Origin: Litorimonas taeanensis
Lineage (GTDB): Bacteria; Pseudomonadota; Alphaproteobacteria; Caulobacterales; Maricaulaceae
DNA: 64,000 nt
NCBI RefSeq assembly: GCF_003634015.1
Contig: NZ_RBII01000001.1
Coordinates: forward strand, 496,001-560,000
Direction: 5' to 3'
Made by a program: the position numbers and the translations under genes. The notes beneath the pieces were generated by a model. It was given only the letters and a program-made list of their open reading frames with translations, was not told the origin of the DNA and ran no database searches. Positions 1 through 64,000 of the stretch are shown piece by piece. Positions within the stretch are counted from its first letter, which is position 1, and each line of letters starts with the position of its first letter.

Positions 1-2
1 AT

Positions 3-605
3 GCGAATGGTGATTTATCCCTTGAATCAGGTGAAAGCTTGCCGTTCATCGTCCGAGCCTTTGCACCGACGAGCGCGCCAAATGGCCAACTCGACATTAT
101 TACGGTGACAGCGGACTTTAACCTTGGCGCAGATACCGTCACAAATGTTGACCGTTCCGAAGTCGTGAACTCTCAGTTGAGAATGACAAAAACGGCCTCA
201 GTTGATGCCAGCTGTGCGGATATTGCAACCGATAACCTTGGCCCTGATGTAGGCTTTACAGGGGCATCTGGTACAGCAGCGCCTGCAGATTGTGTTGTCT
301 GGCAAGTTGTTGCGACGAATACCGGTGTAGATACAATTTCAACGATTGATATCACCGATAGTATTCCGGCTTACTCAACATATGCGGCAGGAACCTTACG
401 TATCTGTGCCGGTAATGCTGGGCAGGGCGTCACAGAAGCCTGTACCTTTACGCAGTTAACGGACGCGGCAGCGGATGATGAAGGCACATATGCCAATCAA
501 GACATCCGTTACACGCTTGGCCAAGGCGCGAATGAGATCATCACAAATGGTGAACTCGCATCTGGTCAAAGTGTGACCGTTCGCTTCTCAAGCATCGTCG
601 AATAG
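3..605 (+). CDS. DUF11-type surface/exoprotein, C-terminal part (5' end outside window)
   Basis: The reading frame is open from the first full codon of the window, so this is the 3' end of a longer gene. The TTG at 39 is only an internal codon. The roughly 200 visible residues show a DUF11-like beta-sandwich: a motif with Cys and VVWQVVATNTG, then ITDSIPAYSTYAAGT, then a closing ASGQSVTVRF strand. The last 110 residues resemble the end of the large exoprotein at 13220-17830 ([12 protein letters not shown], then [10 protein letters not shown]), so the two are probably paralogues with the same architecture. DUF11 proteins are usually secreted or cell-surface and rich in repeats. No membrane anchor or sorting motif is visible in this part. 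The next gene on the same strand is another DUF11 protein. Function is inferred from fold only. Confidence 0.7.
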   Translation, partial: ANGDLSLESGESLPFIVRAFAPTSAPNGQLDIITVTADFNLGADTVTNVDRSEVVNSQLRMTKTASVDASCADIATDNLGPDVGFTGASGTAAPADCVVWQVVATNTGVDTISTIDITDSIPAYSTYAAGTLRICAGNAGQGVTEACTFTQLTDAAADDEGTYANQDIRYTLGQGANEIITNGELASGQSVTVRFSSIVE

Positions 606-628
606 CGAAAAAAACCTCTTAATGCACG

Positions 629-651
629 TTGCGGCGGATTTTTCGCCGCAA
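629..651 (+). terminator. Short GC-rich hairpin after the DUF11 gene, weak terminator candidate
   Basis: Eight-base arms TTGCGGCG and CGCCGCAA enclose a T-rich 7-base loop, 24 bases after the stop codon of the upstream gene. No T run follows the stem on the plus strand, so an intrinsic terminator is not certain. Confidence 0.35.
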
Positions 652-689
652 CACTCTCCGGAAACGAGACCGTTTCATTGGGGAACATA

Positions 690-761
690 TGCACGACGGC
701 GCGATTAAGACGCTGCGGCATGAAGGTTGGTGCATGACAGCGCGATTAAGACGCTGCGGCA
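690..761. repeat. Two imperfect 31-bp direct repeats in the DUF11 intergenic gap
   Basis: Copies at 690-720 and 731-761 are 41 bases apart start to start and differ at two positions. Both carry the core GCGATTAAGACGCTGCGGCA. They lie between two DUF11 genes, just upstream of the ribosome binding region of the 812 gene. They could be a duplicated regulator site or a small tandem duplication. Confidence 0.75.
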
Positions 762-811
762 ATAAATAGATCGTTTCCAACAGAGAAGCGACTTTAGGTG
801 ATAGGTGATGT

Positions 812-3800
812 ATGTCTGGTTTTAAGGCCATTCTGTCCGCATGGGTTATTATAGGAACGTTTTTGGGTTGTAACGCATTTGCTGCAACGCCAGCAGGCTC
901 TATTATTCTTAACCAAGCCACGGCGACGTATTTTGATAATGAACTCGATTCAGGATTTTCTGTCCTATCGACAATAGCCTCAGTACGCGTAAAGCCTAGA
1001 CCAAATTTCGCCTTACTTAACGACGTTGAACTACAGGCAAATGCTGGTGAAACCGTTGTTTTCTCTCATATTATTGAAAATACAGGCAATCAGACAGATC
1101 GTTATTTTGTTGACGCTATGCCCATTCCATCGAACCTACAGCTTCAAGAGGTTCGTTTATTTCATGATATAAACCAAAATGGCGCCGTTGATCCAGAAGA
1201 TCCGCAAATAAGCGAAACGGCTAGCCTTGTGCCAGGCAGCGCAATTTCAATATTATTGTCTGGCGAGGTGCCAACAACGGCCGTTGCGGGACAGGGGTAT
1301 TATGGCTCCATTCGCGCCATTTCTCAGCAAGACCCTAATCTGGTGCAGGTCCGTATGGATGTTGCCCGCATAACGTCTGATGCCGCCTTTCGCGTTTTAA
1401 AATCAGCGATGCCGAATTGCGCCACACCCGTAGGGGAAAATGAGACAATCGAATATAACCTTCGGTTTTTGAACATTAACAAATTACAGTCATCCGTAAT
1501 TGAATACACAATTGACGGCGCTGTTGAGAGAGGTTTCATCATCGAAGATGAGGTGCCAGCTAACACAGTCCTTTTGGAAAATGCCGTTAGTCAAGTCGCG
1601 CCATCAAGTGCAATCATTGTTGTAAGAGATGCCAGTTCTGGACGCCTCAGCGCTTATGAGAACTTTATCGAAAGCGATTTTGTTGAATCAATTGGCATCT
1701 TTATTCCAGAGAGTGCCATGACGTCAGGGCAATCGGGTAATCTGTCATTCAAGGTCAAACCTTCGGAGAATATTACACCTGAAACGGTTGTGACAAATGT
1801 TGTCGCTGTGGATTTTGATCATGATGGCCAGACGGATATTGAGTCTAATCCTGTCTGTAATATGCTAGCGGCTAGCGGAGAGGGCGAAGAAGCAACGATT
1901 GAGTTTTTAGAACCAAATTTAGCTATTCGCAGAGCCGTGGCGCAGGCAAATTCTCAAACAAAAACAGTGCAGTTCGGGCCAAAACATGATGTAAACTCTG
2001 ATTATGAGAATACAGGTCTGTATCGCTTAGAGAACTACCCGAACTATACGGTTGTTGGTGACGGTGTATATTTGCAGGTTCGTTCTTCCAGTTTTAATAA
2101 ATCTTCATCCTTGGCGGACCGCCGCGACGATGACAAATTTATCCGTATTAAAATAGAGTCCAGTAAAACAGGTGATACGTTATATACGCGTGTGTTGGAA
2201 ACAGAACCGAATAGCGGTCTCTTTCGTGTTGAAACGCCATTTCGTCTCTCCCTTACTGAGTTAGGGGCTGGCGGAGACTGCGGCCCCACAACTGAGGATC
2301 AATGCGTCCTTAAAAGCGCTGTCGGTGATGTGATTGGCGCGTCAATATTTGACGAAGGTATTCGCGCGACTTTGACAGCAAAGGCTTCAGTAAATCCTCA
2401 AGGCGTTGTTTTTGATTCTGCTAGTATGGCAAGTGTTTCGGGCGCTGAAGTAAACTTCATCAATGTTGATGGCTCTCCCGCTATTGACGGTCTGAGCGGA
2501 ACCCCGGTGCCGCCACAAGTAACAAACGAAACAGGTTTATTTACAGTGCCTCGATTAGAGGATGGACAATATGCTGTTTCTGTGACCCCGCCTCAGGACT
2601 TTACCTTTCCGTCTCAGGTTGCGCCGTCTATTTTTGCGACGCGGCGCGTGGTGGATAACCGCTCCTATGGATTAAACGGTTATCTGAGCCGTACTGACGG
2701 GACATTTACGGGTGAATTCACAAAGCAAGAGCCGAGTTTTGATATACCGCTGGACCCGAATTTAAAGCAAGGGCAATTGCAACTTCAAAAGCAAGCGTCA
2801 CAAAACACAGCAGTATTTGGGGATTTTGTTGAATATGAGCTTCGCGTCATAAACCGTAATGATGCCGTGCTTTTTGATGTCCGTGTGGATGACGTTATGC
2901 CTCGCGGCTTCACCTATGTCGCAGGATCGGCCACATTAAATGGTGAGCCTCTTGACGTTGTGAGTGGTCAAAACGGATTGCTGCAATTCAATTTAGGGCG
3001 AATGAGCATATCCGAGACTGGCATTGTCAAATATAACCTAAGAGTTGGTCCAGAAGCGCGGCCCGGCGAGTCGACCAATAGAGCGATTGCTTCCGGTCGC
3101 ACCTCTGGTCTGTTGGACTCTGTTTCGGAACAAGCCACCGCAACAATCACCATACGTGATGAAGGCCTCTTTTCCGATAGAGCTTATATTATCGGCTCTG
3201 TCTATGTTGACCGAAATGGTAATGGCGAGAAAGAGGCTGAAGAGTTAGGCATACCTCATGCACGGATATGGTTTGATGACGGAACGTGGGTCGAGACCGA
3301 TATGCGGGGCGATTATTCACTATATGGCATCAAACCGCGAACACACATTGCTCGTCTAGACAATGTTACTATTCCTGAATTTTTGACGCCAAAGTCTCAT
3401 GGTTCTCGTTATGTATCAAAGGGTTGGTCACGGATTGTTGATCTAACGGCTGGTGAGCTTCATCGCGCAAATTTTGCTCTTGAATGTAAAGACGTGAGCA
3501 CATGTTTAGGACGCGAAGCTCTGAGTGCGCTCGTTGCGGAGCGTGCGGAAACCCTTGACCCAAACGCTATATTGGATGCAGCCTTATCATATGAAGGTTT
3601 GATCGGCGAAACTGTTGATAATCGTAATTCGCGCCGCGGAGAACAAGCCGGCGTTGATGGGGATATTTCTGCGGGCCTTATCCGTGGAGCGCGGGCTTCT
3701 GCGCCAATCGGAGGCGCTACGCCGAAAGCTCAGGCGGAAACAGCCCGCGCCCCAATTGATGATGTTGAAACACCTGCGCAGATGACTCCCGAAGCGCTGG

Positions 3801-6800
3801 CCAAGACATTGACTGTAGAGGATGGAAAGTCAGGTAAGTGGTTCTGGCCACAAGCCGAAGAAGGCCTTGATGATGTTATTAGCCGTGATGGTAAGTTTAT
3901 TGTTGCCACGCGAAAGGGTATTTCGCCGACATTGTATATTGATGGCGAAGCCGTTGATAAAAGCAATTTAGGCACGCTCATTGAAAATAAGTCCGCTAAG
4001 TCACAACTCGTGGCTTGGTATGGTTTGAATTTAGAAGCGGGCCACCATGAAATCGAAGTGCGCGGCAAGGACTTTTTTGGGAATACGCGGGTACTGGCGA
4101 AAATGTCAGTGCTTAAACCAGGAAAACCTGAGAGATTAGAGATTATAACGCCTGACACACCGGCCTTTTCTGGTGGAGATGCGATGACCTCTGTAGAAGT
4201 ACATATTCTTGATGCGAAGGGTACGCCCGCAATGGGAACGCATTTTGTTACTTTGTCTATGGATGCTTTTGGTGAGCGTGTGGAATCCCTTATTCTTGAG
4301 CCTGATGTGCAGCCCAAGACACCAGGGCATCAGGTGCGCGTCGTTAACGGCGTAAAACGGCTTTCGTTGAAAGGACCAAAGAAGGCCGGCGAATATCGCG
4401 TAACGGCGAGCAATGGCGGCGAGCTTAAAACAGAACAGACCCTTTCCTTTGTTGAACCTATGCGAGATTTAATGGCTGTTGGTTTAGTTGAGTTGTCAGG
4501 CAAGAAATATAGCCTGTCTGGTCTTGCTGAACCTGCATTAGCTGATGAATTCCCAACAGAGCATGACGTAGATGGGCGGACTTCTTTGTTTTTAAAGGGT
4601 CGTATTAAAGGTGATGCTTTGCTTACCTTTGCTTATGATAGCCAAAAGAGAGAAGATGAAGGTTTGTTTCGGGACATTAACCCAGAGGCCTATTATCCTA
4701 TTTATGGTGATGCGAGTGAAAAAGGTTTCGAAGCCCAGTCGCGCTCGAAAGTCTATGTGCGGGTGAACAAAGGCGGCCTCTCTGCAATGTGGGGTGATTT
4801 CCGTACAGATATTCAGAACGAAGAGTCATTGACGCGGACACGCCGATCTTTGACAGGATTTAATGCGCGCGCCAAAGACGAGAATTGGGTTGGACAGGTT
4901 TTTGCTGCAGAAACATCGGAACAGGTTCGTGTTGTCCGTCTTCGAGGGCGAGGTACGGCTTTGGACTATCAATTGCCAGATGCGCCGATTGTTCGGCACT
5001 CTGAAACCTTGACCATAGAAGTCCGAGACAAGGATGTGCCAGGGCTGTTTGTTTCGGAAACGGTTTTGGGGTTGTATCAAGACTACCGGATTGATGATGA
5101 AACAGGGCGATTGTCTTTGACGGCGCCATTGCCATCATTTGATGAATTTGGAAACCCTGTCTATCTGCGCGCTCGTTATGAAACGCTAGGCGATGGTAAA
5201 GAGGCTTTGACGGCGGGTGTTCGGTTAAATCATGAAACAGAGTCTAGCCGTGTTTGGGCTGGCTTGAATTATGATGAAGAAGGCGAAATCGTTGATAATC
5301 GCCTGACAGCCTCTGTGGGCGCAGAAGTTAGAACTGAAAAAACCCGTATTTGGGCCGAAGTAGGTCATATGGAAACCACACTGATTGATGATACAAAGTC
5401 AAACGGTAATTCAGCTAGATTTGGTATAGAAACCAGTGTCTTAGGCGGTGAACTTAAGGCTGAGGGTGCATTCGCAGAAGATGACTTTGAAAATGCAGAT
5501 GCCCCGATTTTAGCTGGCCGAGTTGAAGGGCGTACGGACTTTACGCGTTCTATTGGCAAGAAGACTAGCCTGAATGCAAAAGCGACACATTCTGAAACAT
5601 TGGAAACAGGAAATGCGCGTTCGACCGCTGTGGCTTTAATGCAAACCCGTCTCGATAATTGGACAATTAGCGCTGGGCCGAAATATGTTCGGTCAAAAAC
5701 GGAGCAGGAGATATCTACTCAGACAAGTGCTGTTTTGCGTGTCGAACATGGTTTGAATATCTTTGGACGTAAAGCCTCTACTTTTATTGAGGGTGAACAA
5801 AATTTGGATGAGTCTAATGCGAGAATAAAAATTGGCGGTGACATGAATGTTCGCGAAGATACCCGTATTTATGCAAGCTATGCACTTGTTGACGAAATTG
5901 ATGATCGCACGATTGTTGATGGTTTGACCGAGTTTAATGATCGTAATGGACAGTCGCGCGTCGTGATAGGTGCCGAAACGTCAATTTTGAAGAATACGAC
6001 CGCTTATGGAGAATGGAGAGTCGCAGATAGTCTAGACGGCCATACGGGCGAGGTCGGATATGGATTGCGATCGAGTTGGGAAATCACAGACGGTATTACT
6101 GTGGCGCCGCAATTTGAATATTCCCAAAATACAGGGACGGATGAAGAGGTTGATACATCTTGGTCATTATCGGCGGCAATTGCGGACCGTAGAAGCGAGA
6201 CAGCCAGAAGAACCCTTCGCGCGGAATTACGAGATACTACAAATTCCACATATTATGGCGCTCGGGCGGCTTGGGCTCAGAGGTTAAATGAGAACGTAAC
6301 CGGCGCAATTAAAGTGGATGGTGCCTATGACCAATCCAAGGATGCTGAGGATCTGACACGGGTAAAAGTGACAGCAGGATTAGCACGCCGCCCGTCGGAA
6401 AGCCGCAGTACTGATTGGTTCGCGCTTTATCAGTTTTTGACGGAAGATGGCCGCGGTACTTCGCGTGATTTGCATCTTATTTCAGCTCACGCTAATCGCG
6501 AGTTTTCTAGTCGTTGGACTTTGTCTGGACGGGCGGCTTCAAAATGGGAGTCCTTCGGAGAGCAGAAGGGATCTACGCAATTACTTGGCTCGCGCTTGAT
6601 ATATAATCACTCAGAAAAATGGGATTTTGAAGCGAATGCTGGCTTAAGAACTTTGGACTGGGGCGATGTTACTCAGACTTCTGCTGGGATTGCTGCTGCG
6701 TTTAAGCCAGAAGATAATGTCCGGGTTAAGCTTGGGTATAATTTTACAGGCTTTGATGATCGTGACCTTGATCCAAAGGGATATAATGCTCATGGCCTAT

Positions 6801-6853
6801 ACTGGAATGTGACTGTAGCGCTTGACGAGAGCTGGTTTGGTTGGCTGCAATAG
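812..6853 (+). CDS. Large DUF11/SdrD-like surface protein with probable C-terminal outer-membrane barrel
   Basis: This is a 2013-residue exported protein. A signal peptide covers about residues 1-25 (ending CNAFAA), followed by the segment AGSIILNQATATYFDN that commonly opens DUF11 proteins. Further in are a DUF11 repeat around residues 650-780 (LQLQKQASQNTAVFGDFVEYELRV) and an SdrD B-like or carboxypeptidase-regulatory module near 790-860 (GSVYVDRNGNGEKEAEELG). Calcium-type loops such as DINQNGAVDPED occur near the N-terminus. From about residue 1215 to the end the sequence is a long series of alternating amphipathic strands with many Tyr, Trp and Arg (YPIYGDAS, VYVRVNKGGLSAMWGDF). This looks like an outer-membrane beta-barrel of some 600-800 residues. 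Start chosen at ATG 812, with AGGTGAT upstream. It may anchor or export the neighbouring DUF11 exoproteins, but that is inference. Domain content is fairly sure, function is not. Confidence 0.8.
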   Translation: MSGFKAILSAWVIIGTFLGCNAFAATPAGSIILNQATATYFDNELDSGFSVLSTIASVRVKPRPNFALLNDVELQANAGETVVFSHIIENTGNQTDRYFVDAMPIPSNLQLQEVRLFHDINQNGAVDPEDPQISETASLVPGSAISILLSGEVPTTAVAGQGYYGSIRAISQQDPNLVQVRMDVARITSDAAFRVLKSAMPNCATPVGENETIEYNLRFLNINKLQSSVIEYTIDGAVERGFIIEDEVPANTVLLENAVSQVAPSSAIIVVRDASSGRLSAYENFIESDFVESIGIFIPESAMTSGQSGNLSFKVKPSENITPETVVTNVVAVDFDHDGQTDIESNPVCNMLAASGEGEEATIEFLEPNLAIRRAVAQANSQTKTVQFGPKHDVNSDYENTGLYRLENYPNYTVVGDGVYLQVRSSSFNKSSSLADRRDDDKFIRIKIESSKTGDTLYTRVLETEPNSGLFRVETPFRLSLTELGAGGDCGPTTEDQCVLKSAVGDVIGASIFDEGIRATLTAKASVNPQGVVFDSASMASVSGAEVNFINVDGSPAIDGLSGTPVPPQVTNETGLFTVPRLEDGQYAVSVTPPQDFTFPSQVAPSIFATRRVVDNRSYGLNGYLSRTDGTFTGEFTKQEPSFDIPLDPNLKQGQLQLQKQASQNTAVFGDFVEYELRVINRNDAVLFDVRVDDVMPRGFTYVAGSATLNGEPLDVVSGQNGLLQFNLGRMSISETGIVKYNLRVGPEARPGESTNRAIASGRTSGLLDSVSEQATATITIRDEGLFSDRAYIIGSVYVDRNGNGEKEAEELGIPHARIWFDDGTWVETDMRGDYSLYGIKPRTHIARLDNVTIPEFLTPKSHGSRYVSKGWSRIVDLTAGELHRANFALECKDVSTCLGREALSALVAERAETLDPNAILDAALSYEGLIGETVDNRNSRRGEQAGVDGDISAGLIRGARASAPIGGATPKAQAETARAPIDDVETPAQMTPEALAKTLTVEDGKSGKWFWPQAEEGLDDVISRDGKFIVATRKGISPTLYIDGEAVDKSNLGTLIENKSAKSQLVAWYGLNLEAGHHEIEVRGKDFFGNTRVLAKMSVLKPGKPERLEIITPDTPAFSGGDAMTSVEVHILDAKGTPAMGTHFVTLSMDAFGERVESLILEPDVQPKTPGHQVRVVNGVKRLSLKGPKKAGEYRVTASNGGELKTEQTLSFVEPMRDLMAVGLVELSGKKYSLSGLAEPALADEFPTEHDVDGRTSLFLKGRIKGDALLTFAYDSQKREDEGLFRDINPEAYYPIYGDASEKGFEAQSRSKVYVRVNKGGLSAMWGDFRTDIQNEESLTRTRRSLTGFNARAKDENWVGQVFAAETSEQVRVVRLRGRGTALDYQLPDAPIVRHSETLTIEVRDKDVPGLFVSETVLGLYQDYRIDDETGRLSLTAPLPSFDEFGNPVYLRARYETLGDGKEALTAGVRLNHETESSRVWAGLNYDEEGEIVDNRLTASVGAEVRTEKTRIWAEVGHMETTLIDDTKSNGNSARFGIETSVLGGELKAEGAFAEDDFENADAPILAGRVEGRTDFTRSIGKKTSLNAKATHSETLETGNARSTAVALMQTRLDNWTISAGPKYVRSKTEQEISTQTSAVLRVEHGLNIFGRKASTFIEGEQNLDESNARIKIGGDMNVREDTRIYASYALVDEIDDRTIVDGLTEFNDRNGQSRVVIGAETSILKNTTAYGEWRVADSLDGHTGEVGYGLRSSWEITDGITVAPQFEYSQNTGTDEEVDTSWSLSAAIADRRSETARRTLRAELRDTTNSTYYGARAAWAQRLNENVTGAIKVDGAYDQSKDAEDLTRVKVTAGLARRPSESRSTDWFALYQFLTEDGRGTSRDLHLISAHANREFSSRWTLSGRAASKWESFGEQKGSTQLLGSRLIYNHSEKWDFEANAGLRTLDWGDVTQTSAGIAAAFKPEDNVRVKLGYNFTGFDDRDLDPKGYNAHGLYWNVTVALDESWFGWLQ

Positions 6854-6891
6854 AGTGTTTGCAGGCTGATATAAGCTAATTTTAAGGAACG

Positions 6892-9009
6892 CTAAACGAC
6901 GTGAAAGGACACTAATGTTTTTTCCGGCCCTAGACCGGCTAATGGAGAATAAATTTGGACATCCAAGGTGTAAAAACCTTTGGGAAGGGATGTATAATAT
7001 ATATCTGAGATTTGTCGAAAGACAGACCAATCATCCTCATATCCATTTAACTTGATACGCATGAGGCATTCTGATTCATCTGCATACCAATGTGTGCTAA
7101 CGGATACAACGAGGTGCCAATCTCCAGTTGGAACATAGTAAACGTCATCTTTCAGTTCGGGTGTTGCGCTGTACCACTTTACGTTTTTGCACTTTGCGGT
7201 GGGTTGGAAACTCGGCGGCGGTAAGCTTCTTGTGTCGATAGAGTTCACGCCATTTGTCGTGCCGCATAAAATATTGCTGTCATCAAGCACTAAAACAGAC
7301 CGACTTGTTGAAAACTCCCATGGCGTTTGGCTTGAAGCGCCTACCAATTTTCTAATAAATTTTCCAGTTGCAGCTTCGTAAAGAACTAGGCCATTTGATG
7401 TGCCCGCGATTAATTGGCTGGAGCCGAGTAAATTTAAACTCCACGCCGCAACGATCTCATCTGTTTCAACAATTATTTTTGCATCTTGATTGATAGGTTT
7501 CGCGGAAATGAAATTATCATGAGCGATAAAGAGCGTATCCTCATTATTTGAGGTTATACTATAGACGTTCTCTTTTTTAGACAGACTGCCACCATGAATT
7601 TGATGGAGTATATCACCGGTTAATTGCCACAAACCATTGCCGAGCGTCGCGATGAAGAGGCTGCCATCGGGGTGGTTGTATAGTGAGTAAATATAACCGA
7701 GCCGCTCTCCATTTGGCTGAAGAATTTCTTCGGCTCCACTGGCCGTATTTCTGGCGAGGCCGAGAATAGAACCAACATACAGAGTGTTATTATTGAGTGC
7801 TAAACATCGACAAGGCGAAGCATAAATTTCGGATGACTCATGTTTATAAGGAATGTTGAATTGTGGGTTTACTACACAGTAAAGGCCGCTTTGTGTTGCT
7901 GACCAAATTTTCCCAAAATTATCAACCAGGCAGTCCCATGTTTTAATGCCATCAAGCGTAAAGTTCCCGTCTGGTAAACGTAAGCCAAATGTCCCGCCGA
8001 CTAAGGGGCCTTTTGGGGTTTCTGTAATGCAATAACCATCTTTTACCCCTGGCACGATGTTGGTTTTATAAACATGCCTTAAGCGGCTGATGCGGCAAAG
8101 CGCTGCATTATCGGTTGAGAGCCAAATATTGTCATCTTTATCATGATTTATGCATCTTACATAAAGGTCGGAAACCATGAGTTCTGGGGCCGTACCTTCC
8201 GAGTTTGAAAGTTCGTATTTCAACAAACGTCCATTGCAGCCAACCCATATCGCAGAACTAATTTGACATAAGGCCGTCACGACATCGCCTGTGCAGGCCG
8301 TAAATAAGGGGAAGCCTTGTGCGTTTAATAAGGTGAAACCTGTTTTGCCGCTTACTAAAATATTGTGGTTTTGCGTCAGATATAAATTTAGTGGCTGGCC
8401 GACAGTTTTGGGGAGAGTGATGGATTGCCGCGCAGGTGAATTTTGCGGAATGTCGATAAGCCCCTTAGAGGCACTAATCGCCCATATTACACCATTGCTC
8501 AGCTGAATAACGGATTTTATTGCTTCGTTCTTTAAAAGAGGGTCGTCAAACAAACGCGTGGGGCTATCTCCAATTTTCTCAAATAGACCATTTGTTCCGC
8601 CAAAAAGAGCTCTGTCACCATTTATGGTGAGGCATTCAATACGGCCGACCTCGTCAAAACAGAGAGAGCGAGGGCTTTTCTCACTTATATCTAGAACTTC
8701 GATGCCTAGATTTGAACCGAGCCATAACCGATTTTTATAATCCACGCCTATAGTGTGGAGCACATGGTTCTTTAACTCGCCATTTAATCCGAATGTATCG
8801 ATAATTACGCCATCATAACAAGCAAGACCCACAGACATAAGGCACCAAATACGTCCGTCTTTGGAAGTCGTACTCTTGAAAATTTGTGTGGCTTTTAACC
8901 CGTGCTTATAACCAAAATGTTCAACAGAGTTTTGTTCTGTTCCTACGGGGAGGCCTACGAATTTTTCGTCTGAATTGGGATTAATATTGAAATATTGGGC
9001 GAGTGGCAT
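6892..9009 (-). CDS. Beta-propeller (Reg_prop) sensor-like protein with Y_Y_Y domain, no kinase
   Basis: This is a protein of about 705 residues built of repeated blades with signatures such as DGRIWCLM, NRLWLGSNLGIEVLD, DNIWLSTDN and GKIWSATQSGLYC. It resembles the two-component-regulator propeller repeats of hybrid sensors. The last 75 residues form a Y_Y_Y-like sandwich (LNGYEDDWSV, then LPKGFYTLDVQIYSP). In the usual hybrid sensors this is followed by a membrane segment and histidine kinase. Here the protein stops, and I see no signal peptide or transmembrane segment, so it may stay in the cytoplasm. ATG at 9009 lies one base after the stop of the AraC gene; an upstream TTG at 9021 would overlap that gene. 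The coupling suggests the two products work together, perhaps with the propeller as sensor or co-regulator. Function unproven. Confidence 0.75.
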   Translation of the reverse strand: MPLAQYFNINPNSDEKFVGLPVGTEQNSVEHFGYKHGLKATQIFKSTTSKDGRIWCLMSVGLACYDGVIIDTFGLNGELKNHVLHTIGVDYKNRLWLGSNLGIEVLDISEKSPRSLCFDEVGRIECLTINGDRALFGGTNGLFEKIGDSPTRLFDDPLLKNEAIKSVIQLSNGVIWAISASKGLIDIPQNSPARQSITLPKTVGQPLNLYLTQNHNILVSGKTGFTLLNAQGFPLFTACTGDVVTALCQISSAIWVGCNGRLLKYELSNSEGTAPELMVSDLYVRCINHDKDDNIWLSTDNAALCRISRLRHVYKTNIVPGVKDGYCITETPKGPLVGGTFGLRLPDGNFTLDGIKTWDCLVDNFGKIWSATQSGLYCVVNPQFNIPYKHESSEIYASPCRCLALNNNTLYVGSILGLARNTASGAEEILQPNGERLGYIYSLYNHPDGSLFIATLGNGLWQLTGDILHQIHGGSLSKKENVYSITSNNEDTLFIAHDNFISAKPINQDAKIIVETDEIVAAWSLNLLGSSQLIAGTSNGLVLYEAATGKFIRKLVGASSQTPWEFSTSRSVLVLDDSNILCGTTNGVNSIDTRSLPPPSFQPTAKCKNVKWYSATPELKDDVYYVPTGDWHLVVSVSTHWYADESECLMRIKLNGYEDDWSVFRQISDIYYTSLPKGFYTLDVQIYSPLAGLGPEKTLVSFHVV

Positions 9010-9010
9010 G

Positions 9011-10090
9011 TTAAGAGCCAAGACCCATTTTTCGCCACCGTCTTATGGCGCGGCTATAGCTCGTAATATCATTATACCCTAATTTTTCCGCAATGGCCGC
9101 GCGCGATAAATCGCTCGTTTGAGTTAGTTCTTGTGATCTATGAAACAAGGCTGTGTCAGAGAGGTCTCTGAAAGAGGTTCCGGCTAGGTTCAGTTTTCGT
9201 GTTAAGCTGCGGCGAGAGGTATGAAAGGCTTCACTGACATCATCTACTGTTGGTCTGCCACTCGGGTAAGATCGTAGAAAACGCTCTACTTTTTCAATGA
9301 GCGTGTTTGTATTTTGTGGAAACGCGTTGGCAGGAATGTCTTCGGATGACAATTCCATAATGGCCTGAGCGTATCGCGTTGGATCTGACGTAGGGGAGGG
9401 TCGGTCAAGATGAATATTAGGAATGGCAAAAGCGTTATAATCTTGACCAAACTTTACTTTGGATAGGAACGTTTTTGCATAGGCGTCAGAATAGCTGGGC
9501 TCTGGATGTTTCAGCCAAAGCTCAGCTTCGTTTGAGTATGGTCCCATGAAACTCCGCCCCAAAGGCGTCATAATTAAAGCAAAGACTTCGGCATAAGTTC
9601 GTTGTTCAATTTTCAGCCTCTCTATAGTTTCAGGGGGGGCGTTTGGGGCAGTCGGAGGGCTGATAAATTCAAAAGAGAGTAAAAGTTTGCTTTTGGTTTC
9701 AAAAATTTCGATAAATATTGAAGCCGCGAGTTTGTGGACATATTTTGCTATGGTCATCATAGCGTCTTTAACATTCTGGCTTGAACTGACGGCATCAATA
9801 AGAGGGCCTGTTTGCTCTCGCATGAAATAATCGGGATTTTTTACGAACCAATCTGGGCCATATAAATCGATAAGATTGTGCAAAACTTGTCGCTGTTCAG
9901 CGACAGTTATTTTGCGTGGAGGGGTGTTGATAAAGGCGTAATCAAGAGACGTGTTTTGCGTGATTTTTTCAAACACGCTAGGGGTTTCTCTAAATTTTTG
10001 CAGCAGAAAGTGAGAGAAGTGTCCTGGAGATTCTGCCCTCAATATCGTGTCCATAAATGAATCAGCCTTGATGATCCTTATCAATTTCAT
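9011..10090 (-). CDS. AraC-family transcriptional regulator (Arabinose_bd-like N-terminus)
   Basis: This is a 359-residue protein. The first 200 or so residues resemble the Arabinose_bd-type ligand domain of OruR-like AraC regulators (GPDWFVKNPDYFM, then LLSFEFISPPTAP, then SYSDAYAKTFL for the typical FLxxLxF region). The C-terminal 90 residues form the double helix-turn-helix: PTVDDVSEAFHTSRRSLTRK, then GTSFRDLSDTALFHRS, then AAIAEKLGYNDITSYSRAIR. This is full length for the class. It starts a two-gene unit with the propeller gene (one base between stop and next ATG) and is divergent from the MarR-like gene at 10487. The ligand is unknown. Confidence 0.88.
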   Translation of the reverse strand: MKLIRIIKADSFMDTILRAESPGHFSHFLLQKFRETPSVFEKITQNTSLDYAFINTPPRKITVAEQRQVLHNLIDLYGPDWFVKNPDYFMREQTGPLIDAVSSSQNVKDAMMTIAKYVHKLAASIFIEIFETKSKLLLSFEFISPPTAPNAPPETIERLKIEQRTYAEVFALIMTPLGRSFMGPYSNEAELWLKHPEPSYSDAYAKTFLSKVKFGQDYNAFAIPNIHLDRPSPTSDPTRYAQAIMELSSEDIPANAFPQNTNTLIEKVERFLRSYPSGRPTVDDVSEAFHTSRRSLTRKLNLAGTSFRDLSDTALFHRSQELTQTSDLSRAAIAEKLGYNDITSYSRAIRRWRKMGLGS

Positions 10091-10254
10091 CTTAGATTAG
10101 ATGTTATAAAATATCAAGCATTTATCAGCGTTAGGTTGTTTTTCTTTAAAATTCATTCGCTAGGGTTTGGTAATACAAGTTTACCGCGGCATCCTAGCTG
10201 TTATCGTGGTAATCAGAATAGGTGAAGCTAGCTAAGGGGTTTACGGTCATTATA

Positions 10255-10272
10255 TGATGAATTAATTCATCA
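10255..10272. promoter_or_regulatory. Perfect 18-bp palindrome between araC-like and marR-like genes
   Basis: TGATGAATTAATTCATCA reads the same on both strands. It is the most ordered element in the 396-base, AT-rich divergent gap 10091-10486. A dimeric helix-turn-helix protein such as the adjacent MarR-like or AraC regulator could bind here. I see no convincing gene in the rest of the gap. Confidence 0.5.
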
Positions 10273-10486
10273 AAGATAATCGCTATTAAATATACGGCGC
10301 TTGGCGATGAAAACCATTTTATGGTTGCCAAATTGAAAATATTATAGGACAATTTGTTTTGGCACTGAGAAAATTTATAATATTTTGCTTCGCGTCCAGA
10401 AAATGAGCTCTGGTGCACATTTTTTAAACGGTGGCAAATCTAGGACGACCGAGCGCAATTATAATTGGCTCGTTGAAGGCAAAATA

Positions 10487-10942
10487 ATGGAACAGAAATC
10501 ATCAGATTTTTCTGCCTATTTGGCCTACCATGTCCGCTCCTTAAATATTGTGTTAGAATCTGCTCTGAAAAAGAAATTAAAAGATACGCAATTAACGAGT
10601 GATGCGTATTATATTTTAGTCGCCAACTGGTCGAAACAGTCACTGACTCTGCATGAACTTTCCGCTTATGCTAACCTCTCAATTAAACAGGCTGAGCGTG
10701 CCGTAAATACTCTTTTTGAAATGGGATTACTGAAATCAACGAAGAATTCTAATATCGCTTCTTTGGGCAGTTATAAGCTGACAAAAGAGGGCGAGGCTTT
10801 AAATTCTGAGCTTTTGCTAAAGCGAGAATTGTTTTTAGCAAAAGCCCTAAAGTCTACACCAGAAGCTGATATTCAGACGGCTCTTTCAGTTTTAATGAAG
10901 CTGCAGGATAATATATCTGGTCTATCTTCTGACCTTTCATAA
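10487..10942 (+). CDS. MarR-like winged-helix regulator
   Basis: This is a protein of about 151 residues from ATG 10487, which has GAAGG ten bases upstream. An upstream in-frame start at 10385 would add 34 residues of poor, basic sequence and is less likely. The order of elements fits a MarR fold: an N-terminal helix pair (AYLAYHVRSLNIVLESALKK), helix-turn-helix (LTLHELSAYANLSIKQAERA, then VNTLFEMGLLKS), a wing (GSYKLTKEGEAL) and C-terminal dimer helices. The wing lacks the usual DxR motif, so this is a divergent member. No obvious target beyond its own promoter and the divergent AraC gene. Confidence 0.7.
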   Translation: MEQKSSDFSAYLAYHVRSLNIVLESALKKKLKDTQLTSDAYYILVANWSKQSLTLHELSAYANLSIKQAERAVNTLFEMGLLKSTKNSNIASLGSYKLTKEGEALNSELLLKRELFLAKALKSTPEADIQTALSVLMKLQDNISGLSSDLS

Positions 10943-11175
10943 TCAATTTTTGGCTCTGTTTTCTTCCCTAAGTCATTGAGTGCATTAACCTTTCCTTAAA
11001 GAAAAACTTGTTGCAGAGTTTCTTTTTCAGTACTAACCTGTAATTGTGAGACTTATGTGTACGCCTTTATTGGGTGTATTGAATTTGTGGTTCTGTACCG
11101 CGCGTCATGGCACATAATATCGTGATATCTCGCGTTTGACTATCTGGTGCAGAGCTCAATAAAGGGAGTTTTGCT

Positions 11176-11913
11176 GTGGTTGCTCAAAAACAATTAATTG
11201 AATCTATCGAGGGATTGCACCAAACCGCCACGGATGCGGATTTGTGGTCTACATTATATTCAATTCTCAAATTATGTAACGTCTCGGTTGTCGCTTATCA
11301 TCATTTACCACCGCCAGGAGCTGTTGATTACTCTCAAAACTTCAGACGCACTGTCAGTCTAAATGCGACAGGTGATGATATTCGCGAAGATATTTTGCAC
11401 CAATATTTTGAGAAAAATATCAGAAAGGGCGGGCGGGATTTAAATGATCATCAATTCTGGTCTCTTACCCCCCAAGAGGCTAAGGCTCTTGGCGAAGATA
11501 AAATGATCGACGCAAAATTACCTTTCCCGAGCAAAGTTATCCAAGGGGTGACGTTCCCTGTTCATGGGCCCGGTGGTCGCAACGGATGTTTCTCTGTCGT
11601 TTTAGGGGCAGGTGTGTCCGCTGAAGATTGTCCCGAATTGCGCGTTATCGAATGGGCTTGCCAAAATGCCCACCAAAAATTCTGTAAAATTCAGATCGAC
11701 AAGAATGGAAGTCTACCGAAATTGACGGATAGAGAAGTCGAAATACTGACGTGGGTTGCCCGCGGTAAAAGCAATGGTGTCATTGCGCAAATTTTAGAAA
11801 TCTCACCCCATACCGTAAATACTTATATGAGACGAATATTCCTGAAGATGGGAATTTCAGACCGCACAACTGTCGCTTTGGCGGGTCTTAATAATGGATT
11901 AATAGAATTGTAG
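11176..11913 (+). CDS. LuxR-family regulator (solo), first of a tandem pair
   Basis: This is a 245-residue protein starting at GTG 11176, with the strong site AAAGGGAG eight bases upstream. The N-terminal 170 residues resemble an autoinducer-binding-type domain. The C-terminus is a GerE-type helix-turn-helix (LTDREVEILTWVARGKSN, then ISPHTVNTYMRRIFLKMGIS). The central motif VHGPGGRNGCFSVVL is shared with the next gene, as are YHHLP.PGA.DY and CQ.AHQ..CKI. No luxI-type synthase is in the window, so it is a LuxR solo here. The aromatic signal-binding residues of classic LuxR proteins are not clearly in place, so the ligand may not be an acyl-homoserine lactone. The 233 bases upstream hold no gene I can support. 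Confidence 0.88.
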   Translation: MVAQKQLIESIEGLHQTATDADLWSTLYSILKLCNVSVVAYHHLPPPGAVDYSQNFRRTVSLNATGDDIREDILHQYFEKNIRKGGRDLNDHQFWSLTPQEAKALGEDKMIDAKLPFPSKVIQGVTFPVHGPGGRNGCFSVVLGAGVSAEDCPELRVIEWACQNAHQKFCKIQIDKNGSLPKLTDREVEILTWVARGKSNGVIAQILEISPHTVNTYMRRIFLKMGISDRTTVALAGLNNGLIEL

Positions 11914-12094
11914 GCTTCTGAGGTTTCATTGAAAAGTCAAGCATTTTGATAAAGTTATCGTTAACCTTGGGTGGTAACTTGGCTCAAAATGCCATGATAT
12001 ACGTCAATCGCGCCCTTTTTTTAATTGAAATTTCAAGTACCAATTGTTTTGTGAGTAAAACGAAAGCTGGTAATTTTATCGGTATGGGGCGGAA

Positions 12095-12799
12095 ATGAAT
12101 TTATATGGCGCATTAGATAAAATCAACGAAACGCATGACGCGGCAGGTCTTTGGAATTTTGTCGCAGACTATATGGGGGCACAATCTGTCCCAGCTTATG
12201 TGTATCACCATCTGCCGGCACCGGGGGCTATCGATTATTACGATCAGTTTTTTGTCAAGAAATCCATAGGTGAAGCACCAAGCCAACTGTGTGATTTGGT
12301 ACATGATTACTTTACATCAAACTTTCGCGATAGCGCACGATCAATGGAAAAAGTTCAACATTGGAAGAACTGCTGCACAGTCGATCGATTGAGTGACCAA
12401 GGCGAAGTAATTTCTACGCAATCCGTTTCTGGGGTGACATTGCCTGTGCATGGACCCGGGGGACGAAATGGGTGTTTCTCTATAGTTTTGCCTTCACATC
12501 AAACAGAATGCGAAAATTTTGACCTGCGTAAAGTCAAGTGGCTGTGCCAGAGCGCGCATCAAACCTACTGCAAGATATTAATTGAAAACAACATGGACAT
12601 GCCAAAATTAACCCCCCGCGAAATTGAAATTTTATCATGGATGGCTTTGGGAAAAACTAACAATGAAATTGCTATTTGTTTGGATATTTCGACCCACACC
12701 GTCAGCACTTATACTCGCCGAATTTTTCTGAAAACCAATACGGCGGATCGTACCTCGGCCAGCCTCTATGGCATTAGTAATGGTTTGCTAAAGCTCTAA
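12095..12799 (+). CDS. LuxR-family regulator (solo), second of a tandem pair
   Basis: This is a 234-residue paralogue of the preceding gene with the same layout: an N-terminal ligand-type domain with YHHLPAPGAIDYY and the nearly invariant VHGPGGRNGCFS, then a GerE helix-turn-helix (LTPREIEILSWMALGKTN, then ISTHTVSTYTRRIFLKTN). Start ATG 12095, with GGGGCGG upstream. A 181-base gap separates the two genes, so each may have its own promoter, while a clear terminator after this gene ends the unit. The pair lies just upstream of a giant exoprotein gene and may control surface proteins, which is inference from position only. Confidence 0.88.
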   Translation: MNLYGALDKINETHDAAGLWNFVADYMGAQSVPAYVYHHLPAPGAIDYYDQFFVKKSIGEAPSQLCDLVHDYFTSNFRDSARSMEKVQHWKNCCTVDRLSDQGEVISTQSVSGVTLPVHGPGGRNGCFSIVLPSHQTECENFDLRKVKWLCQSAHQTYCKILIENNMDMPKLTPREIEILSWMALGKTNNEIAICLDISTHTVSTYTRRIFLKTNTADRTSASLYGISNGLLKL

Positions 12800-12830
12800 A
12801 ATATAACCATATTTCGACGCTTGATATAAG

Positions 12831-12862
12831 CCGCCTAAGTTTAGTCTTAGGCGGTTTTCTTT
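12831..12862 (+). terminator. Intrinsic terminator after the LuxR pair
   Basis: A perfect 9-bp stem (CCGCCTAAG with CTTAGGCGG) and a 6-base loop are followed by TTTTCTTTTT. It lies 32 bases after the LuxR stop codon. Confidence 0.9.
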
Positions 12863-13005
12863 TTATTGAAAGTCTTGCGTTTTTGTCACCTATATGAGGT
12901 ACCCCCATTCGACTAGATGATGTGGTGAATTGTGACAGGGATGCACTGGCTGTATGTATAATGTACCGATTGCGTTCAATTAGTCTCACAGCAAGGAGCG
13001 CGATC

Positions 13006-13074
13006 GGTCTATAATATGACCTGCGCTTTGCGCCCCCTCGCTTACTGAACAAGCGCAGGTCATTCTTATAGACC
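13006..13074. repeat. Long, nearly perfect inverted repeat upstream of the DUF11 exoprotein gene
   Basis: Arms at about 13006-13028 and 13051-13074 pair almost completely. They share GGTCTATAA and GACCTGCGCTT with their complements, with one small internal mismatch region, around a loop of about 22 bases. There is no T run after it. It stands in the 420-base gap between the LuxR terminator and the probable start at 13220. It could be a 5' leader structure, a cruciform protein site or a remnant of a small mobile repeat. Confidence 0.8.
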
Positions 13075-13219
13075 TTAAGGCGACCCGAAAGTGGCCAATT
13101 TAGTTGCGGAGCGAAGGCCCTGTAATGAAAAAGAGGATGCATCGAATATTTGGGCGCAGCCTCGTTTAGTGGAGTCTTACCCTGTGTCTCAATCCTGTAT
13201 TCAAAGAATTACACGATTC

Positions 13220-16200
13220 ATGAGTTTCTTTGCAGCTAAGCCCATATTTCAAAATAAAAACCTATTACATAAGGCTGTGTATCCAGCACTTGCCTGCCTT
13301 GCTATATCGACGCCTGCCTCAGCTTATCAATATTGCCAAGCGCAAGACCCAGCCGGTGATACGGCTTGGGACATTAATGATAATGGTAGCACGGATACAC
13401 CGTTCACATTTGAAACCGGTGATGTGTGGACGAATGTGTTAAACTTGGATGATGTCAGTATTCGAGGAAAACACCAATATGCGGGTGATTTGGCGGCCTC
13501 GATGATTAGTCCCGATAATACTGAAGTCATTCTCTTTAGGCTAGGGGATGGCCGTTATGGGGAGGGGGCCTCTAATTGTAGTCGCGCCGATTTTGACATT
13601 TCATTTTCTGATAATGATCCAGGGACAGACCTTTCAGTCCGAGATCAAGGCAATTATTGTGTGGGTACAAATAATCGTTCGACAGAAGGAAATTATCCTC
13701 GTCCATATTTGCCAAATTTTCCAGACGTTGGGGACTCTCCAGCCCTACAGGGGACTGCAAAGACCTATAATTCAGAGGGGTTAAGTTCAAATTTGCTATC
13801 AAATTTCATAGGCGACGACCCTGCGGGCGGGGCTTGGAATTTGAGAATGGTCGATGCCTATAATCAAGACTTCGGGACTCTAGAGGAAGTCTGCGTTAAT
13901 ATGGATTTCGCCTCTGTGACCTATGATATGTGGGTGAGTTCTGATGAAACCTGCACAGATAAATTAGATAACGCCACATTCTTTGTCGGAGACGAAATTC
14001 ACGTTTGTTATGTGGCGTCAAATGAAGCGACGCAAAATTTTACCTTATTGTCAGAGGTCAATAATCACGGGCAAGACCTGACGGAACTCTCGGGAGCTTA
14101 TACAAAAAAGCTTGGCGGGACACAGACGGTGAAGTCTGCAGTCCGAACCTTTACAGCGGGGGATGCGTCAACGCCTCTCGGCACGACGACTTTATCAGGC
14201 ACTATCACGGTTGAGGGTACGGATACACATTTTAGTTCTGGACAGCAATTGACGACTTCGGAGCAAGTGCAAATTACAGTTAGAGACCCTGAATCTGATC
14301 TATCTCTCTTTTTATGGGCGGACACTTTGGTTCCGCTTTCTGGTACGCAAGTGACCTATACAGTCGAAGTGACAAACTCGGGCGATGATGACGCAACGGG
14401 TGTAGTCATCAGCCTGCCACTGGATACAAACCATACTTATGCGTCTGACAGTTCTGGAGGCGCACCAGGAGAATATGTTGATTATAACCCTGTCACGGGG
14501 TTGTGGAATGTCGGCAATATTGCGGTTAATGCAACCGAAATCCTAGAGCTTGTCGTCACGGCAACAGGGTCGGGTATATCTACTATAACCACCACAGCAG
14601 AGGTTTGGGCTTCTGATAATGATGACCCCGACTCAACCCCCGCTAATGGCCCTCAAATTTTACTGCCCGAAGATGATGATGATACCGTCATTATCACGCC
14701 AGCGATTGCCTTAACCGCGACCCCTCTGCCAACAGGGCCAGCTTTTCTTTGTAACACGAATTTTTATCAAGTGCTGTCAGGGGCTCTGAATGTACTAGAC
14801 CCTGTGACGACGAGCTATTCCCCGATTGGGTCGTCACAACCCAACTATAATGCAGCGGGATATAATATTATTGATAATTATATCTATGGCGTTGGTGTAG
14901 GAGGAACGGCGACTAATCAGCTTGTCCGTATAAACAGCGATGGAACGCAGCAACTCTTAAAAGATCTTGGTCATATATCTTATCGAGGAGATATGAACCG
15001 CCGAAATGAATTGGTGTATCGGGAAGGTTCAAACCTTTGGGCTGTCAATGTTACGACAGGTGTTTCGCGTTTGGTTATGGCAAGCTCCCCCGCATTGGGC
15101 GGAGATTTCGTACATCGCGATACGGGGCTAGAGGGAAGTCTTGTCGGTGTTGAAGGCAGCATCATACGTGTGCTTGATTTGGATAGTCTCACCTATGACG
15201 ATAAAAGCTATATCGGCGATATGGTTGGCCAGTCAGGGGCCTTTGGCGCTATTTGGGGCGGCAGCGGCGAACGTATTTTCATGTTTAATAATGCCTCTGG
15301 GAATATCTATTACAGCGATGATTGGGAAACCTCTTCGACGCCGACAACAATATTAGCGGGCAATGCTGGTCCAAATGGCGGCAATGACGGTATGGCCTGT
15401 GCGCTGGCGCTCGTCCCTACTTTTCCGCCTGTGGCGTATAATGATGTCATGAGCGCTTTCCAAGATCAGGATTCTATTGGCAATGTATTAGATGATAATG
15501 GTTTAGGGGCCGATTTTGATCCTGAAGGCACGCCGTTAACGGTGAATACAAGCCCCGTCATAGGGCCCGGTAGTGGCTCCGTCGTTTTAAATGCAGATGG
15601 TAGCTTTGTTTATACACCAAACCCCGGCTTTTCAGGTGTCGATAGTTTTACATATGAAGTTGCAGATCAAGAGAACCAAACCGCAACGGCCGTTGTCACG
15701 CTCACTGTATTGCCGCCTCCCACGGCGGATCTCTCCCTCAGCAAGACAGCCAATACAACGACGCCGGGAACTGGGTCAGATGTTACATTTACAATAACTG
15801 TAACAAATGAAGAGGCGAGCGGCGGTGACACGGCTATAGAGGTTATCGTGCGGGATGTCCTGCCAGAAGGATTGACTTACGTTTCGGACAGTTCGGGCGG
15901 AACGGTGGGCTCGCCTGTGAACTATGACCCTGTATCAGGGGAGTGGGATGTGGGTAGCGTTGCTGCGAATAGCTCGGTTTCCTTAGACATTGTTGCCATC
16001 GTCAGCGGCGTAGCAACGATTACGAATTCCGCCGAAATTTACTACTCTCCGGCTATTGATAATGACTCTACGCCGAATAACCAAGTCGCGTCAGAAGATG
16101 ACCAAGATTCTATTTCTATCACACCTGTGATTGCCCCGGTGGCATATGACGACACGGTTGAAGGTATTCGTAACAGAGTCAGAAATGGTGACGTATTGAT

Positions 16201-17830
16201 AGATAATGGAAATGGCACGGATTATGACCCCAATGGATATCCTTTAATCGTCAACACAACCTTGGTGTCTTCACCAAGTAATGGTTCTGTTGTTTTGAAT
16301 TCCGACGGGACATTTTCTTACACGCCAGATACAAATTTTACAGGGACTGATAGTTTCGAATATGAAATTTCAAATGTCGCAGGGGGGACGGACAGGGCGA
16401 CCGTCACTCTCTCAATCATTTCTGCGCCGCTCTATTATCTCTATATGACCAAGGAGTTTACGGCGAATGATGATGCCGATAATTCAGGAACGGTTTCCGT
16501 CGGTGATACGCTGACCTATAGAATTACGGCTAATAATGGCGGGGTCTTGAATATCCTCGGGGTTACGGTTCAAGATAACATGCTGACGCCTAGTTCAACA
16601 TATTGCGGGACACTTATATTTTCTAACCCTTGTGTTCTTGAAGGCACCTATAAGGTCACGGCTGCTGATGAGAGTGCGGGCCTAATTTATAACGAGGCTA
16701 CGGCGACATCTATAACAGCCAGTGCAATTATCAATAAGACGGTTGTTGTCCCTCCTGGGGCTGATCCGGCCATGAGTGTTTCAAAATCTCAGCCTACGAA
16801 TTCAGACGAGGATGGAAGTGGAACAATTTCATTAGGGGATACGCTCACCTATATGATTACCGCGACGAATACGGGGAAAACGACGCTTAACAATCTGACT
16901 ATCACGGACAGCTTAACCACACCGAATAGTAAGGTTTGCGCCTCTGTTATTGCCGATCGCACCTGTACTTTAATCGGAACTTATACTGTCACAGAAGCCG
17001 ATGTGGCTGCTGGCTCGATTACGAATACGGGGCAGGGCGTCTCTGATGAATTGCCAACTCCGACAGCCGATACGGTCGTGACGCAAATTGACAGAGGTGT
17101 AACCCGCTTTCAGCCTGATCAGAACTCTGTGGTCGCAGCGTGTACTCGGGTTGAATATAAACATAACCTATCAATAGCGGCCGATGATGTCGGACTCTCG
17201 GCAATAGCGAGCGTTAGCTCAAGTTTGGGTTGGGATTTTGATGTCTATCTAGACCTAGATGGTGACGGAGCAGAGGATAGTGAAAGGCTGACTACATTGA
17301 CGACGCTACCCGCGGCAGGGGATTATTTCGTCTATGTCATCGCGCAAATTGATTGCGGGGCCCTAGAGGGATCCATCGATGTCGCCGATGTAACCCTCGT
17401 CATTGACCCGGGGGGAACGAATGAAACGTCCCTGACTGTGCAAGATACGACAAGGATATTGGCAAGTGGCCTTGGGGCCTTGTCAGGTACAAAGCAAATG
17501 TCATTGGATGCTGACTGTAACGGCGAAAGTGATGCCGGAACCTTTAGTGAAACAGTGTCTGCGTCGCCGGGAGAGTGTGTGATATATCGTATCACCATGT
17601 TAAACCCCGGTCTTGGGGATATTTCTGACCCTATCGTAAAGGATAGTATTCCCCATTATACAACCTATCTTGATAGTTCTGCGGCCTATGTCACCAATGC
17701 TGCGCTTACGCCGGGTGTCCCTTCATTGCCTGCTGGCGGCAGCCGAGGCTTGATTAACTTCCCTTACTCTGGAACGCTGCAAAGCGGAGAAACGGCGAGC
17801 GTTCAATTTGCCGTTAAACTCGCGGACTAA
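13220..17830 (+). CDS. Giant DUF11/cadherin-like secreted protein
   Basis: From ATG 13220 the product is 1536 residues with a signal peptide (n-region with two Lys and a His, core [13 protein letters not shown], cleavage after PASA). An in-frame GTG at 13091 would add 43 residues without signal character and is rejected. The first 250 residues resemble a P-domain-like sandwich ([19 protein letters not shown], then [20 protein letters not shown]). DUF11 repeats follow (around residues 370-480 and 840-960), then two cadherin/VCBS-like modules ([11 protein letters not shown] to VLPPP, and [14 protein letters not shown]) with [20 protein letters not shown]. After these come two related modules ([16 protein letters not shown] and [16 protein letters not shown]) and a final DUF11-like module ending [13 protein letters not shown]. 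No membrane anchor is seen. An adhesin or matrix protein is likely, but the ligand is unknown. Confidence 0.82.
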
Positions 17831-17861
17831 CATCGGTTGAAGAAGGGGCCGTCTCTCTATA

Positions 17862-17876
17862 CTTACACTGTGTAAG
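17862..17876. promoter_or_regulatory. Palindrome CTTACAC-T-GTGTAAG before the alcohol dehydrogenase gene
   Basis: Perfect 7-base arms lie 17 bases upstream of the adhC start. Outer CTCTC and GAGAG blocks extend the pairing and would involve the GGAGAG ribosome-binding sequence. It may be an operator or a leader hairpin that covers the binding site. Confidence 0.45.
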
Positions 17877-17892
17877 ATTCGCGGAGAGAATA

Positions 17893-19002
17893 ATGAAAAC
17901 ACGGGCAGCCGTAGCATTTGAAGCTAAACAACCACTTGAGATCGTTGAACTGGACCTTGAAGGTCCTAAAGATGGCGAAGTGCTTGTTGAGATTATGGCG
18001 ACAGGTATTTGCCATACGGATGCTTACACTTTGGATGGATTGGACAGTGAAGGGTTGTTCCCCTCCGTTCTTGGGCATGAGGGTGCGGGCGTGGTTCGCG
18101 AAGTCGGGAAGGGCGTTACGTCGGTCAAACCCGGTGATCATGTGATTCCACTTTACACGCCTGAATGTCGCCAATGTAAGTCATGCCTGTCTGGAAAGAC
18201 GAATTTGTGTACAGCTATACGCGCAACACAAGGTAAAGGCGTGATGCCGGACGGTACGTCGCGGTTTTCTTATAAGGGCCAACCCATATATCATTATATG
18301 GGCTGCTCTACATTTTCCAATTTTACAGTCTTGCCTGAAATTGCGGTCGCTAAAATTCGCGAAGATGCTCCGTTCAATACGTCTTGCTATGTTGGTTGCG
18401 GCGTGACGACGGGTGTGGGCGCTGTGACGAATACTGCAAAGGTTCAAGCTGGTGATAATATTATTGTCTTTGGACTGGGAGGCATTGGGCTTAATGTGCT
18501 TCAGGCTGCGCGCATGGTCGGAGCCAATAAGATTATTGGCGTTGATATTAACAATGACAAAGAAGAATGGGGCCGTAAATTCGGCATGACAGATTTCGTC
18601 AACCCGCGTGAGCTAGATGGAGATGTGGTAGAGGAATTAGTGCGCTTAACCGACGGCGGCGCTGACTTCACTTTTGATTGCACAGGGAATACGGTTGTTA
18701 TGCGCCAAGCGCTGGAGGCGTGTCACCGTGGGTGGGGTGTCTCAGTCGTAATTGGTGTCGCGGAAGCGGGTAAAGAAATTTCTACGCGACCCTTTCAACT
18801 GGTGACAGGGCGTGTTTGGAAGGGCACAGCCTTTGGCGGTGCCAAGGGGCGTACGGACGTGCCCAAGATTGTAGATTGGTACATGAATGGGAAAATTGAA
18901 ATTGACTCGATGATTACCCACCAATTGAAACTAGACGATATCAACAAAGCCTTTGACCTCATGCATGAGGGGAAGTCTATTCGTAGTGTGGTGGTATATT
19001 AA
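17893..19002 (+). CDS. adhC: S-(hydroxymethyl)glutathione dehydrogenase / class III alcohol dehydrogenase
   Basis: This 369-residue zinc dehydrogenase oxidises the glutathione adduct of formaldehyde to S-formylglutathione with NAD. Catalytic zinc ligands are visible at C40 (GICHTD) and H62 (GHEGAG). The structural zinc site is C92, C95, C98 and C106 in [17 protein letters not shown]. The Rossmann motif [18 protein letters not shown] and the region [18 protein letters not shown] are characteristic of class III enzymes. Length is normal. ATG 17893 has GGAGAGA upstream. There is no S-formylglutathione hydrolase beside it; the next gene is a sugar bisphosphatase. Confidence 0.95.
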
Positions 19003-19073
19003 CCGCCAAAATATAGAATTTGAAATCAGCAAAGATTAAATCACGCTCTAACTCTCAATAGATTGACTAATTT

Positions 19074-20000
19074 ATGACCTTATCTTTCAAAAGCAAAACT
19101 GCCAATCTTGATGGTATTTATGCGGCTCTTTTTTCGGCTTCAGAAGTTATTTATGCGGAATTGAAAAAAGGGGCGGGTTTAAAATTCGCTACGTCGAGTA
19201 ATGAGTCAGGTGACGATCAAATTGAACTTGACGTTATTGCGGATGAAGCCTTCTTTCACGCATTGAAAAAAGATGAAAATGTTCGCTATGTCGTGTCAGA
19301 GGAAAGACCGGGGCTGAATAAGATTTCAGATGGAGCCTATAGCGTCGCTTTGGATCCTTTGGATGGATCTAAGTCAGCCTTAGTGGGTATACCATCAGGC
19401 GCAATTTTTGGTATTTTTGAAAATGCTGAAGTGGCGAAGGATTTTTCAGGTAAGAACATAATCAGCGGCGGCTTCTTTGTTTTCGGTATGAATTTAGAGG
19501 CCTATTTCGCGGATGGCGCAGATGTCTATAAGGGGATATTCAATCAAGACACAGCTGAATGGTTAGTCATGCCTATCGAAGGCGGTCTTCCATCCGCAGA
19601 TGTTTTGGCGATAAATGGCGCCAATCAAACTGTCTGGGATTCATGGCTACAAGCCCATTATGCCAGCCTGCTTGATACGCATGGCGGCACAGTAAAACCC
19701 CATAATATGCGTTGGTATGCTTCTATGGTGTCAGACATAAAGCGCCTTGTTTTACAGGGCGGCATTTTTGCTTATCCAAGTGCCAATAGAAAAGGGTATG
19801 AGCAGGGACATTTGCGTTTGGTCTATGAAGCTATACCGATGTCATTTATTATCAAAGCTATGGGCGGTGCATCTACGAATGGCGATAGGTCAATCCTTGA
19901 AGCGACCGTAACGACCCTACACGAGAAAACGCCTGTGTTCATTGGTGAAGTCGATAAGATTGCGGCAGTAGAAGCCGCAAAGAAGGCCAGTACACACTGA
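19074..20000 (+). CDS. fbp: Class I fructose-1,6-bisphosphatase
   Basis: This 308-residue metal-dependent phosphatase takes fructose-1,6-bisphosphate to fructose-6-phosphate in gluconeogenesis. The active-site segments are present: an acidic EE pair in YVVSEERPG, the metal and phosphate motif ALDPLDGSKSALVGIPSGAIFGIF (DPLDG core), NMRWYASMVSDIKRLVLQGGIF, and GHLRLVYEAIPMSFIIKAMGGAS near the C-terminus. It is slightly shorter than the E. coli enzyme but complete. It is 71 bases after adhC on the same strand and converges closely (14 bases) with the GH5 gene. It would feed pentose carbon entering through the neighbouring xylose genes back to hexose phosphates. Confidence 0.88.
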   Translation: MTLSFKSKTANLDGIYAALFSASEVIYAELKKGAGLKFATSSNESGDDQIELDVIADEAFFHALKKDENVRYVVSEERPGLNKISDGAYSVALDPLDGSKSALVGIPSGAIFGIFENAEVAKDFSGKNIISGGFFVFGMNLEAYFADGADVYKGIFNQDTAEWLVMPIEGGLPSADVLAINGANQTVWDSWLQAHYASLLDTHGGTVKPHNMRWYASMVSDIKRLVLQGGIFAYPSANRKGYEQGHLRLVYEAIPMSFIIKAMGGASTNGDRSILEATVTTLHEKTPVFIGEVDKIAAVEAAKKASTH

Positions 20001-20014
20001 GTACAGAGCTGGAT

Positions 20015-21076
20015 TTATTCTAGGCCGAGAGCGTCGAGCATATCCTTATCCCATTTACCGCTTTCATAATTGTAGATGGGAAAGGTGTTCGCATAGGCCC
20101 AGAGACACCATGGAATCTCCGCGGCTTCCATCTCGCGGCGTACGGCATTCACCCATTTCACTCGGTCTTCATGTTTAATAGAGGTGTAGACGCCAAATTC
20201 ACCCAGGAATAAAGGTTGCCCTGTTTTGACTTTATAGCGTTTAATGCCGGACATGGCTTCTGCCAGTTCGGCTTTGTCAGTATGATTGCCCCAGCTTCGT
20301 AATGTGTTTGGCATATCTGGTTTGGTCCATTCAGCTTTGTAATGCGTGAAATCAAATGGTTCGTAGTAATGAAAAGTGAAAACAATATTGGAATCCGGGG
20401 CGACCATATTGGTATCGAGTTGACGCCAGTTTGACCAAAACTCGCCCCCTAAAATAACAATGCGATCCGGATGATGTATGCGAATAGCCTCAATTGCGAG
20501 CGCTTGAGATTGGCGCATGATGTCGCCTTTGAGCTGATTATTGGGTTCATTCAGTGTTTCAAACCAAAGGTCGTCTGGATAGCCTTTAAATAAGGCACCG
20601 ACTTGTTTCCAGATACTGACGAGCCGATCCATTTCGGCCGCTGGTGTCTCGTTAATTTCATCAAAGTGATGAATGTTCAAGATGACGTTTAAGTTTTGAG
20701 AGAGTGCCTCATCAACATAGGCCTTCACGGTATTTGAAAAGGTGGGGTCTAGCGTGAAATCAGGCGCTGGCCCCGTATAATCACTCCATTTGACAGGTAG
20801 CCGGATAGTATCAAAACCTTTGCTTTTTATCAGAGCAAAGTCTTCTTTATCAATCCAGCCGCCACCATTTTGACGCTGTTTTCGAAGGACTTCAAAAGAA
20901 TTGCCCATATTCACACAGCGTTGCATGTCAAATTTTTCCCAGACCGTTTGGTTGCTGTGTGATTGTGCGGTCTCTGATAGAGATAAGGTTGTCTTTTCTG
21001 CAGGAGAAGAATTTGTACAACTCACTAAGGCAAAGGCGGCCGTTATCACGGCACTGCCTGAGAAAAATTTAGACAT
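20015..21076 (-). CDS. GH5 family endoglucanase-like lipoprotein
   Basis: This is a 353-residue glycoside hydrolase with a lipoprotein signal (ALVSC, acylated Cys at 20). GH5 signatures are clear: substrate and active-site strands IRLPVKW and ILNIHHFD, acid/base E177 in LNEPNN, HYYEPF, and nucleophile E293 in LFLGEFGVYT. It is probably an endo-acting beta-glucanase or related hemicellulase anchored to a membrane facing the periplasm or outside. It is the last gene of the unit GH10, epimerase, GH3, GH5, with 26 bases after the GH3 gene. Exact substrate cannot be told from sequence; the context says plant or algal xylan-rich polysaccharide. Confidence 0.9.
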   Translation of the reverse strand: MSKFFSGSAVITAAFALVSCTNSSPAEKTTLSLSETAQSHSNQTVWEKFDMQRCVNMGNSFEVLRKQRQNGGGWIDKEDFALIKSKGFDTIRLPVKWSDYTGPAPDFTLDPTFSNTVKAYVDEALSQNLNVILNIHHFDEINETPAAEMDRLVSIWKQVGALFKGYPDDLWFETLNEPNNQLKGDIMRQSQALAIEAIRIHHPDRIVILGGEFWSNWRQLDTNMVAPDSNIVFTFHYYEPFDFTHYKAEWTKPDMPNTLRSWGNHTDKAELAEAMSGIKRYKVKTGQPLFLGEFGVYTSIKHEDRVKWVNAVRREMEAAEIPWCLWAYANTFPIYNYESGKWDKDMLDALGLE

Positions 21077-21102
21077 GACTTATCCTTTCAAGTTGTAGCC
21101 CT

Positions 21103-23586
21103 TTAAAATGCGCAACTCGCCAGACCGTTATCATCTTCAGCAATGTGAAGGTTTGATATAGAAACAGCGGCTGGCCCCGTTGATGAGAGAGTAAAGGGAG
21201 ATTTAATAGAAGACATATCTGCCCCAGCATTTCGGAAACATGAAAGCGATATGCGAACGGATTTCCAATCAGTGCCAAGGCCATCTACGGATTGAGAAAT
21301 ATCCAAACTGCCTTTGCAATCATCGTCTGGACAGCTAGCTGAGAGCGTGAGCATGCCTTGTCGCTCTGTATTTCTTTTTATGTTAAATGAAAGTTCAAGC
21401 GCTGCCGTCGTTTCACGGGACAGGTCAACCGGGTCGCTCGTGCTGATAGAGGTTGTGCCAGCTCCTGTGAATTCTATCTTTAGCGCGTCCTCTTGGGCCA
21501 AATGATCAACGGCAGAGGTTTTAGCATTGCCCGTAACGTCAAGAGCCCAAGGAGGCTGGACCAATCCATCTTTGAATAGGGTAAGGTTTAACCCAGCTGC
21601 GGAGAGGTCGATTCCAGGGGCTTCATCTAGGGTCGGCAAGGATTTTGCGTCCGCATAATTTAAACCAAATCCATAAGCGAAGAGCGGGTCATAATTTGCA
21701 TCGCCATAATTTAAAGGCGTTTGACCGGCTGATTTAGGCCAAGAGAATGAGAGTTTCCCTTTAAAGTCATGTGCGATATGACCGTTTTCATCACTAAAGA
21801 GGACATCGGCTATCCCTGCGCCTTCTGAACCGGGCAGCCATGCTGCAACAAAGGCGTCAGAGGCATTTAGCTCTGGGTTCACCCAAAGAGGGCGGCCCGA
21901 AAGGAAAACTGAAACAGTTTTGATGCCTTGGCTTTGTAGGTCTCTAAGAAGCTGAACCTCCTTTTGGCCAAAAGGATCATAGCCGACATGAGAAACGTCC
22001 CCTTGAAATTCGGCATATGGATCTTCGCCAAAGACTACGATGGCTACGTCTGGCTTTTGTGAATAGCTTCCATCTTCGCTTAGCACCGCAGAACCGCCGC
22101 CTTTAGTCACAGCTTTTTTAATGCCGCTAAAAATGCTTTCACCAGAAGGGAAGAGGTCGTTGTCTAACCCTCCGCCCTGCCATGTGAGTGTCCATCCGCC
22201 AGCTTGTTTAGAGATGTCATTTGCCCCTTCACCTGTGACAAGAATATTCAAGCTTGGTGCGAGAGGGAGAGTTTGGTTCTCATTTTTCAACAGGACTAAG
22301 GACTCTCGTACGGCTTGACGAGCCACGGCTTTATGCGCAGCCGCGCCCAGCACAGAGCGATCGCCCGCAAGAGGGCGTTCAGAAGGCTTGCCCATGTCAA
22401 ATAGGCCATATCGTATCTTTGCGCGTAAAATGCGGCGAACAGCATCATCAAGGCGGTCCATAGAGACTTCTCCTGATTTGGCTTGCGCTAGAAGGTTTAT
22501 ATATAGGCCTTTCCAGCTATCTGGCGCCATATACATATCAAGTCCTGCTTCTAATGCGTCTGGACAGTTTTCATTTGTGCATCCCGGAATTTGCCCATGA
22601 GCATTCCAATCCCCAACGATAAACCCTTGGAAGTCCATTCTGTCTTTCAGTGCGTCCGTTAGAAGGTATTTCGAACCATGAACCTTTTGGCCTTTCCAAC
22701 TGGAGAAAGAAGCCATGACGGACAAGGCGCCTGCATCAAGTGCGGGGGGGTATCCTGCATTATGAATCCGAACGAGCTCTTCAATCGGGGCCAAGGCATC
22801 GCCTTGGTCTTTACCCATATCCGTGCCCCCATCCGCCAGAAAATGTTTGGCCGTTGATATAACGTGCGAAGAGTCAATTCCGCCAGTTTGTGGGAGATTG
22901 CCTTGAATGCCTTCTACTATTTTACCGGCGTAAGAGGCAACGATTTCAGGGTGTTCTCCAAAGCCTTCATAGGTGCGCCCCCATCTATCATCTTGGGGTA
23001 CCGCAACTGTTGGCGCAAAGGTCCAGTCATGTCCTGTTGCCCGTAATTCTCGTGCTGTGACAGCGGCTATATCTCTTATGAGGTCAGGATTTCGAGCCGC
23101 GCCAAGGCCAATATTATGAGGGAAGATAGTTGCCCCGATGACATTACCATGACCATGGACCGCATCGATACCCCAAATGACAGGGATGGCGACATCGACG
23201 TCACTCTCGTCGACAGAGGCGAGATAATAGGCGTCAGCGGCTTCTACCCATTGTTCTATCTTGGCGTAAGGTAGCTCACCTGGCGCGGAATTTCCTCCGC
23301 TTAGAACAGACCCTAAGTGATAGGTTTTAACATCTTCTGGGGTTACGGCGGTGCTATCGCCTTGGATGACTTGCCCGACTTTTTGTTCTAATGTCATGCG
23401 CGACATAATATCGGTAATTTGGGCCTCGATTGCAGGATCTATCATGAAGCTCCCATCGAGTTTTGGCCACACATCCAATTCATTGGCGCTAGAGCGGCTA
23501 TCAGAATCTGAGTTATCAATGCCAGCATTACTGCAAGCAGAAAGGGCCACGCCTAGGCATAGGGTCGCAATAAAGGATCGCATCAT
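21103..23586 (-). CDS. GH3 exo-beta-glucosidase (ExoP type) lipoprotein
   Basis: This is an 827-residue protein with a lipobox (LSAC, Cys 18). The GH3 N-terminal barrel carries GIDAVHGHGNVIGATIFPHN, KHFLADGG and the nucleophile D326 in GFIVGDWNAHG. The second alpha/beta domain follows (DVAIVVFGEDPYAEFQGD). The last 170 residues form a galactose-binding-like sandwich typical of ExoP-type enzymes (ALDVTGNAKTS, then WKSVRISLSCF). Such enzymes release glucose from beta-1,3/1,4-glucans or cello-oligosaccharides. It lies between the epimerase (7 bases) and GH5 genes on the same strand, so it is almost certainly co-transcribed. Confidence 0.93.
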   Translation of the reverse strand: MMRSFIATLCLGVALSACSNAGIDNSDSDSRSSANELDVWPKLDGSFMIDPAIEAQITDIMSRMTLEQKVGQVIQGDSTAVTPEDVKTYHLGSVLSGGNSAPGELPYAKIEQWVEAADAYYLASVDESDVDVAIPVIWGIDAVHGHGNVIGATIFPHNIGLGAARNPDLIRDIAAVTARELRATGHDWTFAPTVAVPQDDRWGRTYEGFGEHPEIVASYAGKIVEGIQGNLPQTGGIDSSHVISTAKHFLADGGTDMGKDQGDALAPIEELVRIHNAGYPPALDAGALSVMASFSSWKGQKVHGSKYLLTDALKDRMDFQGFIVGDWNAHGQIPGCTNENCPDALEAGLDMYMAPDSWKGLYINLLAQAKSGEVSMDRLDDAVRRILRAKIRYGLFDMGKPSERPLAGDRSVLGAAAHKAVARQAVRESLVLLKNENQTLPLAPSLNILVTGEGANDISKQAGGWTLTWQGGGLDNDLFPSGESIFSGIKKAVTKGGGSAVLSEDGSYSQKPDVAIVVFGEDPYAEFQGDVSHVGYDPFGQKEVQLLRDLQSQGIKTVSVFLSGRPLWVNPELNASDAFVAAWLPGSEGAGIADVLFSDENGHIAHDFKGKLSFSWPKSAGQTPLNYGDANYDPLFAYGFGLNYADAKSLPTLDEAPGIDLSAAGLNLTLFKDGLVQPPWALDVTGNAKTSAVDHLAQEDALKIEFTGAGTTSISTSDPVDLSRETTAALELSFNIKRNTERQGMLTLSASCPDDDCKGSLDISQSVDGLGTDWKSVRISLSCFRNAGADMSSIKSPFTLSSTGPAAVSISNLHIAEDDNGLASCAF

Positions 23587-23593
23587 TTACTCC

Positions 23594-24514
23594 TTAATAG
23601 TCTTCTATCGACAAAATCATTTCGGCGGTTTGTGTTTCGCCAGGGTTTAAAATTTCAATGCCTGTGTCAGCATGTTCATGCCTCCAATTCAGGCCATTAT
23701 TCATATGAGTAACAGGTTCAAAGCATGCGGCCTTGGTTGGATTGTCCAAATACACCACCGCATGTGTCAAGTTTTTGCTGCCTTGGATACAAACCCTCTG
23801 ATGCGCTTGTGGCCAGTTGAAATAGGCGGGAAGTTTTAAACCTGTGAAACAGTGATCAACACTGACCTTCGATACAGTTTTAGCCCTTGTAAAATCCCAA
23901 GCCTCTGGAAGTTTGGCGAGCCTTACGGGGAGTTTGTCATCATTGCTCATCCAGACGTGGCGCGATTGAAATTGCAACTCCGCTGTGTCGTGGGTTGCAA
24001 AATAGGGGTGAAAACCAAGACCTGACGGCATGGATTGCGTGTCATCATTTGTCACTGATAATGTAAAATGAAGGCCGTCTTCACTGGCACAGAGGCTATG
24101 CGAAGCTGTAAAGCGCCAAGGCCAAGTTTGGCTAGGTTGCGCATGGCACATTTGAAGCGTTACTTTCTTCACATCTGATTGCACTACATCCCATTTAGAT
24201 TGCCATGCTGTGCCATGAAGGGGGTGTGGTTGTTCTAATTTGTCCCATGAAAGAACATGGTTACGCCCTTTAAATTGAAAGGTACCGTTTTCGATACGGT
24301 TGGAATAAGGGGCGAGAGGGAAATGCCCTGTCATAAGCGGGTTAGGGGTCTGAAACCAATCGGGTGGAGCAGGGCGTAATATGTCACGGCCATTATACTG
24401 GCATGATAATATTGCCGCGCCGTGGGAGGGCGCGAGTTGAAGCGACCAACCCCCATGCGCAATGTCGAGAGTTTCGACTCGAGGTTTTGTCTTTTCTTTA
24501 AGCGAGAGGGGCAC
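23594..24514 (-). CDS. Aldose 1-epimerase (mutarotase) family protein
   Basis: The product is about 306 residues. Family signs are APYSNRIENGTFQFKGR (the Asn-Arg signature), HPLHGTAWQSKWDV with the active-site His, SMPSGLGFHPYFAT with the second His, and a Glu-rich C-terminus (ACFEPVTHMNNGLN). It interconverts sugar anomers, which speeds entry of xylose or glucose into isomerase and kinase steps. No signal peptide is seen, so it is cytoplasmic. The open frame runs back to 24652 inside the xylanase gene. GTG 24514 is the most sensible start (17-base overlap with the xylanase), but its ribosome site is weak and the start is uncertain. Confidence 0.82.
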   Translation of the reverse strand: MPLSLKEKTKPRVETLDIAHGGWSLQLAPSHGAAILSCQYNGRDILRPAPPDWFQTPNPLMTGHFPLAPYSNRIENGTFQFKGRNHVLSWDKLEQPHPLHGTAWQSKWDVVQSDVKKVTLQMCHAQPSQTWPWRFTASHSLCASEDGLHFTLSVTNDDTQSMPSGLGFHPYFATHDTAELQFQSRHVWMSNDDKLPVRLAKLPEAWDFTRAKTVSKVSVDHCFTGLKLPAYFNWPQAHQRVCIQGSKNLTHAVVYLDNPTKAACFEPVTHMNNGLNWRHEHADTGIEILNPGETQTAEMILSIEDY

Positions 24515-25661
24515 GTTTCGGAGCCGCTGCCATAGATTCAGCCAAAGCTGTGTATAGTGGTTTTTGACGGTAGTTTTTGTCGAACGGTGTACCGCGTTTG
24601 TCCAATCCATCCTCACGTGGCCAGAAATCCTGCAGCCATGAGTGGTGGTCAACCATACCCCATGTCAGAATCTCTTTCACATTCGCGAAATCAAGTGTCA
24701 TATCCAGATATTCACGAGCGTAGTCTGCGACGATTTGGTCGCGTTTAACGACATTCGCTGTAAGTCTTTCATCATTAACGTCGAACTCAGTAATCGTTAT
24801 ATCAAGGCCCATATCTTTGACTTCATTGAGGAAATGCAGCCAGTCAGCTTTGTCATAAGACGTCGTAAACCCTGTGACAGGATCACCTGCATATGTTCCT
24901 AAATGCCCTTGAATACCCAAGGCGTCGATAGGGGTGCCGCGTTTTTTCATATCTTCTAAGAGCTTAAGGATGCCTCTTCGATGAGCGGCGCTATGCTTTT
25001 CCCAAGACATATAATCATTATAAACAAGTTGTGCGTTGGGAGCATGTGACTTCGCAATTCGGAAAGCGGTGTCCATTACACCTGGCCCTAAGGCTTTGGT
25101 GAAAACCGTATTGCGTATCTCGCCCGTTTCAGGGTCTATTGTTTCATTGGCGACATCCCAAGAATATACTTGGCCATCAAAGTTTGAAATCAACGCGCCA
25201 AAATATTCGTCAAGATGTGCTTCTGCGCTGGTGGCGTTTAGATCTAAATCCTGAACCCATTGCGGCATATAAGTATTTCGGTTCCAGAGAAGTGTATGTC
25301 CTCTGAGTCCCATATGATTATCCGCGGCAAATTTTGCGACGCCGTTCGCACGTTCGAACCGATAATCACCGGGGACCGGCTGCACCGTATATCGTTTGAA
25401 TTCATTCTCGGCGACGACAATGTCGCAGTGTGTTTTGACGAGTTCCATATAGGTTTTGTCATTAAAGGGATTGTCAGGGCGGTTGACACCTTCCCCGTCA
25501 TTATTTCCCCAATAGGCAATGGCATTGCCAAATCGTAGACCTGATGACTTTGCAATATCTTTTAGCGTTTTGCTATCTAGGAGAGCGCTCGGTGGGTGGG
25601 TTGCGCAAGCTGTCGTGGCCGCAGCTGAAGCAGCGGCCAGAAAATGACGACGTGTTAACAT
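24498..25661 (-). CDS. GH10 endo-1,4-beta-xylanase, Tat-type lipoprotein
   Basis: This is a 387-residue enzyme. The N-terminus has a twin-arginine motif (TRRHFLAAAS) and a possible lipobox (TTAC, Cys 19), so it is probably exported folded and lipid-anchored. GH10 signatures are GHTLLWNRNTYMPQWV, acid/base E173 in WDVANETID, YNDYM, IQGHLGTY and nucleophile E292 in ITITEFDVND. It cleaves internal xylan linkages. It is the first gene of the run GH10, epimerase, GH3, GH5. Upstream lie a LacI-type site (25712-25727) and a strong inverted repeat (25729-25763), consistent with xylose-responsive control. Confidence 0.95.
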   Translation of the reverse strand: MLTRRHFLAAASAAATTACATHPPSALLDSKTLKDIAKSSGLRFGNAIAYWGNNDGEGVNRPDNPFNDKTYMELVKTHCDIVVAENEFKRYTVQPVPGDYRFERANGVAKFAADNHMGLRGHTLLWNRNTYMPQWVQDLDLNATSAEAHLDEYFGALISNFDGQVYSWDVANETIDPETGEIRNTVFTKALGPGVMDTAFRIAKSHAPNAQLVYNDYMSWEKHSAAHRRGILKLLEDMKKRGTPIDALGIQGHLGTYAGDPVTGFTTSYDKADWLHFLNEVKDMGLDITITEFDVNDERLTANVVKRDQIVADYAREYLDMTLDFANVKEILTWGMVDHHSWLQDFWPREDGLDKRGTPFDKNYRQKPLYTALAESMAAAPKRAPLA

Positions 25662-25711
25662 GTCGAATTCCCCTCATTATTCTCGGTATAGGCATTTTGC
25701 CTTTATTAATT

Positions 25712-25727
25712 ATGGGAACGCTAACAT
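25712..25727 (-). promoter_or_regulatory. Candidate XylR/LacI operator upstream of the xylanase gene
   Basis: On the minus strand the site reads ATGTTAGCGTTCCCAT: a good left half ATGTTA-GC and a degenerate right half. It is 51 bases upstream of the xylanase start and belongs to the set of similar sites at 30992, 38287, 38350 and 42913. Confidence 0.5.
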
Positions 25728-25728
25728 A

Positions 25729-25763
25729 ATATGTTCGAATTGCAATCCAGAATTCGAACATAT
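25729..25763. repeat. Perfect inverted repeat with 13-bp arms between GH3 and xylanase genes
   Basis: Arms ATATGTTCGAATT and AATTCGAACATAT enclose a 9-base loop. It lies 6 bases after the GH3 stop on the minus strand and abuts the operator-like site. No T run follows, so it may be a bound operator, an mRNA-stabilising hairpin at the GH3 3' end, or an attenuator. It is not a standard terminator. Confidence 0.75.
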
Positions 25764-25769
25764 GTCAAA

Positions 25770-28160
25770 TTATTCGACGGTTAAGGTGGTCGATTTTACA
25801 TTGTCAGAGCTATTCCCAACCATAATCTCAAACTCACCAGCTTCGACGACGCGCTCCATAGAGCGGTTGAAAAAATGCAAGGCGGATTTGTCTATGGAAA
25901 GGGATACTGTTTTGCTCTCGCCAGGGGCTAGAGATACTCTTTTAAAACCCTTTAGCTCTTTGACAGGGCGGGTCACAGAGCTGACTTTGTCACGAATATA
26001 AAGCTGAACAACTTCGTCCCCAGCGACATCGCCAGTATTTGTAACATTAACGGAAACAGACGTTGCGTCTTCCACCCCCATTATTGACGTGCTCAATATC
26101 GGTTCTGATATGTCAAATGTCGTGTAGCTCAAACCAAAACCAAATGGGTATAGAGGGCTAGCATCTCCAAAGGCATAACCTCTTCGCGCCGTTGGCTTGT
26201 GATTATAAAAGGAAGGAATTTGCCCCACATTGCGCGGTACGGTTACGGGCATTTTCCCGCCTGGATTGACCTCACCAAAGAGAATATCTGCGACAGCGGT
26301 GCCTGTTTCTTGGCCTAATATCCAAGCATAAAGAATGGAAGGAAGCTTGTCTTCGACATTTTCCAAGCTCAAAGGGCGTCCTGAAATTACAACTGTAGCT
26401 ATTGGGACGCCTGTTTCAGCTAATGCCTCAATGAGTTCCTTTTGCTGCCCTATCAGAGTGATGTCATTGCGGTCGCCCATATGTGTTTCTGACCAAGCTT
26501 CACGCGAGGTACTCTCGTCACCACCAATGGCCAGAATAATGAGGTCAGCCGTCTTTGCCGTTGCTACAGCCTGATAAATTCTAGCCATGTTCTTATCGAC
26601 ACTTTCAAGCTCTACTTCGTCATCCCACCAAGAGCGGTTTTGTGTTAATTCAACACCTTTGGCGTGAACGATTTCAGCCCGATCACCGACTTGTTCCTTG
26701 ATACCATCCAAAATGGAAATGGTTTGACGCGGTTCATCGGAATATCCGCCCAAAACTGTGATGTCTGAATTGGGGCCGATGACGGCAATGCGTTTATAAT
26801 CTTCGATGTTGAGTGGAAGCAGCTTATCATCATTTTTCAACAAGACGGGCGCCCTTTGAGCGGCCTTTAACGCCAGTTGACGGGCTTCGTTATTGCCTGT
26901 GATTGAATCAGCATAGGCGGGGTCAGCATAAGGCGTTTCATAAAGATTGCCTCGCTCTTTTAACTCTAAGATTCGGCGGACGGCTTGGTCCAGATATTTT
27001 ATATCATATTCGCCATTCTCGATCATGGCTTTCAGCTGAGGGAAGGCGGTGCCGTCAGGTAGCTCCATATCTACGCCAGATTTTAGCGCTAAAGCGCCTG
27101 CTTCTGGAACTGTATTGACGATACCGTGGCGGACTTGCAATTCGGAAATCGCAAAGTAATCGGCGACAACAGCGCCGTCAAAACCCCATTCCCCCCGTAA
27201 GACGTCATTTAAAAGCCAATCATTAGCGTGGGAGGGAATGCCATCAATTTCGTTGTAAGAGGCCATAACCGTGGCAGCATTGCCTTCGTTAATGGCGGCC
27301 TCGAAAGGTGGGAAAAATATTTCTCTTAGGACACGTTCAGAGATTTGAGCCGGGCCAACATTCATGCCACTTTCAGGCTGGCCATGACCTGTCATGTGTT
27401 TAAGGGTCGTTAGAACTTTCTCGTCGCCGATTGGAAAGCCGTCTCCTTGAAAGCCTTTAACCGCGGCAACGCCCATGCGTGATACAAGAAATGGATCTTC
27501 GCCAAATGTTTCTTCGATACGCCCCCAACGTGGATCAAGTGCGACGTCTACCACAGGGGATAAAACATGATGGACACCCCGCGCCCGAATTTCACGGGCT
27601 GTCACGCTATAAATGTCTTCGGCAAGCTCAGTGTCAAATGTTGCGGCCAAAGCTATGGATTGCGGAAAAGCCGTGGCGTAGCGACCTTGAAAGCCGTGTA
27701 AACCTTCTTCGTGGAAAAGGGTTGGGATGCCAAGGCGTGTCTCCTCAAGCATCCATTTTTGAATAGTATTGACCAGATCAACAGTATCCGCAGGCGTACG
27801 CGCAGACATGCGGCGAACAACAGTCGAGTCGTTCACGTCTCTGGGTTCATCCGAGGGGCCTTCCATACCAATCGTGTCTTGGGGTCTGGCGTAACAACCA
27901 ATGCCATGAGGAAATTTTTCCTTCATTTTAATGGGGTCAAAATTGCCATCTTCATCATATATATCCGCTTTACCAAACCATACGCAGCTGACTTGTGCCA
28001 ATTTCTCATCAAGAGTCATATCGGCCATCAGGCTTTCGACACGGTCATAGGATGATGATGTGATAGTCTTTGGCGTTGTGTTTGGTGCATCGCCGTTATT
28101 ACACGCCGATAGTTGCAGGACGACAGCTAGGCTCGTTAAAAATTTATATGGTAAAGTCAT
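25770..28160 (-). CDS. GH3 beta-glucosidase/beta-xylosidase (BglX type) lipoprotein
   Basis: This is a 796-residue protein with lipobox LSAC (Cys 20). The GH3 barrel has TLFHEEGLHGFQG, DPRWGRIEETFGEDP, KHMTGHGQPESG and nucleophile D334 in GAVVADYFAI. The second domain has VIGPNSDITVLGGYSD and the acid/base loop region DESTSREAWSE. A C-terminal fibronectin-III-like domain follows (VNVTNTGDVAGDEVVQLYIRD). It acts on short beta-linked oligosaccharides, and the xylose context favours beta-xylosidase activity. It is 32 bases downstream of xylose isomerase on the same strand, so it is probably part of the unit xylB, xylA, GH3. Confidence 0.93.
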   Translation of the reverse strand: MTLPYKFLTSLAVVLQLSACNNGDAPNTTPKTITSSSYDRVESLMADMTLDEKLAQVSCVWFGKADIYDEDGNFDPIKMKEKFPHGIGCYARPQDTIGMEGPSDEPRDVNDSTVVRRMSARTPADTVDLVNTIQKWMLEETRLGIPTLFHEEGLHGFQGRYATAFPQSIALAATFDTELAEDIYSVTAREIRARGVHHVLSPVVDVALDPRWGRIEETFGEDPFLVSRMGVAAVKGFQGDGFPIGDEKVLTTLKHMTGHGQPESGMNVGPAQISERVLREIFFPPFEAAINEGNAATVMASYNEIDGIPSHANDWLLNDVLRGEWGFDGAVVADYFAISELQVRHGIVNTVPEAGALALKSGVDMELPDGTAFPQLKAMIENGEYDIKYLDQAVRRILELKERGNLYETPYADPAYADSITGNNEARQLALKAAQRAPVLLKNDDKLLPLNIEDYKRIAVIGPNSDITVLGGYSDEPRQTISILDGIKEQVGDRAEIVHAKGVELTQNRSWWDDEVELESVDKNMARIYQAVATAKTADLIILAIGGDESTSREAWSETHMGDRNDITLIGQQKELIEALAETGVPIATVVISGRPLSLENVEDKLPSILYAWILGQETGTAVADILFGEVNPGGKMPVTVPRNVGQIPSFYNHKPTARRGYAFGDASPLYPFGFGLSYTTFDISEPILSTSIMGVEDATSVSVNVTNTGDVAGDEVVQLYIRDKVSSVTRPVKELKGFKRVSLAPGESKTVSLSIDKSALHFFNRSMERVVEAGEFEIMVGNSSDNVKSTTLTVE

Positions 28161-28192
28161 GTTTTCCCCGGCAGTTCTATATTTTAATTGAG

Positions 28193-29512
28193 TTATTTTG
28201 TGTGATTTGTGACGATATTTTCTAGCATCTCTTGTCGACCTGAAATGGGAACAGGGGATGTATTTTTGTCCAGCGCATAGGCCGCCATTGTTTCCAAATC
28301 TACTTTACCGCTCAGCATGTCCTGACCAATTCCGTCATTCCAACCATCATAGCGCGTGTCGACAAAAGAGGAGAGGGCTTTGCTTTCAATGAGATCTGCT
28401 GCATTTTCCAAACACCGCGCGAGTAAATCCATACCGCCAATATGCGCGTGGAAAAGGTCATCTGCATCATTGCTTTGGCGTCGTACTTTGGCGTCAAAAT
28501 TAGACCCGCCATTTTTAAAACCGCCACCCTGTAAAATGTAATACAGCGCCATCGTCGTTTCACGAATATCGTTCGGAAATTGGTCTGTATCCCATCCATT
28601 TTGGGGGTCGCCGCGATTGAAGTCGATCGAACCAAAAATGTCAAAAGCATTGGCCATTTCAACTTCGTGTTCGAAACTATTACCTGCTAATGTCGCATGA
28701 TTAGGCTCTATATTGACGCGTACTTCATTTTCAAGGCCGTGTGCTTTCAAGAAGCCATAGACCGTCCCGACGTCGCGGTCATATTGATGTTTTGTGGGCT
28801 CATGAGGTTTTGGTTCAATAAGGATATCCCCTTTGAATCCAATTTTGTGTTTATGCTCAACGGCCATGTTTAAGAAACGACCGAGTTGGCTCATTTCCTG
28901 TTTCACGTTTGTGTTCAAAATCGTGTCATAACCTTCACGGCCACCCCAGAGGACATAGTTTGAACCTCCAAGTCGATGGGTGACTTCCATACATTCTTTT
29001 ACTTGAAGAGCCGCAAAAGCGACGACGTCTGGATTAGGATTAGTCGAAGCGCCAGCCATATATCGTGGGTGAGAAAACATGTTCGCTGTACCCCAGAGCA
29101 ATTTGACTCCCGTTTCAGCCATTTTAGCTTCAGCCTTATCCGCAATAAGTCTTAGATTTTTGACATATTCTGCAGGTGTTTCTGCGTTGGCCATCATGTC
29201 AACGTCGTGGAAACAATAGAAAGGGTTGCCGAGTTTTTGAAAGAATGAAAATGCCGCCTCGAGTTTTTCTTCAGCTGCTTTTTGGTCGTTCACAGGGCCA
29301 TGCCAAGGGCGGTTAAATGTGCCGCCGCCAAAAACATCAAAACCATCCCAACAAAAAGTATGCCAATAACATACCGCGATACGTAAGTGATCTTCCATGG
29401 TTTTACCCATGATGACTTTGTCTTTGTTGTAATGGCGGAAAGCCATTGGGTTCGTGCTGTCTGGGCCCTCATATTTGATGTTGGGGATGTGCTCGAAATA
29501 AGGGTGGCTCAC
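28193..29512 (-). CDS. xylA: Xylose isomerase
   Basis: This 439-residue enzyme converts D-xylose to D-xylulose. Class II isomerase signatures are visible: [16 protein letters not shown], the active-site His in [18 protein letters not shown], the metal-ligand motif [28 protein letters not shown] and [16 protein letters not shown]. It starts at GTG 29512, whose TGA-containing overlap with the xylB stop is 4 bases, with AAGGAG upstream: translational coupling to xylulokinase. This isomerase route contrasts with the oxidative xylose pathway known from Caulobacter. Confidence 0.97.
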
Positions 29513-30972
29513 GATTGGTTCTCCTTGAATAAGTCAGAAAGGGATGTGTACAGCTTATTAAATAAGGCCTGACGGGGTTTAAAATGGTCTCTAAGAGCCA
29601 AATTGGGTTCAATAACATTGGTTATTTTTGGGGATGTGCAGACATCTTTTATGGCTTCTTTCGAATGGCAAAGGCGTGCCAAACGCGCGGCGCCATAGGC
29701 AGGGCCGACGGCGCCACCGTCGCGATAAATCAAGGGCAAATCAAAAATAGAAGCCAATATCTCGCCCCAATAATCAGACCTAGCGCCGCCGCCAATGACG
29801 GAAAGTGAACGTATTTCTGCGCCAGAATCCTTGAGTGAATTTATGCCGTCCGCCAATCCAAAGGCCACGCCTTCAAGAGCCGCTTGGGCCATGTCCTCGG
29901 CTGTCGTAGAGTGGTTTAATCCAAAAAAGACGCCTTGCGCCAAGGGGTCGTTATGCGGAGTGCGTTCCCCAGAGAGATAAGGCAGAAAAATCTCTTGGTT
30001 TGATGGTTTGTTACGACTCGCAGCTTTTTCATATAATTTAGCCGGAGATTTAAAACCGCAGACCGAAGATACCCAATCTATGGCGCTGGCGGCGCTTAAC
30101 ATAACGGACATTTGGTGCCACCTATCTGGTAAAGCGTGGCAGAATGTATGAATGCCGCCGTCTGGGTGTGGGCGATAGGCATCATCAGCCAGAAAAATAA
30201 CGCCCGAAGTTCCGAGAGATAAAAACCCGTCTCCGCGGCTATATATTCCTGAGCCAACAGCGCCTGCAGCATTATCGCCGCCGCCCGCAGCAACAACAAC
30301 TTTGTCCATGCCCCAAGCTTCTGCGAGTTCTGCGCGTAGCTGTCCGGTGGCTTCGGTGCCTTCAAAAAGACGTGGCATGTTTTTGTCACTTAGCCCGCAA
30401 GCTGAGAGCACTTCGCTGGACCAATCCCGCGCCGCTGTATCAAGCCAAAGCGTGCCTGCGGAGTCAGACATATCAGAGGCATATTCGCCCGTCATACGCA
30501 AACGAACATAGTCTTTTGGTAGCAAGACCTTGGAAATCTTTTTGAAAATATCGGGTTCGTTTTCTTTGACCCAGAGTAGCTTGGGCGCCGTAAAGCCGGG
30601 CATTGCGCAATTCCCAGTAATGAGGCGTAGATTCGGGATTTGCGTTTCTAATGTTTTGCACTGCGAAGCACTCCGTCCATCATTCCATAGAATAGCGGGA
30701 CGAATTGCTTTTCCGTCTTCGCCTAAGAGTGTCGCACCATGCATTTGACCTGACAGTCCAATGGCTTTTACCCCGCTACGTATTTTGGGGTCTAAGTCCA
30801 TAACGGCTTTGTTCGTTGCGGACCACCAATCTGTTGGGTTTTGCTCTGACCATAGTGGGTGAGGGCGGCTGACCGTAAGTGGTGCGTGTGACGACGACAT
30901 AACTTTATTATTGCTGTCACAAATGACAGCTTTCACGCCTGATGTTCCAACATCTAATCCTAAGAAAAGCAT
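29509..30972 (-). CDS. xylB: Xylulokinase (FGGY family)
   Basis: This kinase of about 487 residues phosphorylates D-xylulose to xylulose-5-phosphate with ATP. Seen: the ATP-binding start [28 protein letters not shown] with the catalytic-region His, [31 protein letters not shown] with the catalytic Asp region, and [18 protein letters not shown] near the end. The open frame extends to 31023, but ATG 30972 has GGGGAA upstream and begins exactly at the family N-terminus (MLFLGLDVG), while the longer form would run across the operator. The first gene of the unit, directly behind the LacI-type palindrome. Confidence 0.95.
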
Positions 30973-30991
30973 ATTCCCCGTCCGTTTTTTC

Positions 30992-31013
30992 AAAATGATA
31001 GCGTTATCATTTT
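30992..31013 (-). promoter_or_regulatory. LacI-type operator upstream of xylB
   Basis: Nine-base arms AAAATGATA and TATCATTTT flank the centre GCGT. Both arms pair perfectly, 20 bases before the xylB ATG. It is the best match to the shared site in this locus and lies next to the LacI-family gene. Confidence 0.75.
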
Positions 31014-31056
31014 GGTGCGTCAAACTATAAAGAGGAGAATCTAGAAAATTCTGTGC

Positions 31057-32103
31057 TTAAGTTTTTAGGGGTTGAACCGAACCGCGTTTGATAAGGTCAA
31101 AAGCCAGTAGGGTGGTGTTTTTCTCGTCAACTGAGGAATCGCCAGACAGTTTTGCTGAGAGGAGATTTACAGCGCGTTCCGACATTTCGGAAATAGGCTG
31201 TTTAATCGTTGTTAATTCTGGCCAAATCGAAGTCGCAATTTCTGTATCATCAAAACCTGCGACGGATAAATCTGCAGGTACTGTTAAGCCGCGCATATTC
31301 GCGGCAGCCACAACGCCTGCCGCCATATCGTCATTGCTTGCAAAAATAGCGGTCGGTCTGTTTTCAAGACCGAAGAGTTTAAATGCGCCTTCCATACCTG
31401 AGCGATAAGTAAATTTGCCGTCTACGGTGAGTTCTGCTTTGTAAGAAATTTTTCGGCTCTCAAGAGCAGATTTAAACCCTTTATAACGATGCAGGCTTGA
31501 AGGGTGGTCATCTGGGCCTTTTATAAACCCTATGCGTTCATGGCCAAGATCAATAAGATATTCAATCATTTGATGAACAGCGGCCGTGTCGTCCATCGCC
31601 ACTCGAAGGGTGTCGGTAAAGACATTGCCTGGCGCTACGCGGACGCAAGCAACCCCAAGGTCTGTCAGAGCGTCAACCAAGTCTCGGTTGTCGCTGAGGG
31701 GCGGCGTAATAATAACGCCGTCTAGTCCTGCGCGCCGGAGAGATTCTGCTACTTTTTTATGATTGCCATTATCAGGGTTTACAGCGCCCATATCATCGAT
31801 GACCAGGTGATGGCCAAGATTGCGACAAGCTTTCAGGGCACCCTCTAATACCTTTGCGAGATAGCTTGGGCTAGGATTGTGATAGACAATTCCAATGAAA
31901 AACGAATTACCGCCAGCTAATCGGCGGGCCATAAGGTTCGGGCGGTAGTTTAATTCACTAATCGCGGTTTCTACTTTTTTACGCGTCGCTTCTTTGACGA
32001 GCCCTTGTCCGTTTACAACGCGTGATACGGTCATTTGGGAGACGCCAGCGCGTTCAGCAACTTCTTTAATCGTCACCTTATCTTGGTTTGAACTTAGACG
32101 CAT
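31057..32103 (-). CDS. LacI-family transcriptional repressor, probable xylose regulator
   Basis: This is a 348-residue protein. The N-terminal LacI headpiece is complete (VTIKEVAERAGVSQMTVSRV, then the hinge helix YRPNLMARRLA). The periplasmic-binding-like effector domain follows (IGIVYHNPSPSYLAKVLEGA, GVIITPP, IFASNDDMAAGVVAA, SVAGFDDTEIATSIWPELTT). It sits immediately upstream of xylB on the same strand, with a palindromic operator in the 84-base gap. Similar sites at the TonB receptor, MFS and xylanase promoters make it the likely repressor of the whole locus. The effector, xylose or a xylo-oligosaccharide, is inferred. Confidence 0.9.
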   Translation of the reverse strand: MRLSSNQDKVTIKEVAERAGVSQMTVSRVVNGQGLVKEATRKKVETAISELNYRPNLMARRLAGGNSFFIGIVYHNPSPSYLAKVLEGALKACRNLGHHLVIDDMGAVNPDNGNHKKVAESLRRAGLDGVIITPPLSDNRDLVDALTDLGVACVRVAPGNVFTDTLRVAMDDTAAVHQMIEYLIDLGHERIGFIKGPDDHPSSLHRYKGFKSALESRKISYKAELTVDGKFTYRSGMEGAFKLFGLENRPTAIFASNDDMAAGVVAAANMRGLTVPADLSVAGFDDTEIATSIWPELTTIKQPISEMSERAVNLLSAKLSGDSSVDEKNTTLLAFDLIKRGSVQPLKT

Positions 32104-32340
32104 TACGCTATGACCTTTCCCGACACCGACTGGGCCCAGCCATTATTCATGAGCTTTTGTTGGCGTAATGAGTCATATGGCAGAGAAGACAGCCTTCTGG
32201 CAATGTAAAATTGAATGGAGCCTTGCAATGTGGTTTCGTCAAATTTGATGGCTTTAATCTCTGAAAGTCTCTTTCTGAGAGTCTTAGAGCTTCTAAACGT
32301 GTGAAATAGAAAACTTACAGTTTGTATTGAATAGATATGA

Positions 32341-33867
32341 CTACTCTTTTGCGTAATGTTTTATGAACGTGTCAGACGCGCAATTTTCTTTGATGAAATC
32401 TTCATGCTGCGGCATGTAATTTGACGCGGTCTCTATTGTCTCCGAAATGTTTTGTAGACGCTTTGCCGTCTCCTCGGCATCGAATATATCGGCGACGGGG
32501 TCATAGGCATTTGGAATGATATTCTGTCCCAACATTACGGCAAACCAACTCGTGTCGTTGAAGAGCTCTTCATTTTCTCGGAAGACACGGCCATAGGACT
32601 TAAAGAGATTTATCTTCTCCGCTAAGTATTCGGGTATTTCCATCGTCTTTGTGTAGTTCCAAAAGTCACTATCGGTGCGTTGTGTGGCGTAATAATGTAA
32701 TATGATGAAGTCTCGGATTTTCTCATTTTCAAAATCTGTAAGACGATTGTAACGATCTATATCGACCTGATTGAAGGATTTGTCAGGAAACATTTGCATC
32801 AATTTGGCGATGCCATGTTGAATGATGTGAATAGAGGTGGATTCAAGGGGTTCTAAGAAACCACCTGATAGGCCCAAAGCGACAACATTTTTATTCCAGG
32901 CTTTCTTACGCATTCCTGTCTTAAAACGAATGACCCTAGGGTCTTGGAGAGGAGGGCTTTCTAAATTTTCTATAAAATGTGTGAGGGCTTCTTCATCGGA
33001 CATAAAGCTCGAAGCGTAAACATGACCATTTCCGACACGGTGTTGAAGAGGGATACGCCATTGCCAACCAGCAGCGCTGGCTGTTGAACGCGTATAGGGC
33101 AGCATTTCTCCTTTTCGCTTACATGGGGCTACAACAGCGCTATCGCAGGGAAGCCAATGAGACCAATCCGTAAACCCCGTTTTTAAGGTTTGTTCAATTA
33201 AGAGGCCTCGGAAGCCGGTGCAATCAATGAACAGATCGCCTTTTACTTTTATGCCCTTATCAAGCGATATAGATGTCACAAAGCCTGTTTCCGGGTCTTG
33301 CTCGATATCGACAATCTTGCCTTCGGTTCGTGTTACACCGCGTTCTTCGGCGAGGCGCCGTAAGTATTTAGCATATAAACCGGCATCAAAATGAAAGGCA
33401 TAAGCGATATTTGAGAGTGGCGAGTTTCCTGCATTCACTGGCCGCATAAACCGATTTTTACGCGCGGCTTTGGCTTGAAGGGAGTAATCCTCAAGAATTT
33501 GATGATTATGCTTTGGATGGTTTTTTAAGTAAAATGCGTGGAAGGATACGCCGCCCATATCCAGCCCATAGCCGCCAAAAGGGTGAATATACCGATCGCC
33601 CAACTGACCCCAATCGACGAACTCAATGCCGAGTTTGAATGTAGCATTTGTTTCGCGTACGAAGTCATCTTCGGTAATACCAAGTGTGCGGTTGAACGTG
33701 CCAATTTGCGGGATTGTTGCCTCGCCGACACCCACTGTGCCAATAGCCTCAGATTCAACAAGTTCAATCTCGCAATAGTGAGGGCCTAGAATCTTTGAAA
33801 GTGCTGCCGCTGCCATCCAGCCGGCCGTGCCGCCACCCGCAATAACAATTTTGTCAATTTTTTCCAT
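32341..33867 (-). CDS. Flavin-dependent tryptophan halogenase family protein (copy 1)
   Basis: This is a 508-residue FAD-dependent protein of the tryptophan-halogenase family. Seen: GGGTAGW at 11-17, IGTVGVGEATIP, the chlorination Lys at K78 (NATFKLGIEF), the family WxWxIP motif at 268-273 (GWQWRIPLQHR) and the catalytic-type Glu in FLEPLEST (about E342). All residues needed for a halogenase are present. Even so, homologues clustered with TonB receptors in sugar loci have no proven halogenation role. It is the fourth gene of a four-gene unit and ends 237 bases before the LacI gene. Confidence 0.9.
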   Translation of the reverse strand: MEKIDKIVIAGGGTAGWMAAAALSKILGPHYCEIELVESEAIGTVGVGEATIPQIGTFNRTLGITEDDFVRETNATFKLGIEFVDWGQLGDRYIHPFGGYGLDMGGVSFHAFYLKNHPKHNHQILEDYSLQAKAARKNRFMRPVNAGNSPLSNIAYAFHFDAGLYAKYLRRLAEERGVTRTEGKIVDIEQDPETGFVTSISLDKGIKVKGDLFIDCTGFRGLLIEQTLKTGFTDWSHWLPCDSAVVAPCKRKGEMLPYTRSTASAAGWQWRIPLQHRVGNGHVYASSFMSDEEALTHFIENLESPPLQDPRVIRFKTGMRKKAWNKNVVALGLSGGFLEPLESTSIHIIQHGIAKLMQMFPDKSFNQVDIDRYNRLTDFENEKIRDFIILHYYATQRTDSDFWNYTKTMEIPEYLAEKINLFKSYGRVFRENEELFNDTSWFAVMLGQNIIPNAYDPVADIFDAEETAKRLQNISETIETASNYMPQHEDFIKENCASDTFIKHYAKE

Positions 33868-33874
33868 ATCGGGG

Positions 33875-35392
33875 CTATCTTGTGGTTTTTCGAACCAATT
33901 GGTCGATATATGATTGGTGGTCTGGCATTTGCTCAGCTGTTCTCCGAATTAACTGGTGCATTCCTGCAAGATGATTTGAAAGCTGTTGCGTGTCGAGTGT
34001 ATCCACTAAAGGGTCCCAGCTTCTGGGCATTACTTTCTGCCCTAAAAGTACAGCGGCCCAATTATCTTCACCAAATAGCTCATCCTGAAATCGGAATATC
34101 CGTCCTTTGGACTTGAACAGTTCTAACTTCATTTGAAGGCTATCTGGAATATCCATGTTTTTAACATAGGTCCAAAAATCAGAGTCTGTTCTCTGAGTGG
34201 CCTTGTAATGTAATATCAAGAAATCCCGCGTTTGTTCAAACTGCATATGGGTAAGATTGTTATAGGTTTCCGCCTCAGCTGTATTGAAAGAGGGGTCCGG
34301 TAGTAAGGCTATGAGTTTTGAAATGCCGGCTTGAATTAGGTGAATGGAGGTTGACTCAAGCGGTTCCATAAACCCAGCGGATAATCCGATTGCGACGCAA
34401 TTCTTGTGGAAGAACTTTTTGCGGCGTCCGGTTCGAAAATGTATTTTTCGAGCCGAGCCTATGGGATTACCTTCGAGGTTTTCGATAAGGGCTTTTTCGG
34501 CGTCGTCATCTGTTATATATTGGCTAGAATATACATGGCCATTGCCCGTTCTATGTTGCAATGGAATACGCCATTGCCAACCGGCAGTTAAGGCTGTGGC
34601 GCGAGTATAGGGGGCAGGGGCTGAATCGCGAGCACCCGCAATCGTGACGGCTCGATCACATGGTAGCCAATGTGACCAATCTTCAAATTCTATTCCAAGA
34701 GCGCCGTTTATCAGTAGTGACTTAAAACCTGTGCAATCAATATAGAAATCACCTTCTATAGTGTCTCCGCTTTGAAGTTTTAAAGAGGTTATATGGCCAT
34801 TTTCACTATTTAGAGCCGTGTCGACTATTTTTCCTTCAACGCGCTTCACGCCTCGACTTTCAGCAAGGCTTCGTAACAATAACGCATATTGGGTGGCGTC
34901 AAAATGATAGGCATATGCCAAGCTAGACATCACACTATTTGGGTTTGGCGAAGGCGGAGCAAATTTCCCAGAATAGGCGGCAACGGCTGAGAGGCAGAAT
35001 TCATCTATATTAGGAACTTTGCCGAGCGCATTCAGTTTGAGCCAGATTTGGTAAAATTTTATGGCCTCTATATCTTGGCCGTAACTCCCAAAAGGATGAA
35101 TGTAGCTATCCTTCCCATTATACCAATTTTTAAACTCAATCCCGAGTTTAAATGTAGCATTCGTGAATTTTATGAAGTCTTCCTCTGGAATGCCTAGTAG
35201 TTGATTAAAGCCGACAATCGGCGGGATAGTCGCTTCGCCGACACCGACCGTGCCAATAGCGTCGGATTCAATCAGGGTTATACGCGTTTGCTTATTTTCA
35301 ATTAAGCGGCTTAAGGCGGCGGCTGTCATCCAACCTGCTGTTCCGCCGCCAGCGATAATGATATGATTTAATGCAGAGGAGGGGGCTTTCAT
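33875..35392 (-). CDS. Flavin-dependent tryptophan halogenase family protein (copy 2)
   Basis: This is a 505-residue paralogue with a complete signature set: GGGTAGW at 15-21, Lys at K82 in ATFKLGIEF, GWQWRIPLQHRTGNGHVY, and FMEPLESTSIHLIQAG. It differs from copy 1 mainly in the middle segment (IEAIKFYQIWLKLNALGK), which may face the substrate. It is 7 bases upstream of copy 1, and its start shares one base with the stop of the preceding gene, so expression is coupled. A FAD-reductase partner is not encoded nearby. Confidence 0.9.
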   Translation of the reverse strand: MKAPSSALNHIIIAGGGTAGWMTAAALSRLIENKQTRITLIESDAIGTVGVGEATIPPIVGFNQLLGIPEEDFIKFTNATFKLGIEFKNWYNGKDSYIHPFGSYGQDIEAIKFYQIWLKLNALGKVPNIDEFCLSAVAAYSGKFAPPSPNPNSVMSSLAYAYHFDATQYALLLRSLAESRGVKRVEGKIVDTALNSENGHITSLKLQSGDTIEGDFYIDCTGFKSLLINGALGIEFEDWSHWLPCDRAVTIAGARDSAPAPYTRATALTAGWQWRIPLQHRTGNGHVYSSQYITDDDAEKALIENLEGNPIGSARKIHFRTGRRKKFFHKNCVAIGLSAGFMEPLESTSIHLIQAGISKLIALLPDPSFNTAEAETYNNLTHMQFEQTRDFLILHYKATQRTDSDFWTYVKNMDIPDSLQMKLELFKSKGRIFRFQDELFGEDNWAAVLLGQKVMPRSWDPLVDTLDTQQLSNHLAGMHQLIRRTAEQMPDHQSYIDQLVRKTTR

Positions 35393-36693
35393 TACTGACT
35401 CCGCTTATGGGCATACAGAGCCTTGGCGCGCCCTAAATACTCGGTTTGAATTGCCTGAGAGTTTCCCCATTTTTGGGAAATATCTTTTTGAAGGTTGAGG
35501 GCATCAGTCATTTGTGTCGGGGTGAATTTGCCTGTTAATGGATCAACTCTTTCTGGATTTATCCCTAGTGCCAGTAAGTAGGCAATCCATTCCGCATCGG
35601 AAACAGGTTCGTCGTCATAGCTGACCAATCGCCCACGGGAGAGAAATTGTTGCCATTTGACTTTGAATGGTTGTGAGGTGTTTTCGATGTCAATCAACCC
35701 CGCTGCGACACATAATGCGGACTGAAAGTCCTTAGCTCGATTTATGCTGCTTTCAACGCGCCTGTTAAACTCTGCGGCGTTTATCGTGGTGTCTGATTTA
35801 TCGGGCCACAAATCAAACAGGGATAAAAGCAAAGACGCAATCGCATCCATATAAGCGTGATCATAAGGTAAGAGGCTCCTTAAGCAATCTGATAGATTGA
35901 TTACGTTGTCTTGCCAAACATTTTGGCAAGTATCGCTCTGGGTTTTCCTGCTTTGGTTTTCTACTGGAAACAGAGTTTCAAGGCAGTCAGTTTGCGTTTG
36001 AACGATTTGTATAATTGCTGAGTTTTTAACGCGGTATTTAATGTGACTTGGCATAGTCGTGTTAGGGCTTATTTTAGTGAACCCATCAGCTTGTAATGGA
36101 TTATTATCCGCTTTTAGTATCAGGTCAGCATCATTTTGGGTTGCACTTCGGAAGCCGTAATGTTTGGCCGCACGCCGCATATAATCTTCAAATAAAGCCC
36201 TCTCTAAAATGAGGTTGTAACGAAAATTAGCTCTTCCTACAGGCTGCGTTTCAATCGGGTGAGAAAAGCGTTTTCCTTTAGCGAGATATAAGGGCGCGAA
36301 ATAGTCAGAGTAGGGTGCAATGATATGTAAAGAACGAGCAGCGCCATATATTTGATGAAAGGCAATACCATCAAGCGTTGCGACAGATGTTAAATATGGT
36401 GCAAAGCTGGGGGCGTTAAGATTATCATGTTCAAATTCAGCGCCAACAACAAAAGTCCCTGCGCAGGCTTTTAACATATCGCGTTCATCAAGACCTATTT
36501 TGCGAAAAAGGCTGAGAGCCTGAGGTCCGAGTATTATGGGGGGCTGTTTTTCGTAAGACGAATGTTCACTTAATGAGCCTGAGACGGTAAAGCCTAGACT
36601 TTTCCCGAGCCAGCTTAGGAACACGGCACAGATAGAGCCGCCGTGAAAGTCGCCGTCGATTCTGATTGATGAAACTGAACCCACATGTGCCAT
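35392..36693 (-). CDS. Degenerate halogenase-like protein without catalytic motifs
   Basis: This is a 433-residue protein that aligns with its neighbours by order of blocks but lacks their catalysts. The dinucleotide motif GGGTAGW is replaced by HGGSICAVFLSW. The chlorination Lys is Val 82 (AGTFVVGAEF against NATFKLGIEF). There is no WxWxIP motif and no PLEST block. What remains is the lid-like region (ILGPQALSLFRKIGLDERDM) and the C-terminal region (VSDAEWIAYLLALGINPERVDPLTGK, parallel to WFAVMLGQNIIPNAYDP). The frame is intact and overlaps both neighbours by one base, so the gene is maintained. It may be a non-catalytic partner or a scaffold. Family assignment is moderately sure, function is unknown. 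Confidence 0.75.
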   Translation of the reverse strand: MAHVGSVSSIRIDGDFHGGSICAVFLSWLGKSLGFTVSGSLSEHSSYEKQPPIILGPQALSLFRKIGLDERDMLKACAGTFVVGAEFEHDNLNAPSFAPYLTSVATLDGIAFHQIYGAARSLHIIAPYSDYFAPLYLAKGKRFSHPIETQPVGRANFRYNLILERALFEDYMRRAAKHYGFRSATQNDADLILKADNNPLQADGFTKISPNTTMPSHIKYRVKNSAIIQIVQTQTDCLETLFPVENQSRKTQSDTCQNVWQDNVINLSDCLRSLLPYDHAYMDAIASLLLSLFDLWPDKSDTTINAAEFNRRVESSINRAKDFQSALCVAAGLIDIENTSQPFKVKWQQFLSRGRLVSYDDEPVSDAEWIAYLLALGINPERVDPLTGKFTPTQMTDALNLQKDISQKWGNSQAIQTEYLGRAKALYAHKRSQ

Positions 36694-38204
36694 TATGAAG
36701 GCCTCACATATTGGTTCAAAAACTCTCTATGGGGCGGTAAAGCGGCAACTGTGCTTTGAATGTTTGATTGCAGTGTTTCCATAAACCCCATAATTTGTTT
36801 TGCGTTAAAAGTTTTTACAATGGGGTGGCTGCTGTCGGGTATAATACCTTGGCCTAAATAGACTGAGAGCCAGCTCGCATATAAAAATAATCCTGTTTTA
36901 TAGTCTTGAATTGTCCCTGTCTGCTTGAATAGATCCATCTTTTCTTTGAGAGAATCAGGAACCTGCATGGTACGAACGTAATTCCAAAACGGGGAGTCGT
37001 CGCGTTTCGTTGCATGGTAGTGTAAAATTAGAAAGTCTCGGATGCGTTCGACTTCTAGTGCCATTACTCGGTTGAATTCAGTTCTGTCCTTAGGACTATT
37101 GCGTCTGTTTGGTAGAAGCTCAATGAAGTGCGTTATGGCTGCTTGAATCAGATAAATACTGGTTGATTCCAAAGGTTCGAGGAAGCCACTTGAAAGACCG
37201 ATAGCGACGCAGTTCTTTTCCCAACTCTTTTTACGCCAGCCTGTGTCGAACTTTAGAAACAGTGGATTGTTTGTTGGTTTGCCTTCAAGGCCATTCAGCA
37301 AGATCTCTGCGGCTTGCTCATCTGACATATATTCTGAGCAATACACATGCCCATTGCCGACGCGATGTTGAAGCGGAATTCTCCATGTCCAGCCTGCTTT
37401 TTGGGCGGTTGCGCGAGTATAAGGTTCTGGTGCTGAATCGCCTTCACACGGCACAGCAACGGCCCTGTCACAAGGTAAATATTGGGTCCAGTCATCATAT
37501 CCTACACCCAATGCCTCTTTGAGCAATAAGGCTCGAAAGCCTGTGCAGTCGATGAAAAAGTCTCCTTCTTCTATGTGACCTGTTTCTAGCTGGAGTGAGA
37601 GAATGTCTCCTGTTTCAGGGGCCAAATTTACTTTTTCAATTTTTCCTTCAACCCGCTTTACCCCGAGTTTTTCCGCGAATCGACGTAAAAACAAGGCATA
37701 GTCTGTGGCGTTGAATTGATAAGCATAGGAGAAAGATGACATCAATTGGGTCGGGTCTTGAGATGGAAGGCCGAACTTGTTTTGCTCTGCCATGATGACG
37801 GGCAGTGAGTAATTACAGGCGCGAGAATCAAACCCAGAACGACGTAAATGAGTCCAGAAATGGTGAAAGTCTATGTTCTGAATTTCGCGTCCATAGTCCC
37901 CAAATGGATGAATGTAATGGTCGCCAATTTGCCCCCAATTACAGAATTCTATACCTAGCTTAATCGTTGCCTGCGTGGCCTTTATGAGCTCTTTCTCATC
38001 AATTCCAAGGGTTTGATTGAAGAATCTTAGGTGAGGTAATGTGGCTTCTCCGACACCAACCGTTCCGATTTGTTCTGATTCTATAAGGGTCACTTCTATG
38101 CCAAGGGGGCACACGAGGCGGGCCAATGCAGCTGCGCTCATCCAGCCAGCTGTGCCGCCGCCTGCGATAACGATTTTCCTAATGTCGTCACAATTAAATG
38201 TCAT
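36693..38204 (-). CDS. Flavin-dependent tryptophan halogenase family protein (copy 4, first in the unit)
   Basis: This is a 503-residue protein with GGGTAGW at 15-21, Lys at K82 (ATIKLGIEF), GWTWRIPLQHRVGNGHVY and FLEPLESTSIYLIQAA. It is the first gene of the minus-strand unit and is divergent from the TonB receptor gene across a 200-base region holding two LacI-type sites. It would therefore be induced together with the receptor. Its stop overlaps the start of the degenerate copy by one base. Confidence 0.9.
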   Translation of the reverse strand: MTFNCDDIRKIVIAGGGTAGWMSAAALARLVCPLGIEVTLIESEQIGTVGVGEATLPHLRFFNQTLGIDEKELIKATQATIKLGIEFCNWGQIGDHYIHPFGDYGREIQNIDFHHFWTHLRRSGFDSRACNYSLPVIMAEQNKFGLPSQDPTQLMSSFSYAYQFNATDYALFLRRFAEKLGVKRVEGKIEKVNLAPETGDILSLQLETGHIEEGDFFIDCTGFRALLLKEALGVGYDDWTQYLPCDRAVAVPCEGDSAPEPYTRATAQKAGWTWRIPLQHRVGNGHVYCSEYMSDEQAAEILLNGLEGKPTNNPLFLKFDTGWRKKSWEKNCVAIGLSSGFLEPLESTSIYLIQAAITHFIELLPNRRNSPKDRTEFNRVMALEVERIRDFLILHYHATKRDDSPFWNYVRTMQVPDSLKEKMDLFKQTGTIQDYKTGLFLYASWLSVYLGQGIIPDSSHPIVKTFNAKQIMGFMETLQSNIQSTVAALPPHREFLNQYVRPS

Positions 38205-38286
38205 AATATGTTGTACAAGACCTCATTTCCCTAATGCCGAGCCTAATAGAAAGTGTTATGTACTAATTTTGCAACAGTATAATTCA

Positions 38287-38308
38287 AAAATTATAGCGCT
38301 ATCATTTT
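38287..38308. promoter_or_regulatory. LacI-type operator in the halogenase/TonB-receptor divergent promoter
   Basis: Arms AAAATTATA and TATCATTTT flank the symmetric centre GCGC, with one mismatch between arms. It is placed between the two divergent starts. A TTGACA box lies just after it at 38314-38319 on the plus strand, though I see no clear -10 partner. Confidence 0.65.
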
Positions 38309-38349
38309 TGACGTTGACAATCCCTAAATGCTTTGTAAGAAACCGTGTA

Positions 38350-38365
38350 ATGCTAGCGCTAACAT
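38350..38365 (+). promoter_or_regulatory. Second LacI-type operator upstream of the TonB receptor
   Basis: ATGCTAGCGCTAACAT has the symmetric core TAGCGCTA with one mismatch in the outer halves. It is 39 bases upstream of the receptor start and 63 bases (six helical turns) from the site at 38287. That spacing would suit looping by a tetramer or pair of dimers. Confidence 0.6.
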
Positions 38366-38404
38366 AAACTGGCTTTAATAAGAAAACACACAGGGGAGAT
38401 AATC

Positions 38405-41400
38405 GTGATTAACGGTTTCAAAGACACTGCAGTCGTGTCCAATGCTTTAACTAAGTCTATATTGTGCGGGTCATCGGCTTTTGCTTTGCTAATGGCAGTA
38501 CCTGCTTTCGCGCAGGATGCAGATCCAATTGAGACCGTTCCAACGAGTTCAACAAGCGACGAAGTTGGCGATGAAGTTGTTGCCACTGGTATTCGTCAGT
38601 CTTTGCAAAGTGCTCAGAACCTTAAACAAAATGCCGATACTTTTGTTGACGCTATTACATCCGAAGATATTGGTGCGCTGCCTGACCGCTCGGTGACAGA
38701 AGCATTGCAGCGCGTCCCAGGGATTACAATTTCCCGTTTTGCGGCGGCTGACGATCCTGATCATTTCTCTATCGAGGGTACAGATGTTGTTGTTCGTGGC
38801 CTGACCTATGTGTCTTCACAATTTAACGGGCGCGATTCATTCTCTGCAAATAATGGCCGCGCGCTTAGTTTTGCCGATGTGCCGCCAGAATTACTTGGCG
38901 CCGTTCAGGTTTTCAAAAACCAAACTGCAGATCTCATTGAAGGCGGAATCGCGGGGACAATTAGCCTTGAGACTGTAAAGCCATTTGATCGCCCCGGACG
39001 CGTAATTGCGGGTTCATTAGAAGGAAATTATACCGATTTTCGTGATGAGCTAACGCCGACAATCTCAGGTTTGTATTCTGACCGTTGGGATGTGAACGGT
39101 CATGAATTTGGGCTTCGGGTAAATGCTGTAAGTTCTGAACTGAAATCCCGTTCGGATGGCTCTCAAATTTCAAGTTTCCAGCCACGAACAGATTTTGGGG
39201 CTGATACCGTATATGCACCGGAAGGCGCCGTAGTGCGTACACAGGATTATGACCGTAAGCGCGTAGGCTATGGCGCAGCAGCCCAGTGGGCGAACCCTGA
39301 TCGTACGATGGAAGCGACGGCTGAATTTATTCGTTCTGACGCCTCGACCTCTTGGGGAGAGAATGTCTCTGAGATTGCAACGGATAATATCGGTGATGAT
39401 GCCTTCTTCGCTTTACCTGGCGCAGAATTCCAGTTCGGAGCTGACAGCCTCTTTACTCAAGGCTCTTTGTCGGCGCCGTTAGGTTGGCGTGCTGACCAAA
39501 ACTCGGGTGATGCAAGGCTGCCAATTCATGGTTTGCAGTCCAATAACATTAAACGCGGGGTAGAGCAGGAATATGTCACTTCTGATTATTCCTTTAATTT
39601 TAAATACACACCAACGGATAGAGTGTCGCTTAACTTTGATTACCAACATGTAGATTCGACCGTTGATAATGTTGATCACACAATTTGGGGTTCGAGCTTT
39701 CAAGATATCGCCTTGGATTTAACGGCGGGTAGTGTGCCGAATATCGAATATCTTACACCGACATTCCAAGGCGGCAGTGTGGATTGTTCAGGCGGCGTGA
39801 CGCCGGGGTCTACTGGGTCCTGTCCATCCTATTTAATCGGAGACAATCCGAGCTTGTCTGACCCATATAATACTTTCTGGCGCGCTGCTATGGATCACAT
39901 TGAGCAAAGTGAGGGTACGCAGGATGCTTTCCGTGCTGATATCGAATATGATATTGAAGAGAATTGGTTGAAGTCAGTACGCTTTGGCGGACGTTATGCG
40001 AAGCGAGATCAGACAACACGAAGTACAGCTTATAACTGGGGTGTTCTGAGCGAAATTTGGGGGAATGGCGGACCTGTTTGGATGGACCAAGTAGGGACAG
40101 GACAGGTTGAAACATATGAATGGGATAACTTCCAACGTGGTAATGTTACGCAGCCTCCCGCATTGCCATTCTATGCTGGAAACCCCGCGCAGAATTATGA
40201 TTCAGCTTCGGACCTTGCGGATCAGGTTGTACGCGCTTGGCTAACACAGGGCGGTACAACCTTAGGCGATGACTTTGTTGCTGCTGGCGGTGACGCAGGT
40301 TGGGCGCGCTTATCTCAGCGGCCAGGCGTTATTCCTGGAACGCACTTTTTGCCTGGTGAAATTTCCGACGTCGTTGAAGAAACAACAGCGATTTATGGTC
40401 GTCTAAATTTTGGAAATGACGACCCGTTTGGCAATGGTATCTCCATCGATGGTAATATAGGGCTAAGGTATGTTGAAACCAACGTTAAATCTGAAGGTTT
40501 CTTCACTGCGCCACCAGCCTCGGATATCCCTGTATTTGAAGGTGGGCCCGTCATTGAAAATGGTCTGCCTGGGGCGCCTGGCGATGGTAACGTCTGCGTT
40601 GATCCTGTAACGTCAACGCCGCCAACTGAGCCGTATGAGCCCCCAGGGTTCTGTGCTTTGACACCGGCGGAGCAAGCCGCTGCGCAGGCTTTTGCTAATG
40701 GTGCGACTCAGGCTCTGCCGCAGGCGAATTATACATATGATAACTTCCTACCTAGCTTTAACTTAAAGATTGGCTTGGATGATGAGAAAATCATTCGTTT
40801 TGCCTATTCAAAAGGTATGTCTCGCGGCGCAGTTGGCCTCTTGCGAAATTACTTTACGCTGTCAGCTGTGACTGAAGACGACCCTAGAACGCCAACAGTG
40901 GATTCTCCGCCTGCAGGGTTTAGAGACGGTTTTTATGGATTTGAAGGTGAGGGCGGTAACCCATCTTTGAACCCTGTGACAGCCGATAATTTTGACATAT
41001 CATTTGAGTGGTATTTTGATGATGTAGGTTCACTAACGGTTTCTGGTTTCCATAAACGTATCAAAGACATCATTGATACAGGGTCTGGTACGCAAAGTTT
41101 TACAAGTAATGGCGTTACCTATGATGATGTGTATCTCGTGCAACCGGGTAATTCGCCTGATACGGGTAAAATTACTGGTTTTGAAATCGCGCATCAACAA
41201 TTCTATGATGATATCCTTCCGGGATGGGCGTCAGGCTTTGGTACTGCGGCTACCTATACCTATGTTGATAGTAACGGGATCCGTTCATCAGGTGTCAATG
41301 CGACGAGTTCAAATCCAACAGCAAATGATGGAGATGCTATTCTTGCTGATGTAGATTCTCTGCCGCTTGCAGGTCTCTCAAAGCATAACTTTAACCTTAG

Positions 41401-41707
41401 TGGTATTTACGAGAAAGATAAGATTTCTGCACGCTTGTCTTATAACTGGAGAAGTGACTATCTTGTGACGGCACGTGATGTGATTACGCCGTTCTATCCA
41501 ATTTTCCAGGAATCCTCAGGTCAATTGGATGGCTCGTTTTTCTACACGATCAATGAGAATTTCAAAGTCGGTGTTCAGGCCGCTAATTTGTTAGACACAG
41601 TGACTGAAACGACGTCTCTCATTCCTAATACGGATGGCCTTCGTGGTTTCCGTTCGGCATTCCGAAATGACCGCCGATTTACATTTGCGCTTCGAGCAAA
41701 CTTCTAA
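38405..41707 (+). CDS. TonB-dependent receptor (Caulobacter/Xanthomonas type)
   Basis: This is an 1100-residue outer-membrane receptor. It has a signal peptide ending AFAQ (about residue 36), then the plug domain (EVVATGIRQSLQSAQNLKQ, VDAITSEDIGALPDRSVTEA, LQRVPGITISR) and a long barrel ending in the terminal Phe (RRFTFALRANF). The style matches the TonB-Xanth-Caul subfamily used for plant and algal oligosaccharides. Start GTG 38405, with GGGGAGA upstream. It is flanked by two LacI-type operators and followed by a strong terminator. The likely cargo is xylo-oligosaccharides, from context. Confidence 0.94.
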   Translation: MINGFKDTAVVSNALTKSILCGSSAFALLMAVPAFAQDADPIETVPTSSTSDEVGDEVVATGIRQSLQSAQNLKQNADTFVDAITSEDIGALPDRSVTEALQRVPGITISRFAAADDPDHFSIEGTDVVVRGLTYVSSQFNGRDSFSANNGRALSFADVPPELLGAVQVFKNQTADLIEGGIAGTISLETVKPFDRPGRVIAGSLEGNYTDFRDELTPTISGLYSDRWDVNGHEFGLRVNAVSSELKSRSDGSQISSFQPRTDFGADTVYAPEGAVVRTQDYDRKRVGYGAAAQWANPDRTMEATAEFIRSDASTSWGENVSEIATDNIGDDAFFALPGAEFQFGADSLFTQGSLSAPLGWRADQNSGDARLPIHGLQSNNIKRGVEQEYVTSDYSFNFKYTPTDRVSLNFDYQHVDSTVDNVDHTIWGSSFQDIALDLTAGSVPNIEYLTPTFQGGSVDCSGGVTPGSTGSCPSYLIGDNPSLSDPYNTFWRAAMDHIEQSEGTQDAFRADIEYDIEENWLKSVRFGGRYAKRDQTTRSTAYNWGVLSEIWGNGGPVWMDQVGTGQVETYEWDNFQRGNVTQPPALPFYAGNPAQNYDSASDLADQVVRAWLTQGGTTLGDDFVAAGGDAGWARLSQRPGVIPGTHFLPGEISDVVEETTAIYGRLNFGNDDPFGNGISIDGNIGLRYVETNVKSEGFFTAPPASDIPVFEGGPVIENGLPGAPGDGNVCVDPVTSTPPTEPYEPPGFCALTPAEQAAAQAFANGATQALPQANYTYDNFLPSFNLKIGLDDEKIIRFAYSKGMSRGAVGLLRNYFTLSAVTEDDPRTPTVDSPPAGFRDGFYGFEGEGGNPSLNPVTADNFDISFEWYFDDVGSLTVSGFHKRIKDIIDTGSGTQSFTSNGVTYDDVYLVQPGNSPDTGKITGFEIAHQQFYDDILPGWASGFGTAATYTYVDSNGIRSSGVNATSSNPTANDGDAILADVDSLPLAGLSKHNFNLSGIYEKDKISARLSYNWRSDYLVTARDVITPFYPIFQESSGQLDGSFFYTINENFKVGVQAANLLDTVTETTSLIPNTDGLRGFRSAFRNDRRFTFALRANF

Positions 41708-41740
41708 AGCGCTTATGTGGTCATTTTGAAACAAAATTAA

Positions 41741-41766
41741 AGCCGCCGTTTCGGCGGCTTTTTTTG
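41741..41766 (+). terminator. Intrinsic terminator after the TonB receptor
   Basis: Stem AGCCGCC with GGCGGCT, loop GTTTC, followed by seven T's. It lies 34 bases after the receptor stop. Confidence 0.92.
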
Positions 41767-41793
41767 TGCGAAGATTTCTTATACGGTCAAGCT

Positions 41794-42828
41794 ATGTTGA
41801 ACTTAGATGATTTACCTTCAATTCCGATTTACGAAAACGTCACTTATGACTCCTTTCGCGAAGAAATATACCCTTTGGGCCGCCCAGCCATCCTAAAGGG
41901 ATATGTATCAGATTGGCCCATTGTAAAAGCGGCCTCTAAATCAACACAGCATGTCTCAGACTATTTGAAAGCAAGGGATACCCATAAGCCTGTCCCAATA
42001 ATGCATGGGCCAGAGGATATTGAGGGGCAATTTTTTTATAGTGATGATCTACAAGGCCTGAATTTCACGAAGGTATTAAATTCGCTGTCCAAAACGCTTG
42101 ATGAGATTGAGGGCAACCCAAGCGGTGCCGTTTATATTCAATCTGTACCGACATCTGATATCCTATCAGGATATGATACGGAAAACCCTCTTGATATTGT
42201 CGATAGTTCTGTCGGCTCAAGAATCTGGATTGGCAATAAATTAACAGTACAAACCCATTTTGATTTATCTGAAAATATTGCCTGTGTTGTTGCAGGCAGG
42301 CGTCGATTTACGCTGTTTCCGCCAAACCAAATCAAGAACCTCTATATCGGCCCATTTGAAAAAACATTGGCAGGCCCACCGATTTCAATGGTGAAATTAA
42401 ATGATATAGATCATGAGAAATATCCAAATTTTTCCGAAGCTCTTGAACATGGAATGAGTGCAGAGCTTGCAGCTGGTGATGCTATTTATATTCCTTATTT
42501 CTGGTGGCACCATGTTCAGTCTTTGGAGGAATTCAATATTCTCGTAAACTATTGGTGGAGTGATATGGAACCTGATTTAGGCTCCCCATATGATGCTCTT
42601 TTACATGCGTTGATTAGTTTTCGAGGCATGCCCGAGAGACAAAGAAAAGTGTGGCAAGACGTATTCGCCCATTTGGTTTTTCAGGAAAATGGGGATGCCG
42701 CCGCGCATTTGCCAAAGGATAGTCAAGGCGTGCTTGGTGAACATACACCGCAGCAACGGCAGCATATGCGGAAAAACTTAGTCAGGGCCCTCGCATATCA
42801 GGCGGGGATTGTCCCGCAAGCGCGTTGA
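41794..42828 (+). CDS. Cupin-like (JmjC/Cupin_8) iron/2-oxoglutarate-type oxygenase
   Basis: This is a 344-residue protein from ATG 41794. The upstream TTG at 41764 lies in the terminator tail and is rejected. Fe ligands are visible as H155 and D157 (TVQTHFDLSENI) and a distal His at 239/240 (YIPYFWWHHVQSL), with the double-stranded beta-helix strands AGRRRFTLFPPNQI between. The early PAILKGYVSDWP is typical of Cupin_8 proteins. Homologues often accompany TonB receptors and halogenase-family genes in sugar loci, but substrate and role are not established. It may hydroxylate a surface protein or receptor component. Confidence 0.85.
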   Translation: MLNLDDLPSIPIYENVTYDSFREEIYPLGRPAILKGYVSDWPIVKAASKSTQHVSDYLKARDTHKPVPIMHGPEDIEGQFFYSDDLQGLNFTKVLNSLSKTLDEIEGNPSGAVYIQSVPTSDILSGYDTENPLDIVDSSVGSRIWIGNKLTVQTHFDLSENIACVVAGRRRFTLFPPNQIKNLYIGPFEKTLAGPPISMVKLNDIDHEKYPNFSEALEHGMSAELAAGDAIYIPYFWWHHVQSLEEFNILVNYWWSDMEPDLGSPYDALLHALISFRGMPERQRKVWQDVFAHLVFQENGDAAAHLPKDSQGVLGEHTPQQRQHMRKNLVRALAYQAGIVPQAR

Positions 42829-42912
42829 CACATTAATATTTTTGTCTGATTCATGAATCAATAATAAGAATAAAGGCATGGCAAGAAAAGGCGTGGACAT
42901 CATTCTTAAAAA

Positions 42913-42929
42913 AAGATAGCGTTAACATT
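42913..42929 (+). promoter_or_regulatory. LacI-type operator upstream of the sugar transporter
   Basis: AAGATAGCGTTAACATT matches the shared core (GATA-GCGT-TAAC), 31 bases before the transporter start. A separate 14-base palindrome TGATTCATGAATCA stands at 42847-42860. Confidence 0.6.
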
Positions 42930-42960
42930 GTAAGAAATATAAAATTTCAGGGGAATATAA

Positions 42961-44370
42961 ATGAATACACAAGCCGTATCGGCGGAAAAATCCGCCACCG
43001 GATTTATCGTTTTTATTAGTCTCGTCGCAACACTTGGCGGGTTCTTATTTGGATATGATAGCGGAGTAATCAACGGTACCGTTGATGGGCTGCAAACCGC
43101 CTTTAATTCTAAGAGTGTAGGCACGGGGTTTAGTGTGGCCTCGATGCTTTTGGGGAGCGCTTTTGGCGCTTTTTTTGCTGGTAGGCTATCTGATAAATTC
43201 GGCCGACGGACAATGTTACTCGTCGCGGCTATTCTCTTTATCATAAGTGCCTGGGGCTCTGGGGCCGCTAATAGTTCTGCACCTTTTGTATTTTATAGAA
43301 TTCTAGGTGGTTTGGCTGTTGGCGCTGCATCGGTTATGGCGCCAGCCTATATTTCTGAAATTGCACCCGCTCGAATTAGAGGTCGTTTAACCTCTATCCA
43401 ACAAGTGGCGATTATCGCCGGTTTGTTTCTGGCCTTCTTAAGTAATTACTTATTGGCAAAAACATCAGGGTCTTCTCTTTCACCTCTATGGGGAGGGCAT
43501 GAAACATGGAGATGGATGTTTTGGATGGAATTAATTCCTGCTTTCATTTTTCTGATAATGCTCTTTTTTATTCCTAAAAGTCCGCGCTTTCAAATGGTGC
43601 AAGAAGATGAAATTGGCGCGCATAAAACTCTGAGCCGTATATATGGAGAAGCCGGGGCAGGGCGAAAGGTCGCTGAGATTAAAAGTTCTCTAGCCTCAGA
43701 TCACAAGCCTAAACTAACGGATGTATTAGAGAAGGGCCGCCTGTTCCGAGGAATTGTTTGGGTGGGTATTGGTCTCGCTGTATTACAGCAATTAGTCGGG
43801 ATTAATATCGTCTTTTATTATGGGTCCGTACTTTGGCAATCTGTTGGGTTTACGGAATCTGACGCCTTATTGATCAATGTTCTATCTGGTGCGCTGTCAA
43901 TAGGGGCTGTGCTTATTACGCTCGCGACTATCGATAGGGTTGGGCGTAAACCCTATTTGGTTTTAGGGTCAATTGGCATGTTTGTTACGTTGGCTATTGT
44001 CGCTTATGCTTTCAGTACGGGCAGTATTGTTGATGGACGTTTGACATTAAGTGACCAAATGGGCCTCATCGCCCTTATCGCCGCGAATGCTTACGTCGTA
44101 TTTTTTAATATGAGCTGGGGTCCCGTCATGTGGGTCATGCTTGGTGAAATGTTCCCAAACCAAATTCGCGGCTCTGGTTTAGCTGTCGCCGGGTTTGCGC
44201 AGTGGATGGCGAATTTTGCCATTACAATGACATTTCCGATTTTCCTCGCAACAATCGGATTGGCGGCCGCTTATGGTATTTATGCCGTCTTTGCTTTTGC
44301 TTCGATATTCTTTGTGATTTGGTTCGTGAAAGAAACAAAAGGCAAGGAATTAGAGGACATGGTTGGCTAA
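42961..44370 (+). CDS. MFS sugar porter, probable D-xylose:H+ symporter (XylE-like)
   Basis: This is a 469-residue inner-membrane protein with twelve hydrophobic segments. Sugar-porter signatures are GGFLFGYDSGVINGTVDG, GRLSDKFGRRTMLL, RIRGRLTSIQQVAIIAG, PKSPRFQ, QQLVGINIVFYYGSVLW, DRVGRKPYL, MSWGPVMWVMLGEMFPNQIRG and the closing VKETKGKELEDM. It takes up a monosaccharide, probably xylose released in the periplasm by the GH3/GH10 enzymes. ATG 42961 has AGGGGAA upstream. The operator-like site places it in the xylose regulon. Confidence 0.93.
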   Translation: MNTQAVSAEKSATGFIVFISLVATLGGFLFGYDSGVINGTVDGLQTAFNSKSVGTGFSVASMLLGSAFGAFFAGRLSDKFGRRTMLLVAAILFIISAWGSGAANSSAPFVFYRILGGLAVGAASVMAPAYISEIAPARIRGRLTSIQQVAIIAGLFLAFLSNYLLAKTSGSSLSPLWGGHETWRWMFWMELIPAFIFLIMLFFIPKSPRFQMVQEDEIGAHKTLSRIYGEAGAGRKVAEIKSSLASDHKPKLTDVLEKGRLFRGIVWVGIGLAVLQQLVGINIVFYYGSVLWQSVGFTESDALLINVLSGALSIGAVLITLATIDRVGRKPYLVLGSIGMFVTLAIVAYAFSTGSIVDGRLTLSDQMGLIALIAANAYVVFFNMSWGPVMWVMLGEMFPNQIRGSGLAVAGFAQWMANFAITMTFPIFLATIGLAAAYGIYAVFAFASIFFVIWFVKETKGKELEDMVG

Positions 44371-44395
44371 TCACGGCAAACCAGAATGATTGATG

Positions 44396-44428
44396 GCTGC
44401 CGCGGTGAAAGATACGCGGTAGCTTGTT
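44396..44428 (+). terminator. Probable terminator after the MFS gene
   Basis: Stem GCTGCCGCG with CGCGGTAGC (one G-T pair), 10-base loop, followed by TTGTTT. It is weaker than the receptor terminator. Confidence 0.55.
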
Positions 44429-44491
44429 TGCAAGTAACCGCTCATATCAAGCTGCGAATATACTGCGCGTAAGCATGTCAGCTTTCTGTCT

Positions 44492-44511
44492 CGGTATAGC
44501 GGCATCATTTT
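44492..44511 (+). promoter_or_regulatory. Weak LacI-type site upstream of the transaldolase gene
   Basis: The stretch TATAGCGGCATCATTTT keeps the ATAGCG core and the ATCATTTT arm, but the left arm is degenerate. It is 77 bases upstream of the start. Included as a possible regulon member only. Confidence 0.3.
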
Positions 44512-44587
44512 AGTGCGTAGCCATCACATAGAGAATATTTTCAAAACAAGCCTTTTCAAATTCAAATGATTACGAATGGAGACCTGA

Positions 44588-45244
44588 ATGCAATTTTTTG
44601 TTGATAGTGCAGACCTTGATCAAATTGCCGAACTAAACGATGTTGGGCTCGTCGATGGGGTCACGACAAATCCGTCTATAATTGCAAAATCTGGACGTGA
44701 TTTTAAAGAGGTCATAGCGCAAATTTGTGATGTAGTGACGGGTCATGTTAGCGCCGAAGTCGTTGCGACCGAGGCTGATGAAATGATTAAAGAAGGGCGC
44801 CATTTGCGCAAAATCGCTTCGAACGTTTGCGTTAAACTTCCACTTACAATGGACGGACTGAAAGCCTGTAATACATTGTCTAGAGAGGGGATTCCGACGA
44901 ATGTGACACTTTGTTTTTCGCCTAACCAAGCACTCCTTGCTGCAAAATGCGGGGCGACTTATATTTCGCCCTTCATTGGCCGATTAGACGATATCACATT
45001 GGATGGACTTGAACTCATTGAAGATATTCGAACGATTTACGACAACTATGGCTTTGAAACTAAAATTCTGGCGGCCTCAATTCGCAATGCTAATCATGTC
45101 AAAGAATGTGCACTCATTGGGGCGGATGTTATGACGGCGCCGCCAAACGTCATTCGGAACCTCTCTAATCATGTTTTGACAGATAAAGGTCTCGCCGCAT
45201 TTCTGAAAGACTGGGAAAAAACAGGGCAATCAATCCTGACTTAA
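44588..45244 (+). CDS. Transaldolase (small, fructose-6-phosphate-aldolase-like subfamily)
   Basis: This is a 218-residue TIM-barrel protein. Seen: [16 protein letters not shown], the signature [13 protein letters not shown], the Schiff-base Lys in [45 protein letters not shown], and [25 protein letters not shown]. This matches the short transaldolase/FSA family (TalC-like). In this locus it would move carbon from xylulose-5-phosphate through the non-oxidative pentose-phosphate route. Transaldolase against F6P aldolase activity cannot be decided by eye. Confidence 0.92.
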
Positions 45245-45391
45245 TTTCAACTCGAGGTTTGCGATTCTCGTCTCTTGAGCGCGTATGCGCTCTAAGACAT
45301 AAGTGTCTTGTGTGCAATCGGACGCACTCATTGTCTCCAGCATCAGCCATAGTTTTTTCCAAAAACCTGTTTTGTGTTTTAGATCTGTCAT
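45230..45391 (-). CDS. Possible small protein of 53 residues
   Basis: The ORF starts at ATG 45391, with GAGG nine bases upstream, and encodes a basic N-terminus ([20 protein letters not shown]) and a Glu/Arg/Leu-rich tail ([19 protein letters not shown]) that could form a coiled coil. Its end overlaps the convergent transaldolase 3' end by 15 bases. It lies 30 bases downstream of the SDR gene on the same strand and could be co-transcribed. Resemblance to short hypothetical proteins of the phage-shock PspB type is only in size and coil. Real-gene status is uncertain. Confidence 0.4.
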
Positions 45392-45421
45392 TAGGTTAGT
45401 CCTCAATGCTGGGTGTGATGG

Positions 45422-46438
45422 CTATGATGTTTGATGAGCTTTGACTGCAGCGCCAGTATCCGCAATCATCTTGTTGAACGATATTGGCGTCCAATCGAAC
45501 AACTGCTGGGTTCTCGAATTATCAGCGCTGACATTCATGCCCAGGAAGCTGAGCATACCTTTTGCTTCGCGATCAAATAATGCGGAGAGGCGAATTATAA
45601 GGTTAGGCGCAAAACGCGTGCTTGGGCCCTCGTAGCCTTCATCTTTAAGGACCTGCGCCACATCCGCAAAACCATGAGGCTTCGAGTCTGACGCGATGAT
45701 TCTTTGGCCTGACGCGCCGTCGTGAGTCATGGCTAAAACATGAAGCTTAGCCACGTCCCTTACATCCACCATTGGCATTGCTAGTCGCGGTACCATTGGC
45801 AGTTTACCCTTCAACATCTGATCGATAAAACCCATACTTGCACCGGTCAAATTATCTCCCAGTGGAGGCCCATAGACAGCACCGGGATTTATGACAACCA
45901 ATTCCATTTGGTTAGTACTGGCCTGACTATTCACAAAGTCCCATGCAGCCTTTTCGGCCAGGGTTTTACTCTTGATATAAGTGCTGACATCTTTTGCATT
46001 GATATCCGTCCAGTGACTCGGCGTCACTGTTCCGCTTTTCATACTTCCCATCATGGAAACAAGAGAACTCGTAAGAACCACTCTCTTGATTTTAGCCTTT
46101 TCGGCCGCATGCAGTGCACGAAGAGTTCCTTCGACAGCTGGGTTAATCATTTCAGCTTCAGATTTCGGGTTTGCAACAGTGAAAGGAGACGCGACATGGA
46201 CAACAAAGTCGCTGCCATTGGCCGCTTCGTCCCAACCTTCGTCTTTAGATAGGTCCAGCTCGACAAAGGTCAACTTTGACGTATCGACGGACGCCGCATG
46301 TAAAGTATCGCGGACATGTTTTTCTTTAGATTTACTGCGGATAGAGCCGCGAACATGGTAACCATCTTCCAAAAGAAGTTTCGCCACGTGAAGACCGATA
46401 TATCCTGAAACACCGGTTAATAATACTGTTTTGGTCAT
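45422..46438 (-). CDS. NAD(P)-dependent extended short-chain reductase (dihydroflavonol-reductase/epimerase-like)
   Basis: This is a 338-residue protein with the Rossmann motif TGVSGYIGLHVAKLLLEDGY and the catalytic pair in YIKSKTLAEKAAWDF (YxxxK). It also has HVASPF and INPGAVYGPPLGD, typical of dihydroflavonol-4-reductase and aldehyde-reductase-like extended SDRs. It is divergent from a TetR gene across a 112-base promoter with a palindrome, so it is probably the TetR target. Substrate is likely an aldehyde or ketone, otherwise unknown. Confidence 0.9.
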   Translation of the reverse strand: MTKTVLLTGVSGYIGLHVAKLLLEDGYHVRGSIRSKSKEKHVRDTLHAASVDTSKLTFVELDLSKDEGWDEAANGSDFVVHVASPFTVANPKSEAEMINPAVEGTLRALHAAEKAKIKRVVLTSSLVSMMGSMKSGTVTPSHWTDINAKDVSTYIKSKTLAEKAAWDFVNSQASTNQMELVVINPGAVYGPPLGDNLTGASMGFIDQMLKGKLPMVPRLAMPMVDVRDVAKLHVLAMTHDGASGQRIIASDSKPHGFADVAQVLKDEGYEGPSTRFAPNLIIRLSALFDREAKGMLSFLGMNVSADNSRTQQLFDWTPISFNKMIADTGAAVKAHQTS

Positions 46439-46492
46439 TGGGTTTCCTTCAAAACTGTTTTCAACATACCTCGAAGTGAGGACTTGATTAGT

Positions 46493-46513
46493 TTCGTACT
46501 AACTGGTACGTAA
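46493..46513. promoter_or_regulatory. Candidate TetR operator in the SDR/TetR divergent promoter
   Basis: Inverted halves TTCGTAC and GTACGTAA surround a short spacer, with one mismatch. A second GGTACG half occurs at 46540-46545, beside the TetR start. It fits a dimeric TetR binding region. Confidence 0.5.
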
Positions 46514-46550
46514 AATATGTCAACAATAAAATACCGATAGGTACGATTTA

Positions 46551-47162
46551 ATGAGCGATAGTGAAAAACGAGGTCGAGGCCGCCCCAAGAGTCTAAACCG
46601 TGACCAAGTCATTGCGACGGCAATGGAACATTATTGGGTAGATGGCCCGGCAAATGTCTCAATTAACGAGATCTGCAAACGTGCGGGTGTTTCGAAACCG
46701 GGCCTTTATAGAGAGTTTGGAGGTGAGGATGGCTTGCATCAGGCTGTGCTTGAAAATTATCTCGATAAAGGTCTTAAAAAACTATATGATGTTTTGGCAG
46801 TTGACCGGCCCTTTAAGGACGGAGTCGAGGCCTTGATTAATCTGTTTTTGGAAAGCCGTTCCGTATTTACTTCACCAAGGGGATGCCTTCTTAGGGATAT
46901 GCGCTCTTGCGAAGATCATTTGGGGCCCAACACTTGTGAGACGATTGAGCGACTTCACAGTGATTCTATGGCCCAATATGCGGTCTGGATTGAGCGCGCA
47001 AAGAGCAGAAATGAAATCCAGAACATATGGACTGACATCGCAGTGGAGTATGTAGACTTGCAATTTGGTAACGCAATGTTGCTTCTTAAACGCAATGAAC
47101 CTGATGATATGATTGTTCAAGTCATGCGTTTGGCATTTTCAGTTTTTACTCCAAAACTGTAA
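46551..47162 (+). CDS. TetR/AcrR-family transcriptional regulator
   Basis: This is a 203-residue protein. The N-terminal helix-turn-helix is complete (RDQVIATAMEHYWVDGPANV, then SINEICKRAGVSKPGLYREF). The C-terminal ligand domain contains SRSVFTSPRGCLLRDMRSCE, as in TetR_C-type regulators of small reductases. It is divergent from the SDR gene and probably represses it and itself, released by the reductase's substrate. Confidence 0.9.
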   Translation: MSDSEKRGRGRPKSLNRDQVIATAMEHYWVDGPANVSINEICKRAGVSKPGLYREFGGEDGLHQAVLENYLDKGLKKLYDVLAVDRPFKDGVEALINLFLESRSVFTSPRGCLLRDMRSCEDHLGPNTCETIERLHSDSMAQYAVWIERAKSRNEIQNIWTDIAVEYVDLQFGNAMLLLKRNEPDDMIVQVMRLAFSVFTPKL

Positions 47163-47183
47163 GGCGCTTAGGCTTAGTCACTT

Positions 47184-47211
47184 TAAGACTATTGAATTAA
47201 GACTATTGAAG
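47184..47211. repeat. Two exact 14-bp tandem copies
   Basis: TTAAGACTATTGAA occurs at 47184-47197 and again directly at 47198-47211, 22 bases after the TetR stop. It opens a 555-base stretch (47163-47717) without any full gene. The stretch also holds the dusA-like fragment and two palindromes listed separately. Confidence 0.7.
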
Positions 47212-47528
47212 CTGTATTTCCGCAATATGGGGTTTCATGGGTGCATTTATGCCATCGTTAACTCCCATTCCGCTTGAAATTGTTCTTTCTCCTCCTATGT
47301 TTTGAGGGTGTCTCAACTCCAATAAATTGCCTCATTTTTTAAAGGGGCTGACGCATACTGACACTCTGTCCGTTTTGCTGAAACAACTTATGAAAGTTGT
47401 CAGAGTTACATGTGACTATTATAATCATGTCCTAAATTGTTCGGGTGTAGTCTCTAAGAGAAAATGCGTGCTTTTCATTATAATTAGGTGCACATGCATC
47501 TTGACCAACTGTTTAAAGTAAATCGTAA

Positions 47529-47609
47529 ATGGATAAAAATAAAAAGTTCACAGCCAGCGTTGCGCCCATGATGGATTGGAACGACTATCCAATAAAAACA
47601 ATGGGTTAG
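47529..47609 (+). pseudogene. dusA: Fragment of the 5' end of dusA (tRNA-dihydrouridine synthase A), likely att-site scar
   Basis: The 26-codon reading frame from ATG 47529 gives MDKNKKFTASVAPMMDWNDY and then diverges to a stop at 47607. DusA proteins begin with an (R/F)SVAPMxDWTDRHCR block holding the FMN-site start, so FTASVAPMMDWND is a specific match, with Thr replaced by Asn. The rest of dusA is absent from the window. The first codons of dusA are a known target for a family of integrases, which leave one short 5' fragment at one end of the element and an intact gene at the other. I therefore read this as an attachment-site remnant. A chance match is unlikely but not excluded. Confidence 0.65.
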
Positions 47610-47651
47610 GCGTCCTCGTGTGCAATCTGTGTGCAGTTCGAAAAAGTTTTG

Positions 47652-47667
47652 TGCCTAAAATTAGGCA
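47652..47667. repeat. Perfect 16-bp palindrome TGCCTAAAATTAGGCA-type element
   Basis: Arms TGCCTAA and TTAGGCA flank a central AA, between the dusA fragment and the RES toxin gene. It may be an integrase or regulator arm site, or part of the toxin gene's 3' end region. Confidence 0.5.
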
Positions 47668-47698
47668 TTATTTGAGGGTAATTTGAGTGATGTGAAGT

Positions 47699-47714
47699 GA
47701 CCTCAAATGAGGTC
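47699..47714 (-). terminator. Hairpin directly after the RES toxin gene
   Basis: Arms GACCTCA and TGAGGTC around AA begin 4 bases after the toxin stop on the minus strand. There is no T run, so it is a 3'-end stabilising hairpin or a weak terminator. Confidence 0.45.
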
Positions 47715-47717
47715 AGA

Positions 47718-48428
47718 TTATCGGATGATTTTAAATACTTCGCCGCTCGTTTCGTCTCTATACATGTCAATGAATTCGCCATTGAAGTGATAGGCAAAAT
47801 GCCGACCTTGCATGGGCACTCCAATCAAATCAGGCCAGAAAGCCGCGAGGCATAAACCGCCTTCATGTCTGACGCTTGGGTACAGAATACCAGATGAGCC
47901 GTTTCGTCGAAAGTCACGTGCGAGTGATTGAGAGGCGACATAGTCATCTGGTGCCAGGCACTGGGCATAATCTTTTCGGTCTGTGAGGTCGTGGAAGCTG
48001 TGGTCGACCTTGCCGATGAGTTCGCGGTATTGAGAGAACCATCCGGGCTCCTCTTCACTCGCACGGTAAATTTCTGAGCGATGATGCATTGTCTCAGCGA
48101 GAGCTGTCTCGGCTTTCTTCGCTGCATAGTAAGCACCAAAGGTGCCGTCGTGAAACCGACCCGCCCAATTTGGGCTGACGTGTGTGAAGGGTGCCATAAC
48201 ATATGAGGCTCCAGGGCCTGAAACACGCCGTTCTGGCGGGACAAGTGATAACTGCCCAATGACTTCGACAATCCGTGGATTGCTCTTGGCCTCCAGCGAG
48301 GCCAGAAGCTCCCAGTCTTCGGGGTCGGAGGTGTCTTCAAATAGATCAATAGGCGGAAAGATGGACGAGATGATGCGATAAGCCTTCGACCATCTCACGC
48401 GTTTCGTTTTAAGGGGCGACCTAGCCAC
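47718..48428 (-). CDS. RES-domain toxin (NAD-degrading type)
   Basis: This is a 236-residue protein. The RES fold is shown by an N-terminal Arg block (KAYRIISSIFPP), GRFHDGTFGAYYAAKKAETALAETMHHR with the conserved Gly-Arg-Phe and Glu, and the later SSGILYPSVRHEGGLCLAAF with the conserved Ser. RES toxins degrade NAD+ and stop growth until neutralised by an Xre/MbcA-type antitoxin. It starts at GTG 48428 and overlaps the antitoxin gene by 8 bases, in the usual antitoxin-first order. The pair lies in otherwise gene-poor DNA beside the dusA scar, fitting a mobile or addiction module. Confidence 0.92.
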   Translation of the reverse strand: MARSPLKTKRVRWSKAYRIISSIFPPIDLFEDTSDPEDWELLASLEAKSNPRIVEVIGQLSLVPPERRVSGPGASYVMAPFTHVSPNWAGRFHDGTFGAYYAAKKAETALAETMHHRSEIYRASEEEPGWFSQYRELIGKVDHSFHDLTDRKDYAQCLAPDDYVASQSLARDFRRNGSSGILYPSVRHEGGLCLAAFWPDLIGVPMQGRHFAYHFNGEFIDMYRDETSGEVFKIIR

Positions 48429-48840
48429 GGATTGCGTCGAGATAGTCTCTTATCGCCATGAGGTCTGTCATGCGGCCATTGAGTAATATGTCTAAAGGAC
48501 GTGCGCCATCGAAATGGGCATTTGGCATTTTGATCCAGTCATAGCCGCGCTGCTTTTCAGTGAAGAGGTATTTTAGCCCTTTGTGAATACCGGCTAGAAT
48601 AGACAGGCGCATCTTTCTGTCCATATCCATAGGGCCAATATGGCCTTTCTTCCAACGGGCATAAGTGCGGTTACCGATACCGCCCAAAAGAACACAGCTT
48701 TCAGTATCGGTTAGATTCCAGAGCTCAAAGACTTTTACGGCAAAACGTGCGCCAGCCTCGGCTTCAGAATCCGTAATCTGAAACGTGCCTTGGGGTAGGG
48801 CGACTGCTCGCTTTCCGCTATGGACTTGTTGAAACTGCAT
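48421..48840 (-). CDS. Xre/MbcA/ParS-type antitoxin of the RES toxin
   Basis: This is a 139-residue protein. An N-terminal helical Xre-like region (EAGARFAVKVFELWNLTDTE, then ARWKKGH for the recognition helix area) is followed by the MbcA/ParS toxin-binding part (MRLSILAGIHKGLKYLFTEK, then WIKMPNAHFDGARPLDILLN) with the typical NxxF-GxxPLxxL ending. ATG 48840 has AGGAGC upstream. It binds and masks the RES active site and probably represses its own promoter. Confidence 0.92.
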   Translation of the reverse strand: MQFQQVHSGKRAVALPQGTFQITDSEAEAGARFAVKVFELWNLTDTESCVLLGGIGNRTYARWKKGHIGPMDMDRKMRLSILAGIHKGLKYLFTEKQRGYDWIKMPNAHFDGARPLDILLNGRMTDLMAIRDYLDAIRG

Positions 48841-48859
48841 AATAAGCTCCTGTGTGAGT

Positions 48860-48888
48860 TATATATGTCTTTTATGCCAAAATGTCAA
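48860..48888 (-). promoter_or_regulatory. Sigma-70-like promoter of the toxin-antitoxin operon
   Basis: On the minus strand TTGACA (48888-48883) is separated by 17 bases from TATATA (48865-48860), 19 bases before the antitoxin ATG. Both boxes are near consensus. Confidence 0.7.
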
Positions 48889-49022
48889 TATTGTGTATAA
48901 TTATGACAATTGGCTAATATAAACAAAGGTGGCGTTTGAGAATAATTTGAGTCCGCAAGCAGGAGCCAAGAAAAATTAATAAATTCAATTATTTCAGTGA
49001 GTTAAGTGTCAGTTAAATCGTA

Positions 49023-49058
49023 AAAAGGGCACATAAAAAGCCGTATAAAAGGGCACAT
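49023..49058. repeat. Direct repeats AAAAGGGCACAT in gene-free DNA
   Basis: Copies at 49023-49034 and 49047-49058 have a 24-base period. They are in the 604-base stretch 48841-49444, which also has the toxin promoter and a perfect 15-base palindrome (TAGACGA-T-TCGTCTA) at 49106-49120. I see no supportable gene in the rest. The spacing could suit an iteron or a regulator site, but two copies are few. Confidence 0.5.
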
Positions 49059-49444
49059 GGGGATAATTTAGAGGTCTCCACATTTTGTTGTGCCCAAGGG
49101 GCTACTAGACGATTCGTCTAATACTAACCTAGAATATGCCTAAACCAAGTTGTTGTGAAGCGCAGGTTTTATATCTGATAACAAACGTGGGCACAGTTGA
49201 CGCATATTTCATTGAAACAGGTGTTAATCTGTAAAAAGTAGAAAGTCTCATAAGGGGGCATTGCGGACATTAAATAAGCGGCTTAAACTACCCAAAAATA
49301 GGCTTGATAATTTTTAAGCTTTTCTGGGCGTATTTGTAGGCCAAGCTGAAAGTCCACCTTGGAGGCATGTTATCATCAAACTCCGAAAGATACTGTTTAG
49401 CAGTAACTGGGCGTTTGGAGGTCATGAACCACCTAGACTTCTAA

Positions 49445-49762
49445 TCATTGGCTTTCGGGCAACCTGACTACAATGCCCTCCATTTCTTCTGTAATAGGTA
49501 TTTGGCAAGATAATCTTGATGTCGGCTGAACTTCATCAGCAAAATCAAGCATGGATTGTTCCATGTCATCAGGGGTGCCGGTTAGCGCCGAGTAAGAACT
49601 ATCAATATAAACATGACATGTCGCGCATGCACATGCTCCGCCACAATCAGCGTCAATTCCAGCGATCGAGTTTTTTACAGCGGCTTCCATAAGGCTGTCG
49701 CCGACTTTTGCCTCAATAGAGTGTTCTTCACCTGCATGTGACATAAATAGAATTTTGGGCAT
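49445..49762 (-). CDS. 2Fe-2S ferredoxin (adrenodoxin/Pdx type), oxygenase electron carrier
   Basis: This 105-residue protein from ATG 49762 has AAGGA upstream; the open frame starts at 49792 but lacks a site there. The cluster ligands are C40, C46, C49 and C86 (DCGGACACATCHVYID and SCQIP), in the vertebrate-type spacing C-x5-C-x2-C-x36-C. It carries electrons from the reductase in the next gene to the Rieske oxygenase of the operon. It is the last gene of the operon. It is not a plant-type or Rieske-type ferredoxin. Confidence 0.94.
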   Translation of the reverse strand: MPKILFMSHAGEEHSIEAKVGDSLMEAAVKNSIAGIDADCGGACACATCHVYIDSSYSALTGTPDDMEQSMLDFADEVQPTSRLSCQIPITEEMEGIVVRLPESQ

Positions 49763-49772
49763 GATAAGTCCT

Positions 49773-51005
49773 TTATTTAAATTGAGCGGCAATGTCTTTT
49801 AAAGAGCGATCGCTATCGGCGAGCCATTCGGGGGGGACTTTTGCCTTAGCCGTAATGAGCCGCTTGGCTGTCATAAATTCTGGCGCGCTATTAATGGCGT
49901 CAGCTGCAATGAGGATATCATCTTTAAAGTAGAAGACAGCGAATTTTTCATTGTCGCTATCGCCGCGAATAACAAAATTATCATAATCTGTGGACAGGCC
50001 TGCGATTTGTAATTTGATATTATATTGATCAGACCAAAACCATGGGCAGTCTAGTTTTGGGGCAGGTTTGCCCATAATCGCGGCTGCAACCTGTTTGCCT
50101 TGCTCAATGGCATTGTGAACACTTTCAAGACGCCCCAGGCGGCCATAAGGGAGGATAAAGCGCTTCGCACAATCTCCCGCGGCATAAATATGAGGAATAT
50201 TTGTTCTGCCTGCCTCATCCACTAAAATGCCATCTTCGCATTTAATTCCGGCTTCAGCGGCGACTTCAATATTGGGTAGGATGCCAATACCAATCAGAAG
50301 AGCATCACAGGGTAAAGTTTCACCAGAGGCAAGTGTTACGCTGTCAGCCTTGCCATCTTTTCCATTAATAGATGAGGTTGAGCATCGCGTTTTAATGTTT
50401 ACACCATAACGCCTGTGCAAATCTTCGTAAAACGCGCTAATTATTGGGCTCGTAACGCGGGCCAAAACGCGGTCCGCCAGTTCTAAGACCGTGACGTGAG
50501 TTCCTAAAGTCTGTGCCACTGCAGCCGTTTCAAGACCAATGTATCCCGCACCTATGATGACGAGGTTTTTATCAGGCCCGACATGCGGCCGTAGTGCGTC
50601 GACATCTACGAGATTGCGCAGCCCAAAAACATTTTCCAGCTGTGCTCCCTCCATTGGGAGCGTGCGATTACGTGAGCCCGTTGCAAAAACGAGATGATCA
50701 AAATTGAATATTTTTCCAGATTGTGTTGTGGCTGACATTGAATCTGCGTCAACAGATGAAATAGTTATGTTCGTCAAAACATCAATATTTTGAGACTCGT
50801 ACCATTCAGCGTTTTTAAAGTAGAGCCGCTCTTGTTCCAGTTCCCCTTTCAGATAGGCTTTAGAGAGTGGTGGGCGTTGATAGGGCGGGGAGGGCTCTTC
50901 ACCTAATATCGTGATTTTCCCTTCAAACCCACCCTGCCGCAAAGAGGTGGCGGTTTGAGCCGCCGCTTGTCCCGCACCAACAATCAATACCGTCGCATCT
51001 GACAT
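49773..51005 (-). CDS. NAD(P)H-dependent ferredoxin reductase (FAD, Pdr/BphA4 type)
   Basis: This is a 410-residue flavoprotein. The FAD-binding VGAGQAAAQTATSLRQGGF starts the protein, with LGEEPSPPYQRPPLSKAYL and the NAD site VIIGAGYIGLETAAVAQTLG. NIPHIYAAGDCAKR shows the GD of the FAD domain, and the C-terminal YFKDDILIAADAINSAPEFM is typical of this class. It passes electrons from NADH to the adjacent ferredoxin. It is 10 bases before the ferredoxin gene and 2 bases after the aldolase gene. Confidence 0.95.
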   Translation of the reverse strand: MSDATVLIVGAGQAAAQTATSLRQGGFEGKITILGEEPSPPYQRPPLSKAYLKGELEQERLYFKNAEWYESQNIDVLTNITISSVDADSMSATTQSGKIFNFDHLVFATGSRNRTLPMEGAQLENVFGLRNLVDVDALRPHVGPDKNLVIIGAGYIGLETAAVAQTLGTHVTVLELADRVLARVTSPIISAFYEDLHRRYGVNIKTRCSTSSINGKDGKADSVTLASGETLPCDALLIGIGILPNIEVAAEAGIKCEDGILVDEAGRTNIPHIYAAGDCAKRFILPYGRLGRLESVHNAIEQGKQVAAAIMGKPAPKLDCPWFWSDQYNIKLQIAGLSTDYDNFVIRGDSDNEKFAVFYFKDDILIAADAINSAPEFMTAKRLITAKAKVPPEWLADSDRSLKDIAAQFK

Positions 51006-51007
51006 GG

Positions 51008-52045
51008 TTAGTTCGCGTGTTTTTTCAAATCGAGGGCCACATCCACTATCATGTCTTCTTGGCCTCCTACCATGCGGCGACGGCCAAGCTCGACGAGGAT
51101 TTCGCGTGTATCCATATCGTAATCTTCCGCCGCTTTTTCGGCGTGTCGGAGGAAGCTGGAGTAAACCCCCGCATAGCCCAGTGAAAGCGTTTCGCGGTCA
51201 ACACGGACGGGGCGATCTTGCAATGGACGGACAAGTTCTTCGGCAGCATCCATCAGTTTGAACGTGTCACAGCCATGGTTCCAACCCATCTTGTCGACGG
51301 CAGCAATAAAGACTTCGAGCGGTGCGTTACCTGCGCCTGCTCCCATTGCAGCAAGCGAAGCATCAATACGGCGCGCGCCGTTCTGAACAGCGGTGATTGA
51401 GTTGGCGACCCCGAGTGACAAATTATGATGGGCGTGTACGCCGCGTTCTGTTTCAGGTTTCAACACACGGTCATAGGCTTGTAATCGGGTCGCATAATCA
51501 TGCATGTTCATTGCGCCGCCTGAATCGGTACAATAAATGCACGTCGCGCCATAGCTTTCCATAAGTAAGGCTTGTTGAGCGAGGTCTTCAGGTTCGATCA
51601 TGTGGCTCATCATTAGAAAACCAACTGTGTCCATACCTAAATCACGTGCAATCCCGATGTGCTGGCGAGAGATGTCCGCTTCCGTACAATGTGTTGCGAT
51701 ACGAACAGAGGTCGCACCGAGGCTGTGTGCCTGGCGCAGGTCATGTTCCGTCGCGATGCCGGGGAGGCAGAGCGTTGCGATTTTAGCATTTTTGACAGAG
51801 GCTGCGGCGGCTTCAATCCACTCCCAGTCCGTATGACGACCAAATCCATAGTTAAAGGAGCTTCCCTGTATGCCATCACCATGGGCGACTTCAATGGCAT
51901 CGACACCCGCTTCATCAAGTGCCTTGGCAATATTTGCAACATCATGGATGGTATATTGATGACGAATAGCATGCATGCCGTCGCGTAGCGTTACGTCTTG
52001 GATATACAGCTTATCCTTTTTGGGATTTGTGACTTTACCTGTCAT
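51008..52045 (-). CDS. dmpG: 4-hydroxy-2-oxovalerate aldolase
   Basis: This 345-residue enzyme is of the DmpG/BphI/MhpE family. The metal- and substrate-site motif [36 protein letters not shown]-like THCTEAD and [13 protein letters not shown] are clear. The helical communication domain is at the C-terminus ([15 protein letters not shown]). It splits 4-hydroxy-2-oxovalerate to pyruvate and acetaldehyde and channels acetaldehyde to DmpF. Its ATG overlaps the DmpF stop by 4 bases (ATGA), the standard coupling. Confidence 0.97.
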
Positions 52046-52983
52046 GCCGCCGCTCCAAATTTAAGTGTGGCAATTTTCTCAGCTGTCGCCATGCCAGCAG
52101 ACGTCATAATGTCGAGGTTACCTGCATAGGCAGGAAGGTAATGTGCTGCGCCTTCTACTTCGAGAAAGACAGAAACCTTCACACCTTCGATAGGCTCCAT
52201 TCCTGGCATGCAAAGCGGGTTATTTGAGCCGAAGCGTTCAAACTGGACCTCTTGTTTGAGTCTGTAACCCGGCACGTAAGCCTTAATATCATCGACCATA
52301 TCTTTGACTGATGTTTCGATCTCAGCTTCATTGCCGCCAACGGAGAAGGCGTAAACGGTGTCGCGCATCAGAAGCGGGGGTTCGGCAGGGTTCATGATGA
52401 TGATAGCTTTACCTTTTTCCGCGCCTCCAACAGTTTCAATGCCTTTGGAGGTCGTCTCAGTAAACTCGTCAATATTGGCCCGCGTTCCAGGACCTGCTGA
52501 TTTGGAACTAATGGAGGCAACGATTTCCGCATATGGCACAGATTCCGAAACACGGCTGACAGCATGGACAATTGGAATTGTTGCTTGGCCGCCGCATGTG
52601 ACCATGTTCACATTAGGCTCATTGAGGTGCTCATCCATATTCACGACAGGCACACAATAAGGACCAATGGCGGCGGGCGTTAGATCAACCATTTGCTTGC
52701 CATCACGCATACAAATGGCGTGATGATGTTTATGTGCGCCTGCAGATGTGGCATCAAAGACGATATCAATCTCGTTCCAGACATCCATTTTTGTGAGGCC
52801 GTCCAAGCCTTCATGGGTAGTGGCGACTTTTAGGCGTTGCGCTCGGGCCAAGCCATCAGAGGCCGCGTCGATACCAACTAAAGCCCCCATCTCTAATACC
52901 TTAGAATTGCGCATCACCTTGATCATCAAGTCCGTGCCAATATTACCCGAACCGAGAATGGCAACTTTAATTTTTTTGGTCAT
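52042..52983 (-). CDS. dmpF: Acetaldehyde dehydrogenase (acylating)
   Basis: This 313-residue enzyme is of the DmpF/BphJ/MhpF family. NAD-binding [16 protein letters not shown], the catalytic Cys in [19 protein letters not shown], and [20 protein letters not shown] are diagnostic. It forms acetyl-CoA from acetaldehyde in complex with the aldolase. Four-base overlaps at both ends couple it to the hydratase and aldolase genes. Confidence 0.97.
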
Positions 52984-53762
52984 TTAAAGCTCACTTCACA
53001 ATCGCCAATACCTTCGATCGACACGTGCATTTTATCACCTGAAGAAACAGGTTCGAGAGGGACGAGGGACCCTGAGAGAATGATCTCTCCTGATTTAAAG
53101 GGTATGTCACGTTCTCCGAGTGTGTTCGCGAGCCATGCCACGGCTTTTAAAGGTGAGCCAAGCGTTGCCGTGCCGACGCCTTCTGAGAGCGGCTTGCCAT
53201 TTTTTGTAACAACAGCTTTACAGCCCAGAAGGTCAACCGTATTTGGATCAACCCAATCAGGACCAATCGCCATTGTTCCGCAAGACGCGTTATCAGCGAT
53301 TGTATCTTGAATTTTGATTTTCCAATCTTTGACGCGACTATCCACGACTTCGAAACAGGCTGCTACAGATTCTGTTGCTGCGAGAACATCTTCTTCTGTA
53401 ATGCCAGGCCCAACTAAATCTGCTTTTAACTTGAAAGCAATTTCAGCCTCTGCGCGCGGTAAAATCATGTTGGAGGTGTCCACGACATTGTCCTTGGCCC
53501 ACATTGTATCTGTTAGGAAACCGAAATCAGGTTGATTAACACCGAGCATATTCATCACAGCGTCAGAGGTGATTCCAATTTTTTTACCAATGTCTTGTTC
53601 ACCCGCTGATTTACGTAGTGCGTAAATCGCGAGTGAAATTTCATAGGCGTCATCAACCGTCAATCCTTCATAGGTTTCGGTCAAAGGGCCAATAGGCTCT
53701 CCGCTGCGTAGCGCATGATAAAGAGCATGCGCAGCAGCTTGGGTAATGTCATGAGAGGCCAT
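52980..53762 (-). CDS. 2-oxopent-4-enoate hydratase (2-hydroxypentadienoate hydratase) family
   Basis: This is a 260-residue protein from ATG 53762. The longer frame to 53918 reads into the upstream hydrolase gene and is poor protein sequence. Seen: [41 protein letters not shown] with the metal-binding Glu pair, [28 protein letters not shown], and [14 protein letters not shown] at the end. It hydrates the dienoate to 4-hydroxy-2-oxovalerate. The paralogous 4-oxalocrotonate decarboxylase has the same fold, but no dehydrogenase or tautomerase for that branch is here, so hydratase is preferred. Confidence 0.92.
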
Positions 53763-53763
53763 T

Positions 53764-54621
53764 CTATTTCCCGCTATTCTCTTTGAGGAACGCAATCGCG
53801 AGTGGGTTATAGAGCTCTGGACGCTCGTGCTGTGGCCAGTGACCACATTCATCAAATAGCTCCAAACGTGAGCCTTCAATATCCGCATGCATCTTATCAG
53901 CTTCAGGCACTTCACCAAATGGGTTGTTGCGACCCCAAACGATAAGTGTTGGTGTTTTGATCTTGTTAAGCTGCTCCGACGTCATCATATTGCGTTGACG
54001 GATTTCCATGTTCTGCAAGCAGAGTAGGTTGTGCAGGTTCTTTTGGAATTCGGGCTGATGATAAATCACATAGCGTGTCTGAACCAATTCCTCAGTTGCA
54101 TCAGCCGCGTCATGCATCAAAAGCTGAAGGCGTTTACGGGTCAGGTCGATATCGTCTTCCATAACAGCGGCTGTTGTTGACTTGATGAGGCGCTCCATAA
54201 TGGCTGGGTTCGCTTTCGTCCCGCCCGCTGCGATAAGTTGCAAAGAACGAACGCGCTCCGGATGGTTCAAAGTCAAAATTGCGGCAGTCCAGCCGCCCAA
54301 AGATTCACCTGCCAAATGCGCCTTTTCAATACCCATAGCGTCCATGTAATTGATGACATGTTCAACATAGCGGTGAATTTCAAAATTATAGTCCGGCTTA
54401 TCAGTAAAGCCATGGCCAAGCGCATCGATTGAATGGCATTTAAACCCAGCCTCAACGTGAGAGCGGATATTGCGCGTAAACGCTTCCATATGTCCTGATG
54501 TGCCGTGCATCATAATCACGTCTTCACCTTCACCTGCGATGAGGGCGCGTGTTTTGATACCTTTGGCATCCACGTGTTTTACTTGAAATTCAAGACCCAA
54601 TAGGTCGTGCCAAATAGTCAT
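53764..54621 (-). CDS. Alpha/beta hydrolase, probable meta-cleavage C-C hydrolase (second)
   Basis: This is a 285-residue protein. Oxyanion segment MMHGTSGHMEAF, nucleophile elbow GESLGG (S107), Asp region VWGRNNPFGEVPEADKM and His in DECGHWPQHERPELYN make up a complete triad. Similar to hydrolases of 2-hydroxy-6-oxo-dienoates (DmpD/XylF/MhpC-like). It would release 2-hydroxypentadienoate for the hydratase, whose ATG follows this stop by one base. It is one of two C-C hydrolases in the operon. Confidence 0.9.
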   Translation of the reverse strand: MTIWHDLLGLEFQVKHVDAKGIKTRALIAGEGEDVIMMHGTSGHMEAFTRNIRSHVEAGFKCHSIDALGHGFTDKPDYNFEIHRYVEHVINYMDAMGIEKAHLAGESLGGWTAAILTLNHPERVRSLQLIAAGGTKANPAIMERLIKSTTAAVMEDDIDLTRKRLQLLMHDAADATEELVQTRYVIYHQPEFQKNLHNLLCLQNMEIRQRNMMTSEQLNKIKTPTLIVWGRNNPFGEVPEADKMHADIEGSRLELFDECGHWPQHERPELYNPLAIAFLKENSGK

Positions 54622-54633
54622 AGTCTTCTCCTG

Positions 54634-55569
54634 TTAATTCGGTTCACAAATAAATACGCCCATTCCCGTCAGCCAATCGGGCATAGGGGAATAAGCAAGG
54701 GTTTTTCCGGTGGCAAAATTGATAGCGGAATGCATGACAATCCAATTGCGCAGTTCGTTGGCACCATTGCCCGCCGTTTCGACGAGGGTGTCTTCGGAAA
54801 TTGTTTTCAGCCAGTCTTCGGTTTTACCGTCGCATAAGGCTTGTAGAAACGTCTCATCAAATTCTTCGTTTAGTCGCGGCGGCGCGTTTACAATAATTGC
54901 GCGGCGACGCTTTTCGTAACGTTCCCAATCTCCGCGGCCGTTTTTCCAGCTATCAACAAGGAAGTCATCATTATCGCTTTTTGGCTTGCGCCAATCTGGG
55001 AAAGGGAGTTGGTGCGATAATCCGCCACTTGCAATGATAGCAACTGTCATATCATCGGGCAGGGTTTCAACCGCAATTCGAATGGCTTTTCCCAAAGTCA
55101 GGCAGCGCTCCAAGCGAGGTAGAGGCGGCGCGAAACTATTTATCATAATAGGTACAATCGGAATTTGATTTTCCAAAGTCAGATATTGGATTGCATGACT
55201 GATACCATGGTCGATAACGAAACGTGTTGAAAAGGCCATGTCATAGCCTTGATCAAGTAAACTGTTGGCTATGGTTAAAGCATTATCCGGGCTTGTCTTT
55301 TGTGCGCCTTTAGGCGTGCCGTGTTCTCCACTTGATTCAATTTCATCAACGCCAATGGCAAAGCTCGACATCATATCCAGCCAGTGCCCGCGAAAGTGGT
55401 TTGAACCAACGACAATTGCGAGGTCAGGCTTTAGTGCATGCATAGCAGCGCTAGCTTGGTGAAGTGCATTTTTAAAATTATGCGCTTCAGGGAGGTGGTC
55501 AACCTTTGCCCATTGAGTATTCATTAGCGTCGTATGAGACGCGCCTATGCCCATGATTATTTTCGCCAT
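54634..55569 (-). CDS. Class III (LigB/MhpB-type) extradiol ring-cleavage dioxygenase
   Basis: This is a 311-residue protein resembling MhpB of E. coli block by block: GIGASHTTLM (first His), VVGSNHFRGHWLDMMSSFAIGV (second His region, NH as in DHY), FVIDHGISHAIQYLTLENQIPIVPIMINSFAPPLP, and IASGGLSHQLPFPD. These fit a non-haem Fe(II) site. It opens a catechol-type ring next to a hydroxyl (meta cleavage). Its start overlaps the stop of the M20-like gene (TAATG). Substrate is unknown; MhpB likeness suggests a catechol with a carboxy-alkyl or similar side chain. Confidence 0.92.
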   Translation of the reverse strand: MAKIIMGIGASHTTLMNTQWAKVDHLPEAHNFKNALHQASAAMHALKPDLAIVVGSNHFRGHWLDMMSSFAIGVDEIESSGEHGTPKGAQKTSPDNALTIANSLLDQGYDMAFSTRFVIDHGISHAIQYLTLENQIPIVPIMINSFAPPLPRLERCLTLGKAIRIAVETLPDDMTVAIIASGGLSHQLPFPDWRKPKSDNDDFLVDSWKNGRGDWERYEKRRRAIIVNAPPRLNEEFDETFLQALCDGKTEDWLKTISEDTLVETAGNGANELRNWIVMHSAINFATGKTLAYSPMPDWLTGMGVFICEPN

Positions 55570-56831
55570 TAGCTCATCTTTCCGAAGTATTTAAGAACGC
55601 TCAGGGTCAGGAATTTCGTGAGATGGCGAAGCTCGTTGATGGCAACGCAGTTCATACCGAGCGCGAAATCGACACTGGGTAACTTAGCTTTCGCCAGTCC
55701 TATACGGGCGGTAGGGATACCATGCTGGCGCAAAATATTTGCATCCGTTGCCCCTGACATGAGTGTAAAGGGTTCATGTGGGCGGCCCTTTAAGTGCTCC
55801 CAGACTTGTGTCGTGGTTTGAATAATCGGTTCTGATGGCGACGTGTGCGATCCATCGATCGTCTGTACGCGTTTCGTGGTAAGACTTAGGCCAAGTTCCC
55901 CGCGAAACGTCTCAATTGCTTGAACAAGTTCTTTTTCGACATCATCAGCATTTTGTTGTGGCGTGAAGCGTAAATCGATTAAGAAACGCGCAGCTTCTGG
56001 CGTGAAAGAGGGCATGCGCTTCCAGCCTGATTCCATATGCGCGATATGGCCTTGCGGGCGGCATAGAGCGCTCGCATGGCGTTCAGAATAGCCCTCAAAC
56101 CAATCTTCAAGTTTTAGGATAAGCTTGCTCGCATTGGCGATAGGGTTGTCATAAGGCATCAGATGACGCGCGCCGACATAATTATGTTTGCCCGCAACTT
56201 TGACCTCTAACCAAATAAACCCAACTTCTTCCCATGTCACCGATGTGCCAGATTTAGCTATAATCGCGGCGTCAACCTTTGGAATTTGGGTGAGCATGTA
56301 CTCGCAGCCTGAGCCGTGGCCAGAGTTGTGGTCAAAACCCTCGCGGCCATGTGTGGGCATACCCCCCGCCCCAAAGCCGTAAAACAGATTGCCGGGCAGC
56401 TCAATATTCAGCGCTTTTAAGACTTTAGCCGTTTCAAGAATACAAGCGCCGTGACCTTTTGGGTTATGTGCGCCAAGTCCAAAAACGTGGCCGTCTTTAA
56501 CATAAGCTTCCGCCCGAAAGTCATCCCGCATGTGAGGACCAAGCCAAGGCAGATCTTCTGCTTTGCTATTACTTGTGACCGTGTCAATCGGCGCATAGAG
56601 CATGAGCGATTTGCCATCGCTCCTCTCGGAGTAGATTCCAAATGCGTTGGATTGCGAGGGGCTAATCTCTTGCGTGGATGCGTCCACATCATAGCTTTGG
56701 AGCTTGCTGCATATATATGCAGCCAGAGGTGCTTCCTCACCGGTAGGCGAGGCAATATTGACCATGTCGGAGAGAGTTGTCGTTAAACTGTCATCCGATA
56801 TTAAGTCATCGATATGAGCGCTAAGGCTCAA
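55569..56831 (-). CDS. M20-fold protein with degenerate metal site
   Basis: This is a 420-residue protein that follows the M20 peptidase/deacetylase layout: early SPTGEEAPLAAYI, dimerisation lid region (WLEVKVAGKHNYVGARHL), and the late SGATDANILRQHGIPT. The usual zinc ligands are largely missing. The HxD block is APID at 80-83 (His absent). The bridging Asp of GxGxxDxKG is Asn 123 (GLGAHNPKGHG). The Glu-Glu pair is replaced by GFGAGGMPTHG, and the late His is not found. Peptidase chemistry is therefore unlikely. It starts at TTG 56831, directly after a small ORF. A role in aromatic breakdown, for example as a non-zinc hydrolase or binding protein, is inferred from the operon. Confidence 0.82.
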   Translation of the reverse strand: MSLSAHIDDLISDDSLTTTLSDMVNIASPTGEEAPLAAYICSKLQSYDVDASTQEISPSQSNAFGIYSERSDGKSLMLYAPIDTVTSNSKAEDLPWLGPHMRDDFRAEAYVKDGHVFGLGAHNPKGHGACILETAKVLKALNIELPGNLFYGFGAGGMPTHGREGFDHNSGHGSGCEYMLTQIPKVDAAIIAKSGTSVTWEEVGFIWLEVKVAGKHNYVGARHLMPYDNPIANASKLILKLEDWFEGYSERHASALCRPQGHIAHMESGWKRMPSFTPEAARFLIDLRFTPQQNADDVEKELVQAIETFRGELGLSLTTKRVQTIDGSHTSPSEPIIQTTTQVWEHLKGRPHEPFTLMSGATDANILRQHGIPTARIGLAKAKLPSVDFALGMNCVAINELRHLTKFLTLSVLKYFGKMS

Positions 56832-56933
56832 CTAATCTTCCCAAGGGGCGTCTTTGGGCGCGCCGACCCATGTGCCTGAAACTTTAAGTAAGAAATCAAC
56901 AAACAGGTTTTTTATAATACGGATTGGATTCAT
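56832..56933 (-). CDS. Possible 33-residue small protein inside the aromatic operon
   Basis: The ORF starts at ATG 56933, two bases after the stop of the upstream hydrolase gene, and its TAG is followed immediately by the TTG of the M20-like gene. It exactly fills the gap. The peptide starts MNPIRIIKNLFVDFLLKVSG, with a short amphipathic, hydrophobic helix, and ends in an acidic tail (PWED). It may be a small helper peptide or simply a coupling ORF. It has no recognisable family. Confidence 0.45.
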   Translation of the reverse strand: MNPIRIIKNLFVDFLLKVSGTWVGAPKDAPWED

Positions 56934-56935
56934 GA

Positions 56936-57838
56936 TTATGCTCCAGCCATGACTTCATCATGGGGCTGTTGAAGGAAGCCGTGAACAATCTGAAAGTAAT
57001 GTTCAGGACGTTCCTCTTGAAGGTGATGCGAAGAGGCATCCAAAATATGTAACTGGCCACGCTGAACCATATTCATCAGCATCAGGGGATAATCTGGAGT
57101 TAGGAAGTCATCTTGAAGCCCCCAGCAAAAAAGGGTCGGGCAGGCTACATCTTTAAGAACGGGCTCCATTTCTTGCCATTCTCCGCGCGGGCTGTCGGCA
57201 TTTGCCGCGAGTGCCATTTCTTCTGGGTTCAGGCTTTGCTCGAACCGCATTTTCACGGTTTCTTCAGGTATGAGGTCTGGGTTGTACCATTCTAGGCGCG
57301 CGATGAGCTGACGCATTTTTTCAAGCGTTGGGCCTTCCGCTCCGCCGTAATAAATGTCGCGTGCGTTACGACCGCGCCGACCACCCTCCGGGAGCGGGCA
57401 GAGTGGGCCTCGGAAAACGGGCATAGAACCTGTGATGGTTAGAGACCGCACACGCTCAGGAAAACGCGAGGCGAGGCGGAGAGCGATTGTCCCTCCCCAC
57501 GAGTTACAGACAAAATCAGCTTTTTCGACACCGAGTGCATCCATTAGCCGCGTGATAGAGCCGCTATGATAATCCCACATGGGCCCTTCAATAATGTCTT
57601 TGCTGGATTGTCCATATTGTAGCAAATCCGGCATGATGACTCGGTAATGCTCTGCGAACATATCAGATACAACGGCAAAGTCAGACCAAGCTGTACAGCC
57701 AGGACCGCCGCCATGAAGAAGAAATACGACGCGGTCACCGCTGCCCTTTTCGATGGTGTAGTATTTGTCTTTGCCGGCTTTTACCATTTGTCCTTTTGGA
57801 GCTGGGCCAGGGTTAAGGCTTACGAGGTTTTCGGACAT
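56936..57838 (-). CDS. Alpha/beta hydrolase, probable meta-cleavage C-C hydrolase (first)
   Basis: This is a 300-residue protein with oxyanion FLLHGGGPGCTAWSDF and PDLLQYGQSSK. The nucleophile elbow NSWGGT (S113), Asp in GLQDDFLTPDY and His in DASSHHLQEERPEHY form a complete triad. The HGGGPG block is the mark of BphD/MhpC-type C-C hydrolases and proline iminopeptidase-like relatives. It follows the Rieske gene by 2 bases. Together with the second hydrolase it may process two different intermediates or substrates. Confidence 0.9.
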   Translation of the reverse strand: MSENLVSLNPGPAPKGQMVKAGKDKYYTIEKGSGDRVVFLLHGGGPGCTAWSDFAVVSDMFAEHYRVIMPDLLQYGQSSKDIIEGPMWDYHSGSITRLMDALGVEKADFVCNSWGGTIALRLASRFPERVRSLTITGSMPVFRGPLCPLPEGGRRGRNARDIYYGGAEGPTLEKMRQLIARLEWYNPDLIPEETVKMRFEQSLNPEEMALAANADSPRGEWQEMEPVLKDVACPTLFCWGLQDDFLTPDYPLMLMNMVQRGQLHILDASSHHLQEERPEHYFQIVHGFLQQPHDEVMAGA

Positions 57839-57840
57839 GG

Positions 57841-59022
57841 TTACGCGTCCTCTTCTATTTTGTCATGAAAGGGATGAGGGCCTTTGAAAAGCTTGCGCCA
57901 TTCCAACAACGAAACGTCCGGGCGATAAAGGCGCTCAGGTGGTGCGTTGGTTTCTTCGACCATCCAATGGTCTTGGCCCGAGAAGTTGCCATGAAACATC
58001 CAGCGAATTTGCAAAAGATATTGCAAGTAGTAGAGCCACTTTTTAATGCCGGTTTTAAACTGGATCATCACCCCAACATATTTTGTTTCATCGACGTCTA
58101 TCGGGACATAGAACTCATAATGAATGAAGTTCGGATAAGCGATACGGAGGACGCCTGGCAGCGAGATTGATGCGAAGCCAGTTAAGTTTTGTTTTTTGAT
58201 GTAGGCATTTGTTTTGCCGCCACCCGTATTGCCCATAAATTTACCCTGACGCTGTTTTGGTTTTATTTTGAACCAGCGGTCATTCGTCCATTTACCAAGC
58301 CCTGGATAGTCAGCTTCCCAGTAGCGTTCGTCTTCAACGCGGTAGAGCCATCTTCCTTCTTTCTCGATATGAATCTTATTCCATGTCGGCATTACTTTCA
58401 TTATGCGCCAGATTGATGTGCGGTGCAGATATTTGGCGTGACCTTCATCGAATCCGTTTTCCGCGTAAAGACGCCAATCGCCGCCGCGATCCTCGATCCG
58501 GCCGCCCACAGCGTATTTAGGAGGGTCGACTAACTCTTTTGGAAGCTGGTCTTTAAGCGGGTGCGGTTCACCGTCACCCACATAGACCCAGATAAGGCCA
58601 ATGCGTTCTTCTGCTGGGTAGGTTTTTACTGCGGCCTTATTGCACATCCGGCTATCGGGTCCGTCGGTTATAACGGCCTTTAACTCGCCGTCTTTCAGGT
58701 TAAATGTCCAGCCGTGGTAGGGGCAAGAGACGGTATCAGGCCACCACTGCTTGCCTTGAGAAAGTCGGACGCCGCGGTGAGGGCAGCGATCGTGCAGAGC
58801 GCGAGGTTTGCCCTCGGCGTCTCGTTGCAGCATGATTTTCTCACCGCATACTTTTATACCCGTGGGTTTTTTAGCTTCTAGCTCTCGCGCCCAAAGCACA
58901 GGGTACCAATAGTCGCGCAATCCTTGTTTGGCGGCTTCATATTCGGGAAATGCGCTCCAATCCCGACCTGGGTCATATTTTTTAGCGTGAGCTTTTTCTT
59001 CGAGTGTCATAGATTTATTCAC
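57841..59022 (-). CDS. Rieske non-haem iron oxygenase, alpha subunit
   Basis: This is a 393-residue oxygenase. The Rieske cluster is CPHRG (C80, H82) and CPYHGW (C100, H103). The mononuclear iron ligands are in ENGFDEGHAKYLH (D192 bridge, H195, H200). There is no beta-subunit gene, so it is a single-component-type terminal oxygenase, as in the VanA/DdmC/CarAa groups, fed by the ferredoxin and reductase at the far end of the operon. The first gene of the operon, divergent from a LysR gene, so it probably performs the first step: ring hydroxylation or O-demethylation. The substrate is unknown. Confidence 0.94.
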   Translation of the reverse strand: MNKSMTLEEKAHAKKYDPGRDWSAFPEYEAAKQGLRDYWYPVLWARELEAKKPTGIKVCGEKIMLQRDAEGKPRALHDRCPHRGVRLSQGKQWWPDTVSCPYHGWTFNLKDGELKAVITDGPDSRMCNKAAVKTYPAEERIGLIWVYVGDGEPHPLKDQLPKELVDPPKYAVGGRIEDRGGDWRLYAENGFDEGHAKYLHRTSIWRIMKVMPTWNKIHIEKEGRWLYRVEDERYWEADYPGLGKWTNDRWFKIKPKQRQGKFMGNTGGGKTNAYIKKQNLTGFASISLPGVLRIAYPNFIHYEFYVPIDVDETKYVGVMIQFKTGIKKWLYYLQYLLQIRWMFHGNFSGQDHWMVEETNAPPERLYRPDVSLLEWRKLFKGPHPFHDKIEEDA

Positions 59023-59104
59023 TGAATTATCTCCCCAGAATTATTTTCCATTCTGTATAGAGCTTGCTCAATGCATCGTAAAATATTATACTTTTATAGG
59101 TTCA

Positions 59105-59119
59105 ATAACAATTTGTTAT
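59105..59119. promoter_or_regulatory. LysR-type box (T-N11-A palindrome) in the Rieske/LysR divergent promoter
   Basis: ATAACAA-T-TTGTTAT is a perfect 7-base palindrome and contains T-N11-A exactly. It sits 20 bases before the LysR start and 83 bases before the oxygenase start, the classical place for a divergent LysR regulator. Confidence 0.75.
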
Positions 59120-59138
59120 ATCAAAATTGGGAGACAAT

Positions 59139-60071
59139 GTGGATTTTCGCCGTATTCAACATTTTGTGCACGTTGCGGAACTTGGCAGCCTGTCAAAGGC
59201 CGCTGAGCGTCTTAACATCGTGCAGCCCGCATTATCACAGAGTATCAAGCGGCTTGAAGATGAGCTTAGTGTCTTACTGTTCAATCGGAGTAGAAGAGGA
59301 ATGGAACTCACCGAATCCGGTCAAACATTTCTCAACCATGCTTATGGCATATTGAATCAATATAATCGCGCGAAAGAAAGTTTATCTGCAAAAGACGGAG
59401 ATCCTCAAGGTCTCGTCTCAGTGGCAATGACAGCAAGTTCACTGGGGGCGCTAACGGTACCTCTCGCGAAAAGCCTCATGCTCCATTATCCTAAGATCAG
59501 GCTAAACATAGAGTCCGGTCTCGCAGCCAACATCCAACAGTCATTTGAAGCGGGAGATTATGATCTGGTTGTAAGTCATCTTGTAAGTGCAGGCGCCAGC
59601 ATTCACATAGAAAATTTAATAGAAGAAGACCTTTTTTTGACGTCTCCCTATGATCCAAACAATCTGGGCGCTGAGATTGAATTCAAAGACCTGGAGGGAT
59701 TGCCTCTTATCATTCCGCAAGATCGCCACGGCGTTGCGCCAGAAGTGGCAAAATATGCACTGGAAAAAGATATTGAGCTTGAAATGGCCCAGGTGGCCGG
59801 CACGATGCACGCCACTCTTCAGCTTATAGAAGCTGGTTTAGGGCATTCTTTTTTACCTTGGTCTGCTATTCACGAACGCGTTGAGCAAAATCGTATTTCT
59901 GCCCGTAAGGTCATAAACCCAAGCTTACACCATAAAGTCAGTATGGTGTATCCAACTCACCGGCCTCTGACACCCGCGACGATCGCCGTTATGGATCTCA
60001 TTCGGCTGGCGGCAAAAGATGTATATAATATAGGAAATTGGGCCGGCACATTGCTACTGTCTTCAAAGTAA
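59139..60071 (+). CDS. LysR-family activator of the aromatic operon
   Basis: The 310-residue protein from GTG 59139 has GGGAG just upstream. The in-frame TTG at 59127 overlaps that site and is less likely. The helix-turn-helix (FRRIQHFVHVAELGSLSKAA, ERLNIVQPALSQSIKRLEDE, RSRRGMELTESGQTF) is standard, followed by the co-inducer domain (VSVAMTASSLGALTVPLAKS, LIIPQDRHGVAP, FLPWSAIHERV). The CbbR/CatR-like layout and the divergent position make it the likely regulator of the operon. The co-inducer is probably the aromatic substrate or an early intermediate. Confidence 0.92.
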   Translation: MDFRRIQHFVHVAELGSLSKAAERLNIVQPALSQSIKRLEDELSVLLFNRSRRGMELTESGQTFLNHAYGILNQYNRAKESLSAKDGDPQGLVSVAMTASSLGALTVPLAKSLMLHYPKIRLNIESGLAANIQQSFEAGDYDLVVSHLVSAGASIHIENLIEEDLFLTSPYDPNNLGAEIEFKDLEGLPLIIPQDRHGVAPEVAKYALEKDIELEMAQVAGTMHATLQLIEAGLGHSFLPWSAIHERVEQNRISARKVINPSLHHKVSMVYPTHRPLTPATIAVMDLIRLAAKDVYNIGNWAGTLLLSSK

Positions 60072-60120
60072 TATAAATGCGTGAAGAATCATGTAAGCGT
60101 TGATAGTCAATGGAGTCGAA

Positions 60121-60744
60121 ATGTCAGATTTGTTAGCGAATTCACCAGTTATTCCGGTCGTTGCTATTGAAGATTCCGACAACGCTGTTGGTCTTTGCGA
60201 AGCGTTACAAGAGGGCGGTATCAATGCAATCGAGGTAACCTTACGTACTTCTGATGCGATTAAAGCTATAAAACAAATCAAAAAACACTGCCCAAATATG
60301 ATTTTGGGTGTAGGTACTGTGTTGACGCCTGATGATGTGTCGCGATCTGAAGATGAAGGTGCCGATTTTTTGGTCTCGCCAGGATTGTCGCCGAAGCTTC
60401 AGAAAGCGCTTCAATCGACTAATCTGTTGGTACTGCCGGGGACAGCCACGCCATCTGAAGCCCTCACGGCATATGAAGCGGGTTTTGATAAAGTTAAGCT
60501 ATTCCCAGCTGGCGCGGTTGGCGGAGCAGCGTTAATCAAGTCTGTTTATGCGCCCATGCCAAATATCAGCTATATGCCAACAGGCGGGGTTCGTTTGGCA
60601 AATATGAATGATTATCTTTCATTGCCCAATGTATATGCCGTGGGCGGCACGTGGATTGCTTCAACAGCTCTCATTAACGCAAGGGATTGGAAAACCATCC
60701 AGGGGAACGCCCGGGACGCGATGGATATGTCAAAAAAATGCTAG
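60121..60744 (+). CDS. eda: 2-keto-3-deoxy-6-phosphogluconate aldolase family protein
   Basis: This is a 207-residue class I aldolase from ATG 60121 with GGAG upstream. Seen: IPVVAIEDSDNAVGLCEALQ, EVTLRTSDAI with the catalytic Glu, GVGTVLTPDD, FLVSPGLSPKL, the Schiff-base Lys in DKVKLFPAGAVGG, and YMPTGGV. It splits KDPG or a similar 2-keto acid to pyruvate plus an aldehyde. It lies 49 bases after the LysR gene on the same strand. In this setting it may serve the aromatic route or Entner-Doudoroff metabolism; sequence alone does not say. Confidence 0.9.
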   Translation: MSDLLANSPVIPVVAIEDSDNAVGLCEALQEGGINAIEVTLRTSDAIKAIKQIKKHCPNMILGVGTVLTPDDVSRSEDEGADFLVSPGLSPKLQKALQSTNLLVLPGTATPSEALTAYEAGFDKVKLFPAGAVGGAALIKSVYAPMPNISYMPTGGVRLANMNDYLSLPNVYAVGGTWIASTALINARDWKTIQGNARDAMDMSKKC

Positions 60745-60763
60745 TGTGAGTTTCGGCTTAACT

Positions 60764-61195
60764 CTATAGGCGGTCAAAAATGAGCGATAAGTTTGAGTTT
60801 AACTCATCGATTGTCTCGTTCTCCATGCCTTCAAACGTTTCATTCGTAGACTGTTTGACAAGTTTCCACGCTTTTTCTCTTAGCTTAAACCCTTTAGCAG
60901 TAGCCGAAACGACAGAAACCCGGCCATCTTCTTTACTCGTTTTGACGGTCACAAGACCTTTGTCTCGCATTCGATAGACAATGCGGGTCATTGTTGATTG
61001 TTTTGTGATGCTTTGATTAGCTAAAAAAGACACGCTTCTGGGTTTATCGGGGTCCATCAACATAAGAACCCTCCAGCTCGGAATATCTAAGCCTTCATTT
61101 TTTAGGTGCTCTTCTAGTTTTTGCTCATACTTCGCACCAACTATGGTGATCCAGTAGAAAACCCACTCTCTTCTATCAAAGTTTTCTATGTCCAT
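60764..61195 (-). CDS. MarR-family transcriptional regulator
   Basis: This is a 143-residue winged-helix protein. Seen: an N-terminal dimer helix (FYWITIVGAKYEQKLEEHLK), recognition part (SVSFLANQSITKQSTMTRIV), wing with SKEDGRVSVVSATAKGF (DGR motif present), and a C-terminal helix pair. It is divergent from the aromatic-acid transporter pseudogene across 271 bases, where TTCTTAAGAA (61307-61316) is the only short palindrome I noticed. It probably once controlled that transporter. Confidence 0.9.
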   Translation of the reverse strand: MDIENFDRREWVFYWITIVGAKYEQKLEEHLKNEGLDIPSWRVLMLMDPDKPRSVSFLANQSITKQSTMTRIVYRMRDKGLVTVKTSKEDGRVSVVSATAKGFKLREKAWKLVKQSTNETFEGMENETIDELNSNLSLIFDRL

Positions 61196-61466
61196 GAGTA
61201 TATCACCCTCTTAACTGCCCAATTCTGTGACTTCTCAGCCTATTAAAACCTATATTCGATTTATCACAACTACATAGAGCGTGCCGTACTTCATTTGTCT
61301 GGTATTTTCTTAAGAATAATTGTGCTTCCGGCAACACCGTTCTCCCGATTACAGACTCATTGACTCGCCTAAGTAAGCAACATAACCATAATTAGATGAA
61401 TAATCACGTAATCGGCGGCAGGGCCTAGTTTGTCAATACGTATGGCATTATGCTCGGAGGCATTCG

Positions 61467-62614
61467 GTGAAAGTAATAGAAGAATTTTCTAAGCTGCCGA
61501 GGGCTAACAGAATTGGCCTTCTGGTTCTCACAATGATTAACATGCAGGATGGGTTTGACCTTCTTGCGATCTCCTTCGCCGCCAATGCAATTTCAAATGA
61601 CTGGGGATTTCAGAGGACAGAGCTAGGCTGGGTATTCAGCGCAGCCTTATCCGGGATGCTCTTTGGGGCAACATTTCTTAGTCCTTTTGCTGATAGGTTC
61701 GGCGTCCTTTTGCTGATAGGTTCGGCCGAAAAGCCGTTACTATTATCGGGCTAATATTATCAGGTGTCGGCATGTTGATGGCGGCGTCATCGCCAAATTT
61801 AACATGGTTACTTATTGGACGACTTATTACGGGCATAGGGGTCGGAGCCATAATAACGAGCCTGAATACTTTGGCCGCTGAATATTCAGGGCCGAAACTC
61901 AGGTCGACCATGATTTCTATTTTTCAACTTGGTTTTCCAATTGGGGCAATACTCGCGGGCTATATTTGCCTATGGTTGCTAGGTGTTGGAACATGGCGGC
62001 ATGTATTTGTCTTTGGAGCGGCGCTTTCCTTTGTTTTTGTACCTGTTGTGTTTTTTCTTCCTGAATCTCCGGAGTATCTGAAGCAAGCATCAATTGCCAA
62101 AGCTGAAAATTCCGGGAAATTATCGACTCTATTTACACAAACCTACAGGTCACGGACGTTGCTCATAAGTATTTCATTTTTTCTTCAGTTGATGGTGTTG
62201 TATTTCATGCTGTCTTGGGTCCCAAAACTTATTGAAGATATGGGGCATACCGCAGCAGATGGAAACCGCGCAGGTTGGCTCATCAATGTCGTGGGCATGC
62301 TGTGTATTTTTGTTATTGGGTTTATGGCGCTACGTTTCGATGTAACGAAGGTCACGACTTTCTTCTATATAGGACTTGCTATCATGTTGGCCTTAATCGC
62401 GAGTTTCTCGCCTTCATTATTTGCGATTACGAGTCTCATTGCAATAACAGGGTTCTTTACTCACGGTGCCATGATTGGTCTCTATGCGACTGTGCCAACA
62501 CTTTATCCAGTTGAACTTCGAGCAGCAGGTTCGGGATGGTCGATTGGAATCAGTCGCCTTGGTGCCGTGTGGGGGCACCATTTTCCTATCATAGCAAGTT
62601 GCGTAAGCCTCTGA
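61467..62614 (+). pseudogene. Aromatic-acid/H+ symporter (MFS, AAHS type), frameshifted and 3'-truncated
   Basis: It starts at GTG 61467 with a strong GGAGG six bases upstream. The first 78 or so codons give MINMQDGFDLLAISFAANAI-like AAHS transporter sequence up to LSPFADRFG. A perfect 23-bp tandem duplication then shifts the frame and stops it at 61752. Removing one copy restores ADRFGRKAVTIIGLILSG, the MFS motif A, and the frame continues to IGISRLGAVWG. The 3' end is then replaced by unrelated sequence ending at 62612. Intact AAHS proteins have about 430-450 residues; this one has some 375 and lacks the last segments. The repair is directly readable, the family call is secure, and function is lost. 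Confidence 0.88.
61681..61726. repeat. Perfect 23-bp tandem duplication causing the transporter frameshift
   Basis: Units at 61681-61703 and 61704-61726 are identical. Because 23 is not a multiple of three, the second copy breaks the reading frame. This is typical of replication slippage or a recent duplication. Confidence 0.97.
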
Positions 62615-62715
62615 AAAATTTCGGAAAATCTCTCTTTCCTGTACTTTCCACACGGTAACTCGCGCGATTTGCCTCACTTCTTGCCTTACAAAAGGCGGAC
62701 GCAGGAGATGGCAGG

Positions 62716-64000
62716 ATGAAAGCGATTAGACGGCCCGACCAATACCTACGGTTACGCGGCGATACATGGCACTATGTGCGGCGCGTTCCGAAAGCGGTCA
62801 GACATCTTGATAACAGAACTCTGATATACCGCTCACTAGACATAGATAGCCGCAAGGTTGCGCGCCAGCGGCGGGATATTTGCGCCGACGAAGACAACCA
62901 GCGTTGGAACGAGTTAATGCCAAATCGTTTTCAGCCGCCCCCTAGAGAGGCAAGTTATCGCGCTGCAAGTCAACTCGCCCGCTCTCGTGGGTGCAACTAT
63001 AAGCCAATGGAGAGCTTAGTCTCACAAGACACTGTCACGGATTTGCTGCACCGCCTCATTGCATTGGAACCACTAAAAGACCGCCCGCAGCCAAAGGAAG
63101 AACGAGACGCGGATGCCCTTCTTGGAAGCTTAAAAACGCCTTCTGTGACCATCACAGAAGCTATGGACTTATATCTGTCCGAGATCGTCGCCGACGAGTT
63201 GTCCAATAAACCACCTGAATAAATTACGAATTTCTCTAAGATTAAACGTCGTGCCGTGGCTAACTTCGTCACCATAAACGGCGATATAGATATGCGAGAT
63301 ATTACCCGCGAACACGCCCACGCCGTGCGCAAATTCTGGCATGAGCGCATCCATCCGAAAGACGGCTCCGAGCCCATGAGCGGGAGCAGCGGCAATAAAG
63401 ACTTGGGCAGCTTGCGCAAACTCTACCGCCGTTATTTTGAACACATAGGCGAAGAAGAGCGCGAAAACCCGTTCCGCAATATGCGGTTTAAAGACAAAAT
63501 TCTAACGAAGGTCATGCCGTTTAAAGACGATTGGGTCAGGTCACGTATACTCGCGGCCAATGTTTTTGATGGCCTCAATCGGCAAAGCGCACTCCTCTGT
63601 ATGGCCTTGATTGAGACAGGATGCAGGCCAAGCGAGCTTGCTAACATCAAGCCAGAGAACATTCGGCTGGATGCCGAGGTTCCGCATATTCGCATCCGTT
63701 CTACGAAAGATAGAGAGCTGAAATCAGGCGCATCCGTACGCGATATTCCGCTTGTCGGGGTGGCGTTGGAAGCCATGCGGCAAGCCCCGAATGGGTTTCC
63801 ACATTATCGGGATAGGAGCTATTTGCTAAGCGCCTCGCTTACAAAAGCGTTCAAAGCGAGAAAGCTATTCCCGACGAAGCAGCAACGCATTTATAGCTTT
63901 CGACATAGCTTTAGAGCCGAATGTTGGAGGCTGGATTGGACTTTGGATTGCGTTGCACATTGATGGGTCATCGTAATCCGCGCCCAGAATATGGGGATGG
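62716..64000 (+). pseudogene. Tyrosine recombinase/integrase, broken by a stop and a frameshift (3' end outside window)
   Basis: It starts at ATG 62716 with GCAGGAG upstream. The N-terminal block (DQYLRLRGDTWHYVRRVPKA) is DUF6538-like, as in many alphaproteobacterial integrases. A TAA at 63220 interrupts the frame, but the same frame goes on with TNFSKIKRRAVANFVTINGD through the catalytic domain: Arg in ETGCRPSELANI, Lys in STKDRELKSG, and RHSF of box II. Near 63915 one base is missing. The frame that follows gives MLEAGLDFGLRCTLMGHRNP and PEYGDG with the likely nucleophile Tyr, whereas the current frame stops at 63963. It runs beyond the window. Two independent lesions indicate an inactive gene unless suppressed. 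Confidence 0.88.

Follow-up and report, generated by a model that had tools for sequence, protein, structure and literature searches.

Genomic islands specific for dusA, carrying dusA-associated integrases, are described by Farrugia et al. (2015, PMC4482086), where the island is proposed to restore dusA. IMEVchUSA3 is a dusA-specific mobilizable element: its excision is mediated by the integrase, together with a directionality factor, and the element, similar to SGI1, is mobilised by an IncC plasmid (PMC8409611). The same source reports that a dusA element provides a new promoter, dusA expression being lower than in element-free cells. ICEs integrated at dusA have been reported in Mesorhizobium (PMC8627217). 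As for integrase stubs left behind at dusA, none are mentioned in the titles searched, which is weak evidence of absence.

The island reported here belongs to this known, dusA-integrative kind, to which it adds catabolic cargo and a series of decay stages. It shares with the islands described by Farrugia et al. the target in the 5' end of dusA, an integrase located beside the rebuilt gene, direct repeats at both ends and an island-supplied dusA 5' end; its size is near their mean of 42.6 kb, and their cargo includes metabolic enzymes and conjugative transfer genes (PMC4482086). It differs from the islands described there by the presence of an operon for ring oxygenation, of the CarAa-like type, and meta-cleavage, and of a second catabolic cluster. 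In comparison with the SGI1-like IMEVchUSA3 (PMC8409611), it features trb-type remnants, and the small protein adjacent to its integrase matches HTH_17 only. In comparison with the Mesorhizobium ICEs (PMC8627217), a trb-type system is found in a sister element from the same genus (genome G007), while the present island is devoid of most of it.

The analyzed window is a stretch of 64,000 bp, corresponding to C1:496001-560000 of a 2.78-Mb genome (G000), assembled in 3 contigs and 99.95% complete. Its features, along with those of the island lying beyond its right border, are listed below; positions are those of the window, unless preceded by "C1".

47330..47528, + strand: probably what erosion has left of the right end of a previous dusA element, with element-type upstream DNA and a decayed integrase start (reverse strand); outer limit approximate
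47529..47609, + strand: 26-codon dusA 5' fragment (attL); codons 1-17 assigned to the former host dusA, the remainder to island DNA
47545..47580, + strand: attL core, exact 36-bp repeat; its partner, attR, is at C1:583033-583068, within the intact dusA
47581..64000, no strand: part of the island contained in the window, continuing to C1:583068
47581..47683, + strand: island left-end sequence; taken together with the core, it is similar to the left ends of G007 and G006
47616..47637, + strand: candidate integrase arm site, 20-22 bp, repeated (about 95%) in the right-end integrase-dusA intergenic region
47718..48840, - strand: Xre/RES toxin-antitoxin pair (RES PF08808, Xre/ParS PF09722)
49445..59022, - strand: aromatic/heteroaromatic meta-cleavage operon, from Pfam, NCBIfam and solved-structure matches
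59127..61195: LysR regulator (+), KDPG-type aldolase (+), MarR regulator (-)
61467..62614, + strand: broken MFS transporter, in two frames
62716..63963, + strand: decayed DUF6538/tyrosine integrase, interrupted by an in-frame stop at 63220 and, further on, by a change of frame
Beyond the window, in order: TrkA/TrkH-type K+ uptake genes, IS6-type transposase, second catabolic cluster
C1:577864-580868, beyond the window: trbF-trbG-trbI, followed by DUF736
C1:581512-581778, beyond the window: HTH_17 protein beside the integrase, for which Pfam gave HTH_17 only
C1:581830-582915, - strand: intact tyrosine integrase, 361 aa, directly before the intact dusA and divergent from it
C1:583017-584021, + strand: intact dusA, 334 codons, NCBIfam DusA equivalog

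The left end is marked by the dusA fragment, which reads MDKNKKFTASVAPMMDWNDYPIKTMG followed by a stop. The initial annotation had interpreted it as an attachment scar at the border of a catabolic island, and had predicted an intact dusA, repeating the core, to the right of the window: this was found at C1:583017. At E<=0.001, the fragment DNA has a single other match in the genome, at the start of the intact gene (81% over about 94 bp, E=7e-18). The two copies are alike over 101 bp at 80%, including the exact 36-bp core, whose positions were counted by hand from the alignments. The attR core is located on the same contig, 23 kb past the window, at a core-to-core distance of 39,488 bp: the island is accordingly 39.5 kb long, rather than the about 16 kb or more originally estimated. 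Genome-wide, three Dus-family matches are present (C1:409830, 583047 and 764762), none of them within the window, where the fragment at 47529 is the only trace of dusA; in 131 kb of the same genome, dusA fragments are limited to the two places already described. When the flanks are rejoined at the core by a script, an open dusA of 334 codons is generated, as long as the present right copy. The two att copies, the intact integrase divergent from the intact dusA, and the open frame of the gene in both its present and rejoined forms may all be read directly from the sequence.

The integrase and dusA start 101 bp apart, in divergent orientation. The protein matches Phage_integrase (PF00589, E=3e-25), and residues R209, H300, R303, H326 and Y335, to which we assign the R-H-R-H-Y roles, are invariant with G007 in the alignment. 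A GTDB scan for relatives yielded at least 593 stretches and at least 214 confirmed relatives, the best 80 of which were kept: in 76 of these 80 the homologous integrase is adjoined by dusA. The four remaining loci were counted against the present reading: two (L093, L127) are cut by a contig end, and two (L118, L121) are uncut. Among the matches listed, the nearest named relatives come from Hyphomonadaceae and Robiginitomaculum assemblies, and the host is probably an alphaproteobacterium close to these groups. In a tree of 22 proteins, the integrase falls in a starred clade with the dusA-adjacent integrases of G007 and of two Robiginitomaculum loci (L058, L059), the deep forks, including mEp460 and Rci, being left open; the mEp460 integrase, named by Farrugia et al., is 39.5% identical to the one described here. 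Composition does not help to delimit the island, and was counted against it: GC content is 0.468 in the island, 0.466 to its left and 0.464 to its right, and trinucleotide use is likewise not distinctive.

The assignment of both ends to a single element had been, in the initial annotation, a matter of inference alone; it is now supported by G007, which features the same left-end and right-end sequences. Its integrase, 80% identical, occupies the same place, and its left end, at C5:25531-25633, defines an element of 115.7 kb. The left end of the island, with its core, matches G007 at 87% over 110 bp (C5:25552-25661) and G006 at 82% over 92 bp (C55:9562-9653). The G007 match extends inward from the core, in a local alignment of 127 columns, about 24 of which belong to the core, while the DNA on the chromosomal side of the core differs between the two. 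At the right end, 5 kb are common to both elements, coding for six proteins 66-80% identical at the amino acid level (trbF, trbG, trbI, DUF736, HTH_17, integrase). The 20-22-bp segment is also found near both ends in G007, at a similar spacing from the left core, and is a candidate arm site for the integrase. In G006 both element ends are present, 10.9 kb apart, with an eroded integrase; the content includes a TonB receptor, a FAD oxidoreductase, a peptidase, an amidohydrolase and a symporter.

In G007, a coupling protein, a TrbB-type ATPase, TrbE and TrbL are recognized by Pfam upstream of trbF, and trbF, trbG and trbI by homology; no Pfam match was obtained for its putative TrbJ. Of such genes, the island retains only trbF, trbG and trbI, as identified by Pfam. 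Neither TrbE/VirB4 nor a coupling protein was found in the genome of the window, by a TrbE search and by profile searches with PF02534 and PF03135, which were positive in 5 and 1, respectively, of 14 control genomes. The coupling protein and complete T4SS expected of an ICE are thus not found in the island, and no relaxase appears among the island ORFs scanned with Pfam, some small ORFs falling outside the scan. This set of genes is best read as that of a truncated derivative of a conjugative element, provided with catabolic cargo; its ICE origin rests on the three trb genes and on the sister element. The island had been regarded as immobile: this holds for conjugation, where the genes are cut to trbF-trbG-trbI, but not necessarily for excision, as the integrase, the HTH_17 protein and both ends look intact. 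Excision by its own integrase is perhaps still possible; self-transfer, we infer, is not.

Most of the cargo described in the initial annotation is confirmed. The RES/Xre module, which gives no match in PADLOC, lies just inside the left end; the gene-poor DNA said to follow it exists, but had been overstated, as it spans only about 0.6 kb (48841-49444). The meta-cleavage operon is present, and its regulator is of the LysR type. The operon includes a Rieske oxygenase, a ferredoxin, a ferredoxin reductase, two alpha/beta hydrolases, a M20-family hydrolase, a LigB-type dioxygenase, a hydratase, an aldolase and an acetaldehyde dehydrogenase. The best solved relatives of the Rieske component are oxygenases of carbazole 1,9a-dioxygenases (best E 1.4e-41), and the component may be described as CarAa-like. 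For the LigB-type dioxygenase, the best NCBIfam models are those of 3-carboxyethylcatechol 2,3-dioxygenase, matched below their cut-offs; the hydratase is a 2-oxopent-4-enoate hydratase homologue, also matched below cut-off, while the aldolase and acetaldehyde dehydrogenase matches are above. Nothing close to this dioxygenase is present in the 17 other genomes of the genus, 6 of which show partial matches, at most at 37%. A lower-pathway trio is also found in G007, with 73-78% identity: both elements contain catabolic genes. The second cluster, at C1:564-577.8 kb, codes for a HsaA/HpaB-like monooxygenase, a flavin reductase, an IGPS homologue, an aldehyde dehydrogenase, a MFS transporter, a TonB receptor, members of the ornithine cyclodeaminase and RidA families, a DAO and two AraC regulators.

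Taken as a whole, the locus is, with high confidence, a dusA-specific integrative element of 39,488 bp, inserted by its own tyrosine integrase, and it is read as a truncated trb-type element with catabolic cargo. In the history we propose, the element would have recombined, via this integrase, within a conserved part of dusA, at codons about 6-17; the host's earlier promoter and the first 17 codons would have been left behind at the left end (47529), while the island would have supplied a new upstream region and the first codons, by which the right-end dusA is again complete. The element would descend from a trb-type conjugative one, similar to that of G007, with loss of the DNA upstream of trbF; it may still be able to excise, or to move with the aid of a helper, and would not conjugate on its own.

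This reading is probably to be supplemented by an earlier occupancy of the same site, where a previous dusA element would have decayed to a right-end scar, into which the present island was inserted. The left fragment looks itself element-derived: its similarity to element-type dusA upstream DNA runs from -72 to +51, with 76% identity to the right copy, while matching relatives of the native type align with it only from about +26 on. The DNA further left was compared with five integrase 5' regions, and in each case its score was beaten by 0-1 of 500 shuffles; when essentially the coding part alone was used, the score was reached by 0-9 of 1000. Shuffles, on the other hand, do not model relatedness, the integrase stub is short, its coding part being weak, and no further dusA fragment is found in 85 kb to the left. 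The DNA just left of the scar, initially assigned to the older backbone, is probably the right-end remnant of an earlier element, and not undisturbed backbone.

Comparable remnants are found within the genus. A dusA start of the element type is present in 7 of 18 genomes, at differing stages of decay. An intact integrase at dusA is found in two of the 18 (G000, G007), and both ends with an eroded integrase in one (G006); four (G009, G010, G012, and G011 by DNA only) feature right-end scars, where an element-type start is accompanied by an integrase remnant. In these four, no left end was recognized, matches being limited to the core; the contigs of G009 and G010 end within about 1-4 kb, and their state is less sure. 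Native-looking starts, devoid of this homology, are found in nine of the 18 (G001, G002, G003, G008, G013, G014, G015, G016, G017), while two (G004, G005) are cut by contig ends at dusA, the G004 contig ending at about codon 10.

Among the genus relatives, no empty site joins the left flank of the window to the right one, as the left flank is never found beside dusA; the TetR gene located there shows 34% identity or less in the other 17 genomes, and no empty site can be derived from it. The distance from Lon to dusA is about 5-8 kb in native-type genomes (G002, G013, G015, G017), compared with about 120 kb here. The other 80 kb contain, where read, ordinary-looking genes, and further islands are not claimed there.

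In G009 and G010 homology ends near dusA position -199 and at -202 to -206, where an inverted repeat, seen by eye, adjoins. The older left copy in the window, also by eye, may end near -200. The shared end of homology may be due to chance, shared descent or a functional limit. The last case would lead to a broader reading, rather unlikely on present evidence: dusA in this genus may be a palimpsest, its promoter and first codons being overwritten by one element after another; each element would then erode, starting at its far side, to a fixed stub of about 200 bp, composed of the intergenic DNA and the first 33 or so integrase codons, because each donated promoter must be kept. If so, DNA controlling the host gene would reach into the integrase gene, tying the start of a mobile gene to host fitness. 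In a test of the first 36 integrase codons for synonymous constraint, such as overlapping promoter or arm sites might impose, the fraction of identical third positions between G000 and G007 is 0.79, versus 0.32-0.57 elsewhere. The test was extended to 79 of the 80 loci plus G000 (L079, having no stop, was dropped), using only pairs with 55-93% identity: 25 of 37 disjoint pairs are higher in the initial segment, with means of 0.58 and 0.53 (Wilcoxon p=0.016) and a gradually declining profile. Among four control genes, a rise is also seen in the aldolase and AcDH genes, and the reverse in trbF and trbI.

Two other explanations may be set against the integration of a 39,488-bp element. According to the first, derived from the initial annotation, an old island, no longer mobile and about 16 kb long, would extend from the dusA scar to the decayed integrase at 62716. 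Both features exist, the integrase being interrupted as described, yet this arrangement is very improbable: the att partner, at C1:583033, lies about 23 kb beyond the decayed gene, and the intact integrase at C1:581830-582915, adjoining dusA, is of the dusA-adjacent kind. The 62716 protein is not significantly similar to it (E=0.07), and the tree sets it apart on a very long branch; it is ruled out as the partner of the scar and is regarded as a separate internal relic, adjoining the broken MFS gene. The second, in which the dusA fragment would result from duplication, displacement or faulty assembly, without site-specific integration, is likewise very improbable: a rearrangement could yield short dusA pieces, but the DNA inside the left end is common to two other genomes, where its position with respect to the core is the same, the other dusA copy directly adjoins the integrase, and both copies lie within one 1.7-Mb contig.

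The 39.5-kb element thus exemplifies the carriage of a catabolic operon on a dusA-targeted element. A single genus features, at this site, a graded series of the same insertion, which runs from a trb-bearing, ICE-like element of 115.7 kb and a truncated catabolic one of 39.5 kb, through a remnant of 10.9 kb and scars of the right end, to sites of native appearance. Such a series makes the genus a tractable place to ask what becomes of a host gene after its promoter has been replaced by that of a mobile element, which has later decayed.

The distance between Lon and dusA in Litorimonas taeanensis is about 120 kb (C1:463036-583017), of which the dusA-specific island occupies only 39.5 kb. In four native-type relatives the gap is about 5–8 kb, and in G011, a congener with an element-type dusA start, about 63 kb separates the two genes. 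For G009 and G010, of the same genus and dusA type, element homology is recognisable up to near -200 bp from dusA; where it stops, an inverted repeat (TGCGTCA/TGACGCA), seen by eye, is located within the integrase start. The older left copy in the window may stop at a similar point, at about 47330.

Homologues of RES and Xre are found near the homologous integrase in 12 of 80 loci, the best 80 of at least 214 relatives (L064, L065, L070, L072, L074, L076, L080, L081, L084, L085, L086, L134). In 11 of the 12 they lie about 1.4–2.4 kb beyond the integrase, being more distant in L134.

Other cargo genes, to the right of the window, are:

L007:6657-7358 (C1:562657-563358), transposase of the IS6 type (DDE_Tnp_IS240), with a catabolic cluster on either side
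L007:9368-10534 (C1:565368-566534), fusion of a flavin reductase with a substrate-binding domain of the LysR type (Pfam PF01613 + PF03466)
L007:10559-11356 (C1:566559-567356), indole-3-glycerol-phosphate synthase homologue, in the second catabolic cluster

The transposase perhaps marks the join of cargo blocks. In the fusion, for which Pfam reports no LysR DNA-binding domain, a candidate role is possibly that of an effector-controlled reductase; seven plasmid records match it over at least 80% of its length.

G007, the congener carrying the sister element, probably harbours several conjugative elements, because four TrbE homologues (C5, C12, C2 and C19; 100, 77, 66 and 62% to the query) are present in this one genome.
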